Source: Lentinus brumalis
Taxonomy: Eukaryota; Basidiomycota; Agaricomycetes; Polyporales; Polyporaceae
DNA length: 64,000 nucleotides
NCBI GenBank assembly: GCA_001792895.1
Contig: MARA01000026.1
Location: forward strand, 186,001-250,000
Direction: 5' to 3'
The notes beneath the pieces were generated by a model. It saw only the letters and a list, made by a program, of their open reading frames with translations, made no database searches and was not told where the DNA came from. Shown here piece after piece: positions 1-64,000 of this stretch. Within the stretch, counting starts at the first letter, position 1, and each line of letters begins with the position of its first letter. A program made the position numbers and the translations under genes.

Positions 1-310
1 ATCCCGATCGTTGCCTCCTGGGGGTCGCCATCCCGCTGGGCGTGTCCCCGCTCGCTGATCGTCCTGTTCCCGAGCGTGTGAGGACAGACGGCGTGCGCTG
101 GCTGGCGGCCGAGGGTGTTCGTGAGGGCGCGCCTGTACTGTTGAGGCTGGTTGCGCTCCCTGCCGGCTTGAAGGTCGTGGCGGAGCCCGAGACAGCATGG
201 TGGAAGTAGGGCGAGCGTGCGCTGGGCGTGAGCGGGGCGTCTTCAGGGACGTCGGTGAGGCCGCCGAGGCGTGGGGAGTCGAGCCCCGGGCGGGGGTCGG
301 TGGATGGCAT
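1..310 (-). pseudogene. Kelch-repeat protein, N-terminal piece (copy 3, cut by window edge)
   Basis: The frame is open from an ATG at 308-310 down to position 1. It encodes a low-complexity Ser/Pro/Thr-rich N-terminus (start MPSTDPRPGLDSPRLGGLTD), the same segment found at the start of the copies at 10,482 and 20,685. No kelch repeat is reached before the window ends. Upstream of its ATG (beyond 416) lies the left end of the tandem unit instead of the flank seen at copy 1, so its promoter region is different. Whether it is expressed is unknown. Start choice: first Met of the conserved open segment, with a possible upstream 5' intron acceptor. Confidence 0.5.
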
Positions 311-416
311 GGATGGACGACGGCAAGAAGCTGCAAGACGACGAGCTCGAAGCTCGACAGGCGTCTGAGGAACGCGTATCCAGTGCACGGACTTCCGCGC
401 CGATGCTCCGGTCGCC
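1..416. repeat. Right-hand tail of a preceding 10.2-kb tandem unit
   Basis: These bases match 10,174-10,588 and 20,377-20,792 nearly base for base, starting with the same ATCCCGATCGTTGCCTCCT stretch. They therefore form the end of a tandem unit whose beginning is left of the window. The copy contains the N-terminal coding part of the kelch gene on the minus strand. The array thus extends beyond the left edge, and its true copy number cannot be read here. Confidence 0.93.
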
Positions 417-2970
417 AGCTGTGCGCTCTCTGGCCGCGCTCTATGGCCGCGTCGACTCTCTCCAGCGACGCGCACTCGCTCCAACGCGTCCCCCGCCGCG
501 CCCTGTCCTCTCTCCCACGCCCTCGTTCTCTGCCCCGCCCACGTCGACGGCCGACCCGCGATTCCACCTGGTACGTGCCTGCAATGCGTCCGTCTGCGAA
601 CGCACGTCGCGGCACCGTCCCCTTCCCTATACACGGTGCTCACACGTCTGTTCCAGTCCGAGTCGTGCCTGCTCGCCCCCGCCGCGTCCGCCACCCAACG
701 ACGCGTCCCACCAACTCTCGGCCCCTCGCGTGGATCAAGAACGCTCGCAAGACACGTTCCGTGCACGTTTGCACGCGTCCCGCATTCCTGTACGCCCGCC
801 AAGACGCACCTCGTCCCGCGACCACCAACAATCCAGCCATCCCCACCGCCCATACAGTCGCTACCTTGACGCATTCCATAGCGGAAGATCATACGACTCG
901 GAGCGCGTACGTTTTGCTTGAACCTGCCACGAGTATGTCGAGATAACTTCGCTGTACTGCCGCGTTTATCCCATGTTCGCACACATCGCTCACCAGAACC
1001 GCCTGTTCCAGCTTGCAGCACGACATAGAGCATCCGGCACACGTCCTTTTTATTGCCTGCACACGGTCAACTCGCCGGAGCGCATAGACGCAACGTCCCC
1101 GACAACCTCTGTCCTCGGCCGACTCCGCCCATGCGAACCCCCGTATTCCGCCCAGTACCCGCCCTATCGCTGTCTAACTGTGTTATACAGAATACACTGA
1201 ACGTTTGCCGTTCAACAGGCACCCTCGCGCATCGATCCGGGCTTGCAAGTGCGATGTCATCACATTTCCGCCCTCCGGCGGCCCTCGTCGATCCTCCCAC
1301 CAGCTCATCGCCTCCGGACGGGCGGTGAGTACCCCAATCACGTCGTACTTGTCCTCAAGCCTGTGTGCGCTCGCTACTCGCGCCGCGCGGACGACGTTCA
1401 GGACCTCGTCGTCACCACACCCAGCCGCCGACGCGCCGAATCGGACCGCCATATCTTGCCCACTACCCGCCGTTTTCACGTCAAACTAGTGGCATCGGCC
1501 CACGCTGAATACTCCGCACTGAGCCAGCCATATCCCGTGGCGAACCGGGCAGGTCGAAAAATCGCTTGCAAGGGCGATTTCATTGCACATTCGCCGCCCG
1601 GTCGATCCCGCTGGCTCTGCCGCAAGCCCCTTGCCTCACGGCAGCCGCCTTGCATCCTACCAGTGTCGACCGGTCCTCAAGACCATGCTCGACTGTGCCT
1701 GGAGCCGCTTGGGTGAGTTCTTACATCTCGTCCTCGCCGCTGCCCGCGGTCTGCCCGCTCCGGCCGCATGTCTCCCGCGCGTGGCCAGATTCTGACGAGA
1801 CCGGACATCCCAGATAGCGCGTGCACGGCCGCATCGACTCTGCCCACTTTCGCGCAGATCTGGGGCGGCCCGTGCATGTCACGATCGCAAGTCGCGATTT
1901 CGCGGCACCCCGGACTTGCCGCCGCCCTCCCTGCCGATACACATCTCCGACAGCCTCGACACCGCCTCGGAAGACTTCGGAGCACCCCAGACGACCGCAC
2001 GGCAGGTTCCGCAGACCGACTTCCTCGCGGTTCACCAAGGATCAGCTCGAGAACTCAGACGCCACGACGACTCGGTTCACCGGCGAAGGTACGCCGGGAC
2101 TGCACCTCTCGCGCGTGCTCGGTCTCGAGAAGGCACAAGAATCAGACGGCGGAGCCTCGCACGGCGCGCGCCTCGGGCACGAAGACGACCCGCCGTATCT
2201 CGATGTGCACCCGGGCCCCCCTGCCGCGTCGAGTGCACCCAGGTCCCATGCCTACAGCATGCAGGAACGCCGGCCGCTTTGGCCCGCGTGCGCTGGACGG
2301 TTGCCGAGACCCGGGCGGACGTCGGACACAGAGGCACGGCGCGCACTGTAGAGAGAGCGTGTGCTCCGTGCCTCTGGGACAGAGCGTCGGGTGTGCGATG
2401 TGCTGGATCTTACTATACGGACGATTAGCTAGGGTTGACTTAGTACGACTGTATATCGTCGTGGGTAGCCTGTGCGGGTCTGACGTGTTGGTGGCTGTTG
2501 GGAGCGCGCCGAGTTGCAAGGAGGCGGGGCGCGTTGACAGCGCTGCCGGCCGAGGTCTGTACGCCGACCCCGGCGGCACGCTTCGGACTGTCGAGTAATA
2601 CTCGCCGTTAGTGAGAGCCTCTCCGGATACTGGTACAATGCACCGTCGGTTTCCTGCGGTGCGACAGACTCGCCTTGAGAAAAAGGTTGGTTGAGGGTGC
2701 CAGCTCGACGTGCGCGGGCAGCTCCCGCGTGTCTCGAGCGCCGTCGCGTGTCCGTCCTGGCCCTGACAGCACCCGTGAGCAGGTCGCTCTTCAGTTCATG
2801 CCAAATGACGCACCAGCTGCTGCGCCCGCTATATCGTGCTGAGCAGTGACGTTTGGCCTGACGTTGCGCGCTCGCCTGCTCATGGGTCAATGCTTGGCAG
2901 GTTGCAAAGTCGCACGAAACACGAACTTACCGCAGTGACGTGATGGCACCGTGCCTCTTGCTCAAGTCGT
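417..2970. other. GC-rich stretch of unit A without identifiable gene
   Basis: Long open frames exist on both strands but overlap each other and look composition-driven. Some plus-strand pieces have splice-like edges, for example GTGAGT after 1,326 and 1,711 and GTACGC near 2,089. A conserved acidic/histidine segment around 2,095-2,220 (SRVLGLEKAQESDGGASHG) is kept in both copies. No family was recognised. The equivalent region of unit B is 10,589-13,140. Confidence 0.4.
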
Positions 2971-2974
2971 AGTA

Positions 2975-4083
2975 CTAGACTCGCCGCCGCGGCTCATCGC
3001 CAGCTTCTAATAGGCTGCAAGATTGTGCGCCAACTTGAGTCACCATGGCTTCGATTAGACACTTTGCAAAGGGAACGTACCGTGCCAACGGCAATACACG
3101 CTCTCGTGGATTCGAGGGCTCGACTTGACGACTTGAGGGCACTGCAACAAGATAGATGTAAGTGAGAGTGCATGGAAGATACGAAGCACGAGAGCTCATA
3201 CCTGGGCGTGCCTGCGCATGGCAGAGATGGTCGAGCACACGAAGCGCGTTGCTTCGTCCGACCACCAGCTCGCCGTTGAGGAGCGTAACCTCAGTTTGAA
3301 GTCCTGCAAGAACGTCATTGATGCGTGAGCCTGAGTCAAAGGGCGATGAGGTTCAGGTCAAGATGCTCATGGTCCAAGACTTACCGTGGAGAATGATGGC
3401 TCGCAGAGCGAGCTTACAACGATCTACAATACAACAACATTAACAAGGGTTCGCGGAGACCGCGCTGCCACAAGTGACATATCCTTCGCCTCGTATGCAC
3501 ATAGGGTAGTCGTGGATGAGAGGAGGGGAGCGGCCAAGTCTGCAGAATGATCAGCGATGGGGCGATACTAGTTTAAGTGTATGTACGAACCTCGGGACGG
3601 CTAGAACGCGGCGCGCGCACGCGAGAGGTGATCTGTAAGCAAGCACCCCATCATCAGTCACGATCAGACGGACTCAAGTATAGTCATCAGAGATCATGAC
3701 CCCGAGTGGGTTGTCTCGACGTACCTCAGTGCAACAGTGATGTCCGTCGAGGACAGATACCAGATGCCCACAGTGGCTGAAACAAAAGCATGTCCAAGGC
3801 GGCGCGGTCCTAGAAGCCAAAGGATGATACCCACCTTTGAAAACTTGACGAGAGTACATAGGAGCGTGGTTTGCTCGCCGGGTATAAGTAGTAAGACGGC
3901 CATGGTGATGCCCGAGATGACCGTCAAGCAAATCCTACTAGAAGAGACAACGGTCAGTTCGAGCAAGACACCATCAATGCGCATAAACAGACGTACCGGT
4001 TGTAGTCATGCACATGCTGACCCGGTGACGAGATCCCGGTCTGTGCCTGGGGTGTGCCGGAATAGAGGTGCACGAAATGACAT
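2975..4083 (-). CDS. Possible multi-exon membrane protein (unit A copy)
   Basis: I do not recognise this gene. On the minus strand, an ATG at 4,081-4,083 opens a short exon. It is followed by a hydrophobic frame (about 3,740-3,960) that could form two membrane helices (ISGITMAVLLLIPG, GIILWLLGPRRLG, VSATVGIWYL). Splice-like sites bound this segment (GTACGT donor near 3,722) and further short exon candidates lie at 3,485-3,560, 3,210-3,330 and 3,090-3,140. The last could end at a stop near 2,975. Exon order is conserved in the other repeat copy. It could equally be a decayed gene. The exact exon chain is uncertain. Confidence 0.28.
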
Positions 4084-4417
4084 CGACGATGAAAGGAGCG
4101 GTATGGATGGGCATTGGGGACAAAGGAAAAGGACACGGATACGGATAAGATGGGTTAGGGTAGGAGCGGGTGACATACATAAAGCAGTCAGTAAGAGGAT
4201 AGAAGACTTGGGTGGAGCATCGAGGATGATGTGTACATTACGAGAACAGTAATGCAAATAGTTGAATAGTGTATGTCGTACGAGGTTGGCTGCGAGCTAC
4301 GATCATGAGGGAGAGAGGGAGGGGGGAAAGGGGGTGCAGAGCCGACGCGCGACGCGGGAGTCCTCGACTTCGGGCATGCGGGGTTCTTATACTCGAGAGC
4401 TGTGGTTCGCATTCCAA

Positions 4418-4476
4418 CGGTCACGTTCCGCCAACCTTATTGCGTTCAACAAAATAAGGTTGGAGGAACGTGACCG
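4418..4476. repeat. Imperfect 24-bp inverted repeat (hairpin), unit A
   Basis: Arms 4,418-4,441 and 4,453-4,476 are complementary at 23 of 24 positions (one G/A mismatch at 4,430/4,464). They enclose an 11-base loop (GCGTTCAACAA). It sits about 330 bp upstream of the membrane-protein candidate. No flanking target-site duplication is evident. Confidence 0.85.
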
Positions 4477-4479
4477 GAT

Positions 4480-7400
4480 GAACGGCCATCCGGGAGACCT
4501 GGGAGAGAGCAAGGGTCCTGGGGAGATGGGCAGACAGAATTCTGTTGAGCGACAGAAGAAGAATGCTAGTGCTCACTTGCCGTGACAGAGAATGTCCGTC
4601 TAGGCGCTAGAAGTATGATGGGAGTATTCTGGGCTCAGTTCGTGTGATAATCTCAGCGAACGGAATGGGGAGGAGGTCGGCTTGATACTAGCGAGCAAAT
4701 AGCATTGTTTTCAGCTTTCTGGGAGTTTGTTGATAGAACCAATGCGTGCAAACTGCCGGAGTTAGTACTCACAGCTAGCGCTTACGGTCGAAGTGTGTCA
4801 GAAGGGCCAGCATGGCATCAGTAGAGGGAGAACAGTCCCAGTGCTGCTCGGCTTGCACCCGAAGAGATGGCAGATATAACAGATGCTGCAATACAGGCTA
4901 TCAGTAGTCACGAAGCTCTCTAGGAGGAGAACTGTGCCAACTGTCTTGTAAAGTTATGCAAGGACTCACCGATGAGGTTCTGTACTTGATATGAGCACGA
5001 GTTGGTGACATTTGTTGGAGGAGCGAACATGTGAGCGCTTAGATTACCATTTTAGGCTGCACCGACGTTTCGGGAAACAACAGCTCGGTTTGCTGGTGTC
5101 TCTCCGCTTGCTCTCAGGACTCATCCTCTATTCTGTACACTAGCTGATGCCTCTCACATAATCACACCTGTTATTTTGCAGTGCAGCAACATGAATCTGC
5201 ACAGGAGATGCCCAGCCTGGGCCCTCAGGTATTCTCTAACAGTACTCAATGGCCGTTCAGCTCCTTGCTCAGCAATACCATCACTTTTGGCAAGCCATAA
5301 GAGACCTAGATAGGTGAACTACAAACTAAAAGTCTTAGTAACATTCTGTATATATACCTGCCTTTGGCCGATCTGTGCTCGGCTCCAGCTCGGCACCCGA
5401 CAACTCTGAGAAGCGAAGCATGACTGGTGCGAGTCAGAGAAGCTTCCCTGTAATTTGAGGGCGGTCGATTTGACAGCTTCATTGGAGATTCTGCCTGAAT
5501 CCGCAGCTGCCCGACTCCTCTCAACTGGGCCATGTTGCACTGCTCAATCTCTGTCCTTGTATTATATCTAGACAGCCATTCTATGTTGAAGTTCAGGTAC
5601 AACGGGCCTACTTACAGACTCAGGAATATAGCTCCAGATGTGGTGGGGACTGGACCTGGGTGCAGTGGTCCATCACGAAGACTCAAGGGTCGTCCCGCCT
5701 TCCTTCGGCTATGCACTTTGCCGACTCTTCTGATAGAGCTCCCCATGGCTACATTGCTCATGTTCGTAGTCCTCCGAGTGAATCCATTCCAGTGGTCAGA
5801 AGTGAGGCTTGCAACACTGAGACATGATCCACGACTTCGAGTCTGTATGTCCTGTATGACTGCTTGAATCTAGGAACTGGGGAATCAGAGAGTCAGACAG
5901 ACAGGCAGTCTTTGATTTCGGTGACATTGTGCTGCGTTTGGCGCTCCGTCGTGCGTGTGCTCAGAAGCTCGTCTAGTCCTGGTCGAGACCTCCGAAGTCC
6001 GCATCATTACTCATTGTCCCCTCGCGTATCTCCTCAGGTCTCCTCTTGTTCTCAGGGATAGTCAGGGATAGTAGAGGCGCGACAGCTAAGCTTACAACAA
6101 GCCAGGTACCGACACTCCGACTACCGTACACTGCCAGCACCTTCCTTCCTACCTCACGACCATCCCCACCCAGCCTGCCTCTATGGCGCATTGCACACAA
6201 CTTGTCCTCTCCCAACCAGCTAGCGTTGAGGAACATTCATATGGGCACGGTCACCAGTCCTTGACAGCCTGCCGAGGTACGTTTCTGGCTCTGGCTGCTG
6301 TCTTCTCCCATCCGAGTCGTGCAGATGTCAATCTGTGGTCCTCCTCAGAGTAGGGACTCGTATTCCAGATACAGAGGACCCCAGACGCGGTTTTTGTGTC
6401 TGGATCGACTATGCGGACGCGTCGACGCGTCCTGTCGAGAACGTGATATCATCCTGATCATCCTGGAACTTTGCAGAGCGTGAGGTGTCCGTGTGTCCTC
6501 GCTTCGCGTCGTCCTCGACTAGCACTCACCCTCTTGCTCACAGAATCATGGTTCCGGCAACCGTCAAAATGGCTTGAAGCTCGACCAAGCTTCCCCAAGC
6601 TTCAATCAGCTTCTTCTGCGTGCGGTGGCAAAACCGAAGACACCCCGGGGATGTCACGGGTCCTCGACACAGGTACACACCTCCAAGTCCTGTGTGCTGC
6701 TGTTTATCTTCTCTGAGCCCTGACGAGTACAGCTGTGAAAGTGATTATAGTAGTCTGCTTTCAGACAACTGACCGCCAGGCACCTACCGCCCGTCAAGGC
6801 CATATTGGCGGAAGCAGATCAGCGTGCCTGGAGTTCGACAAGGACTTCGGCTTCCGAAGCATTCAAACGTACCGCGATTACTGTAAGCGACGCCGAACTA
6901 ATAGTGCGCAGCGTAGTGAGTCCTGCACGAGAGTCAGCAGGGATCGACTCACCGTCACTCACGACATCTGACGAGTGCGGCGGCCCTGCACGGCATCCAA
7001 GACGTCCTCGAAGGCACTCAGCCAGCTCGTAGCGAATCGGCTCGAGTTGGCGGTCCTAGCGCAACCTGCAGGGATTGTAGCAGCGAAGTGCGCACTGACC
7101 TTCTCTTCCAGACGCGTCCACAGTCCACCGCAGACAGCAAGTCAAAGACGACGCGCGAGCAAGACAGCAAGAGCGCAGGTGATGGCGGCTCCCAAGTACG
7201 TATCATGTCTTCTGCAGCTGCCCGCCGCAATGGCCGCCGAGGACTGACCTGAGCATCATGTTGCAGAAGTCTGACGGCGTGTATTCTCCAGGCCGGGTGC
7301 GCGCGTATCGCGCATGCAGTTGGACGGCGAGAGGTACGTACCGGATTCCTGTGACAACCCTGCAACAAGTCATGACCTACCTTGCAGACAGAATGAGTGC

Positions 7401-8740
7401 GCCGCGGCGAGCTCGCCGGCGTCCTCTTCAGATGGGTCAGAGCCGACGGAGAGAGGGAGAGGCGAGGGTCCGGTACGAGCGGGACGGTGGTGGATGGGAG
7501 AGAAGATGCGAACATCACCGGCGCTCATAACGCGAGGTGGCGGGGCTTCTACTTTCCCCGCGGCACGCAAGCTCGTAAGTATCGTAAGTATGCAATTATG
7601 CCTTGTCTGGTGACGAGCTGCCAGTGCTTACGACGAGCTTGGGGCAGTGTCCAGAGCGGCGGCAGGCAGTCCGCTCGCCAGTACACGGCCGCGGCTCTCT
7701 CTCCTTCCGGTGTAGTTCGGTCAGTATACCGGACGACCGAGTGTACGTGGCAAACTGACCGATGTTCTGATGCAGACCGCTTCACTGGCATGTCCGGCCT
7801 CCGGGCACTCTGGTAGGGAAGCAGACCAGACGGTCTCGAGAATGCACTGGCACTCGGGTGAGCTTGGTCATTCCCGGGGTGAAAATTCACTCACGTTCGT
7901 TCCTCCGGCGGCCCTTCGAACCCGTACGAATTGCCGGCTCACTGTTCGAGCAGCGCCGATCCAGCGGCATTCTGGCGCGGCTCCGAGTCTTGGCGCAGCT
8001 TGCGCATAGCCTCGACGCGGGGCTGGCGGGGTTTGAGCTGGCAGAAGAAGCGAGTTCTCGGTGAGTTCCGATGTCGTGTCGTCCGGGATTGCACTGGCTA
8101 ACCACCGACGCCCGGCAGCTGCTGCGTGCACGGCTCCTGCTGCGGGAAGGCGGACGACCGAGGCTGCAGTGCATGACGCATGATCTCGGTGAGTTCATGC
8201 CCTTTCTTGCTCAGTCTGACGCTAACCTTCCCGAGACGTCCAGCGCGCAAGTGGCCGTTTCACGGAACCGCCGGCTCTGCTTGAGGGCGTGGCCGGAAGA
8301 GTGGATAGCGGACGAGGTGACGGGCGCACGACGGGGATTTTGGGCAGGCTGGGAGAGCGGGAGCAGGACAGTTCATAGCCACAGTGTACGCGCGAGTAGC
8401 CGTAGACGCAATGGGAGCGGTTTCCGGGACCTGCAGCGTGCGACCGTGCGAGACGAGAGCCCGATCGGGCGAGTGTGCAGCGCGACGAGGACATACGATA
8501 CGGTCAGACAAACGGGGGAGAAAAATATATTTCCTGGGGCGTGAGCACTCGGGTGCTCTCCTGTGCTGCTCCTGCCCGCCGCACGACCCCGGAGGAGACT
8601 TTCTGCCCGACCTACCACCCCTGTAGCTGCTACTGCTCCCCCTGCTCCGCCTGCTCCCCCTGCAGCTCCCTAACGAACGGTTTGTTTCTCTGGCAGGACG
8701 ACGCATCGCCCGCCGGCAGATCGCGGAGAAGCACACACGC
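4480..8740. other. Part of unit A with no recognised gene
   Basis: No protein family could be assigned in this 4.3-kb stretch. Around 6,800-8,370 the plus strand shows several open segments bordered by good splice signals (GTGAGT at about 8,061 and 8,187; CCGGCAG at about 8,118; GTCCAG at about 8,243). They encode a helical-looking piece (GSLFEQRRSSGILARLRVLA), but phases do not join cleanly. A CTG/CTCC microsatellite-like tract lies at 8,625-8,670. The unit B equivalent is 14,650-18,950. Confidence 0.35.
6415..6432. repeat. Perfect 18-bp palindrome, unit A
   Basis: GGACGCGTCGACGCGTCC is identical to its reverse complement. It is also present at 16,597-16,614 in unit B. It could be a protein-binding site or chance in GC-rich DNA. 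Confidence 0.8.
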
Positions 8741-8742
8741 AC

Positions 8743-10482
8743 CTTCGCCTCGGCTCGACCAGGTCCCATCGCAGCTTCTCGGCGGAGCCGCTGACGTCCA
8801 GCGTCCACACGTCGTTGAGCGCCGTGCTGCCGTTGCCGCCACCGAATATCCACAGCTTGTTCTTGTACAGAACCGACGTGTGTGCGCGTCGCGGGGGAGG
8901 AACCGAGTCCGCGGGGAATACAGGATGCGACCACTTGCGCGTAGCAGTGTCGAGGATGTAGAGGTCGTTGTAGTACGCGGGGCCTTCGCCACCGCCAAAG
9001 ACGATAATCTTGCGATCCACCAAGTCGCTGTATGCGCGCGACATGGTGGAGGGATGTCGCCTACGACGTCCGGGTGCGTCCATTGCATGGTCTCTGCAAC
9101 ATATCGTCAGCGTCGTAGTCGAGGGCATAGAAACGTATGCTGCAGGAAAGCGACAATTGGTGGGCGTGCGATGATAGCATGCAACATTTCACAACACAGA
9201 TGCGACGCAGGGATCACTGTCTCCAGGACACTCTCGGAGCAACTTCATGGTAAAGGCTGACAGAAGAGTATCATAATCCGGCAACCCGCACTAAGACCGC
9301 GGTCTATGCGACACAAGCTTCCCTGTACGCCGATATGCGTTCCAGTATCCGAGTCACGCTCGAGCGCAGGAGGTAATGTCCGCCAGTGTACAGAGAATCA
9401 GGGACGCACCCGTAGGGGACTCAGAGACTAGACGTATGAAGTATCTTTGGAAAAGACCACAGCAAGACCGCTCAGCCGCGTGATCTCGCAGAGCTAAGCA
9501 AGACCACGCCACTGAAGGGAAGTGCAGGTAGCGTCACCGTGCACAGTGCATGCGGCTCAACGTGCGGAGTGCGAGGATACCACCGCGCATGGGTACGCTT
9601 AAGGTCGCAACGCCTCAACGAGCATATGGACGCATATAGATGCCAAAGCGCATCTGCGAGGAACGATTTGCCCAACGCGCGCGGCAGAACACAGTCGCAG
9701 CTTCCGCTCTCGTGCATTGAGGCGGATGCAAGCGGTCCAAGGGCGACACAGTGGAAGTCCAGTCGGCCGGGGGACTCCCACTTCTTCGATCATTCTCGCA
9801 TTCCCAGATACTCATGAAAAGAGTCAATTCGCACACGACGCACCAGTATTGAAGCAGAAGACATCCCGCCAGCATCCGCGCTCGTCGCATCCGCCGAACA
9901 TCCACGCAATGTTGTCGATGAGAGTGACTGTATGCGCCCGCGTCCCATGCAGCGGCATTGCACCATAGACGGGGCCCCGACTCCAGTGCATGAGTGTCGC
10001 TGGCGCGAGCTCGACGTCCTTCGCGTGCGGCAGATGGGGCGTGTTCCGTATTCTGTGTGTCGGCGGCGTCGCTGCGCTCTTCGCGCCCTTGCCCTCGCGC
10101 CCCTCCCTCTCGCGCCCGGCCTGGCTCTTGTCGTCCTTGTCCCTGTTGTCCCGCTCCCTCACCGTCGCAGGGGATCCCGATCGTTGCCTCCTTGGAGTGG
10201 CCATCCCGCTGGGCGTGTCCCCGCTCGCGGATCGTCCTGTTCCCGAGCGTGTGAGGACAGACGGTGTGCGCTGGCTGGCGGCCGAGGGTGTTCGTGAGGC
10301 GCGCCTGTGCTGTTGAGGCTGGTTGCGCTCCCTGCGGGCTTGAAGGTCGTGGCGGAGCCCGAGACAGCATGGTGGAAGTAGGGCGAGCGTGCGCTGGGCG
10401 TGAGCGGGGCGTCTTCAGGGACGTCGGTGAGGCCGCCGAGGCGAGGGGAGTCGAGCCCCGGGCGGGGGTCGGTGGATGGCAT
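8743..10482 (-). pseudogene. Kelch-repeat protein gene, 5' portion (copy 2, frameshifted)
   Basis: Two exons are visible: 9,844-10,482 and 8,743-9,093. Exon 1 gives a Ser/Pro-rich, then charged (RERDNRDKDDKSQ) N-terminus and a first kelch blade (IAWMFGGCDERGCWRDVF). Exon 2 gives two more blades (KIIVFGGGEG, LWIFGGGNGS). Kelch proteins normally have five to seven blades forming a beta-propeller. The remaining blades are not found downstream. Relative to its sister copy, one G is missing near 10,299, one base near 9,025 and one near 8,750, each of which breaks the frame. It is either a decaying duplicate or a consensus-error case. Confidence 0.6.
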
Positions 10483-13144
10483 GGATGGACGACGGCAAGA
10501 AGCTGCAAGACGACGAGCTCGAAGCTCGACAGGCGTCTGAGGAACGCGTATCCAGTGCACGGACATCCGCGCCGATGCTCCGGTCGCCAGCTGTGCGCTC
10601 TCTGGCCGCGCTCTCTGGCCGCGTCGACTCTCTCCAGCGACGCGCACTCGCTCCAACGCGTCCCCCGCCGCGCCCTGTCCTCTCTCCCACGCCCTCGTTC
10701 TCTGCCCCGCCCACGTCGACGGCCGACCCGCGATTCCACCTGGTACGTGCCTGCAATGCGTCCGTCTGCGAACGCACGTCGCGGCACCGTCCCCTTCCCT
10801 ATACACGGTGCTCACACGTCTGTTCCAGTCCGAGTCGTTCCTGCTCGCCCCCGCCGCGTCCGCCACGCAACGACGCGTCCCACCAACTCTCGGCCCCTCG
10901 CGTAGATCAAGAACGCTCGCAAGACACGTTCCGTGCACGTTTGCACGCGTCCCGCATTCCTGTACGCCCGCCAAGACGCACCTCGTCCCGCGACCACCAA
11001 CAATCCAGCCATCCCCACCGCCCATACAGTCGCTACCTTGACGCATTCCATAGCGGAAGATCATACGACTCGGAGCGCGTACGTTTTGCGTGAACCTGCC
11101 ACGAGTATGTCGAGATAACCTCGCTGTACTGCCGCGTTTCTCACATGTTCGCACACATCGCTCACCAGAACCGCCTGTTCCAGCTTGCAGCACGACACAG
11201 AGCATCCGGCACACGTCCTATTTATTGCCTGCACACGGTCAACTCGCCGGAGCGCATAGACGCAACGTCCCCGACAACCTCTGTCCTCGGCCGACTCCGC
11301 CCATGCGAACCCCCGTATTCCGCCCAGTACCCGCCCTATCGCTGTCTAACTGTGTTATACAGAATACACTGAACGTTTGCCGTTCAACAGGCACCCTCGC
11401 GCATCGATCCGGGCAGTCCCAAAAATCGCTTGCAAATGCGTTTTCATTGCATTTCCGCCCTCCGGCGGCCCTCGTCGATCCTCCCACCAGCTCATCGCCT
11501 CCGGACGGGCGGTGAGTACCCCACTCACGTCGTACTTGTCCTCAAGACTGTGTGCGCTCGCTACTCGCGCCGCGCGGACGACGTTCAGGACCTCGTCGTC
11601 ACCACACCCAGCCGCCGACGCGCCGAATCGGACCGCCATATCTTGCCCACTACCCGCCGTTTTCACGTCAAACTAGTGGCATCAGCCCACGCTGAATACT
11701 CCGCACTGAGCCAGCCATATCCCGTGGCGAACCGGGCCGCTCGAAAAATCGCTCGCAAGTGCGATTTCATTGCACTTTCGCCGCCCGGTCGATTCCGCTG
11801 GCTCTGCCGCAAGCCCCTTGCCTCACGGCAGCCGCCTTGCATCCTACCAGTGTCGACCGGTCCTCAAGACCATGCTCGACTGTGCCTGGAGCCGCTTGGG
11901 TGAGTTCTTACATCTCGTCCTCGCCGCTGCCCGCGGTCTGCCCGCTCCGGCGGTATTTCTCCCGCGCGTGGCCAGATTCTGACGAGACCGGACATCCCAG
12001 ATAGCGCGTGCACGGCCGCATCGACTCTGCCCACTTTCGCGCAGATCTGGGGCGGCCCGTACATGTCACGATCGTCGCGACTTCGCAGCACCCCGGACTT
12101 GCCGCCGCCCTCCCTGCCGATACACATCTCCGACAGCCTCGACACCGCCTCGGAAGACTTCGGAGCACCCCAGACGTCCCATCCGACAGGTTCCGCAGAC
12201 CGACTTCCTCGCGGTCCACCAAGACTCAGCTCGAGAACTCAGACGCCACGACGACTCGGTTCACCGGCGAAGGTACGCCGGGACTGCACCTCTCGCGCGT
12301 GCTCGGTCTCGAGAAGGCACAAGAATCAGACGGCGGAGCCTCGCACGGCGCGCGCCTCGGGCACGAAGACGACCCGCCGTATCTCGATGTGCACCCGGGC
12401 CCCCCTGCCGCGTCGAGTGAGTGCACGCACACCTACAGCATGCAGGAACGCCGGTTGCCCTAGCCTGCGTGCGCTGGACGATTGCCGAGACCCGGGCGGA
12501 CGTCGGACACAGAGGCACGGGGCGCACTGTAGAGAGAGCGTGTGCTCCGTGCCTCTGGGACAGAGCGTCGGGTGTGCGATGTGCTGGATCTTACTATACG
12601 GACGGTTAGCTAGGGTCGACTTAGTACGACTGTATATCGTCGTGGGTAGCCTGTGCGGGTCTGACGTGTTGGTGCCTGTCGGGAGCGCGCCGAGTTGCAA
12701 GGAGGCGGGGCGCGTTGACAGCGCTGCCGGCCGAGGTCTGTACGCCGACCCCGGCGGCACGCTTCGGACTGTCCAGTAATACTCGCCGTTAGCCGGATAC
12801 TGGTACAATGCACCGTCGGTTTCCTGCGGTGCGACAGACTCGCCTTGAGAAAAAGGTTGGTTGAGGGTGCCAGCTCGACGTGCGCGGGCAGCTCCCGCGT
12901 GTCTCGAGTGCCGTCGCGTGTCCGTCCTGGCCCTGACAGCACCCGTGAGCAGGTCGCTCTTCAGTTCATGCCAAATGACGCACCAGCTGCTGCACCCGCT
13001 ATATCGTGCTGAGCAGTGACGTTTGGCCTGACGTTGCGCGCTCGCCTGCTCATGGGTCAATGCTTGGCAGGTTGCAAAGTCGCACGAAACACGAACTTAC
13101 CGCAGTGACGTGATGGCACCGTGCCTCTTGCTCAAGTCGTAGTA

Positions 13145-14262
13145 CTAGACTCGCCGCCGCGGCTCATCGCCAGCTTCTAATAGGCTGCAAGATTGTGCGC
13201 CAACTTGAGTCAGCATGGCTTCGATTAGACACTTTGCAAAGGGAACGTACCGTGCCAACGGCAATACACGCTCTCGTGGATTCGAGGGCTCGACTTGACG
13301 ACTTGAGGGCACTGCAACAAGATGGATGTAAGTGAGAGTGCATGGAAGATACGAAGCACGAGAGCTCATACTTGGGCGTGCCTGCGCATGGCAGAGATGG
13401 TCGAGCACATGAAGCGCGTTGCTTCGTCCGACCACCAGCTCGCCGTTGAGGAGCGTAACCTCAGTTTGAAGTCCTGTAAGAACGTCATTGATGCGTGAGC
13501 CTGAGTCAAAGGGCGATGAGGTTCAGGTCAAGATGCTCATGGTCCAAGACTTACCGTGGAGAATGATGGCTCGCAGAGCGAGCTTGCAACGATCGTCGAT
13601 CTACAATGCAATGACATTAACAAGGGTCAGCGGAGAACGCGCTGCCACAAGTGACATATCCTTCGCCTTGTATGCACATAGGGTAGTCGTGGACGAGAGG
13701 AGGGGAGCGGCCAAGTCTGCAGAATGATCAGCAAGGGCTGATACTAGTTTAAGTGTATGTACGAACCTCGGGACGGCTAGAACGCGGCGCGCGCACGCGA
13801 GAGGTGATCTGTAAGCAAGCACCCCATCATCAGTCACGATCAGACGGACTCAAGTATAGTCATCAGAGATCATGACCCCGAGTGGGTTGTCTCGACGTAC
13901 CTCAGTGCAACAGTACTGATGTCCGTCGAGGACAGATACCAGATGCCCACAGTGGCTGAAACAAAAGCATGTCCAAGGCGGCGCGGTCCTAGAAGCCAAA
14001 GGATGATACCCACCTTTGCAAACTTGACGAGAGTACATAGGAGCGTGGTTTGCTCGCCGGGTATAAGTAGTAAGACGGCCATCGTGATGCCCGAGATGAC
14101 CGTCAAGCAAATCCTACTAGAAGAGACAACGGTTAGTTCGAGCAAGACACCATCAATGCGCATAAACAGACGTACCGGTTGTAGTCATGCACATGCTGAC
14201 TCGGTGACGAGATCCCGGTCTGTGCCTGGGGTGTGCCGGAATGGAGGTGCACGAAATGACAT
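13145..14262 (-). CDS. Possible multi-exon membrane protein (unit B copy)
   Basis: This is the same candidate as at 2,975-4,083, shifted by the repeat period. The hydrophobic frame (13,870-14,163) and splice-like sites are preserved with a few substitutions and a 3-base insertion near 13,916 that keeps the frame. Preservation of the frame across copies weakly supports coding, but the copies are young, so this is not strong evidence. No family was identified. Confidence 0.28.
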
Positions 14263-14588
14263 CGACGATGAAAGGAGCGGTATGGATGGGCAGCGGGGAC
14301 AAAGGAAAAGGATACGGATGCGGATAAGATGAGTTAGGGTAGGAGCGGGTGACATACATAAAGCAGTCAGTAAGAGGATAGAAGACTTGGGTGGAGCATC
14401 GAGGATGATGTGTACATTACGAAAACAGTAATGCAAATAGTTGAATAGTGTACGTAGTGCGAGGTTGGCTGCGAGCTACGGTCATGAGGGAGGAGGGAAA
14501 GGGGGTGCAGAGCCGATGCGCGACGCGGGAGTCTTCGACTTCGGGCATGTGGGTTTCTTATACTCGAGAGCTGTGGTTCGCATTCCAA

Positions 14589-14647
14589 CGGTCACGTTCT
14601 GCCAACCTTATTGCGTTCAACAAAATAAGGTTGGAGGAACGTGACCG
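14589..14647. repeat. Imperfect 24-bp inverted repeat (hairpin), unit B
   Basis: This is the same hairpin as at 4,418-4,476. One C-to-T change in the left arm turns a C-G pair into a T-G wobble, so folding in RNA would be preserved. Confidence 0.85.
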
Positions 14648-16596
14648 GATGAAGGACCATCCGGGAGACCTGGGAGAGAGCAAGGGTCCTGGGGAGATGG
14701 GCAGACAGAATTCTGTTGAGCGACAGAAGAAGGACACTAGTGCTCACTTGCCGTGACAGAGAATGTCCGTCTAGGCGCTAGAAGTATGATGGGAATATTT
14801 TGGGCTCAGTTCGTGTGATAATCTCAGCGAACGGAATGGGGAGGAGGTCGGCTTGATACTAGCGAGCAAATAGCATTGTTTCCAGCTTTCTGGGAGTTTG
14901 TTGATAGAACCAATGCGTGCAAACTGCCGGAGCTGGTACTCACAGCTAGCGCTTATGGTTGAAGTGTGTCAGAAGGGCCAGCATGGCATCAGTAGAGGGA
15001 GAACAGTCCCAGTGCTGCTCGGATTGCACCCGAAGAGACGGCAGATATAACAGATGCTGCAATACAGGCTATCAGTAGTCACGAAGCTCTCTGAGGAGCA
15101 ACCTGTGCCAGCTGTGTTGTAAAGCTATGCAAGGGCTCATGGATGAGGTTCTGTACTTGATTTGAGCAAGAATTGGTGACGTTGGTTGGAGGAGCGAACA
15201 TGTGAGCGCTTAGATTACTATTTTAGGTTGCACTGACGTTTCGGGAAACACATCTCAGTTCTCTCCGCTTGCTCCTTCGCAGGCAGCTTCCAGGACTAGT
15301 CCTCTATCTCATACACTAGTTCATGCCTCTGACATAGATATGCATATTGTTATGCCGTGCAGCCACACATATCTGCGCAGGAGATGCCCAGCCCGCGCTC
15401 TTGAAATTCTTTAACAGTATTATCATACTCAACGGCTGTTCAGCTCCTTGCTCAGCAATACCATCACTTTTTGCAAGCCAATATAGACGTAAATTGGTGA
15501 CTACAAACTGAAAGCTCAACATCCTGTATACCTGCCTGCTTTTGGCCAGTCTGCACTCGGCTCCAGCTCGGCACCCGACAACTCTGAGAAGCGAAGCATG
15601 ACTGGTGTGAGTCAGAGAAGCTTCCCTGTAATTTGAGGGCGGTCGATTTGACAGCTTCATCGGAGATTCTGCCTGAATCCGCAGCTGCCCGACTCCTCTC
15701 AACTGGGCCATGTTGCACTGCTCAATCTCTGTCCTTGTATTATATCTAGACAGCCATTCTATGTTGAAGTTCAGGTACAACGGGCCTACTTACAGACTCA
15801 GGAATATAGCTCCAGATGTGGTGGGGACTGGACCTGGGTGCAGTGGTCCATCAAGAAGACTCAAGGGTCGTCCCGCCTTCCTTCGGCTATGCACTTTGCC
15901 GACTCTTCTGATAGAGCTCCCCATGGCTACATTGCTCATGTTCGTAGTCCTCCGAGTGAATCCATTCCAGTGGTCAGAAGTGAGGCTTGCAACACTGAGA
16001 CATGATCCACGACTTCGAGTCTGTATGTCCTGTATGACTGCTTGAATCTAGGAACTGGGGAATCAGAGAGTCAGACAGACAGGCAGTCTTTGATTTCGGT
16101 GACATTGTGCTGCGTTTGGCGCTCCGTCGTGTGTGTGCTCAGAAGCTCGTCTAGTCCTGGTCGAGACCTCCGAAGTCCACATCATTATTCATTGTCCCTC
16201 GCGTATCTCCTCAGATCTCCTCTTGTTCTCAGGGATAGTCAGGGATAGTAGAGGCGTGATAGCTAAGCTTACAACAAGCCAGGTACCGACAGACTCCAAC
16301 TACCGTACACTGCCAGCACCTTCCTTCCTACACCACGACCATCCCCACCCAGCCTGCCTCTATGGCGCATTGCACACCGCTCGTCCTCTCCCATGACCAG
16401 CTAGCGTTGAGGAACATTCATTTGGGCACGGTCACCAGTCCTTGACAGCCTGCCAAGGTACGTTTCTGGCTCTGGCTGCTGTCTTCTCCCATCCTGAGTC
16501 GTGCAGATGTCAATCTGTGACTCTCCTCAGACTAGGGACTCGTATTCCAGATACAGAGGACCCCAGACGCGGTTTTTGTGTCTGGATCGACTATGC

Positions 16597-16614
16597 GGAC
16601 GCGTCGACGCGTCC
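16597..16614. repeat. Perfect 18-bp palindrome, unit B
   Basis: This is an exact copy of the palindrome at 6,415-6,432, unchanged although neighbouring bases differ between the units. Confidence 0.8.
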
Positions 16615-18951
16615 TGTCGAGAACGTGATATCATCCTGATCATCCTGGAACTTTGCAGAGCGTGAGGTGTCCATGTGTCCTCGCTCCGCGTCGTCCTCGA
16701 CTAGCACTCACCCTCTTGCTCACAGAATCATGGTTCCGGCAACCGTCAAAACGGCTTGAAGCTCGACCAAGCTTCCCCAAGCTTCAATCAGCTTCTTCTG
16801 CGTGCGGTGGCAAAACCGAAGACACCCCGGGGATGTCACGGGTCCTCGACACAGGTACACACCTCCAAGTCCTGCGTGCTGCTGTTTATCTCCTCTGAGC
16901 CCTGACGAGTACAACTGTGAAAGTGATTGTAGTAGTCTGCTTTCAGACAACTGACCGCCAGGCACCTACCACCCGTCAAGGCCATATTGGCGGAAGCAGA
17001 TCAGCGTGCCTGGAGTTCGACAAGGACTTCGGCTTCCGAAGCATTAAAACGTACCGCGATCACTGTAAGCGACGCCGAACTAATAGTGCGCAGCGTAGTG
17101 AGTCCTGCACGAGAGTCAGCAGGGATCGACTCACCGTCACTCACGACATCTGACGAGTGCGGCGGCCCTGCACGGCATCCAAGACGTCCTCGAAGGCACT
17201 CAGCCAGCTCGTAGCGAATCGGCTCGAGTTCACGGTCCTAGCGCAACCTGCCACGCGTCGCAGACGATTGTAGCAGCGAAGTGCGCACTGACCTTCTCTT
17301 CCAGACGCGTCCACAGTCCACCGCAGACAGCAAGTCCCAAAGACGACGCGCGAGCAAGACAGCAAGAGCGTAGGTGATGGCGGCTCCCAAGTATGTATCA
17401 TGTCTTCTGCAGCTGCCCGCCGCAATGGCCGCCGAGGACTGACCTGAGCATCATGTTGCAGAAGTCTGACGGCGTGTATTCTCCCGACCGGGTGCGCGCG
17501 TATCGCGCATGCAGTTGGACGGCGAGAGGTACGTACCGGATTCCTGTGACAACCCTGCAACAAGTCATGACCTACCTTGCAGACAGAATGAGTGCGCCGC
17601 GGCGAGCTCGCCGGCGTCCTCTTCAGATGGTTCAGAGCCGACGGAGAGAGGGAGAGGCGAGGGTCCGGTACGAGCGGGACGGTGGTGGATGGGAGAGAAG
17701 ATGCGAACATCACCGGCGCTCATAACGCGAGGTGGCGGGGCTTCTACTTTCCCCGCGGCACGCAAGCTCGTAAGTATCGTAAGTATGCAATTATGCCTCT
17801 GTCTGGTGACGAGCTGCCAGTGCTTACGACGAGCTTGGGGCAGTGTCCAGAGCGGCGGCAGGCAGTCCGCTCGCCAGTACACGGCCGCGGCTCTTCTCTC
17901 CTTCCGGTGTAGTTCGGTCAGTATACCGGACGACCGAGTGTACGTGGCAAACTGACCGATGTTCTGATGCAGACCGCTTCACTGGCATGTCCGGCCTCCG
18001 GGCACTCTGGTAGGGAAGCAGACCAGACGGTCTCGAGAATGCACTGGCACTCGGGTGAGCTTGGTCATTCCCGGGGTGAAAATTCACTCACGTTCGTTCC
18101 TCCGGCGGCCCTTCGAACCCGTACGAATTGCCGGCTCACTGTTCGAGCAGCGCCGATCCAGCGGCATTCTGGCGCGGCTCCGAGTCTTGGCGCAGCTTGC
18201 GCATAGCCTCGACGCGGGGCTGGCGGGGTTTGAGCTGGCAGAAGAAGCGAGTTCTCGGTGAGTTCCGATGTCGTGTCGTCCGGGATTGCACTGGCTAACC
18301 ACCGACGCCCGGCAGCTGCTGCGTGCACGGCTCCTGCTAGCGGGAAGGCGGACGACCGAGGCTGCAGTGCATGACGCATGAATTCTCGGTGAGTTCATGC
18401 CCTTTCTTGCTCAGTCTGACGCTAACCTTCCCGAGACGTCCAGCGCGCAAGTGGCCGTTTCACGGAACCGCCGGCTCTGCTTGAGGGCGTGGCCGGAAGA
18501 GTGGATAGCGGACGAGGTGACGGGCGCACGACGGGGATTTTGGGCAGGCTGGGAGAGCGGGGGCAGGACAGTTCATAGCCACAGTGTACGCGCGAGTAGC
18601 CGTAGACGCAATGGGAGCGGTTTCCGGGACCTGCAGCGTGCGACCGTGCGACGTGCGACGGTGCGAGACGAGAGCCCGATCGGGCGAGTGTGCAGCGCGA
18701 CGAGGACATACGGTCAGACATACGGGGGAGAAAAATATATTTCCTGGGGCGTGAGCACTCGGGTGCTCTCCTGTGCTGCTCCTGCCCGCCGCACGACCCC
18801 GGAGGAGACTTTCTGCCCGACCTACCACCCCTGTAGCTGCTACTGCTCCCCTGCTCCGCCTGCTCCCCCTGCAGCTCCCTAACGAACGGTTTGTTTCTCT
18901 GGCAGGACGACGCATCGCCCGCCGGCAGATCGCGGAGAAGCACACACGCAC

Positions 18952-20685
18952 CTTCGCCCTCGTCTCGACCAGGTCCCATCGCAGCTTCTCCGCGGAGCCG
19001 CTGACGTCCAGCGTCCACACGTCGTTGAGCGCCGTGCTGCCGTTGCCGCCACCGAATATCCACAGCTTGTTCTTGTACAGAACCGACGTATGTGCACGCC
19101 GTGGGGGAGGAACCGAGTCCGCAGGGAATACGGGATGCGACCATTTGCGCGTAGCAGTGTCGAGGATGTAGAGGTCGTTGTAGTACGCGGGGCCTTCGCC
19201 ACCGCCAAAGACGATAATCTTGCGATCCACCAGAGTCGCTGTATGCGCGCGACATGGTGGAGGGATGTCGCCTACGACGTCCGGGTGCGTCCATTGCATG
19301 GTCTCTGCAACATATCGTCAGCGTCGTAGTCTGAGGGCACAGAAACGTATGCTGCAGGCAAGCGACTATCCGTGGGCGTGCGATGATAGCAGGCAACATT
19401 TCACAACACAGATGCGACGCAGGGATCACTGTCTCCAGGACACTCTCGGAGCAACTTCATGGTAAAGGCTGACAGAAGAGTATCATAATCCGGCAACCCG
19501 CACTAAGACCGCGGTCTATGCGACACAAGCTTCCCTGTACGCCGATATGCGTTCCAGTATCCGAGTCACGCTCGAGCGCAGGAGGTAATGTCCGCCAGTG
19601 TACAGAGAATCAGGGACGCACCCGTAGGGGACTCAGAGACTAGACGTATGAAGTATCTTTGGAAAAGACCACAGCAAGACCGCTCAGCCGCGTGATCTCG
19701 CAGAGCTAAGCAAGACCACGCCACTGGAGGGAAGTGTAGGCAGTGTCACCGTGCACAGTGCATGCGGCTCAACGTGCGGAGTGCGAGGATAGGTACGCTT
19801 GATGTCGCAACGCCTCAATGAGGATATGGACGCATACAGATGCCGAAGCGCATCTGCGAGGAACGATTCGCCCAACGCGCGCGGCAGAACACAGTCGCGG
19901 CTTCCGCTCTCGTGCATTGAGGCGGATGCAAGCGGTCCAAATGCGACACAGTGGAAGTCCAGTCGGCCGGGGGACTCCCACATCTTTGATCATTCTCGCA
20001 CTCGCAGATACTCAAGTGAACAAGAGTCAATTCGCACACTACGCACCAGTATTGAAGCAGAAGACATCCCGCCAGCATCCGCGCTCGTCGCATCCGCCGA
20101 ACATCCACGCAATGTTGTCGATGAGAGTGACCGTATGCGCCCGCGTCCCATGCAGCGGCATGGCACCATAGACGGGCCCCCGACTCCAGTGCATCAGTGT
20201 CGCTGGCGCGAGCTCGACGTCCTTCGCGTGCGGCAGATGGGGCGTGTTCCGAATTCTGTGTGTCGGCGGCGTCGCTGCGCTCTTCGCGCCCTTGCCCTCG
20301 CGCCCCTCCCTCTCGCGCCCGGCCTGGCTCTTGTCATCCTTGTCCCTGTTGTCCCGCTCCCTCACCGTCGCGGGGATCCCGATCGTTGCCTCCTGGGGGT
20401 CGCCATCCCGCTGGGCGTGTCCCCGCTCGCGGATCGTCCTGTTCCCGAGCGTGTGAGGACGGACGGTGTGCGCTGGCTGGCGGCCGAGGGTGTTCGTGAG
20501 GGCGCGCCTGTGCTGTTGAGGCTGGTTGCGCTCCCTGCGGGCTTGAAGGTCGTGGCGGAGCCCGAGACAGCATGGTGGAAGTAGGGCGAGCGTGCGCTGG
20601 GCGTGAGCGGGGCATCTTCAGGGACGTCGGTGAGGCCGCCGAGGCGAGGGGAGTCGAGCCCCGAGCGGGGGTCGGTGGATGGCAT
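18952..20685 (-). pseudogene. Kelch-repeat protein gene, 5' portion (copy 1, with native upstream flank)
   Basis: Exons are 20,047-20,685 and 18,952-19,304, joined by a 742-nt intron with a GTGCGT donor and TTGCAG acceptor. The second exon reads cleanly through two kelch blades with the FGGG pattern and the WTHPD, RRAHTSV and LNDVWTLD signatures. This points to a Tea1/Ral2-like or galactose-oxidase-like kelch propeller acting as a protein scaffold. In exon 1 one base is missing near 20,371 compared with the 10,170 copy, which puts the basic region out of frame. After exon 2 (GCGAAG then GTGCGTG) no further kelch exon is recognisable. Only this copy retains unique sequence upstream of its start. 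Confidence 0.6.
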
Positions 20686-20792
20686 GGATGGACGACGGCA
20701 AGAAGCTGCAAGACGACGAGCTCGAAGCTCAACAGGCGTCTGAGAACCGCGTATCCCAGTGCACGGACTTCCGCGCCGATGCTCCGGTCGCC

Positions 20793-21517
20793 TCAAGCGC
20801 GACAGCGACGACGAGCTCATCCTCCAGTCCATACTTGCAGTACTCCTCTCGGACTTCAATTTCGTTCAAGACCTGGCCTGGCAGAGTTCATCTAGCTGAC
20901 GAAGAGTTCAGAAAAAGCACATATCTGAAGATGGTTCTCCTCCACGTGGCAGACAGGAGATCTAAGAGCGGCCTCCTCGGACACGATGTTACTGCATTCA
21001 AGTCTGCACCAGCCTGGTGCTGGATACCAACAGAACACTGTTTCGGCACATTGGCTTTGACAAGTACATAGACCGCAGAACGTCGGTGGTGTCGGTTGTT
21101 GGACACGTCAAACAATTGTGGTCCTTCGGGAATTGAATTCGAAGACTTTCAGCACTGCTATCTGGCAGAACAACTCATCAATCCTAGTCCGAACCGATTC
21201 CATTCGTCTACTACCATCGAGTGCAGTAAATATGTCTACATGCACAGCAAGCGCGACTTGACAGGCAGGCCGAACGAGGAAGATGGCAGAGCAGAAAGAT
21301 GATGTGAAAGCTTGCACGCAGGATAGGCAGTGATGGCGTCGAGCAGGCTGACGTGCTCAAGGAGGACGCGCCTCGTACCAGAGGGTGATTAGCGCAGAGG
21401 AGTGTGAGCTAGAGGGAGCATCACAGACTTAAGAGAGGGTCAAGGTCGGCCGGTCAGCGACATAAGTATGATGGGCTTACATGCCTCTCCGAGTGCCAAG
21501 GCGCCTTGGCTAGCGTG
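20793..21517. other. Unique flank to the right of the tandem array
   Basis: This single-copy sequence lies between the array boundary and the 3' end of the BTB gene. It probably includes the native 5' region of the kelch gene on the minus strand. No other gene was recognised. Confidence 0.5.
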
Positions 21518-22248
21518 CTAAGCATCGTCTTCCTCCTCCGCGGCCGTCTCTTCGCCCGTGTCCCATCCTGGAACGGAGATGCCGAACAAGGTAGGGAGAC
21601 GATCAGGAAGGAGTGTGTGCGAACTGGTGAGGCGCGCGAGGTTCACCACGCCGATAGCGCAGACACCAGCATACGCGGCTGCTTGGACACGGGCGTCGAA
21701 TTTGCCTGGGTAGTAGGGCCGCAGGTAGTCCAGAGCGTCTGCGAGAAGAGTGTGCATCTCGTATTTGTGCCCAAGGCGGATCCAGGCAGCCAGGGCAGCA
21801 AACGTGCGGTTTTCAGCGCAGACGCCGAAGGGACTGGAGAAGGTGCATATATGCGCATGTACGGCAGGTCATGGCAAAGAGGAGCTCACCTTGGCGTCTT
21901 CGCGGGCATCAAGAGACGAAGAACATGTCGCAGGTCATGAGGTGAATCCCAAAGCTCTACCACAGGGCAGTCTTCTCCGGTGTTCGGCGGTTGGGGGATC
22001 TTGAACATGTCATGGAAGATAGGAGAGTGCCGTGCGAGGGAGCCCATGTAGACACGGAAGTGGACGTTGCCAGCAGACAGAATGATGTTGCCGTCTGGGT
22101 ACCAGAGCTCTCCGTCCTGCTCAGGCTCCGCCTCGTTAGGATCCGAGTCGTCGTCGTTGATTTCGTTTGCATCGTGGTCCGACGATCTGCTCGCGGCAGG
22201 GGAAGAAGAGCTCGTGGACAGCTCTACTTGCTCAGCCGCAGCAGCCAT
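21518..22248 (-). CDS. BTB/POZ domain protein
   Basis: There are two exons, 21,890-22,248 and 21,518-21,833, split by a 56-nt GT-AG intron with matching phase, giving 224 aa. A Ser/Asp/Glu-rich N-terminus (about residues 1-50) precedes a BTB fold with the signatures LWYPDGNIILSAGNVHFRVY, SPIFHDMF and VVELWDSP, as in the large Agaricomycete BTB family. It continues with the helical part (YEMHTLLADALDYLRPYYPG). BTB domains mediate dimerisation and often recruit Cullin-3. No specific partner can be inferred. The start is the Met immediately before the Ala-rich segment; an in-frame Met at 22,332 is an alternative. The C-terminus ends in an acidic tail and is shorter than many relatives. Confidence 0.8.
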
Positions 22249-22527
22249 GGTGGTGGGAGAGAAGAGGGAGTCAAGGACGCAGAGTCGTTGTGTCGGGATT
22301 CGGACCGGAGCCCGGGCTGTGGTGACCTCCATCCCGAAAGCACTTCAGCCAAGCACTTCCCGTATACGGACAATATGTGGTGCACTACAACATATAACCA
22401 AAGACTCGTACAACGTCGATAGTGAATGCACGACCTCAGGCAAAGTGTATCCCGGCGGTGTGAAATGCTAACAGCAGACTGTCGAGTATGTCAATGTCAG
22501 AACTTCCCATAGCCAAACGAGAATACG

Positions 22528-23656
<1,129 letters not shown>

Positions 23657-23914
23657 TTTGGTAGATACAAAGGCAAAGGGACTAGCCTAGTGATTCTGAA
23701 AGTGAAGCTTGAAGGTTCGAAGCAAGCCTCTGCAGCAAGTACACTTTTCTGAGTCCTGCAGCAAATTGCGGGCCGGCTTCCGAAGGGCGCTTGCGAAAGG
23801 TCGTCTTGTACCGGGCGCCTCGCATCCTCGATACGTTCAGTACTACCAACTACATAACTTCCACTCGAATGCAACACCCATAGCCACGACCTAGCCCATA
23901 CGACTCTCACGACA

Positions 23915-25181
23915 ATGCCCGGACCACGCAAGCAGAGGAAGAAGAAACAGGACAAGAGGGATAAGAAGGCTCCAGCCACCACCCACGACAACTCTGTCAA
24001 CCCAACGGCGCCGACAGTACCTCCACATTCCGAGCCATCCGATATCCCTCAGGATTATCCTCCAACACCTCCCACTCAGCCTTTACAAGAACTGCAACAT
24101 TGTGCGGAAGTGTATCCAAACGTCACACAAATCCAGGAGGCCGCAGAGCAGCCCGTATACCCCCAATACCATCCGTATTCTCCAGGAGAGGAAGCATCAC
24201 TCATACCCCCGCACTACTCAAGACGCCTTTTATACACGACCCTGGCAACGGTCCGCGCGTCAAAGACGTGCGAGCCTTCCTGTCATCACGTCTCGCCACT
24301 CCTCCGTCGGTCGACGATCCTCTATGTGCAGAGTTCGCAGAAGAGGCCGTCGCAGAGATGCTCTGCAGCGTCCTCCCGGAGGAGACTGCTTTTGTGCGTG
24401 CTCTATTGCTGGACATCGGGGCTGACTTTGAACGACCTCGATGGTCGTGCAGATCTTGTGGTACAACAAGAGCCGGCGGATGTCGCGAATATGTCCTGCA
24501 TGCCAACGACTGTACCGGCTTGGGGATGTTCTCCCCGAACACCTCTCGAATGGAGACACGGAGGAGCGCATCGAGCAGAACGCATCACCGTTCTTGGCGA
24601 GGGAGCAGGAGCTCAGTGGACTGTGTGAGTGGTTCTATCCCATCTATTCTTTCTGCTCCGCAAGATTCTATGTCGCCCTTCCGCTTGCTGCCCAACTCCT
24701 TCCATACGTATACGAGGCGCTCACCTTGCACGCGCCCGCGCTCTCGCACTTGACAGGCTCGCCGGTTTGCTTCATCCTAGCAGCGTACAACTACCCCGGG
24801 GCGATTCGCTCGACGTGGGGCCGGATGGCCGAAGAGCTCGACGACGCGACATGGGACCTGCTCGATGGCCCTGGGCAGGGCGCGCCAGTGGATGACATGG
24901 GCCTTGGCATGCTTGTCAAGATGACGCGGTGCCATGACCTCGGGCTCGGGCAGCTGTTCTTCCCGGACCTCGACCTCGAGTCGGACGCGACGTGCCATGA
25001 GGCGGACTCCGAGTCGGACGAGAGCGAGCGCGAGGACAGGCGCAGGGGGAAGGAGAAGGAGAAGTGGAAGGAGGGCGGCGACGAGGATGAGACGGTCAAG
25101 ATGAAAGCCGAGGATGGGTTCGTGGTACAGTTGGAGCGGCTAGGCTTGGAGGCTGGCGGAGAGCCTGAGATCGCTGCCTGA
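23915..25181 (+). CDS. Conserved fungal protein of unknown function
   Basis: I do not recognise a function. Exon 1 starts at 23,915 with a basic, then Pro-rich N-terminus (MPGPRKQRKKKQDKRDKK). The middle exon (about 24,150-24,393) carries RVKDVRAFLSSRLATPPSVD. The last part from 24,453 carries a conserved-looking segment ILWYNKSRRMSRICPACQRL with a CxxC pair, then LCSPVCFIL if 24,625-24,756 is spliced out. That 132-nt segment has perfect GTGAGT/TGACAG ends but is also open in frame, so both isoforms are possible. The C-terminus is acidic (ESDESEREDRR) and ends at 25,181. The exon 1 to 2 junction is unresolved. Confidence 0.65.
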
Positions 25182-26900
25182 GCGGGCTTGTACTGATAGC
25201 ATCCCCAGGCCCGTGTCCTTCAATGACTTTACGGACATTGGGGATGTTCTTATGAGATTCAAGCACTCCGAAACACTACTGTCGGCTTGCCCCTCTCCCG
25301 CACGTCGAGAAACGAGACGCCGGTCGAGAATACAGGAAGCGCCCAAGACGCGCTGGTCACTGTCACCATCGCGATCGGTCACACATCACGTCACTCCAGG
25401 TAGAGGAGGAGCCGCCTTTCGCTGCCTTTCGCGCGCTTGGCCTTCTTTACTGCCAACCTTGTTTCACTTTCTGCGGACTACAAATGCAATGGTGGTAAGC
25501 GGACAGCGATGGATAAGTAGAGGGCCTTAACTTGTGAGTGGTCGGCCTGCTCACACGGGTGATTCAGACTGATGCGACAACAATTAATGACTGCTGACTT
25601 AATTTTTTAAATAAGTAATCCACAGACGGCCTCAGTTGATATGACGCAGAGACGTCCTCACGAGCTCAAGTCGGTTTGGCACGGTTGAAGCGCTCACGCA
25701 CCGAGGTATGTATCCACTGCCACTGGCCAGTTACTTGAAACTTCTAGACGTGTTCGGCAGCTCGTGATACTTATTATGTGTTCACAGAGACTCGCACCCA
25801 TCGTGCACTCGAAATTGCTACTTCACGTGCTATCAATGCTTCTACGCAGTTGAAGTTGCACGTTGGGCTTAGTCTAAACCCGGCAATATGGTATGGCTCA
25901 CACAGGATTCTCGGACCCGCCCATGTGTGAACATCATCTCGTCGCAGAGGGTGGAGTCCGGACGGTCGCAGCACGGTATAGGCTCAAGTTGTATTCCACG
26001 GCCGTGGGCCACAAGGTTCCCGCAGCAGGACTTTTACTGCTTTGTGACGCGGCCGTGGGAGCGGTACATCTCGGGAAGCTCAAGCTAAAATATGGCCGGT
26101 GAGTGCAATGACGAGCGGCTAGCTCTCGACGCTATTCTGGATAGCGCTAACAATGTACGTTCTCACCAGACACGGCAGGATCTTAAGGCTTTGGGTCCTG
26201 CTTCGATCGTGCCATCTCCGGGCCTGGGACGCATGCCCGAGGCCGGAGCTCGAGCTCGAACCACATCGCCGTTTCTGGTGACCCCACCCAGAGCCCCTGC
26301 GATTTGGACCTGCCAAGGTAAACCACCACCATCTCGTCCCATACACATCCGTAAATCAGAGTCTTGGCCTACCACAGGGACCTACAATCGCACGAACGTC
26401 AACTTGGCGTGTCGTTTTCCTTTTTCCTTGTGCCATAGCAGTGCAGCGGTCTGCGCGGTGTACGCCTGCATGTCCGAAGATAGAGCTTCAGACTCAAGCT
26501 GTGCACTCTCACCAAGAACCTCTCGCTCGCCGTTGCCGAAGACCAGCATCCTGGTATATCCCCATACTACCGCTCCACCCGTTCGTTCCTTGACATGGCA
26601 GCCCCACCGTGGCAATGGAGCTGTGGTTGAGGTCGCAGGAACTGGGTGCGGCCCGCTACCGCCTTGTTCCATCTGCAATGCCGCCCGCAGCCGAGGACTC
26701 GACGCGCCCGCCCATGCCTCCGTTTCTCATGAACGCGCCCTTCGCCTGGTGGACGTGTCGCGTAAATAAGTCCGGAACATGTCGCTCTGGGTACCCGCTC
26801 TACGGTCTTGGTCGCCCGCCGTGCTTCATTGGCCCGCCGACCATCACAGACCGACACACCGACGCTATGGACTAACTTCTATATCCCATGGCGTCGGCCA
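25182..26900. other. Intergenic region upstream of the manganese peroxidase
   Basis: This 1.7-kb stretch shows no convincing gene. It contains an AT-rich patch (25,587-25,625, ACTTAATTTTTTAAATAAG) and small overlapping frames near 25,890-26,100 and 26,090-26,770 that I could not assign. The distal part probably acts as promoter of the peroxidase gene. Confidence 0.4.
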
Positions 26901-26920
26901 GTCCATTCACGCAATGTGAA

Positions 26921-26927
26921 TGCGCGC
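26921..26927 (+). promoter_or_regulatory. Possible metal-response element of the Mn-peroxidase promoter
   Basis: TGCGCGC fits the TGCRCNC consensus described upstream of Mn-regulated peroxidase genes. It lies 182 bp before the start codon and close to an inverted CCAAT (ATTGG, about 26,934). The match is short, so it is suggestive only. Confidence 0.35.
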
Positions 26928-27024
26928 TCGGCGATTGGCCGACCTCTTGGTTTTGGGGTCGACCTACCAAGGGTATAAGCTGGACGACACTGCAGGTAGC
27001 CAATTTTGCATGCGGACGAGGACG

Positions 27025-27030
27025 TATAAA
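27025..27030 (+). promoter_or_regulatory. TATA box of the Mn-peroxidase gene
   Basis: TATAAA lies 78 bp upstream of the ATG at 27,103, with a CCAAT box at 27,000-27,004. This spacing is usual for secreted peroxidase genes. Confidence 0.7.
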
Positions 27031-27102
27031 GAGGCTGGTACGACGGCCAGCAAGATTCAGGACACCTACCTCCTCCTCAGCTGTTCATCTCCTTCTCGGA
27101 CA

Positions 27103-28560
<1,458 letters not shown>

Positions 28561-28974
28561 ATATTCACCGACTAGACTTGTTGGCGCTCTTGAAGGGTTC
28601 TGAAGTTCTCCCTGACGTCTCGTGTATATATGAGTAAACCCGTATCCAACCTGCTTCTCTATATCTGCCTGGAGCTTGTTCTCAAGTTAATCCCAACTGG
28701 CACGCAGGGGAAGCTCATGTACCCCGCCCAAGAGGACCTAGTGTCTTGGCCTTGGACGACACAAATGCCATGAAGAGGAACATGTACTATGATTCCTGGG
28801 AAGAGCCTTCAAAACACAGATCCACACACAAACCGCGCGACAACCCCAAGACTTCACTGGCTGATAACCGGTCAACTGCCAACCTCCTTCGCCGACGCAG
28901 CTGTCGGGCAAAAGCAACCTCAAGATAGTGCACTCAGCTGGTTGACATAAACGGTTGACGTACCCAGACATCCA

Positions 28975-29962
28975 TCAATCCCTTCCACGACCTCGTCGAG
29001 CAGCTACTACAGCCTTCTCCGCGAACCAAATCGCAGACATGACACCCGTCCAGTAGACGACCGCCTGAAATGCGGCATGAGCAAGGGTCAGGTCCACAAT
29101 TGGAGCGACCAGCATCAAGAGGCCGCCGAGGATGTAAGCTCCGAAGACTGTGAGCTGTCGTTCAATCAAAAGCGCGGTGAGGCTGCCCATCATCATACCC
29201 ATCAACGAGCGAAGTAAATCCAGGAAGAGCGGCACTCACTAGCTCACCGCACCGAAGGCCAGAGAGAGCCGGGGTCCAAAGACGGTAGCGATGGTGCGCT
29301 GGCCAACTGCCGCGTCGGCGTCCATATCGACAACAGCCCCGAGCGCGTGCACGCCCGCTGTGCAGAGGCCCAGGATATGGCCCTTCAGCGTGAGCATCCT
29401 TCGGTCGAGACGGCCGCCACCAGCTTTGTATCCTGCAAGATAGGCGAGGTCGATGATGACGCCATTAGACAGAGAGTCGAAGAATGGCTGCTCCTTGAGG
29501 CGGAAGGGCGGTGCGGAGTATTGCCAGGACAAGAACAGCAGCAGCGAGACCACGGCGACGTTGGATCGTCTGCCCGAGGTAAAAGAGGTAGCCAGTATCA
29601 CGGCGGTCGCGACCCATGCCGCAAGCGTGACGACAGCGTGGTAGTTCGGATCGAGTATGGTGCCCTCAAGGCCATCTATCTTCTTGCGAGCATTGCGGGT
29701 GTCAGTCTCGAAATCGTAGACGTCGTTGACACCGAAAACAACTAACGATAACAAGGATCAGCTTGGAGTTGTCATGCATAGCAAGGTCCTTACTGAGAGC
29801 CAGCGGGAATGACAGCGAAAGCAGTTGGAGGATAACGGCTCGCTTCCTCAGGAGAGATGTGAAAGCCTCCGGTGAATGAACCAGCCCAATCGCATACAGG
29901 ATGGGTCCAAAAAACCAGCCTACAGGCCGGCTAGTTCGAAGGAGTACCTTGAAGCTCTCCAT
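28975..29962 (-). CDS. UbiA-family prenyltransferase, left copy
   Basis: There are three exons, 29,794-29,962, 29,240-29,741 and 28,975-29,182, giving 292 aa with closed phases. This is an integral membrane prenyltransferase with the two Asp-rich Mg-diphosphate motifs: NDVYDFETD (NDxxDxxxD) and DMDADAAVGQRT (DxxxD). There are eight or nine hydrophobic stretches. The NDVYDxxxDxxNxRK pattern is closest to the lycopene-elongase/CrtEb-like and related UbiA branch, so a carotenoid, quinone or terpenoid acceptor is conceivable, but the substrate cannot be inferred. The apparent in-frame stops at about 29,232-29,240 lie inside a 57-nt intron (GTGAGT to GGGCAG). The mirror copy is at 49,745-50,732. 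Confidence 0.9.
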
Positions 29963-30175
29963 GTCGTGGTTTGGCCATCCAGACGCGGGATAGTAGTGAA
30001 GGAACGTCGTTCCAAGCAGGCGTGTACATACGTGGCAAGCGTGATCACGATCACATGACCGTAACGCGTCCGGACATGATAAGTAGTACTTAAGTACAAG
30101 GTACTTTGAGGCCTCTGTACAATCCTAGACCGGTATAAAACGTACTTTACATCGCTCATGTATACGTAAACGTCT

Positions 30176-30788
30176 TCAGAACACCAAGCCGTATACAACG
30201 CCCATGACCACCCCCGCGGCACCCAGACCCGAGTTAGCCATCCTGCTGGCCCCATTCTTCGGGATGTGCGTGACCTGCACGGCGAAGGCCTTGTCACTCA
30301 CAGTCTCAGTAAAGAGAGGGAGAGCCGCCGCAGTGCCCGAGGCGGAGATCACCGGCGTGCAGACCGCCACGCCGTCCTTGATCCCGCAATCTACCTGCGC
30401 GCGAATTCCCTCTACGTCTTCGACTACGTGAACGAAGTCGGGTCCCTCGACGAGCGTCGCTGCAGAAACCCGATCAGTTGACACGATGAGAGTTATACTC
30501 AATGGCGCGTACCAGCGGGGAAATCAGCGGACGACAGTGTGCCGCTGGCTTGTCCGGGAGAGAGGCGCCAGGTAGTATGGCTGCCGTCGACACCCAATAT
30601 GTCCGCAGACATGGCGACTGGTTCTGAGTCGGGAAGGTAAAGCGATACAATGTCGGCTTTGACGACATCTATGCCAGGTTCATGTCAGTGCTGGCGCTCC
30701 ATTTGTGTTGTATCATGGGCGACTTACAGGGAGCGAGGAGCAAGGGCACTGCCAGAGAGAGGCACGCGACGAAAGACTTGCTGGTCAT
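30176..30788 (-). CDS. Small secreted GPI-type protein 1
   Basis: There are three exons, 30,728-30,788, 30,513-30,668 and 30,176-30,459, giving 166 aa with intact phases. Exon 1 is a signal peptide (MTSKSFVACLSLAVPLLLAP). The body starts with VSLYLPD and MSADILGVDGSHTTWRLSPG, followed by EGPDFVHVVED and the Cys-containing CGIKDGVAVCT. The C-terminus ends in Gly/Ala-rich hydrophobic residues (AAGVVMGVVYGLVF), like a GPI-attachment or membrane tail. The family is common in Agaricomycete secretomes and has no assigned function. Four copies lie in this window with identical exon architecture. Confidence 0.85.
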
Positions 30789-30929
30789 GATATAGAACGA
30801 CGTAGTGCGGGAGAATGGGACTCGGGCTCTGCCGGAGGGTAGAAAAGGTAAAGGGTGCGTTGGGGAAGTCGAAGGAGCACCAAGAACAGAAGGGAGAAGA
30901 ATGAGTGACTTGTTAGCAACCTGCACCCA

Positions 30930-31560
30930 TATATATCTGGTACAGCTCAGAAGCAGTGCTCGTTCGTAACAACACAAAACGCCGGCGCAAGAGCCAAAGG
31001 AGGCCATGTAGCATCGGTCTCGCAACAAGCGGGACCGCGGTCAGCGAGAAGCGCGCTAACCAAGTTGCCAAATACGTAGGCGTTCCACCTGCCACCAGGA
31101 GAAATGCAGATGTCAAAGCCCCGATACCGCCGGAGAGTCGTAGGCCGTCCAACCAGAAACCAAAGATGCGCCCGAGACGACTGCTGCACCGGTTACCTAG
31201 TGGCAATATTTTGACGTGGGCGCCGTAGTACTTGACTGTTCATCCAGATCGCAGCACGAGTTTGAACGTCAATACATACACAACCCTAGCGAAACAGGTT
31301 ATACAGTACTCACAGTATTACAGAGCATGTGCCAGCCTCCAGGGCAACTCGACCAATACAAAGGAGGCGACGACGCCAAGACCACCAAATTGCCCAGCCT
31401 TGAACTTGAAGCCTCCTCGTCCTGGTCATTGCTCCCGTAGCGCATGGACATCCTGATACCTTCGGGTGCAATTGGGGTACCAGTACGCGATATGTGGCGA
31501 TCTGCACCGGGAGGCTGAGAAGTGCTTCAACCTGTACGGGGCAGATCGCAACCAGTCGCA
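30930..31560 (-). other. Possible small membrane-protein gene or remnant (copy 1)
   Basis: I do not recognise the family. Minus-strand segments with splice-like edges encode hydrophobic pieces: KAGQFGGLGVVASFVLVELP (about 31,325-31,410) and GIGALTSAFLLVAGGTPTYL (about 31,070-31,130). Related but diverged sequence occurs in the corresponding positions near the other GPI-type genes (34,700-35,240 and 45,960-46,480), so it belongs to the duplicated module. The exon chain is not resolved. Confidence 0.3.
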
Positions 31561-31840
31561 CCCTGTGACCTCCTGCACGTGTAAGTATCTCCTTTACTTG
31601 TGCGGCGAAACGCTATGATTGGCACAATCGCCCACCAACGTCCAAGAGTGTGCTCCGTCCCATATGGCGCGCTCGGAGCCGAAGGATGGCGGTCGACGAA
31701 CGTGCGAGGGCGCAAATGGGCATGGGGGCGTGCGTGAGGCCTCGAGAGGAGGATAAAAGCGAGTGCATCGCATCCGGACGAACCGCTCGCAGATCTCCTT
31801 CCCCTTCCCGCGTCCTTATCAGTGATACGTTGCGGCGAGC

Positions 31841-33063
31841 ATGCAGTGCTGGGCGCACCTCCTCCGAGCGATCTCGCTCGCGACTCTTCTCCAGGCTTCG
31901 CGTTCCTCTGGGCAGAAGATCATCTTGACCAACGACGACGGGTGGGCTGTCGCGCAAATCCGTGCACAGCGCGACTCGCTGGTCTCCGCGGGCTTCAACG
32001 TGAGTCGCGATGTTGAGAGACGAGGGGTGCCCCGCTGAACCGCCGAACTTCCAGGTCGTCCTATCGGCACCTGCGGACAACCGGTCCGGGACTGGCTCGT
32101 CGAGCGCGACACCGCAACCGTTGACCCAGCCGTGCGAGTTCAACACTTGCCCGACTGGCTCTCCGGCCGAGGGTTTCAACGCGAGCGATAGTGAGTTTGT
32201 GATTGCTCGCGAGAGACCATTCTTGTGTTGACGGGCGTCCGAAACAGCGAGGTTGAACTATGTGAACGCCTTCCCGTGAGAGTTGGCACTATGTGAGGAA
32301 TGACTACATACTGATGCTATGGCAGCGTCGACGCCGTGAGGTTCGGGATCCAGACTCTCGCACCAAAGTTCTTCGGTTCTGCCCCGGACTTCATCGTGAG
32401 CGGACCTAATGTCGGGAGTAAGTCGTCGACTTTGTGACGGTGCGCATGCACACTCACCTCTGTGCAGACAACCTGGGCACCGTCACCCAGAACTCGGGTA
32501 CAGTGTAGGTCATCTTCAACAGCTCTCTGAATTTCTGACTGACGCAACGGGGTAGGGGCGCCGCATGCGAGGCAGCTAAAGAAGGTCTCCCCTCGACTGC
32601 CTTCTCCGCGGCCACGGACTCTCAGATCTCGTACACGACACTCACCTCGTCGCCGAACTCCGGGCTCACAAAGTCCGCGCTCATCTACGCCCAGCTCACG
32701 ACGAACTTCACGAGGACTCTCCTCGCGCCTGCCGCGCGCCCCGTTCTCCCCGCCGGCGTGACGCTCAACGTCAACTACGCCGCGACGACCTTCACCTCGT
32801 CCGGGACGCCGAACGGCGACTGCACGAGCGCAAGCGACTTCACGTGGGTCTTCACCCGGCTGGTGAAGAGCTCGACCGCTGTCGACGTGGAGGACTGTGG
32901 GAGCACGCGACTGCCGGACGAGGGTACTGTAGTGGGCTCCGGATGCTTCGCGAGTGTCACAGTTATGAATGCGACCAGCAAGTCGGACGTGAGCGCGAGC
33001 GTGCAGGCGCAGGTGCTCCAGAGGCTCCAGCCGAGCGGCTTGTTGACGTGCTTTACGGGGTGA
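31841..33063 (+). CDS. Secreted SurE-like phosphatase/nucleotidase 1
   Basis: There are six exons: 31,841-31,999, 32,055-32,190, 32,248-32,275, 32,326-32,417, 32,468-32,504 and 32,556-33,063. They close in phase to 319 aa. An N-terminal signal peptide is followed by the SurE core: metal-binding NDDG (ILTNDDGWA), VVLSAPADNRSGTGSS, and the SGPNVGNNLGTVTQNSGT loop that completes the metal/phosphate site. It ends with NVNYA and a C-terminal domain. SurE enzymes are divalent-metal phosphatases acting on nucleoside monophosphates and related phosphoesters. A secreted form could scavenge phosphate. The paralogue at 35,365 is inverted, and a pseudogene lies near 45,200. Confidence 0.92.
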
Positions 33064-33950
33064 AGAGACTCTGCCGAGGGCTGCAATGGACATGTATCTC
33101 TTGCTTGGTGGAGGTGGGAAAGGGGGGAGACCAATGTATACGCCGCGACTACGATTAGAGAAATTGGAGACTACATATCACACACTTACATCTACGAAAG
33201 CGCGCTGTCCGCCATCAGCACCAAGGCTTTCCGCGAAAATGGCGATGTTTCATGCTGGCGGCTCAAGACCCGGGGTTCTGTGTTCTTCCGAGGACACAAA
33301 CAATGCGAGCTCTGCGATACTATGTAGGTCAGTGAAGGCCTAACGTACCTTTCGTCACCGCTGCGACCAACGTTGCATCGCGTGAGATCGCGTGGCACAG
33401 TACGACCACCGTGAGATGAGGCGGACGGCAGAACTTACCTTAGCCGATCCAAGGGATCCGCATGGTGCAGCCAAAGATCTGGGAGCGTACCATCGAGCAG
33501 GATCGGTACTTGCAGTGGTCAGGCTCAATACCTTGCGCATATTAGGATGTCGCCGCTTGTTCAAAATACGGTGCATAAGGAGCTAATCGTTGAGAACGAC
33601 GTCGATGAGTATGGCGGAGGAGAGTATTCAGGCGCGGAGCATTGTCAGTACAGCACAAAGCAAACGTGGAGGAGGAGGTCGAGAGGACGAAGGGTACTTA
33701 AAGGAGGTCTCAATTGATCCGCTGAGCTTGGGCGCTCCGAAGCCGCCTCAGCCAAGCCTCAGCTACCAAGTTGATGTAAGTATGTAGAGCAGATGCGTTC
33801 ACGAGTTACTCGGAACGGGGGTGGACCCACGCGCCAGAACAGCAAGGCTCAGCACCTGAATGTCTTGCCGTCACCCAGCAACTCCGAGAACAAGATTGTC
33901 GATGTTCACGACATGCGGTAGTCACACGCCTGTACATCTATCGGAAGCCT
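33064..33950. other. Intergenic, nothing recognised
   Basis: About 890 bp between the converging SurE-like gene and GPI-type gene 2. There are only short overlapping frames and no family or RNA signature that I can see. Confidence 0.5.
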
Positions 33951-34566
33951 TCAGAACATCAGGCCGTACATAATGCCACTAACCACCCCCGCGACGCCCA
34001 GACTGGAGCCCGCAATCCTGCTGGCCCCGTTCTTCGGAATGCCCGTAACCTGCACCGCGAACGCTCTGTCGCTCACAGTCTGAGTCGTGACAGGGAGGGT
34101 CGCCACGACGCCCGAGCCAGAGAGCACCGCCGTGCAGACGGCCACGCCGTCCTTGATCCCACAATCCGCCTACGCATGTACGCCGTCTCCGTCCTCGACC
34201 AAGTGAACAGAGTCGGGTCCCGCGACCATCGTTGCTGCAAAAAGGACGTCATTCGTGCATGATGGAAAAAAGCTGTGATGCATAATGATCATGCGTACCG
34301 ACGGCGAAGTCAGTGATCAAGAGCGTGCCGCTGGGTTGTCCGGGGGAGAGGCGCCAGGTAGTTTGGCTGCCGTCGACACCCAGTATATCCGCAGACATGG
34401 CTAACCCGGGTGTGTCGGGAACGAAGAGCGACACGATGTCTGCGTTAACGACAACTATCCAAGGTGATGTTAGTACTGGCGGTCGACATAAAGCATCGAC
34501 AGACAACTCACATGGAGCGAGAAGGAGGGGAAGAGAGAGGCATGCGACGAGGGACTGGCTGAACAT
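33951..34566 (-). pseudogene. Small secreted GPI-type protein 2, nonsense-mutated
   Basis: The exon architecture is the same as in the other copies: 34,512-34,566, 34,299-34,454 and 33,951-34,234. Signal peptide MFSQSLVACLSLPLLLAP and body MSADILGVDGSQTTWRLSPG are intact. In exon 3 the codon at 34,170-34,172 is TAG where copy 3 has CAG (a Gln just before ADCGIK), a C-to-T change on the coding strand. Everything after the stop remains in frame to the natural end (GVVSGIMYGLMF), so the inactivation is recent. A truncated 100-odd-residue product lacking the Cys-rich half and tail would result. The DNA matches copy 3 into the 5' untranslated region. Confidence 0.85.
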
Positions 34567-34699
34567 GTTGTCGAAGGGAAGTGACGTGTCCTCTGCAGCT
34601 GCAAGGAGAAAGCGCAACCGGTGCGGCGTGAAAGGTCGAAAGAGCACGAACGAAAAGAAGAGGAAGCCGGATGAATCCACCGTGATAAACCAGCACTCA

Positions 34700-35240
34700 C
34701 CCTACTATATACCTGGCACATGCTGCGGCAGCAACAGAAGTCGCAGATGCGCCCGGGAGAGCCGCAATGACACCGGAGATCGCAGGGCGTCCGGTGAAAG
34801 CTGCAAGAGAGTCACTCAAGACTCCTGCGGCGTCTCTCGCATTATGGCAAGAGCGCCCTACCAATGCATTTCTAGATCGCAGCACGACTCTGAACGTCAA
34901 TGCGTCAGCACACAACCTGAGTTGCAGATAAAACTCACATACAGCGGATGTTCATGCCAGCATACGCCACCTCGCCGAAGAACAAGCCAAACGGTGCGAT
35001 GACGGCAAGACCGTCGGATGTCCGGTAATCCGGAAGGGGAAACTTGGTCACCCGCGATTCTCGCCATATTGCTCCCGTGTGTAGCGATCTGTACTGGCTT
35101 CGAAGCTTGCTATCAGGAATCAGCCTCCGCGAGCCCACCCACTCAGAGCTCAAGGCCGTGTATGTCGGGCAACAGCCTCGCCATCCTGTGACCTTCGCCA
35201 CACTTCTCCGTATCCAGCGCGACTGCGTGGTAAGTATCCA
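34700..35240 (-). other. Possible small membrane-protein gene or remnant (copy 2)
   Basis: The segment encodes RTSDGLAVIAPFGLFFGEVA (about 34,990-35,060) and, after splice-like sites, TGRPAISGVIAALPGASATS (about 34,740-34,800). It corresponds to the segments upstream of GPI-type genes 1 and 3. DNA similarity with the copy at 45,960-46,480 is high. No family was recognised and the exon chain is uncertain. Confidence 0.3.
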
Positions 35241-35364
35241 CGGGCTTCGACGTGCGTCGCGACCTACCAGAGTACGCGTAGGCAAGTGCGCTCCGAGTCC
35301 GCCTACTGGGGTATGCTCGCTTTGAATACCCAGATGATACATAGTCATGACATGCGCCGCGTTC

Positions 35365-36551
35365 TCAATCCAGACACGCCAGAGGCAGACTCTGCAGCCG
35401 ATCAAACACCTGCCCTTGGAGCGTCGAGTTGACATCGAGCTTGTCCGACGCGCTGATCACGGACACGCTGGCGTAGCACCCCGCGTTCACCACTTTGGAC
35501 TCCGAGGGAAGGTGGTCCGAGCCGCAGGTCTCGGAGTCCGTCTCGAAGATGTTCCACACGAGCCGCGAGAACACCCACTTGTAGCGCGCGGACGTCGGGC
35601 AGCTGTCGATCGCGGCGTAGTTGACGTTCACGATCACCCCGGGAGGGAGCAGGGGGCCGGGTGTGGAGGCAAGGGCGGTGACGAAGCTCGAGGTGAGGTT
35701 GGCGTAGACCTGCGCCGCGAGCGTGGACGCGGCGGTGGGGTCGGACTCGAGCGTCGTGTAGGAGACCTCAGAGCCGCTGACGCCAGAGAAAGCTGCAGCG
35801 GGAACACCATTACGAGCGGCCTCGCAGGCAGCGCCGCTGGGAGCAGCCGGTCAGCGTCTTATTGAGCCGCGGGTCAGAGGACGCACACAGTGCCCGAGAG
35901 GAGGACAACGAGTCCTAGGTTGCCTGGTAACCGTCTCAGTGACTTCGCAAGACGACTGTTTGCAGGGGACTCACTGCCAATGTTCGGGCCGCTCACCACG
36001 AAGTCGGGCTTCGCGCCGTTGAAGAACTGCGGGGCGAGCGTTTCGATGCCGTACCTGGCTGCATCGACACTGCGCTCCCGATCGAATGGTGAGGATTGAA
36101 CGCTCGGAATGACATCACACTCACGGGTATCCATTGACGTAGTTGAGACGCGCTGCAACGCAGCATGAACAGAGGGACCCGGAAGGGGAAGGGGCCAGGA
36201 CTCACGGTTTGTCGCGTTCGCGCCGATAGCGGGAGAGCCAGTGGGACATGTGTCGAACTCGCAGGGCTCAGTGAGAGGAGTGGGGGTCTTGGACAGCGAG
36301 CTCTTGCCCGACTGGTTGAGGGCTGGAGCGGACAACACCACCTATGTGCGAGAAGTCAAGCCTGAATCTTCGCGTGTCGGGTGCGCCATCGCCTCGAACA
36401 TGGCAGCAACACGCACATTGTGCCCGGCCTTCCAAAGGACGTCGAACTGCTGCCGGATTTGCGCGGTCGCCCATCCGTCGTCGTCAGAGATCACGATGTT
36501 CAAGTTAGTCGCCGCGACGAGCACAGGAAGGGCGAGAGCAAGCGCGTGCAT
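35365..36551 (-). CDS. Secreted SurE-like phosphatase/nucleotidase 2
   Basis: There are six exons: 36,417-36,551, 36,206-36,341, 36,125-36,152, 35,975-36,069, 35,887-35,923 and 35,365-35,836. They close to 300 aa, and exons 2, 3 and 5 have exactly the lengths found in SurE-like gene 1. Signal peptide MHALALALPVLVAAT. The metal motif reads DDDG (VISDDDGWA) instead of NDDG: both Asp ligands are kept but the preceding Asn is replaced. The SGPNIG loop is kept, but the following Asn-rich loop is changed (LGLVVLLSGTV). It may therefore have altered activity. It is divergent from the aminotransferase gene at 37,063. Confidence 0.9.
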
Positions 36552-37062
36552 CCCGGAAGATTGGAGACAGTGGGGGTGGCGGAGAAGGAGAGAGGGCCAA
36601 AGCAGATCTCATGGGGCCCACAGTTCTATATGTATGTCAAGCGAAGAGGTCAAGAAGAACACCATATGGGTCGATCGCGAGAAGCCTGAGCGCGACAAAT
36701 GAGAGCGACACGTTCGTCGACCAGAGTCCGTCCCTCGGGCATAGATCTGCCCGGTTCAGTGCGAACACGCAGCTCTGAGCTCTTGCCTGTCCCAGTGTGT
36801 CATGATCATAGTATGGCGCCGCAGTCATGTAGTCTCTGGCAGTTCGCTGCCAGTAAGTAAGCACTGGAGAAGCAGACGACGCGCCCGAGATCCCCGTCGT
36901 GATTGTCGAGCGACCCGATCTCAAGATCCCATCGGCGTGCTCGAAGATAAGATTAGATTGAGAAATAAAAGTCGATTGCCGGAGTCAGAACTGGGACTTG
37001 CTGCCACTCTTTCCACTCTTCCTCCCACCAGCCACCAGCCACCACCTCGCCACTCATATCCT
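36552..37062. promoter_or_regulatory. Shared divergent promoter region
   Basis: This 511-bp gap lies between the divergent starts of SurE-like gene 2 (minus) and the aminotransferase (plus). The part just before 37,063 is rich in CACC/CCAGCCACC repeats (37,024-37,050), as is common in basidiomycete 5' leaders. No specific operator was recognised. Confidence 0.45.
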
Positions 37063-38871
37063 ATGGCTATCTCCCAGGTTCAGAACGGAGTTGCGAACGG
37101 CGATGCCGTCGCTGCTGCACCCGCCGAACTCGATGTATGTGCTCACACGACTGCTATTCTTCCTACCTGCTCACTCCAGACACAGGCCTCTAAGCTCACA
37201 ATCAACCTCGCGACGCAGCTCAAGGACGTCCCTCCCGCTGCGGAGCTGAAGTTTGGCCAGGTAAGCTCCATCCCTTCTAGTCCCAGGTGATCTCCCAGTA
37301 CCGCCCGTCTCTGACGTCCTTGGCAGGTCCTGACCGACCACATGATGGTCGCTCATTACGATCCCATCCACGGATGGTCCGCACCCGAGATCAAGCCTTA
37401 CGCGCCTCTCTCGATTGACCCCGCGAGCTCATGCCTGCAGTACGCGACGAACGTCTTTGAAGGAATGAAGGTATGCATTTTTTTGCTGAGTCTACACGAG
37501 ACTGGTGGAAGTGCAACTTCGCCCGCTTGCCGCACTTCCACGATATTGCCCGGCGAATGCTACACATGAAGGATCGCGCGACAAGCACATAACCTCTTCC
37601 GGAGGTGGTGGACCACGGAATGCCTGGGCCCTGCATCGATGTCACGCGTCCTCGCTGACTCTATCCCCCGTTCTGAGAGGTCCTTGAAGGAGGAATGCGG
37701 GGTTGCTTACATGCTTTGAGCGGACGAGCGGACAAACGTGCATTGTGGGGGCCAAAGCAGTGGATGCCGAAGAGCAAAATAGTGGAGACCTTGGTACAGA
37801 GGGCTTGCACTTCCACAATTCTCGTCACGACGCATTCTGTGATGAGAGCTCACATCGTATTATGTGCAGGCATACCTGGGGCCCGACGGCACACCCCGCC
37901 TGTTCCGTCCGGACAAGAACATGCAGCGCATGGAGATGTCTGCCGGACGCGTCGCGCTCCCTCCGTTCGACACGAACGAGCTGCTGGAGCTCATCAAGAA
38001 ACTCGTCATGGTCGAGAAGCGATGGATCCCGACCGTCAAGGGCCACAGTCTGTACATCCGCCCCACCATCATCGGCACGCGCAGCTGTACGTATCCTCGT
38101 CCCTCGCTCGTCCCATTGGGTGCTCATGAACCTTTGCAGCTCTCGGAGTCGCAGCGTCCGACTCCGCCACCCTCTACGTTATTATGTGTCCGACGGGTCC
38201 GTACTTCCGCAGCCCGCGCCCGGTCAACCTGCTCGCCGTCCAGGAGCACGTCCGCGCATGGCCCGGAGGCACGGGCGGGTACAAGCTCGCGCTCAACTAC
38301 GCGCCCACGTTCAAGCCGCAGCAGTACGCCGCCAAGCTCGGGTACGACCAGTGCCTGTGGTTGCTCGGGGACAAGATCACCGAGGCGGGCGCGATGAACT
38401 TCTTCGCCGTCGTGCGGAGAGACGATGGTGGTGAGTAACCTGCTCCTGCGCGTCGCTGCACGACGCTGAAATCATTCGCCAGATTTGGACGTGCTCACTC
38501 CGCCTCTGGACGGCACGATTCTGCCCGGTATCACGCGCGACTCGACTCTCGCGCTGTGTGCCGCGCATCCCTCGCGGACGACGCTCCCCGGACTCGACCC
38601 GTCGATCCGTCTGCACACATCCGAGCGCGAGCTCACTGTCCCTCAGCTCGCAGCCTGGGCTGAAGAGGGCCGTCTACTCGAGGTGTTTTCCGTTGGCACC
38701 GCCGTGGTCGTCGTCGCAGTGGGCCGCATCGGCTTCGACGGCAAGGACATCACCCTGCCTTCCTACGAGGGCTCCCTGGGCCCCGTCGGGCGGGGTCTGT
38801 ACGACCGCTTGACCGAGATCCAGGAGGGCCGCTTCGAGTGGGACAACTGGTCTGTCCCGTGCGACTCCTAG
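37063..38871 (+). CDS. BAT: Branched-chain amino acid aminotransferase
   Basis: There are six exons: 37,063-37,134, 37,186-37,260, 37,327-37,470, 37,870-38,086, 38,140-38,430 and 38,483-38,871. All phases close to 395 aa, the usual size. This is a fold-type IV PLP enzyme that transfers the amino group of Leu, Ile and Val to 2-oxoglutarate, the last step of their synthesis and first of their breakdown. Visible landmarks: YATNVFEGMKAYLGPDG, RLFRPDKNMQRM, IRPTIIGT, the PLP-Lys motif GGYKLALNYAPT, DQCLWLLGD and ITEAGAMNFF. No long N-terminal presequence is seen, so a cytosolic location is more likely than mitochondrial. Confidence 0.96.
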
Positions 38872-39011
38872 TAAACTCGAGCTCGGACGGACGGTCAACA
38901 AAAAAAGGAAATCAAGGGGAGCATACCACAGTAAATGTAATTCTGCTGTATTTAGTGGGGCATGTATGTCTAGATCTAGAGCTACAATTGTATACCGTGC
39001 ATAGGCACATG

Positions 39012-40483
39012 CTACTCGTCTCCCTCGTCTGCGGCTGCTGGTGCAGCCTTCCGCCCGAGCTTCTTCGCACCGCGCCCCAGACGATACCGCTCATTCACCT
39101 CGTCCGGCGTCGGCATGCGCTTCCGCTGCAGCAGCGGGACGTATGTGCCCGCCCGCTTCACCATCCCGCCCCCGAGCGGGACGCTCATCATGGCGCCAGG
39201 GTGCAGTGGCTCGACGCCCGGAGCACCAAGCGGGAAGTACTGCTTCGGGGGCTTGTGGTGCGCCTCCGCCGCCTTCAAGAAGTGCTCGTCCAGCGCCGCG
39301 GTGATGGTCGCGCGCTCGAGGTCGCAGATCATCCCTGGAAGCGGGCTCTTGGTCGACTCGCCACTCTTCGGGCTCGCTCTGTCCGTGCGCCAGTCGAGCA
39401 CGCCGTCGTCGTACCCGCAGTCCCACAGCATCAGCGGGAGCGGGTCCGCGATCAGGTAGTCTGGCTTCCCCGTGACGATCGGGGCGGCTCTTCGCCTTCG
39501 CGGAACGGCGGGAGAGGGTTCGCGGGATCGGCGTTGAGTAATGCGGTCATGACCGACGGCTTCTCGAGCCCGGAGCCGACGAGGAAGAGGATGGCCATGA
39601 TGTGCCGCACCATATTGTACAGGAACGCGTTCCCGCGCAGGTTGAAGACGTACAGGTCCCCGTGCGCGTCGGCGCGGTCGATCGTCGCGGAGAGGATGCG
39701 GCGCGTGAAGACGGTGATCTGCTTGCTCGCGTCGATCTTGCAGAGGTTGCGGAAGTCGCGCTCGCCGACGAGGCGCGCGGCCGCGTCGGACATCGCGGCA
39801 AGGTCGAGCCCGCGCGGGGAGAAGAAGTACTTGTAGTGCCGCCAGCGGCAGCTGAAGCGGGCGGAGAACTCGTCCGAGACGGGCGACCAGGCGAGGACAC
39901 GGATGGTGGGAGGGAGGACGTGGTTCAGGCCGAACACGTACGGGAACTCGAGCGCCGCAGATGCGGGCTCGGTGGGCTTGCTGTTGTTCGTAGGGGCTTC
40001 GTCAAAGTCGTCCATGAGGCCAAAGTCTCCTTCGAGACCTGGCCCGTCCTCCGACGGCTCCGCAGACGCAGTGGACTCCAGCTCTGTAGGTGCCGCTTCC
40101 TCCGGGGCTTTCGAGCCAAGGGTGCTCCTGACCCACAGACTGACGACCTGCCCGCCCGCGCTCACGCCCTTGTCCGTTCTCCCGCATCTCTGCCACCCAC
40201 ATCCCTCCAGTCCACCCGCACGGTCCACGAGCCTCGTGTGCACGAGTGCGTCGAAGAGCACTCCTTCGACTGTCGGAAGCGCGGGATCTCGTTGGAACTC
40301 CATTCCGCCGTAGTGGATGCCATTGTACGTGAACTTCAGCGCGATCTTGCGCTTCGGGTACGCGTTGAAGTCGAACGGCTTTCCCTGCGGTGTCGTCGCG
40401 GGTCTTGGTCGGTCATGGTGAGGGTCCAGATGCTGCAAACGCGCGATCAGCTCTTCTCTGGACCAGTTTTTGTAGGGCTCCAT
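39012..40483 (-). CDS. DEG1: tRNA pseudouridine(38/39) synthase, DEG1/PUS3 type (one-base frame break)
   Basis: A single exon encodes a TruA-family enzyme that makes pseudouridine at positions 38/39 of tRNA anticodon arms. It begins MEPYKNWSREELIARLQHLD (an in-frame Met at 40,537 is an alternative). Landmarks: KFTYNGIHYGGMEFQ, catalytic Asp in CGRTDKGVSAGGQV, RWRHYKYFF, and NAFLYNMVRHIMAILFLVG. An acidic/Ser-rich insert lies in the middle. The frame breaks near 39,481-39,484, at a run of four G on the plus strand. The remaining, clearly homologous C-terminus (PLPLMLWDCGYDDGVLDW to the stop at 39,012) lies in the next frame. One additional base would restore it, so either a consensus error or a recent frameshift is present. 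Confidence 0.9.
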
Positions 40484-41042
40484 TCGCGTGAATCTTGCAT
40501 AGGGTCGTAAGAGACGGTAGCTGAAGCCACCGGGCATGCAACAGACGAGCTATACGTACTGCAGATCGTCCGCAGAGATCAGTTCGAACAACGAGACGAG
40601 ATTCTGCGAGAGTCGAAGAATAAGAAGATGAGGAGAGAGGCAAGACTTCTGCTTGACTTCTGCCTTCAAGTCATGCGCGTCTATAGTCCCAGATCGAGGT
40701 TCATAGGATCTGTCCTCCTTCACATCTCTTCACGTCCAGTACGGTGTGCATATATATACAGAGACTGAGAGGGGCATCGTATACTGAACTCTCCTGCCTC
40801 CCTCCTCCTCCTCCGTCCTCCTCCCAACTCCCGCGTATACGCTAGTCCGTAGCGCAAAGTCGACCTCAGAGCCCATACCACTTGACGCACATACATAATC
40901 GAAGCCAAGTACGGTCTCCTTATTGTCGGCAATTTCCGCCTCTTCTAGCAGTCTTACAACACCGCGGCGCGCAAATGAGGCAGTGTACGACTTCGGACGG
41001 CGCGAGATCACATACCCTAGTTGTCCTTGACGTCCTACAACC
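40484..41042. promoter_or_regulatory. Divergent intergenic region between PUS3 and otubain genes
   Basis: This 559-bp region carries a pyrimidine-rich CCTCCTCCTCC tract (40,797-40,825) and a TATATATA stretch (40,750-40,757). No gene was recognised; the minus-strand frame through it looks composition-driven. Confidence 0.4.
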
Positions 41043-42583
41043 ATGAGCTCGCCGTTTGGAGACTCGACGAACACGAACGCGAACGCGCCTGCAGAACCGG
41101 CCCCTGCGTCCCGCTCACCCGAAGCACGTACGTCTGGCCCGGTGGCGGCGCGGAGCGGGCAGCTGCATTGACCGCATCTCCCCGCAGCGAGGGTGAAAAC
41201 GACAGATCTCCCCGATGTCGATGAGCAGTGGCAGGAAGTTGCTTCGGACGGCGACGTGCACATGGCCGACGCTCAAGGTGCGTGTCTTGTAACTCCGTAA
41301 CGCGTACGGCGTGCGTGCGGCTTTGTGGCTGATCTCTATTGCGCCGCGCCACACCCCGTAAGCAGACGATCTCCCGCCTGCAGGACTGTTTGATCATGTT
41401 GAGGTGCGTGCGCAAGCTTCTGCTCCCGATCGGCCTGCTCACGCTCGTCCCGTCATGTCACAGAGCTTTCCAGGCGACGCCCTGGACGATACACCCAGCC
41501 GACCACTTATCGCGCCTCTTGCGCCCATGCTCACGCTGCGCGAGGAGTACGTGAATGGATCGCAGGGCTTCGTCAAACAGATCGACTACCTCATCAGCGA
41601 AGGCTGGATCGGTGTACGGCGCACCCGCGGAGATGGTCAGTGGCGTGTCGTGCCCTTCCTCGCAATGTGATGCTAATGGTGTCTCGCTGACAGGTGACTG
41701 TTTCTATCGCTGTGAGTCCGCAACCTGCGTCGTCGCTTCTCGCCGAGGTATCCACGGATAGTCTCGCTCACGTCATGGTGCTTGCAGCCCTCGCGTTTGC
41801 GTACATTGAGAACATCCTCAACGCCTCGGACACGATGCTTGCCGCAACCGGCGCGCTGTCAGTTCTTGAGGCGTCTCAGCCGCAGCTCGAAGAGGTCGGA
41901 TTCCAGCGACTGGTGTTCGAGGACTTCTATGACTGTCTGGCCGGCTTGATCAACCAAGTCATCAGCCCGGGGCCAGATGGCCAGGTCTTGAATATCAACA
42001 CGTTGCTGGAAGCTTTCAACAACCCCGAAGGTACAGACCTCAAGTTTGACGGGCCTTGGGACGTCGCTGACGACCATTGCGCACAGTGTCGAACTCCATC
42101 GTCGTGTACTTGCGCCTGCTGACGTCCGCGGAGATCAAGACCAACCCGGAGATTGCGGCATTCCTCATCCATCCGGAGACGGGCGAACAGATGGACCCAG
42201 AGAGCTTCTGCAACAACTTCGTCGAGGCCGTCGGGAAGGAAGCAGGTGGGCGAGCTGATGCGGGTCGCTCTCGAGTCTCGTGCACGTCTTCTCATCCGGA
42301 CTCCGCAGATCATGTGCAGATGAACGCGCTCGCGACTGCGCTGAAGGTGAACGTCAACGTGGCGTACCTCGACGGCCACGACCAGCAGGGAAGGTGTCGT
42401 TTGTACCCTTTCAAAACGCGCCATTCACATTCCTGGAGCCGGTCAACTTGCTGTACCGGTGAGCCTGGTCTTCGTCCCTATCTGCGCGCGTACCGTGACT
42501 GATAAGAATGCATAAGCCCTGGACATTACGACATCCTGGATCGGCGCGATGCAGATCCTATCCCGCCCTTGCTCGTGCAATGA
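41043..42583 (+). CDS. OTUB1: Otubain-type deubiquitinase (peptidase C65)
   Basis: There are nine exons: 41,043-41,127, 41,188-41,277, 41,384-41,403, 41,464-41,635, 41,694-41,711, 41,788-42,030, 42,087-42,245, 42,309-42,458 and 42,517-42,583. Otubains cleave ubiquitin isopeptide bonds, typically Lys48-linked. The catalytic Cys lies in TRGDGDCFYRSLAFAY, with GDGDC split over exons 4-5 and the codon for the following residue over 5-6. The catalytic His is in RPGHYDILDRRD in the last exon. LREEYVNGSQGFVKQIDYL is the family's N-terminal helix region. In exon 8 one A appears to be missing at 42,391-42,392, where GGAAGG is expected to read GGAAAGG. Downstream residues VSFVPFQNAPFTFLEPVN fit the family only in the next frame. 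Confidence 0.92.
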
Positions 42584-43300
42584 CTTTGAGCAGTCGAATG
42601 GAACGGCGGAGGGCCGCACCGCGCGGTCAGTTGTGTCGCCATAGGTCATGCATATGTATGCTACGTCTCGCTATGCTGGGACAAGATTTGTAGCCTGTGT
42701 CTCATCCTGTATCTCCCAATCACGATATCACTGCACTGCTAGCATGAGAACGCGTTCAGGAACAAACCTAAAAGCAGGACACCCCGAGGCTCTGCCGCGG
42801 CTGTCGCGTTACGCAGCGATCACAGTCACGCAACGCGGGTGCGTCACGAGTGCACTGGTCCGTGCGGGAGCTCACGTGCGTGGCTGTCACATCTGCTTAC
42901 CTAACGGGTTGTTTAACTCTGTTCTCACCCGCGCAAGCCTGCGCCCCCACCAAGAGCCCTCTCACCAGCAGCCAGCCAGCCAGCCATTTTCCTCTGCCTG
43001 TACGCCGCCTGCGCCTAGCGCTGCCCCCAGTCCCAACACACTCGCCCACCACACACTCTCCCCCCTTCCTCAACTAAATCAAGGTGTGTATAGGACCTGT
43101 TGCGCTCTTATCTGATGCCAGCGCGCGATCGATACGTGTCCGCTGTCGTCGTCGACGACGGGGGCGGGGTGCGGGGCGGCGCGTCGCGCCCAGGCGCGTG
43201 CAGGGGGGACGCGTCGCGGTCGTGTTGGGCCCCTCGACGCGGCTCCACAAAGTCTCGCGACGTGTCGAATGTGTTGCTGACGATGTTCGTAATCCAACAG
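42584..43300. promoter_or_regulatory. Upstream region and probable 5' leader of the HMG-box gene
   Basis: The region contains a C/CA-rich tract with CAGCCAGCCAGCC (42,971-42,985) and CACACACTC. It ends in ...AATCCAACAG immediately before the ATG, resembling a 3' splice site, so the 5' untranslated region may be interrupted by an intron. No other gene was recognised. Confidence 0.4.
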
Positions 43301-44152
43301 ATGCCGAAGGAGACCAGCAAGACGACCAAGGTGCGCATATGTCCGCCCCAACTGCCTGATCTCGACTCCCTCCGCCCGGGGGTCGCTAGTAGGGCTTGTG
43401 TATGCGCTCGGAATGCTGATAGTCGTCTTCCATGTAGCGTAAGGCCGCCGAGAAGGCTGAGAAGGCGCCGAAGGGGAAGGCGAAGAAGGACCCCAAAGCA
43501 CCGAAGCGCGCCCTCTCCGCATACATGTTCTTCTCGCAGGACTGGCGTGAAAGGATCAAGGCTGAGAACCCCGACGCTGGTTTCGGTGAGTCTGCACGAT
43601 CGCTGGTGATCGTTGACACGTCGGAAGGCTGATATAACGCGTCTAACAGGTGAGATTGGCAAGCTCCTCGGAGCGAAGTGGAAGGAGCTCGACGAGGAGG
43701 AGAAGAAGGTATGTCCTTTATTTTACCTCTCCTACGATCCGCGCGACTTGTGCATGTGAAGAACGCCGTGTGGATGCGCATATACGGACCTCGACGGTCC
43801 GTATATGCGTGCTCCACCCACCCAGACTCGGTTTGCATCTTGTATGCACGGGTCCTTCCTGCAGTGTATTCGGCCACGCGTGGAACAACCGAAACTGTAC
43901 AGGAGCTCGACGCTGTGTATGCGCATCAAGCCGAAACCTTGGCTTATATTCAGAGACGCGTGTGTTCGATGACTGACGGTGTTTCCTTCCAGCCCTACGT
44001 CGAGCAGGCAGCAGCAGACAAGACTCGCGCCGAGAAGGAGAAAGACGAGTATGATGTACGTACATCTCATATGGTCGCCGAAGCTGTGCTTATGGGATGT
44101 GCAGGGCAAGAAGGCCGACAGCGCCGGTAGCGGTGACGACGACGACGAGTGA
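43301..44152 (+). CDS. NHP6: HMG-box non-histone chromosomal protein, NHP6-like
   Basis: There are five exons: 43,301-43,330, 43,438-43,585, 43,650-43,708, 43,993-44,055 and 44,105-44,152. All phases close to 115 aa. A basic N-terminus ([15 protein letters not shown]) leads into one HMG box: [20 protein letters not shown], then [20 protein letters not shown] and [10 protein letters not shown], and the protein ends in an acidic tail (GDDDDE). Such proteins bend DNA non-specifically and assist nucleosome reorganisation (for example with FACT) in the nucleus. Intron 3 (43,709-43,992) contains a strong hairpin. Confidence 0.95.
43777..43809. repeat. Perfect 14-bp hairpin inside intron 3 of the HMG-box gene
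   Basis: CGCATATACGGACC (43,777-43,790) and its exact reverse complement (43,796-43,809) are separated by a 5-base loop TCGAC. The hairpin lies about 70 nt inside the 284-nt intron, the longest in this gene. Confidence 0.85.
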
Positions 44153-44637
44153 ACACCATACCCCTCCGTCACCGTATGTCCGCTCTCTCCTACTGTTATG
44201 TCGTGTGTATGGCTGCTAGATATTGGTCCGTCGGTCGTCCCTGCATCGCTTGCTGCTCGTATAGTACCAAAACCGTAACACTCATCACCTCCTGCTCCTC
44301 TTTCTCTCTGCGATCGTTTTGCCCTCTATGTATTCTGGTACCTCTCTAGTCGTATAGCTACGTCTTTGGACGCGTGTGCACGTCGCGTCCGTTGTACAAT
44401 CGAACGACGTCCTGTAATACTAGACGACCTGTACTTGTTCGTTCGCTGGACCCGTTTTAAATTAATCATAGGACTCACTCTGTTGGAGGCACTCCGGCAA
44501 CTCGCACAAGAAAGCCGGCTCGAGTTCGACATGCCTATGGGTTGGGACTATTCATTTGTTACCGTACTTCAACTTGTTGCCCGACAACGGAGGCTTCGGA
44601 GCGCCCTTGATCAACGGATCAATCGAGACTCTTCGGA

Positions 44638-44905
44638 GTGACGGCGCTTACTCAGGTTCCTCCTCGACGACCACGTCGCCCTTCACATCTGGTTTGAGCT
44701 GTACCCTACTTACGATAGCTTGCAGCTGGCTATTGCTCGGTGTCGTCTTGAACGACGAGCTTCTTCAATGCACCGTATCTTGGACAAACCAGCGAGCTTG
44801 GTTACCGCCCCCTGTAGGCTCTCTAGCTTCTGAAGCTCAATCTGCTGCTCGCTCGTGAAGTTGTCGAGTGACGAGCGACCATTTGCGGAAGGTACGTCCC
44901 CGTAA
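44638..44905 (-). CDS. Unidentified gene fragment or small gene
   Basis: I do not recognise the family. The minus strand encodes a helical, coding-like segment LDNFTSEQQIELQKLESLQG continuing AVTKLAGLSK (44,760-44,880). After an apparent one-base shift near 44,775 comes ALKKLVVQDDTEQ. Following a short gap with splice-like GTAAGT, an acidic C-terminus LKPDVKGDVVVEEEPE ends at a TAA near 44,650. The amino-acid pattern is too regular for noise, but the 5' end and exon chain are not resolved. It may be a decayed or frameshifted gene. Confidence 0.4.
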
Positions 44906-45199
44906 GCATTGCATATGCTCTGTATATCGCAGAGGCAGCAGCGTTCTCATACTCGGAAGAACACAGGACCCTGGGCTTCGAGCCGACAGCAGAAAACATT
45001 GCCAGGATCGCGTAAAGTATAGCCGACCAGAATGCTGCAGACCGCGGGCAACGCACTCGGAGAGACCTTCGAGGATACATTCGCATTTTCCTCCTCCCGT
45101 CTTCACGGTGTGGCCAGGCATGTGGCCAGGCATGTCGCCACTGCTGCTATCAGAGAGACTGGCAACAATCACTACACCTTGCTTCGATCTGTGAGGCAT

Positions 45200-45760
45200 G
45201 TCCAGAGGCCGCTCGGCTGCAGCCTTTAGAGCACTTGTATCCTGGACGCTCGGGCCTCCGTCTGACGCGGCTGATCACATTCATCACCATCGCACAGGCG
45301 AAGCATCCGGAGCCCACGACAGCGCCCTCGTCCTCCAGACGCGTGGTCCCACAATTCTTCACATAGGCAGCGACCGAGCACTCGACGGGTCCAGTAGTAC
45401 CGGTGAACATTGATGTGGAGTGACGTTGAGCGTTACTTCGGCGGGTGCGAGGAGCGTCTGGTTGAGTTTCGTAGTCAAGTCGGCGCAGATGAGCGCGGAC
45501 TTCGTGAGACCGGACTTCGCGACGAGGTGAGTGTCGTGTACGAGGCCTGAGAGGCCGACACCGGTGCCCGAGTTCTGGGTGACGGTGCCCAGATTACCTG
45601 CGGAACAGGTGAGTATATGCGCACCAGAGAAAAGTCGAGGACTGACGTCCGACATTAGGTCCGCTCATGACTAAGTCCGGGGCAGAACCAAAGAACTGCG
45701 TTCGGTTCTCAGACCTCACGAGATCGATGCGGGTACAGCTACGTTTCACCTCCTTACGTA
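45200..45760 (-). pseudogene. SurE-like phosphatase pseudogene (copy 3)
   Basis: Pieces of the SurE-like gene are recognisable in order on the minus strand. They are FFGSAPDLVMSGPNVG (about 45,640-45,700), NLGTVTQNSGTG after an acceptor at about 45,603, SGLTKSALICADLTTKLNQT (about 45,465-45,525), APAEVTLNV, and NCGTTRLEDEGAVVGSGCFA (about 45,290-45,355). They match SurE-like gene 1 closely. The NDDG N-terminal exons are absent, segments between blocks are deleted, and frames change, so no functional enzyme can be made. It lies in inverted orientation relative to SurE-like gene 1, in mirror position around the housekeeping core. Confidence 0.85.
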
Positions 45761-45959
45761 GCGCAAAGTCATACTGACAGGACTTCACATAGTTCGACTT
45801 CGCCCCGAGCGAAAGCCAGATATGTACACGCGACCCCTGGCGAGCGACTGAAACTCACTCTCGATCATGTCGAAGACCTGCGCCGGAGAGTTAGTCGGGT
45901 GAGTATCGCACCGGTACGGGTCTCTCAAAGACAAGGGATCGCATGTAACAAGCGAGTCT

Positions 45960-46480
45960 AGGATTCGTCAACTCACACGGCCTCCGAGCGGGTGGCGGGC
46001 ACTGGGTCCTCGGAGGCTGGTTCCTGATCTTGAGCTTCGAAACCAGTACAGAACGCTACACAATGTACGTGAGAAGTGTCGTCCTCGCACGACGGGAGCA
46101 ATATGGCGGGCCTCGAGGGGCGAAGAGGTTTCCGCTTCAAGTTTTCCGGACATTCGATGTTCTTGCAGTCATCGCTCCGTCTGGCTTGTTGATCGGTTGG
46201 CGTAGGCTGGCGCATATATTTGCCGTACGTGAGTGAGTTTCACCTGCAACTCGGGTTGTGTGTTGACGCGTTGAGGTTTAGAGTCGTGCTGCGATCTATG
46301 AACAATCCATTCGTACGGCGCTCCTGTCAAAATGCGAGATCCCGCAGGAGTCTTGAGTGACTCTCTCTGCTTTCACTGGACGTCCTGCGATCTCCGGTGT
46401 AATTGCGGTTCTCGTGGGCGCATCTGCTTGTCCCTAAAGGCGTCTTGTGTTGTTGCGAATGGGCACTGCCGCGCAATTTG
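45960..46480 (+). other. Possible small membrane-protein gene or remnant (copy 3)
   Basis: This is the counterpart, on the plus strand, of 34,700-35,240. It encodes FDVLAVIAPSGLL (about 46,155-46,200) and shares long stretches of DNA with that copy, including GGAGTCTTGAGTGACTCTCT (46,346-46,365). It carries substitutions and indels, so it is probably decayed. Confidence 0.3.
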
Positions 46481-46622
46481 CCAGGTATATAGGTGGGTGC
46501 TGGTTGATCGTTTTAGCATCATTCAGCTCCTCTTCTGTTCTTTCGTACTCTTTCGACCTTTAACGCACCGGTTGCGCTTTCTCCTCGCAGCTGCAGAGGA
46601 CACGTCACTTCCATTCGATATC

Positions 46623-47237
46623 ATGTTCAGCAAGTATCTCGTCGCGTGTCTCTCTCTTCCCCTCCTTCTCGCTCCATGTAAGTTGTCTGTCGATGCTCTT
46701 ACTATATCGACTGCCAGTACTCACACCACCTTGGGGTAGATGTTGTCAACGCAGACATCGTGTCGCTGTACATCCCCGACACACCCGGGTTAGCGATGTC
46801 TGCGGACATACTGGGCGTCGACGGCAGTCAAACTACCTGGCGCCTCTCCCCGGACAACCCAGCGGCACGCTCTCGATCACTGACTTCCCCGTCGGTGCGC
46901 ACGCATCATGCATAACAATTTTTCATCATGCACGAATTGACGGATGTCTGCAGCAACGATGGTCGAGGGACCCGACTCCGTCCATTTCGTCGAGGACGGA
47001 GACGGAATACATGCGCAGGCGGATTGTGGGATCAAGAACGGTGTGGCCGTCTGCACTGCGGTGCTCTCTGGTTCGGCCGTCGTGGCGACCCTCCCCGTGA
47101 CCACTGAGACTGTGAGCGAGAAAGCCTTTGCGGTGCAGGTTACGGGCATTCCGAAAAACGGGGCCAGCAGGATTGCGGGCTCCAGTCTGGGGGTCGCGGG
47201 GGTTGTTGCTGGCGTTATGTACGGCTTGATGTTCTGA
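46623..47237 (+). CDS. Small secreted GPI-type protein 3 (one base missing in exon 2)
   Basis: Exons are 46,623-46,677, 46,740-46,894 and 46,954-47,237. Exon lengths equal those of copy 2 except exon 2, which is one base shorter: a run of four C at 46,848-46,851 where copy 2 has five. Beyond that point the expected residues (QPSGTLSITDFPV) continue in the next frame, and exon 3 (EGPDSVHFVEDGDGIHAQAD to the tail GVVAGVMYGLMF) is fully open. It is either a consensus undercall in a homopolymer or a recent frameshift. It is otherwise the best-preserved relative of nonsense-mutated copy 2. Confidence 0.8.
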
Positions 47238-48354
47238 AGGCGTCCGGTAGATGTGCATCAGGTGTGACTAGTTGACTACTTCAGCACCTGCCGCATGTCG
47301 TAAACATCGACATTATTAATGGAGTTGTGTGGGTGACAGCGTAGCTAAACCTTGCTCTCCTGGCGCGTGAGCACATCCCCGTCCCGAGTCACTCGTAAAC
47401 GCATCTGATCTATCTAGCTGTGGTCAGCGCGAGGTGTGCGGATGCGGGCAAGCTGGAATATGTAGGAAGCGCTGGCTGACCCTCTTTTCTCAGGCGCTAG
47501 TGATGCGTCAGTGCTTTGAAGTCTACGCTCGAGTCCAACCGGACTGCTGACTCTACTACTCTCTACTAGTACCATCGGAGCGCACACCCACTGCAGCTAT
47601 GCCTCGTCTCTGCTGTCACATCCGACCGCGCCTCGTTCGTCCTAGTCTAACCCCCTCAAAGCCGCTTGCGAGCGACTGATCAGCTCCGAGTCGTCCACAC
47701 GACTCTGCAGGGGAATCTCTCGGACGGTCTGCATAGTCTGCATGTGGTACGCCTAGTAGATTGAACAGGACGCCCATCCCAAGGATATCCGTGGCGTTCA
47801 AGGGGCATGCGCATAGCGCATATTGCTTCCTTTGCCGGCCTGTGACCGTCTGTTCCCGGTGCTCTGGTGGCTGTTCCTCGTGTTCGTCCCTCTCGCCGCT
47901 CGCGAAGGACCAACATATTGGCTGTGCCCACCTTTCAAAACTTTGGCTTGTCTCTCGATAGCGGTCGAGTCCTAGTCGTGCTGGGCACTATGAGCCAGGA
48001 TGAGCAGCGGCGGGTTGCTAGTGCACCGTAATGTGCTGTGCTACATGAACAACGTCCGTGAGACAGTCGACGTCGACGTTGTCACGTTGATGAGGCGTCG
48101 TAATGATATGTAAGTTCCCTTGCCGCACTGTGCCGCGTGTTGATCTACCCAGGACATTGATGTTCGCGCTGCGCGTGTCGTGATGCTCATGTAACAGGAG
48201 CGACGGCGAGCTGTGTATCGCTTTCCTGTCTTTTTACTCTCCTGACCGACCTGGCGGCGCACTTGCTGCAACATTGTCTTTCCTTCAAGTCTCCCGGCCA
48301 TCTCGCCCTCTACCATCGCAAACTCCACATAGATACCGATCTGACGAGACGCTG
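47238..48354. other. Intergenic, nothing firmly recognised
   Basis: This 1.1-kb stretch lies between GPI-type genes 3 and 4. A minus-strand frame at 47,616-47,801 (NATDILGMGVLFNLLGVPHA) looks protein-like and may be a relic, but no family could be assigned. Confidence 0.35.
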
Positions 48355-49121
48355 ATGTTGAGCGTACCTATCATTCCTTTCCTTTATGTATCAACGCTCC
48401 TCGTGCCATGTGAGTCTTCCACAGAATCTACTCAGCCAATGTGACACTGACCAGAATTTCGATCGTAGATGCGGCCAACGCGGCGGTAGTGTCCTTGTTC
48501 ATCCCGGATGCGCAGCCTGGGCATGTCACAGCCAACTTCTTAGGCACCGACTCTGCAGGGCACACGACCTGGGCCATCGGGAACGGCCAGCCCAGTGACT
48601 CTGTCACGGCTACTCCAATCGGTACGCCCGCGACTTCACTTCCGTTGAAGCCCCGCTCATCTGTGTTGTGATCTTGCAGCAACGATGGTCGCAGGACCGA
48701 CCGACCTCCACCTCGTCGAAGATGTGCAGTCCGCGCTCGGGGCATCCTCCATGACGACTGCGGTATCAAGGACGGGGTCGCGGTGTGCACGATCGTGCTC
48801 TCAGGCTCCGCGAGCGTGAGGACCGTCGGGATCAAGACGGAGAGCGCGAGCGCGTTCGAGGTCCCGGTAGGGGCCACGGCGCCGCCTGCAGCTCCCTCTG
48901 CCTCTCTCACCGGGGCTCAGGCTCCTGGAGCGAGCGCGACTGGGACTGCAGCCACGGCAAGCGACACCGCTTCTCCTACGGGTGGAAGCGGTGCTGGTGA
49001 CGGGCCATCGGCGCAGACTGCGGATGGGCATGGAAACGGTGCAGGCAGCACGAAAGTGGCGAGGCCGGCGGTGATGTTCGCGGCCGCAGGCATATCGATC
49101 GTCCTTGCGATAATTTCCTGA
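48355..49121 (+). CDS. Small secreted GPI-anchored protein 4 (diverged, longer tail)
   Basis: Exons are 48,355-48,409, 48,469-48,621 and 48,679-49,121. Signal peptide MLSVPIIPFLYVSTLLVP; body VSLFIPDAQPGHVTANFLGT and TTWAIGNGQPSD; exon 3 has AGPTDLHLVEDV and DCGIKDGVAVCTIVLSGSAS. Unlike copies 1-3 it has a long Ala/Ser/Thr/Gly-rich region and a typical GPI-attachment end (AAAGISIVLAIIS). One frame change near 48,725-48,745 separates the first part of exon 3 from the conserved Cys motif and tail. A single missing base would explain it. The sequence is clearly more divergent than copies 1-3. Confidence 0.78.
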
Positions 49122-49398
49122 TGATATGGTTATGTTGGCTGTCGTGCGTCCGAGCAGCACAATGTCGTACTTACACATGTGCGCGTGAACACCAGTACTT
49201 CAAGACTCAAGTTACACGTCGCTGCCTGACCTTCTCACAGTCCCCAATACATACTCACTGTAGCGGTCCGGCTTGAGTCTGATCCCAGATCTCCCTTTTG
49301 CTGCAGTGTTCGCAGTCTTCCGAGCATTTGCCATTGACGACTTGGGCCGGAGAGGATGCCGTCTGATCAGGATTCCGCTCAAGACACCACAGTTATTC

Positions 49399-49489
49399 GG
49401 GCGTTTGGCACAGTGGTAGCGCGCACGCTTTGCATTTCTCAAGTTGAAGAGTGTGCGTGAGGTCGAGGGTTCAAACCCCTCAACGTCCA
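49399..49489 (+). tRNA. tRNA-Ala (anticodon UGC) with 19-nt intron
   Basis: The acceptor stem GGGCGTT pairs with AACGTCC (one G-U), followed by discriminator A at 49,489. The D-arm carries AGTGGTAG. The anticodon stem CACGC/GCGTG encloses the loop TTTGCA-T with anticodon TGC at 49,431-49,433. The T-arm is GAGGG TTCAAAC CCCTC. The loop is interrupted after the base 3' of the anticodon by a 19-nt intron (49,435-49,453), the canonical position for nuclear pre-tRNA introns removed by the tRNA splicing endonuclease. Confidence 0.9.
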
Positions 49490-49744
49490 GAGTTTTTGAC
49501 ATTTGGCGGTACGTTTTGTTGAAATCACAAACGCAGGAGGGGAAGGCGGATACAGTAGTGTTACTACTACACACTGCACTTCCATGCTACTAGGTTACTT
49601 CGACTTACAACACCGCGCCGCGACGGGACAACTTACAAGTTGACGCAAGGCCTCATGATTACGTACTCTACACAGGCGGAGTCATTTGAACGACGTTCCT
49701 TCACTACTTACTACATAGCCCCGTCTGGATGGCCAACCTACGAC

Positions 49745-50732
49745 ATGGAGAGCTTCAAGGTAATCCTCAGAACTAGCCGACCTGTAGGATGGTCTTTTGG
49801 ACCCATCCTGTATGCGATTGGACTGGTGCATTCACCGAAGCCTTTCACAAGAAAGCAACCCGCTATCCTCCAACTGCTGTCGCTATCAGTCCCACTGTCT
49901 CTCAGTAAGGACCTTGCTCTACATGATCATCTGCGAGAACTGATTATTTGTAGTTGTTTTTGGTGTGAACGACGTCTACGATTTCGAGACCGACACCCGC
50001 AACGCTCGCAAGAAGATAGATGGCCTTGAGGGCACAATACTCGATCCCTCCTACCACTCCGTCGTCACGCTTGCGGCATGGGTCGCGACCGCCATGATAC
50101 TGGCTACCTCTTTTACCTCGGGCAGACGATCCAACGTCGTCGTGGTCTCGCTGCTGCTGTTCATGTCCTGGCAATACTCGGCACCGCCATTCCGCTTCAA
50201 GGAGCAGCCATTCTTCGACTCTCTGTCTAATGGCGTCATCATCGACCTCGTCTATCTTGCAGGATACACAGCTGGTGGCGGCCGTCTCGACCGAAGGATG
50301 CTCACGCTGAAGGGCCATATCCTCGGCCTCTGCACATTGGGCGTGCACGCGCTCGGGGCTGTTGTCGATGTGGATGCCGACGCAGCAGTTGGCCAGCGGA
50401 CCATCGCTACTGTCTTCGGACCCCGGCTCTCTCTGGTCTTCGGTGCGATGAGCTAGTTAGTACCACTCTTCCTGGATCTACTTCGCTCGTTGATGAGTAT
50501 GATAATGCGCAGCCTCACCGCGCTCTTGATTGAACGACAGCTCACAGTCTTCGGAGTTTACATCCTCGGCGGTCTCTTGATACTTGTCGCTCCAATCATG
50601 GACCTGAGCCTTGCTCATGCGGCGTTCCAGTTGGTCGTCCATTGGAGCGGTGTTATGTCTGCGATTTGGTTTGCAGAGAAGGCAGTGGCAGCTGTTCGAC
50701 GACGTCGTGCGAGCGCTGATCGAAGGTCTTAA
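49745..50732 (+). CDS. UbiA-family prenyltransferase, right copy
   Basis: Exons are 49,745-49,904, 49,954-50,455 and 50,513-50,732, giving 293 aa. Exon 2 has exactly the length of its mirror paralogue at 28,975-29,962. Both Mg-diphosphate motifs are intact (NDVYDFETD and DVDADAAVGQRT), as are SWQYSAPPFRFKEQPFFDS and the hydrophobic helices. Intron 2 uses GTTAGT/GCGCAG and removes the in-frame TAG at 50,454-50,456. Main differences from the left copy are a shorter loop after LVHSP and a different C-terminal tail (RRRRASADRRS). Both copies look functional, arguing for retention after duplication. Confidence 0.9.
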
Positions 50733-51202
50733 TGGACGTATGGGTACGCCGACCATTTCATCCCCTTGATGTTGCCTCCGCCCGGCAGCTGTTCTGGCGG
50801 AGAAGGTTGGCAGTAATCAGCATCGCTTGCGAGCGATGAGGGCTTCCTGCCAGTCAGGAATTTGCTTGGAGTCGAATAATCCAGCGGGTAAGTCTCGGTC
50901 CTAAACTGTACGTACCTATACGTCGTCCATTGAGGAGACGATGGCTCTCACGATGTCAATACACTGACCCAATGATGTCTTTCGGGCATGGAGCAGATTC
51001 TTCATCTCCTGCTCAAGATGTCTCGCCGCGCTGTCCGCTTCCAGCAAGAATCTCGATGCCGCCGGCATTGCATGCTACCAGTTCCCGATCGCAGTCGACG
51101 AGAGGACCCGAGAGTATTAAGTGCCAAGCAAGCTTGCATCGTCCCTCTTCCGCCCTGGCTTGGAATCATCCGTCTTGTTGGAGTGCAGGCCGCTCCTCGA
51201 CC

Positions 51203-52808
51203 ATGTCCTCTTCGACCGATGTCGCTCTCATGTGAGCACTCCCCCCAAATCTCTCTACACCGTTCTCTCACCTCGAAGAACTCCAGTGTTGAGTCCGATA
51301 TAGCAATCCGCACTGCGGCAACAGTTGCTTTCGGTCGGTTCTCTCTCCTGTATACCCCTTACGTGCAAATTGACAACGTCTCCTCAGCGATACTTTACTA
51401 CGACTTCGCACTGACTGTGGACACCGAGATCGAACGCTTCTGGGGCCGGTCCTGGTCGCTGGTCTCCTTCGGGTTCTACTTGAACCGGTACCTGTCTTTA
51501 CTCGGGCATATTCCCGTGATGTACGAGCTCTACGCCTCAATGGCGCAGTCTGTGAGTAATTAGCATGTCTTCCTCCCCTGACCGCGCTGACCTTGGGCTG
51601 TATGAAAGCTGTGAGCGCAGCTTTGCTTCCTTGACGCATCACACGGTGCTGAATTCGCATCTTCGATAACATCTCCAGGTGCTTCGAGTTGCAGATGTAT
51701 CATCAGCTTCTTGCTGGAGTGACGCAGGTCATTGTTGGCGGTATGTCTTCTATGCATGTGATGATGCGTAGCATATACAGGGCATTGACAACGATCTTGA
51801 CAGTGATGCAAATATTCCGGGTATACGCCTTATACTCTGGAAGCCGGCAAGTGCTCCTGCTCCTCGTTGGCCTGGTCATCATGGGCTGTGCCATCAGTGG
51901 GGTTCGTATCATCCTTGCCGAGCTTCAACGTCGTATGCAGAGCTGACGTACCCCACGAAAGCAGTGGGCTATCGGCCAGACATGGCACGTCCATCGTTCG
52001 TACCTTGGGAACGTACCCGAGAGGATAGGCTGCGATCTCACCATGTCCCAGGCACAGTCAGCATCCCATCTTCTCCTGTGGATCATAGGGCTGACGAGCA
52101 TTTTATCTCAGGGGAGAATGTACGTCTTGCATCGACGTACCCAGACCACTTACCAGATTATACGATTGACAATCCCCGCAGACCTCGCTGCCGTGTGGGC
52201 ATGCGTGTTGGTATTTGACTTTGTAGTCTTCGTCCTCACGCTGTATCGGGTTCTCAAGGTCGGACGCAAGTGGCGCGGGAGCGTCTTCACTCTCATGCTT
52301 CGCGACGGTCAGTTTATCATCTGTGAGGTCCGCCGCTTTCCCTGATCTTCATACAGGTACGTTGTACTTCGGGTATGTTGCAAACGCATCATCTGTACCG
52401 TTGTGGGATCGTAGCAGACGATGTCCTGTGCAGAGTTCTGTTCGTGTGTCACCTAGGGAATATCCTGACTTGTCTGGTACGCAGTCGTCTCACATTTGCC
52501 GGCATGGAATTATGCTAATATTCGTGTCCTGTGCATAGCTCGCACAGGTGCGCGCGTAACTGTGCTCAGGCGGACGCTCGTACCAACATTTCTTCAGCCT
52601 GCATACAGAGGGATCACTGTCACGACTACGAACGTGTATGTCATGCACTCTTCAACCAACTTGCAACGCGAAACCGTAGCAGGCTGAACTGATGGTTTTG
52701 ACCTATAGGATTGCGACCTCACTGATCGCTCGACTCATGCTCAATATCCGCGATTCAGAGTTCTCTGGAAGGCAATATCGCTGGCCCTCGGACGGAATGG
52801 TGGTCTAG
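51203..52808 (+). CDS. DUF6533-type membrane protein 1
   Basis: This is a multi-exon gene. The first exons are 51,203-51,231, 51,287-51,333 and 51,388-51,551, then 51,679-51,740 and 51,804-51,901, with later exons to a stop at 52,808. The N-terminal DUF6533 signature is clear: AILYYDFALTVDTEIERFWG followed by FYLNRYLSLLGHIPV. Further conserved parts are LQMYHQLLAGVTQVIVG, FRVYALYSGSRQVLLLL, LVFDFVVFVLTLYRV, FTLMLRDG and the C-terminal SLIARLMLNIRD. The family has about seven membrane helices, is greatly expanded in mushrooms and has no established function. A phase gap between exons ending 51,551 and starting 51,679 requires a tiny exon of 2 (mod 3) nt; AG|CT|GTGAGC at about 51,608-51,611 would fit. 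Confidence 0.85.
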
Positions 52809-54099
52809 CCCCGCATACATCTCGTCGCACCATTTTGGGATTGCCCTATCCCTGCGATCAGACAGCACGAGCCAGCTAGCAAAGAGATTGCGCGCGAAGG
52901 AGTTTCGGACACTCGTACTCGCCGTCGTCCTCCTGCCGCAGTTTTCTCACCCTCCGCCATGACTCTGTCCAGGGCGTCGGGAAATTTTGGACCTGGCTTG
53001 CAGGTTTCGGTCGCACTGCCGTGCATGAATGAGCGCGTCGAGGACGTGGGCGAGGCGTTGCACGGGAGCCTGCGCGATAGGCGTTAGTTAGCCCACCTTC
53101 GGTCACGTTGATAGCCAGTCGATTGTACTGATTGCAGGTGGTGACTTGACGTGATCAGACTCAATCGCAAATATTTCACAGAGCATATCTGGATGGAATA
53201 AGATGCGTCGTCCATCCATTTGTAGCCGTCGTAGGCGAAGGCAAGCCTCCGACAGATCCTTGTGAGCGCCTGCATCATATATGGGCGCCTGTATTGAACT
53301 CACTAGGCGGACTGTAAGAGTTACTTAACTTGAAGGGCTACGGTCATCTCCTCCTGAATTCGAGTTCCTCAATCACTCACTCGAACGCTTGCAATGGGAT
53401 CACTTAACGAACCGCCCCAGTTGAGCCAAGAGGAACCTGGTGACAAGACGCCTGGCCCGGGGGCACGCGGGTACCGCGGTCTGTCGAATGTGATGGTTGC
53501 TTCGTTCAGGCCCGAAGGCCTCCTTTTTTCTACGGTCAACACTTATAATGATGAAGAGGTGAGCATTGAGACGGTTATACTTGTCCATTCTTCGAGTTCC
53601 GTCGTCGCGCTGACAGCGGGTTGCCGTTTCTCAAGGTGAAACTATAGGACGGGCCGCCAACGGCGACCATGTCAAACTCTAGTTGCGCTATATCTGCACA
53701 GGCACAGTATGCCTGCCAGAGCGTCCGTGCGTCCTGGTCGGTCCTTTTATTCTACGTATGTTGTCCACTGATCATAGGCTTGGCAGCAAGGGCGTATGTA
53801 GGAGTATGCTTACGCGTAGGGGCCGAAGCTGCCAGCAATGCGGGAGCCTGTCCGCAAGCGCGACCACCATGACGATGCCACACATAGATGAGCCTTGAGT
53901 AGCATCTATCGTGGCTGATCTGACCGCATCGCACATCTACAGGGGCAAGATGGAAGCCGTGCGAGATACCCGCACCTGCGCCGATGTTGTATGCGGGCAC
54001 TAAGAGGACTGAAGAGCCTCCTTTGCCTGGGAATCGCTTTTCCCCACTCGCTGCTAGTCTCTTTCTCTTTCTTAGACCGTTGTGCAGGACACAACAGGC
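52809..54099. other. Gap between the two DUF6533 genes
   Basis: No gene is identified with confidence. An open segment at 53,394-53,558 starting MGSLNEPPQLSQEEPGD and followed by a GTGAGC donor could be a first exon, but no continuing exon or family was recognised. Confidence 0.35.
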
Positions 54100-55685
54100 A
54101 TGAATTCCTCTTCAAAGACCGAGTGAGCTGTCCATTCAAGTCGGCCGTTGATTACTGGCTGATTGCTTGAAGTGCGCAATCCGACTTTGTCCTTCGCTCC
54201 CTGGTCATGATAGCATTCGGTGAGTCGTGATATCCGTTGTCTGACCCGAGCTCATTCCTTGGTCTCTATAGCTATCTTGTACTACGACTACGCTCTCACC
54301 TTTACTGCAGAGGTGGAGCGGTTCTGGCGGTTCAGGTGCGGACGTCCGTCCTGGGGCGCAGTCGGTTTTTTCTTGAACAGGTACATGGCAATATTGGGGC
54401 ATATTCCCGTGCTTTGGGAGTTTTTTGGACCAGAGGTCTATTCGGTGAGCGGTCTAAATTGAGTATGAAGTCCAGAGTCTGACGAAGCCCTACAGGTGTA
54501 AGTCTCCCGCTATTGACCTCCCTGCAGCCCGAGTATTTCGATAACTCACTCAATCTTTGTCTCCGTCTCCGAACAGCACCCTGGTCCTTCAGGCCTACCA
54601 TCAAATGTTGGCAGGCGTTGCTCAAATAGTCATAGGAGGTGAACAATCCGAGTTTCATACGGCGATCCAGACTGGACAACTTTGTCTTCAGCTCTGCAGA
54701 TATCTCGGGTATACGCTCTCTATAACGGCAGTCGCATGGTCTTGCGCATCTTCCTCGGCCTCTCTGTCATCGTCTTCGCGGTCAGCGGTGTGAGTTGATA
54801 ACCTTTTGACTAGCGTGGGCCGCGCTGACGTAGCGCAACAGTGGGCGATGAGCCAGACTTGGCAGACGCACTGTGCTTCATTGAACGTTCAAGCCGGCGA
54901 GACTCAGCTCGACTGCGATGCAAAGGCATTGCGGACTGAGTGAGTACTTCTACTTAAATACAACTACTGTGCGGGGATTGACGTTCACTTTAGAGGCTAT
55001 TGTGAGTAGACATCTGAACTGGAGGACACAGAACATGACTTGGGGAATGCTTCATTCATCACGATCATTGTCCAGACCTCGCCGCAGTTTGGGGCTGCTT
55101 ACTGGTCTTCGAAATCGCGATATTTGGGTCCACACTCTATCGGGTGTTGACGGTTAGAGAACGGTGGGCAGGAGGTCTCTTCGCGCTGATGCTACGAGAC
55201 GGTGAGCTCGCTTGGCTGCTGCTGCTGCTCTCGTTACTGAGTCAATTGTACTTACAGGGGCGCTCTACTTCGGGTACGACTCTTAGACTCCTCACCGCTG
55301 CGGCTGTAGTTTTGACGTCTGGTCACTCAGTGTGCTGTTGGTTTGCCAACTCGCCAACATCATCGTGTGCATGGTATGGGAAGGGTCTTCACATCGATAA
55401 CTCACCGGCTGATCGTACCGTAGCTAGCAGCGGTCAGACAACAGAACAGTTGACACCTTCGCTCGTCCTGACTTCTCCCTCGTCACAGCCTGCGTACAAG
55501 GACCCTGTGGTCACGATCACCACGGTGTAGGTCGATAGCAGGTTCTCCCCCTTTGGTCGCGTTCTGACCACTCTGATTACAGCATTTCGACGAGTCTCAT
55601 TGCGCGTCTCATGCTCAACATTCGGGACCCCGGATTGCGGACGGGGCATATTCACTTGACCTCGAACGATACCTACGAAGTCTGA
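54100..55685 (+). CDS. DUF6533-type membrane protein 2
   Basis: This is the tandem paralogue of the previous gene. First exons are 54,100-54,122, 54,173-54,219 and 54,272-54,444 (exon 2 has the same 47-nt length as in gene 1). Signature AILYYDYALTFTAEVERFWR, then FFLNRYMAILGHIPV, LQAYHQMLAGVAQIVIGG, ISRVYALYNGSRMVLRIFLG, LLVFEIAIFGSTLYRV, FALMLRDG and SLIARLMLNIRDP. It ends TSNDTYEV at 55,685. As in gene 1, the phase before the LQAYHQ exon requires a tiny exon; ACAG|GT|GTAAGT at about 54,492-54,501 would fit. Predicted integral membrane protein, function unknown. Confidence 0.85.
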
Positions 55686-58650
55686 CTTATCTAGTCGCTC
55701 TCAGGAAGTGTGTAGTAGCATCATACTGTCACGCTGGCGGGTAACAGGCTACCCATGAGTCGGACGCCGGTCGGAGTGCCCACTGGCATCAGTAAGTCAA
55801 CCAAGGTGAGCTATGTCTTGCTCTTCTCTACCGCTGTCTCTCCCAATCTACGCGCGACTATACACGTTCATCCGTCCAGCCCCCGCGATGACACAGCTAT
55901 GATGCCAGCGCTGTTGTTCTCTGCATTTGAACATCGGACGGAGCACGATGTTCCTTTTCTGTACAGGCACAACAGTTTTCAACCGTGACAGGTCCGTCGA
56001 ACGTACCCTGTTACTAGCAATGATTTTCTGTAGGCCAATTTGTCGTCGACGGAACTGCCACCGACCTGTTACAGTCTTCGAAGTTCTGCGATGCCCGCCG
56101 TGGAAGGCTTGGCCGCAGTCATCTCGCCTTCGATCCACGGAATCAGCTGGACGTCAGGCCGCGCGGCCCATTGAATGTTTTGCACTCCGCAGGTGCTTCG
56201 GAATACAAGGAGCAGGACAGATCAGGCAAGAGGAGATGACATCGCCTACACCAAGCCATACGAGGGAAACACGGCTCCAATCCCATGTTCGTCCCAGCCG
56301 TCGACGAAGCAGTAATCGAGGACGATATCCGTGGCGTAACAGACTGACCACTGCCATATCTCAGGACGCGCCGCTTGGGCGAGCACGGGCCTCGCCACCG
56401 CAGTGGGGAGCGGAGGGTGTGCAAGGGTGTGCAGGGCCATCCCCTCGGTCCCCGCGTTCTCTCCCAGCATCACCGCCCGCGAAACGGCAGACAAAAGACC
56501 GCTGATTATCGCGAGCATCATCGCCCACCAGAGGCACCCTGTTCTCGTATTTCTCCCGGAATGGCAAGAGGAGGGCGACCGAGAAGCCGCGCCCGAGAAC
56601 CCACACAAGGACCAGGGCGCTCTTTGTTCGGCCTCCTGGGACAACAGAGGCCGCCGGTGGCGCCAGCCGCACCCCTTAAAAGGCCCAGCTCTGTGCGTTC
56701 TTGTCCTCACCCACCTTTCCCCGCAACCACCACCACCCCCAACCACTAAGTATGCAGGCTATGTTCCCTTCCATGCTCGACTATGCACGACCACCACCGC
56801 TCCTCGCCCTGACCTAGCAAACCACCTCAAAGTTCAACGGGTCAGCACGGGCACGACGCATCAAGGTGCGCCACTCCAACTCCCTTCGCCGGCCACCCCT
56901 CTCACCTCCTGCACAGCGTCGATGTACCAGGTCGTCCCAGTGTGAAACATGTACGTTTGTCTTCCTCGCTCACCATCTCCACCGTCGCTGACACCCGGCT
57001 CAGGTAGCACTGTGGCGTGCCGTCCCGGTCACAAGTTGGCCATCAACCCGTTCCAGTGCCCTGCCGTCGTAGCCGGCCTCGAGTGGCGGAGCGGGAATGA
57101 GCCCAGGCGTCGGCGCTCCGCACTGGCATAGGCCTCGTACGTCCACCTCGTGGGTCGTCACGGTCTGTGTCGGTCGGGGTGAACCGGGAAGGAGTCCTGG
57201 CCACCCACTGGCGGGGACTCTTCACGGACGCTGTAACCAGCAACGTGCTGCCATAGGCGGTATGGGTGGCGACGTACACGCGTAAAAAGGGTGACATCGA
57301 GCGACACCTCTGCGAGGTCTGCTCTTTTGCAGACAGCTGTCGCATGTGTCGTGCAGGTGGCCGCCTGTGCGTCTTGTCGCCAGCGTAGGGATCGTCCTCT
57401 GTGGTTCGTCCTTGTCCGTTCCTCCTGCTTACTTGACGACATCTAACCCACCCCGCAAGACCTCTGAAGGCCCTACCGGCTCCGCCGCACCGGCGCGGGT
57501 CAGCTCGTGCAGACTGCAGAGCATCTGGTCCGTGTTGAGTAGGCAGCTAGCGTCGACGTCAAGTCGGCGTGGCCTACTCTCCGGGCCACGTTAAGCACTG
57601 TAACCTCTCCTCCCGGAGGGCTCTGAGCGTGCCGTCCGTGTGGGCATGTAGGCGTACTCGATGCTACCTCGATGCGTCTATCTCTGCCCCACGGACACCC
57701 CTTCCCATGCGCAGAGACGCGACAGGCGTGCGCCAATTCGGGATGGGATAAAGTAGGATGAAATCGGACATGAACCACCAGCGTATGTCTCTTCGCCGTC
57801 TCGCAAGCTGACCATCGTTTTCGTAGAAAGGCGCTTGCATTCGACTCGCCCAAGCATGCCTTATGGCTGCGCCGTACGCCAAATGACCCGTGCGTACATG
57901 CAAGCGCCACAAAATGGACGAAGAACAGCGACGCCGGTGGTTGAATTTGGGCCCACTCGGCGTCGCCCAAAATAGGGCAAGGTGCGTTGCGTCTTCGTTG
58001 TTCCGCTCCGCGTTGCTGATACGCTGTTGCAGGAGGACCTGGGTGATGGAAAAGTGGAGGTTGAGTGAGTATTCTGCTCGACGTTGCTGTCATCGCCGCG
58101 TACTGACACGCTTCCAGATATGGCCAGACCAATAAAAAGCTTCAAGTGCCGCTCGGAGAACTCTGCAAGAGAGCTCCGAGTCAAGAACGGCCCCGAGGTA
58201 CGGTCATCCGCCGCCTTTGTGGCGCGGTTGCTCCTGGCGCAGGCCTCTTCGTGGCCCTCGGGATTAGTACCTGCTCACGCGGGGAAGCTAACGTGCGCCG
58301 AAAGTATGTTGAGTTCACGTTGCCGTTTCATTCCATCTGTCAGTACATAGGGCCGATAGTATAGGGCTAGTGCTTGTACCACAGCATAGCGTGCAATCTA
58401 TGTCATTTGACTGCTCAAGCTCTACTTGACTTCACCTGTTCCTGCGAGCGTGCTACGACAAAGGTTACCTACCGTTCCTCTTGGGCCTTCTATTGTGGTT
58501 GACAACGGAGACTACGAATCCTGGTTGTCGACAGAAGTGCATGCGAATTGGATTGTTTTCATGAGTGTTCGATGCTGATTATATCTAATGCACAAGTTGT
58601 ATGACAGCGACTACTCTAAAGCGCAATGAAAGCAAACATAACCGATCGAC
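55686..58650. other. Three-kilobase region with no named gene
   Basis: The region has only low-confidence coding candidates. A TTAAAAGG element (56,685-56,692) followed by a CACC-rich leader precedes a 21-codon frame starting at 56,752 on the plus strand. It looks promoter-like, but the frame is very short. A frame at 58,119-58,350 could not be assigned. Confidence 0.35.
56030..56590 (-). CDS. Possible unidentified gene (two exons)
   Basis: I do not recognise this. Minus-strand segments read LAIISGLLSAVSRAVMLGEN (hydrophobic, about 56,455-56,515) and WQWSVCYATDIVLDYCFVDG (about 56,300-56,360), ending at a GT near 56,262. After a short intron-like gap comes ARPDVQLIPWIEGEMTAAKP (about 56,090-56,160). 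The residue pattern is protein-like, but no start, end or family could be fixed. Confidence 0.25.
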
Positions 58651-61600
58651 CTAAACATTGTAGTACTCGAATGCCGGGTTGCCCGGCTCCGCGCTCTCAA
58701 TCAAAGCCTTCGTGAGGACAGACAGGTCTTTTGACTTCGCCTCCTCGACCGAGAGGACTTCGGCGTCGGCGAGGTTGAGCGTCCGCTTGAGGTAAGGGAG
58801 GATCTCGTGGAGCACCTTGACCTCCGAGAAGGGCACGGTGCGGTTGAACGCGGTGTGCGTACCGAACTGCGCCAAGCGCTTCTTGAACGCTTGCACGAAC
58901 GGCATCGCGCGCTTGTCCTTTATGAGCCCGCGCTGGGTGAGGAGCTCGCGCACCTTCTGGTCGTCGACCTTGTCGTGCTCCTCCGAGTACGCCTCCTTGA
59001 CGATCTGCACGCACTGGTCCTGCCACTCGGGGAACGAGTGCGTGACGTAGATGCGGACGCCGCGCGGCTTCTTCGGGTCGTACGTCGCCTGGCCCTGCTT
59101 GCCCTTGTTCATCTTCTTGAGCAGGGACAGCTCGGCGTCGCGCATCGTCTTGATCGTGCCGCGCATGTACACGGACGAGTCGAGGATCGACTGGTCGACG
59201 GTGACCGTGGGCTCGGGCCAGTGCGCGAGCTGCACGGACTTGGGCTCCTTGAGGATGGCCGTCCAGACGTGCTCGGAGAAGTGCGGGGCGATGGGGAGGA
59301 CGAGGAGCGCGGCGGTGCGAATCCACCACTCGACGAGGTCGGCGTGCATACCGACGTCGGCGGTGACTTCGCGGTACCAGTCGCGGGCCGACTGGAGCTC
59401 GTAGAAACCATACTTCAGCGCGTCCTTGTATTGCATGCTACAGGGCATGACACATTGTGAGTAGATGTTCACCGAGAAACTGATGTGCAACGGGACATAC
59501 GCAGCGTAGTAGCCCTTGGTCTTGGAGGCCAGGTCGTTGACCTCGTGCTCGAAGACGGTGTCATGGTAGTTCTTCTCGCCCTGGCGGAGCTTCGACTTAT
59601 CCTGCAGCATCTCCTGTACAAACCTGTGAGCTGAGTTCGCAGCAAACATGGGTCCGAACATACATCACACCACCCGATGAGCGTGTGCAGACGCAGGATG
59701 TTCGCATTGGCGGTCTTCTCGTCAAAGTTCGCGTCCTCGATACCGTCACCCGCGTCGGCCAAGCACAGCCGCGTCGCGTCCGCACCGAACTTCTCGATGC
59801 ACTGGCGCATCGTCATCGAGTTGCCCTTACTCTTCGACATCTTCTGCCCGTTGACCATCAGATGTCCGTTCGTGCGCATGCTCAGCGGCCACTTCTCCTC
59901 GGGGAACAGCGCCGCGTGGTTGTACACGCAGAACGTCAGGTGGTTCGGGATGAGGTCCTTGCCGGACGAGCGGACATCGAAGGGGTAGAAGTACTCGAAC
60001 TCGTGCTTCATCGCGTCGGCCTTCTCCTTCGGCAGGGGCGCCGCTTCGGGCCAGGGGCCGTTGTTCAGGACGTAGTCCCAGACCTCGTCAGTCATCTGGT
60101 CGGGGGTCACGCCGAGAGGGCCGGGCTGGCTGCCATCGAGCTTGCCTGTAAGGAGTCAGCGGATGGTCATCGACATGACCCGGATGCGCGACTCACTGTG
60201 GAGAAGGTGGGCGACGGTGTAGTAGGACATGTAGATCGTGGAGTCGCTCAGAGACTCGACGAGGAAGGTCGGGTCCCAAGGAATCTTCGAGCCGAGACCG
60301 TACGTCCGTGCGCAAGCCCACTTGTTGAGCCATGCCAAGACGCCCTCAAACGCATTGCGAGTCTCGGAGTTGTACGTCTCCATCTTCGCGACGAGCCTGT
60401 TCGCGATGGTCAGCGACGCGGAACCCAGCATTTCAAAGCGGCATACTTCTCGGCTTGAGCCCTCCATGAAGGCTCTCCGTAGTCCAAGTACCACTGGTCC
60501 ATGAGCGCGATGACGCACTCGTCCGAACTACGCGATATGATCAGACCCTCGGGCTCAGCGTATGCGAACGCGAGGCCAGCCTTGATGAGCGTCTCACGGA
60601 CGCGCGGCTTAGCCTCCTGCACCGGCATGCCTTTGAACTCGCCGATGGTCATGGTACCATTGTAGAAGCCCTCCTTGTACGCGATCTCCTTCGCCTCAGC
60701 CAGCTGCTTCGTATCCTTCTGGGACTGGATCTTCAGCTGCTTGATGACAGCAGGCGCGGTCATCTCGCCGTACGTCGGAGTGGAGATGACGGGGACAGGG
60801 TCGAACGCGCACCACGAAGGCTCGATCTTGTAGAATTCGGGCTTTTTGCGGAGGTCGGTCAGGGTCTGGAAGTCGTCTGGCGAGTCGGACGGAACGGAAG
60901 TAACCACACCGGTACCCTGCGTGGCCATCAGTATGAGTGTGTAAGTGCGAGACTCAGCAGGCGTACCTTGGTCGGGAGCACGTTCTCCATGGGCAGGACG
61001 TAGACCTCGGGGTTGACAGACAGTGGCGCCTTGATCTTCGTGCCGACGAGCAGGGAGCCCTCGATCTCAGCGAGCTGGTTCACCTGGCCGCGTACGGCCG
61101 TGATGCCCTGGAACGCCATGTTGCGCGCGGCGCGGTACGTGCAGACGTACGCCTCCTGGTCGTTGATCGCGAACACGCCGTACTTGATCTGCGTGCCGAC
61201 GAAGCAGTTGGTCTGGCCGTACCTTGAAGGACTGTCAACCAAACTGTGCGATGCGACGTGCAGTCCGACTCACATAGTCTCCGGGCGCAGGGTGGCGGCA
61301 ACCAGGAAGACCTTGCGGTCGCCGACCTTGTCCTTGATGACCTTGCCAGCAGCTTCGCTCCAGTCCACGACCTCCATCTTGATACCGGTGTACTCGGTGG
61401 GACCCAGCGCCTCACCCTCGGAACGGTCGTGGTCCATGCATGGCTGGCCGTCCTTGGGACTGTAGACAGTGTAGCGCTCACCGAACTTGATCTTGCCGAG
61501 CTTGTAGAGCTTGTTCGTCTGCCAGCGCACAAACGAGTCATAGTACGGGTTCGCGTCAGTGGTGATGAAGGAGCGTCGCCAGTCTATCCGGGAGCCGAAC

Positions 61601-62401
61601 AGCTTGTTGTCTTCCTGCAGAAACGGTCAGACGCGGATGACCGCGCGCGCACACGACAACTCACGATGCAGATTGGCGGGTAGTACTTGAGCCAGAAGTA
61701 GGGGTCCGCGAACTTCTTGATCTCCTCGCGAGGCACGCCCATCGACTCCATGATCTGGAACTGGTACTGGAGACCGGTCGCCTTCGCCGCCACCTTGCCC
61801 TTCTTCGCCTTGTCTACCGCCTTCGCGGGGCCGTCCGAAGTTGTGGTCGGTGCAGCGGGGGCTGCCTCTTCTTCCGGGACGAATCGCTCGAAGTTCTCAC
61901 CGAACATCTCGATCTCGCGCTCGATTTTGTCTGCAGCGGCCTGCGCCACAATGTATCTTCTTCATGTCTGGACTGTGTGACGCGACGTACCTTGATCGGC
62001 ATGCCCGTGCAGTGGAAACCGTGAGGGAACAGCACACGCTCGCCCAGCATTCGGTGGAAGCCCGCGGCGAACTCGATTTTGGAGATGGTGAACGCATGGC
62101 CGAGGTGGAGTGAGCCGTTCGTGTAGGGGAAGGGGAAGTTACCGAACCACTTGGGGAACTGTTTCTTGACCTCCGCTGGCGACAAGCCCTTGAGTTCCTC
62201 TGCCGGCGGGGCGGCCACCTCGAAGAGTCGCTCCTCCGCCCATCGTGCTTGATACTTCAACTCGAGTTCGCGGAGCTCGTCACGTTTGCCGGTCTGGGCG
62301 AGCTCCATGGTGTTTGCGGACGCGGCGGCCATGATGGTGCGGATACTCGTCAAGCGAGCGGGACGTAGAGAACGTCGCCAGAGAGAGAGAATGGTGGCCA
62401 A
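58651..62401 (-). CDS. LRS1: Leucyl-tRNA synthetase, cytosolic type
   Basis: There are nine exons: 61,991-62,401, 61,665-61,940, 61,274-61,614, 60,967-61,222, 60,447-60,916, 60,197-60,396, 59,664-60,145, 59,501-59,613 and 58,651-59,437. All phases close to 1,111 aa, as expected for the eukaryotic cytosolic enzyme. It charges tRNA-Leu with leucine. The class I signatures are present: HIGH as HLGH ([14 protein letters not shown]) and KMSKS in [12 protein letters not shown]. The CP1 editing domain includes RPETMYGQTN, and [13 protein letters not shown] is strongly conserved. The anticodon-binding and C-terminal domains are complete. The first Met starts an Arg-rich, acid-free stretch ([20 protein letters not shown]). 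A second Met at 62,332 gives the usual cytosolic start [13 protein letters not shown]. Confidence 0.97.
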
Positions 62402-64000
62402 TATCCGGATGAAGCAGAGTAAATCAGTTCAGCAGCGGTGAGGAAATCGATGCCAGTCCGAGTCATCTGAAGACCGGCGCAGATCAGATCTCAGCGGCAG
62501 TGACCGGGGTCTGAGGGTTTGCTGGACTGGATCGGGGTTAGCGCCTGCCCTCCATTGGCAGTGAAGGAAGAGGGCAAGGTGGGTGTTCCTCCGCGCACAA
62601 CGCGACCGCTGGGCAGCACTCTGTTCACCGACCGCGTCCTGCACCGCCGTGCGCCCCTCGCTCCTGGCCCACACTCTGGACACACGCCTCTCCCTGCGCC
62701 CTCCTCCGACACTCGCACGCGCCGACGCGCTCGCACTGGCACAAGGATGCGTCAAGTGTATTCCAGGGACGCTACTGCATCGTTCCTCCTCGCCTGCATG
62801 CCGCCTATGCCCCGCATACAGCCCGTGAGTACGCCGCGCCATCCCCCGGCTCTCATGTCCCCGCCTCGTCTCACCGTGCTGCACTCCAACGACCGACGCC
62901 GTGATCCCCCGCTAAGTGTATGCGACCAGCGTCCCTCCGTGCTCCGCGCCGTCCGCCCTGCCCGCCCGACTTTCACGCGCGCAATCGCCTGCTCCTGCCG
63001 CACTAGGCCAGCTCTCCTGAGTCCATACGCACGAGGGCTGACGCGCAGATAGCCCGACTGGACCCCACTAGCACGCACGAGGGCCGTGCCCGTCAGCGAG
63101 CTACATGTAAGCCGAGACGCGATTTTTGCCCATCAGTCTGCAAAGGTTATGTGTCGGTGAGTCGCTCGTTCTCGCATCACAAGTCCCCGATGCTCACCTC
63201 TAGCGCGTTGTCTCAGGCCCCAGACGCGTACATGTGCCCGTCTGCAGCCGGGAGACCGCAGCAATATGCGGGGACGGAGGACGCCGCGGAATCCCTCGGT
63301 CCCAACTGCCAACTACACGGGCGGTACAGGTATACGAGGCTACGAACATACGTCTACGCGACCCTCAACACCATCCTTCGTGGCCCGGACTGCACGGAAC
63401 CCGTGCAGCTCACGCTGCGCGTATCTGGGCATGCATCGAGCACGTTAGCAGGCTGCCAACGACGCCATCTGGACCGCTGCTCACCTTCAGAGCACCGCTC
63501 GCGGGCCATCCGTGGTATACTCTGCGACGCGCAGGTGAGTCTTCCCGTCTGCAAGACAGAGTCGAGGTGCGTACCTCCGCGTCATCGCGTCCCCCGATCA
63601 TCGCCAGCATGCCGCACGCTGGCGACGTGCTCGTCATGGGCGTGATCTGCGACGCACTGGTGAGTGTGGCGTCTCACCCGCAAGGCAGAGCCAGGTACGT
63701 ACCTCTGTATTTACCCGTCTCCCAGCTAGCAGCCGCGGCGCCAGTCGCAGCGGATCGAGGGAGGAAAGGAGGTGGATCTGTGGTAGGTGAGCAAGCTGAG
63801 AAACGAATGGGGGGAAAAGGTGGGTGCCCTGCCACCTCGCCCAGAACGCACCTTAATAGGCTCTCTCGCCGTTCGTGCTCGGACTCGGCCGCTTGAACCG
63901 GGCGACTCCGACTCGGCTCCCGTCTGCAGGCGGTGCGGGGACAGTGGCAGGAGGCAGGATCGCTGCTGGATTCGTGGGCGGCGAACGTCGCATTGAGGCG
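62402..64000. other. GC-rich region upstream of LeuRS, no gene recognised
   Basis: The first few hundred bases are presumably the LeuRS promoter. Beyond that, plus-strand open segments at 62,519-63,052 and 63,151-63,896 overlap antisense frames and look composition-driven. Splice-like GTGAGT sites (63,535; 63,661) occur, but no family or consistent exon chain was found. Confidence 0.4.

What the first reader, a model, noticed from the sequence alone, without database searches (positions are those of the whole stretch)
28975..50732. Mirror-image duplicated module around a housekeeping core
Gene order outwards from the core is palindromic. To the left: SurE-like 2, membrane remnant, GPI-type 2, SurE-like 1, membrane remnant, GPI-type 1, UbiA. 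To the right, inverted: SurE-like pseudogene, membrane remnant, GPI-type 3, GPI-type 4, UbiA. Paralogues share exon lengths (UbiA exon 2 is 502 nt in both; SurE-like exons 2, 3 and 5 are identical in length). Copies 2 and 3 of the GPI-type gene match into their 5' untranslated regions. The module UbiA + secreted SurE-like + secreted GPI-type + small membrane protein has duplicated as a block, possibly more than once. If the grouping is conserved elsewhere it may be an undescribed functional cluster, for example membrane prenylation plus an extracellular phosphatase.
Basis: partly seen in the sequence, partly recalled or inferred. Interest (0 to 1): 0.75.

Follow-up and report, generated by a model that had tools for sequence, protein, structure and literature searches.

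The report
Inverted gene-block duplication in a polypore
In a wood-rotting mushroom fungus, a short stretch with a membrane prenyltransferase, a surface-protein-like gene and a secreted phosphatase was copied in reverse on the far side of a few housekeeping genes, and the copies then partly decayed and partly blended, which looks like ordinary genome evolution rather than a proven new functional cluster.

Summary
The mirror is real but imperfect. Left 28875-33747 matches right 50814-44589 in inverted, collinear pieces: UbiA, GPI1/GPI3, an upstream stretch, SurE1/pseudogene and 3' flank. The block reading holds only for these. SurE2 belongs to a separate, older SurE clade; GPI2 is an extra near-copy of GPI3; GPI4 is a distant paralogue. 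Divergence is uneven: the UbiA and GPI2/3 pairs are close, SurE1/pseudogene and GPI1/3 far. Within UbiA, sites separating left from right cluster in the ends, not exon 2, so I favour one inverted duplication followed by gene conversion; separate duplications remain possible. The right SurE lacks exon 1; three of four GPI copies have frame lesions, perhaps partly sequencing error. UbiA and SurE share a contig length in 11 of 13 polypore species compared (0.65 expected), but gene tags put them 23-30 genes apart in two Ganoderma genomes, and several SurE-bearing polypores gave no named UbiA hit: inherited neighbourhood fits better than a functional cluster. No second grouping was found in this genome.

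The parts
28975..29962 (-). UbiA-left (UbiL), exons 29794-29962, 29240-29741, 28975-29182; 292 aa, intact frame
   Evidence: exon 3 end worked out from the 292-aa model
30176..30788 (-). GPI-type 1, exons 30728-30788, 30513-30668, 30176-30459; 166 aa, intact frame; 92% to L. brumalis P0192
   Evidence: 64% over 351 columns; coding past not shown
31841..33063 (+). SurE1, 6 exons, 319 aa, intact frame; 98% to L. brumalis P0072
33070..33747 (.). SurE1 3' flank; 33070-33319 and 33557-33747 are matched in the right arm at 60% and 62%
33951..34566 (-). GPI-type 2; in-frame stop codon in exon 3; nearest to GPI3 (match 33785-35161/47412-45975)
35365..36551 (-). SurE2, 6 exons, 300 aa, intact frame; older SurE paralogue, not a product of the inverted duplication
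   Evidence: 3' end worked out
37064..44153 (.). core between the arms: class IV aminotransferase (one exon, below the Pfam cut-off), tRNA pseudouridine synthase, otubain C65 peptidase, HMG-box protein; ends approximate
44589..45937 (-). SurE pseudogene (relative of SurE1) with 3' flank; exon 1 absent, stops and frame changes
46081..46408 (.). right-arm partner of 31119-31449
46623..47237 (+). GPI-type 3, exons 46623-46677, 46740-46894, 46954-47237; frameshift in exon 2; an intact relative (P0193, 98.7%) exists in L. brumalis
48355..49121 (+). GPI-type 4, distant paralogue (43-47% to GPI1-3); frame break in exon 3
49399..49489 (+). tRNA-Ala (TGC) with a 19-base intron, between GPI4 and UbiR
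49745..50732 (+). UbiA-right (UbiR), exons 49745-49904, 49954-50455, 50513-50732; 293 aa, intact frame

Best explanation
An inverted segmental duplication followed by gene conversion and decay. One segment of about 5-6 kb (UbiA, a GPI-type gene head-to-head with SurE1, and the SurE1 3' flank) was copied in reverse orientation on the other side of a housekeeping core, in the lineage of Lentinus/Polyporus brumalis and arcularius. SurE2 was already an older paralogue. Later the central part of the two UbiA copies was homogenised by gene conversion between the arms, close to the split of the two species; a further copy between the GPI3 and GPI2 sites arose; the right SurE copy lost exon 1 and decayed; GPI copies 2-4 acquired frame lesions (some may be sequencing errors). 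Both UbiA genes keep the prenyltransferase motifs and SurE1 and SurE2 keep the SurE motif residues, so they probably work on their own as a membrane prenyltransferase (substrate unknown) and secreted phosphatases/nucleotidases. Shown here: homology, inverted collinearity, uneven divergence, gene trees, lesions. Inferred: conversion as the mechanism, which arm is original, gene functions.
For: Inverted matches in collinear order over the block, non-coding stretches among them. UbiL and UbiR each pair with one of two P. arcularius copies (98/92 and 99/96) and together exclude C. squamosus and L. tigrinus (99/97). Of 16 UbiA sites separating R+P.arc-a from L+P.arc-b, 15 lie in the ends and 1 in alignment columns 57-222, while 17 of 29 changes unique to one copy lie in those columns (Fisher p 0.0005; the cut was chosen after seeing the sites). 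Ends: R-L 81.4%, R-P.arc-a 95.5%; middle: R-L 93.8%, R-P.arc-a 92.5%. Intron 1 is 65% identical between arms (49 bases), intron 2 88% (57 bases), exon 2 94%; SurE 3' flanks 60-62%.
Against: Two divergence classes, which separate duplications would also give: codon-position-3 mismatches 39/281 for UbiA and 19/164 for GPI2-3, against 55/175 for SurE1-pseudogene and 61/164 for GPI1-3. In the UbiA middle L stays closer to its own orthologue (97.5%) than to R (93.8%), and R's reversal is only two residues of 160. UbiA 5' flank is 89% (53 bases), 3' flank 78% (107 bases), above the 60-62% of the SurE flanks. The stretch between UbiL and GPI1 has no partner (45%, random level). The ends-only tree leaves L, R, C. 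squamosus and L. tigrinus unresolved. GPI4 must have been lost on the left or inserted on the right. Only proteins, no DNA, were at hand for P. arcularius.
Confidence: 0.6

Rival explanations
1. Stepwise build-up: SurE1 with its GPI neighbour was copied in reverse first; UbiA alone (about 1.1 kb) and GPI3/GPI2 were copied later, UbiA landing by chance in mirror position. The ancestral order was SurE - core - GPI4 - UbiA.
For: Two divergence classes; no match between UbiL and GPI1. Ganoderma sinense tags run SurE 11795, 11801, GPI-like 11817, UbiA 11824, like SurE1/SurE2 - core - GPI4 - UbiR in the window. In Cerioporus SurE and two GPI proteins share one contig length (115376), UbiA has another (105648).
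Against: Inverted collinearity over several pieces and the mosaic within UbiA. Where the core genes lie in Ganoderma is unknown. That tags follow gene order is an assumption.
Confidence: 0.28
2. A functional cluster: UbiA, secreted SurE phosphatase and the GPI-type protein act in one pathway, so the genes are kept together and duplicated together.
For: UbiA and SurE on one contig length in 11 of 13 species, 0.65 expected; GPI and SurE on one contig length in L. brumalis and C. squamosus.
Against: 23-30 gene tags between UbiA and SurE in G. sinense and G. adspersum. No named UbiA hit for SurE-bearing Dichomitus squalens, Fomes fomentarius, Earliella scabrosa, Daedaleopsis nitida and Pilatotrama ljubarskyi (clustering at 90% may hide some). 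No other UbiA-SurE-GPI grouping found in the 53-Mb genome; the nearest other UbiA-SurE pair is 855 kb apart. Decay of the right SurE and lesions in GPI copies. No expression data were available.
Confidence: 0.08
3. Assembly product: the mirror arms or their lesions come from uncollapsed haplotypes or errors in a long-read draft.
For: The window's genome (53.42 Mb, 136 contigs) resembles the published P. brumalis draft (53 Mb, PacBio, Canu, 138 contigs; PMC5511909, whole text), while a monokaryon assembled to 45.72 Mb (PMC6055342, passages). That the window is from that draft is inference.
Against: Arms differ by about 6-40% and P. arcularius has both UbiA copies as separate proteins; L. brumalis records hold relatives of GPI1, GPI3 and SurE1 on one contig length, 161254.
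Confidence: 0.03

Closest known systems
Inverted segmental duplication with arm-to-arm gene conversion (as in sex-chromosome palindromes)
   Same: Inverted homologous arms around a spacer; the central part of one gene pair more alike than its edges.
   Different: Arms are only about 60-94% identical, interrupted by unmatched stretches, an extra GPI copy and decay. Palindrome papers were seen in a search listing only; the comparison rests on recall.
Fungal UbiA-type prenyltransferases (for example LaPT3 of Laetiporus sulphureus, PMC12790560, passages seen)
   Same: UbiA domain (PF01040) with NDxxDxxxD and DxxxD motifs in both window copies.
   Different: The P. arcularius orthologue P0001 scores best with bacterial 'prenyltransferase' models PRK12875 and PRK13105, far below their cut-offs. 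The LaPT sequences were not compared.
SurE 5'/3'-nucleotidase (PF01975; solved structures such as 2wqk)
   Same: SurE1 has the domain at 119.7 bits; D32, D33, G34, S64, S133, G134, N136 and G138 are kept in at least 97% of 121 rows, SurE2 included; the L. brumalis orthologue P0072 matches 2wqk.
   Different: Secreted-type N terminus and conserved cysteines; P0072 stays under the NCBIfam surE cut-off (116.9 of 135.1).

Membership tests
Single-event block (mirror module) duplication | all arm genes collinear in inverted order | tested here: not met
   UbiA, GPI1/3, upstream piece, SurE1/pseudogene and flank are collinear; GPI2, SurE2 and GPI4 have no partner
Single-event block (mirror module) duplication | equal neutral divergence along the block | tested here: not met
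   would be explained if gene conversion acted
Inverted duplication with gene conversion | left/right signal lost in part of the copies while kept in the rest | tested here: met
   UbiA, 15 of 16 diagnostic sites in the ends; protein level only for P. arcularius
Inverted duplication with gene conversion | copies more alike within than between species in the converted part | tested here: inconclusive
   R: 93.8% to L against 92.5% to its orthologue; L: 93.8% to R against 97.5% to its orthologue
Conserved functional gene cluster | linkage in relatives beyond random placement | tested here: met
   11 of 13 species by equal contig length; species share ancestry, so they are not independent
Conserved functional gene cluster | tight adjacency in relatives | tested here: not met
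   tags 11795-11824 and 007565-007595 in two Ganoderma genomes, taken as gene order
Conserved functional gene cluster | co-expression or joint function | not testable with these tools
   no expression data held
UbiA prenyltransferase (PF01040) | domain above cut-off and both Asp-rich motifs | tested here: met
   UbiR 59 bits against cut-off 34.2; motifs in both copies, invariant in 29 relatives
SurE (PF01975) | domain above cut-off and conserved motif residues | tested here: met
   SurE1 119.7 bits against 22.1; SurE2 by alignment only
GPI-anchored protein | signal peptide and C-terminal GPI signal | not tested
   hydrophobic ends seen in translation only; no Pfam match for GPI1, no NCBIfam match for relatives P0192 and P0204; model of P0192 unusable, pLDDT 48

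The most novel reading that the evidence does not exclude
UbiA and secreted SurE genes, with a fast-evolving GPI-type partner, form a loose but old conserved neighbourhood in Polyporales that reflects a shared pathway, for example prenylated metabolites whose phosphate release or surface display is handled outside the cell; the inverted arms then keep two UbiA isoforms that differ at their ends and share a converted catalytic core.
Probability: 0.08. Interest if true: 0.6.

Novelty: new member of a known kind. Interest (0 to 1): 0.3.

Why it matters
It shows how a neighbourhood that looks like a mirror-image module can arise from inverted duplication, probable arm-to-arm gene conversion and decay, with an older paralogue (SurE2) mimicking a second copy. 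The UbiA-SurE linkage in polypores is a testable lead, and the two UbiA copies with a homogenised middle and distinct ends would be a small case of concerted evolution in a basidiomycete.

Tried and rejected
Two full module copies on the left arm: rejected by the SurE tree. A recent block of uniform age: rejected by divergence. A repeated element in the right-arm spacer 47420-48340: only its own place matched in the genome. A second cluster elsewhere in the genome: none found; UbiA, SurE and GPI relatives lie on different contigs or 855 kb apart; those searches go exon by exon and give lower bounds. A motif scan of four 10-kb loci around SurE and GPI relatives is weak: it missed the GPI relatives that are known to be in two of them, and gave one NDxxDxxxD string in a frame that does not look like UbiA. 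Function of the GPI-type protein by fold: model too poor, no fold search run. Literature: no title listed in searches is about this grouping; the lists of 43, 49, 50 and 62 were capped. The leaf-cutting-ant proteome (PMC7877906, two passages) lists fungal 'acid phosphatase, nucleotidase' proteins without naming SurE.

Limits of the linkage count: contigs count as the same when their printed lengths are equal; the SurE table shows the best 120 of 751; 10 of 23 named UbiA entries had no listed SurE and were left out; genome size was set at 35 Mb; with six SurE genes per genome the probability is 4e-10 instead of 3e-16; in T. versicolor one of the two SurE contigs is from another assembly. Tree rows were chosen: 22 of 71 UbiA hits, 47 of the 120 listed SurE hits, 11 of 13 GPI hits.

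Errors mended on the way: the exon joins and the GPI coordinates were wrong and were redone; the GPI1 query was a 168-aa draft, two residues longer than the model. In some searches the last 25 coding bases of UbiL were counted as flank.
Full report
What is there. The window is G000:C56:186001-250000 of a 53.4-Mb genome in 136 contigs. Its SurE1 is 98% identical to a Lentinus brumalis protein and its UbiA copies are 94% and 95% identical to two Polyporus arcularius proteins. Size and contig number resemble the published PacBio draft of P. brumalis (53 Mb, 138 contigs; PMC5511909, whole text); that this is the same assembly is inference.

The mirror. Self-comparison gives inverted matches UbiA/UbiA, GPI1/GPI3, SurE1/pseudogene and GPI2/GPI3. 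A more sensitive comparison shows inverted pieces in collinear order from 28875-33747 to 50814-44589, some of them non-coding, and an extra match, 33785-35161 to 47412-45975, that breaks the mirror order; weaker matches tie GPI4 to GPI1 and GPI2 and SurE2 to the pseudogene. The pieces are interrupted: the stretch between UbiL and GPI1, the SurE1 promoter with exon 1, and 33320-33556 have no partner. Thirty pairs of unrelated stretches aligned at 43% on average, 55% at most, below the 60-62% of the SurE flanks; the GPI1 3' flank (45%) is at that random level.

Gene state. Intact frames: UbiL 292 aa, UbiR 293 aa, SurE1 319 aa, SurE2 300 aa, GPI1 166 aa. Broken: the right SurE has no exon 1 and has stops and frame changes; GPI2 has an in-frame stop, GPI3 a frameshift in exon 2, GPI4 a frame break in exon 3. 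An L. brumalis protein (P0193) matches GPI3 at 98.7% and is intact, so the GPI3 lesion may be strain-specific or a sequencing error.

Gene trees. UbiA (24 rows): R with P. arcularius copy a (99/96), L with copy b (98/92), all four together (99/97) apart from C. squamosus and L. tigrinus. SurE (49 rows): SurE1 with L. brumalis and C. squamosus; SurE2 in another clade with T. versicolor_b, T. elegans_b, T. meyenii and Lenzites_b and _c (100/99), so SurE1 and SurE2 split before the mirror formed. GPI (15 rows, 1 of 12 inner branches well supported): GPI2 and GPI3 with L. brumalis b (91/95), GPI1 with L. brumalis a (93/100), GPI4 with G. sinense (88/98) on long branches, although its identity to that protein (44%) is no higher than to GPI1-3 (43-47%).

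Divergence. Codon-position-3 mismatches: UbiL-UbiR 39/281, GPI2-GPI3 19/164, SurE1-pseudogene 55/175, GPI1-GPI3 61/164. The first two differ from the last two (p at most 1.1e-5 in the four comparisons made) and not from each other (p 0.56). Read plainly this means two ages. Inside UbiA the pattern is mosaic: 15 of 16 sites that separate the left from the right copies of both species lie in the ends, 1 in alignment columns 57-222, where 17 of 29 single-copy changes fall (Fisher p 0.0005; cut chosen after seeing the sites). Ends: R is 81.4% to L and 95.5% to its orthologue; middle: 93.8% and 92.5%; but L in the middle is 97.5% to its orthologue and 93.8% to R, so the middle is close to a star of four. 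Intron 1 is 65% identical, intron 2 88%, exon 2 94%, 5' flank 89%, 3' flank 78%. I read this as conversion of the exon 2-intron 2 part near the time of the species split. Against it stand the high 5' flank, the closeness of L to its orthologue, and the ends-only tree, which leaves the order of L, R, C. squamosus and L. tigrinus open.

Linkage elsewhere. In 13 species with a named UbiA hit and a listed SurE hit, 11 have a UbiA and a SurE on contigs of the same printed length; the exceptions, C. squamosus and G. leucocontextum, have contigs of about 11-115 kb. Random placement would give 0.65; the probability is 3e-16, or 4e-10 with six SurE genes per genome. The species share ancestry, so this speaks against random placement and not for repeated selection. 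In T. versicolor the linked gene is of the SurE2 type. In G. sinense the tags run SurE 11795 and 11801, GPI-like 11817, UbiA 11824; in G. adspersum UbiA 007565 and SurE 007592, 007593, 007595. So linkage is old but loose. No named UbiA hit appears for SurE-bearing Dichomitus, Fomes, Earliella, Daedaleopsis or Pilatotrama. In the window's own genome no other place was found to hold the three families together.

Functions. UbiR: PF01040 at 59 bits, both Asp-rich motifs; for the orthologue P0001 the nearest NCBIfam models are bacterial prenyltransferases far below cut-off and the only solved relative listed is 4tq3. Substrate unknown; LaPT3 of Laetiporus prenylates hydroquinone (PMC12790560, passages), which says nothing direct about this gene. 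SurE1: PF01975 at 119.7 bits, motif residues conserved. The GPI-type family has no Pfam or NCBIfam match and no usable model.

Verdict. A real, imperfect inverted duplication with probable gene conversion and decay: a new member of a known kind. The functional-cluster idea remains possible but weakly supported.

Noticed in passing
window 1-20792: A 10.2-kb tandem duplication: 1-10588 matches 10174-20792 at 96%, with the start of a third copy (20376-20792, 97%). Of 43 gaps between the copies 22 are one base; it may be a real tandem or an assembly/haplotype effect.
   Followed up: partly
window 27794-28489 (+): End of a class II fungal peroxidase gene (Peroxidase_ext, 99 bits) directly beside UbiL.
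   Followed up: no
window 50976-51560 (+): DUF6533 membrane-protein gene directly outside UbiR.
   Followed up: no
window 22533-23225 (-) and 58651-62425 (-): A ribosomal RNA adenine dimethylase exon, and pieces of a class I (probably leucyl) tRNA synthetase gene.
   Followed up: no
window 49399-49489 (+): tRNA-Ala (TGC) with a 19-base intron, missed by ARAGORN in bacterial mode, found by Rfam and by ARAGORN with introns allowed.
   Followed up: yes
window 30176-30788: GPI1 differs by about 8% in protein from its L. brumalis relative P0192, while SurE1 differs by 2% and GPI3 by about 1% from theirs: GPI1 may evolve fast or be polymorphic.
   Followed up: no
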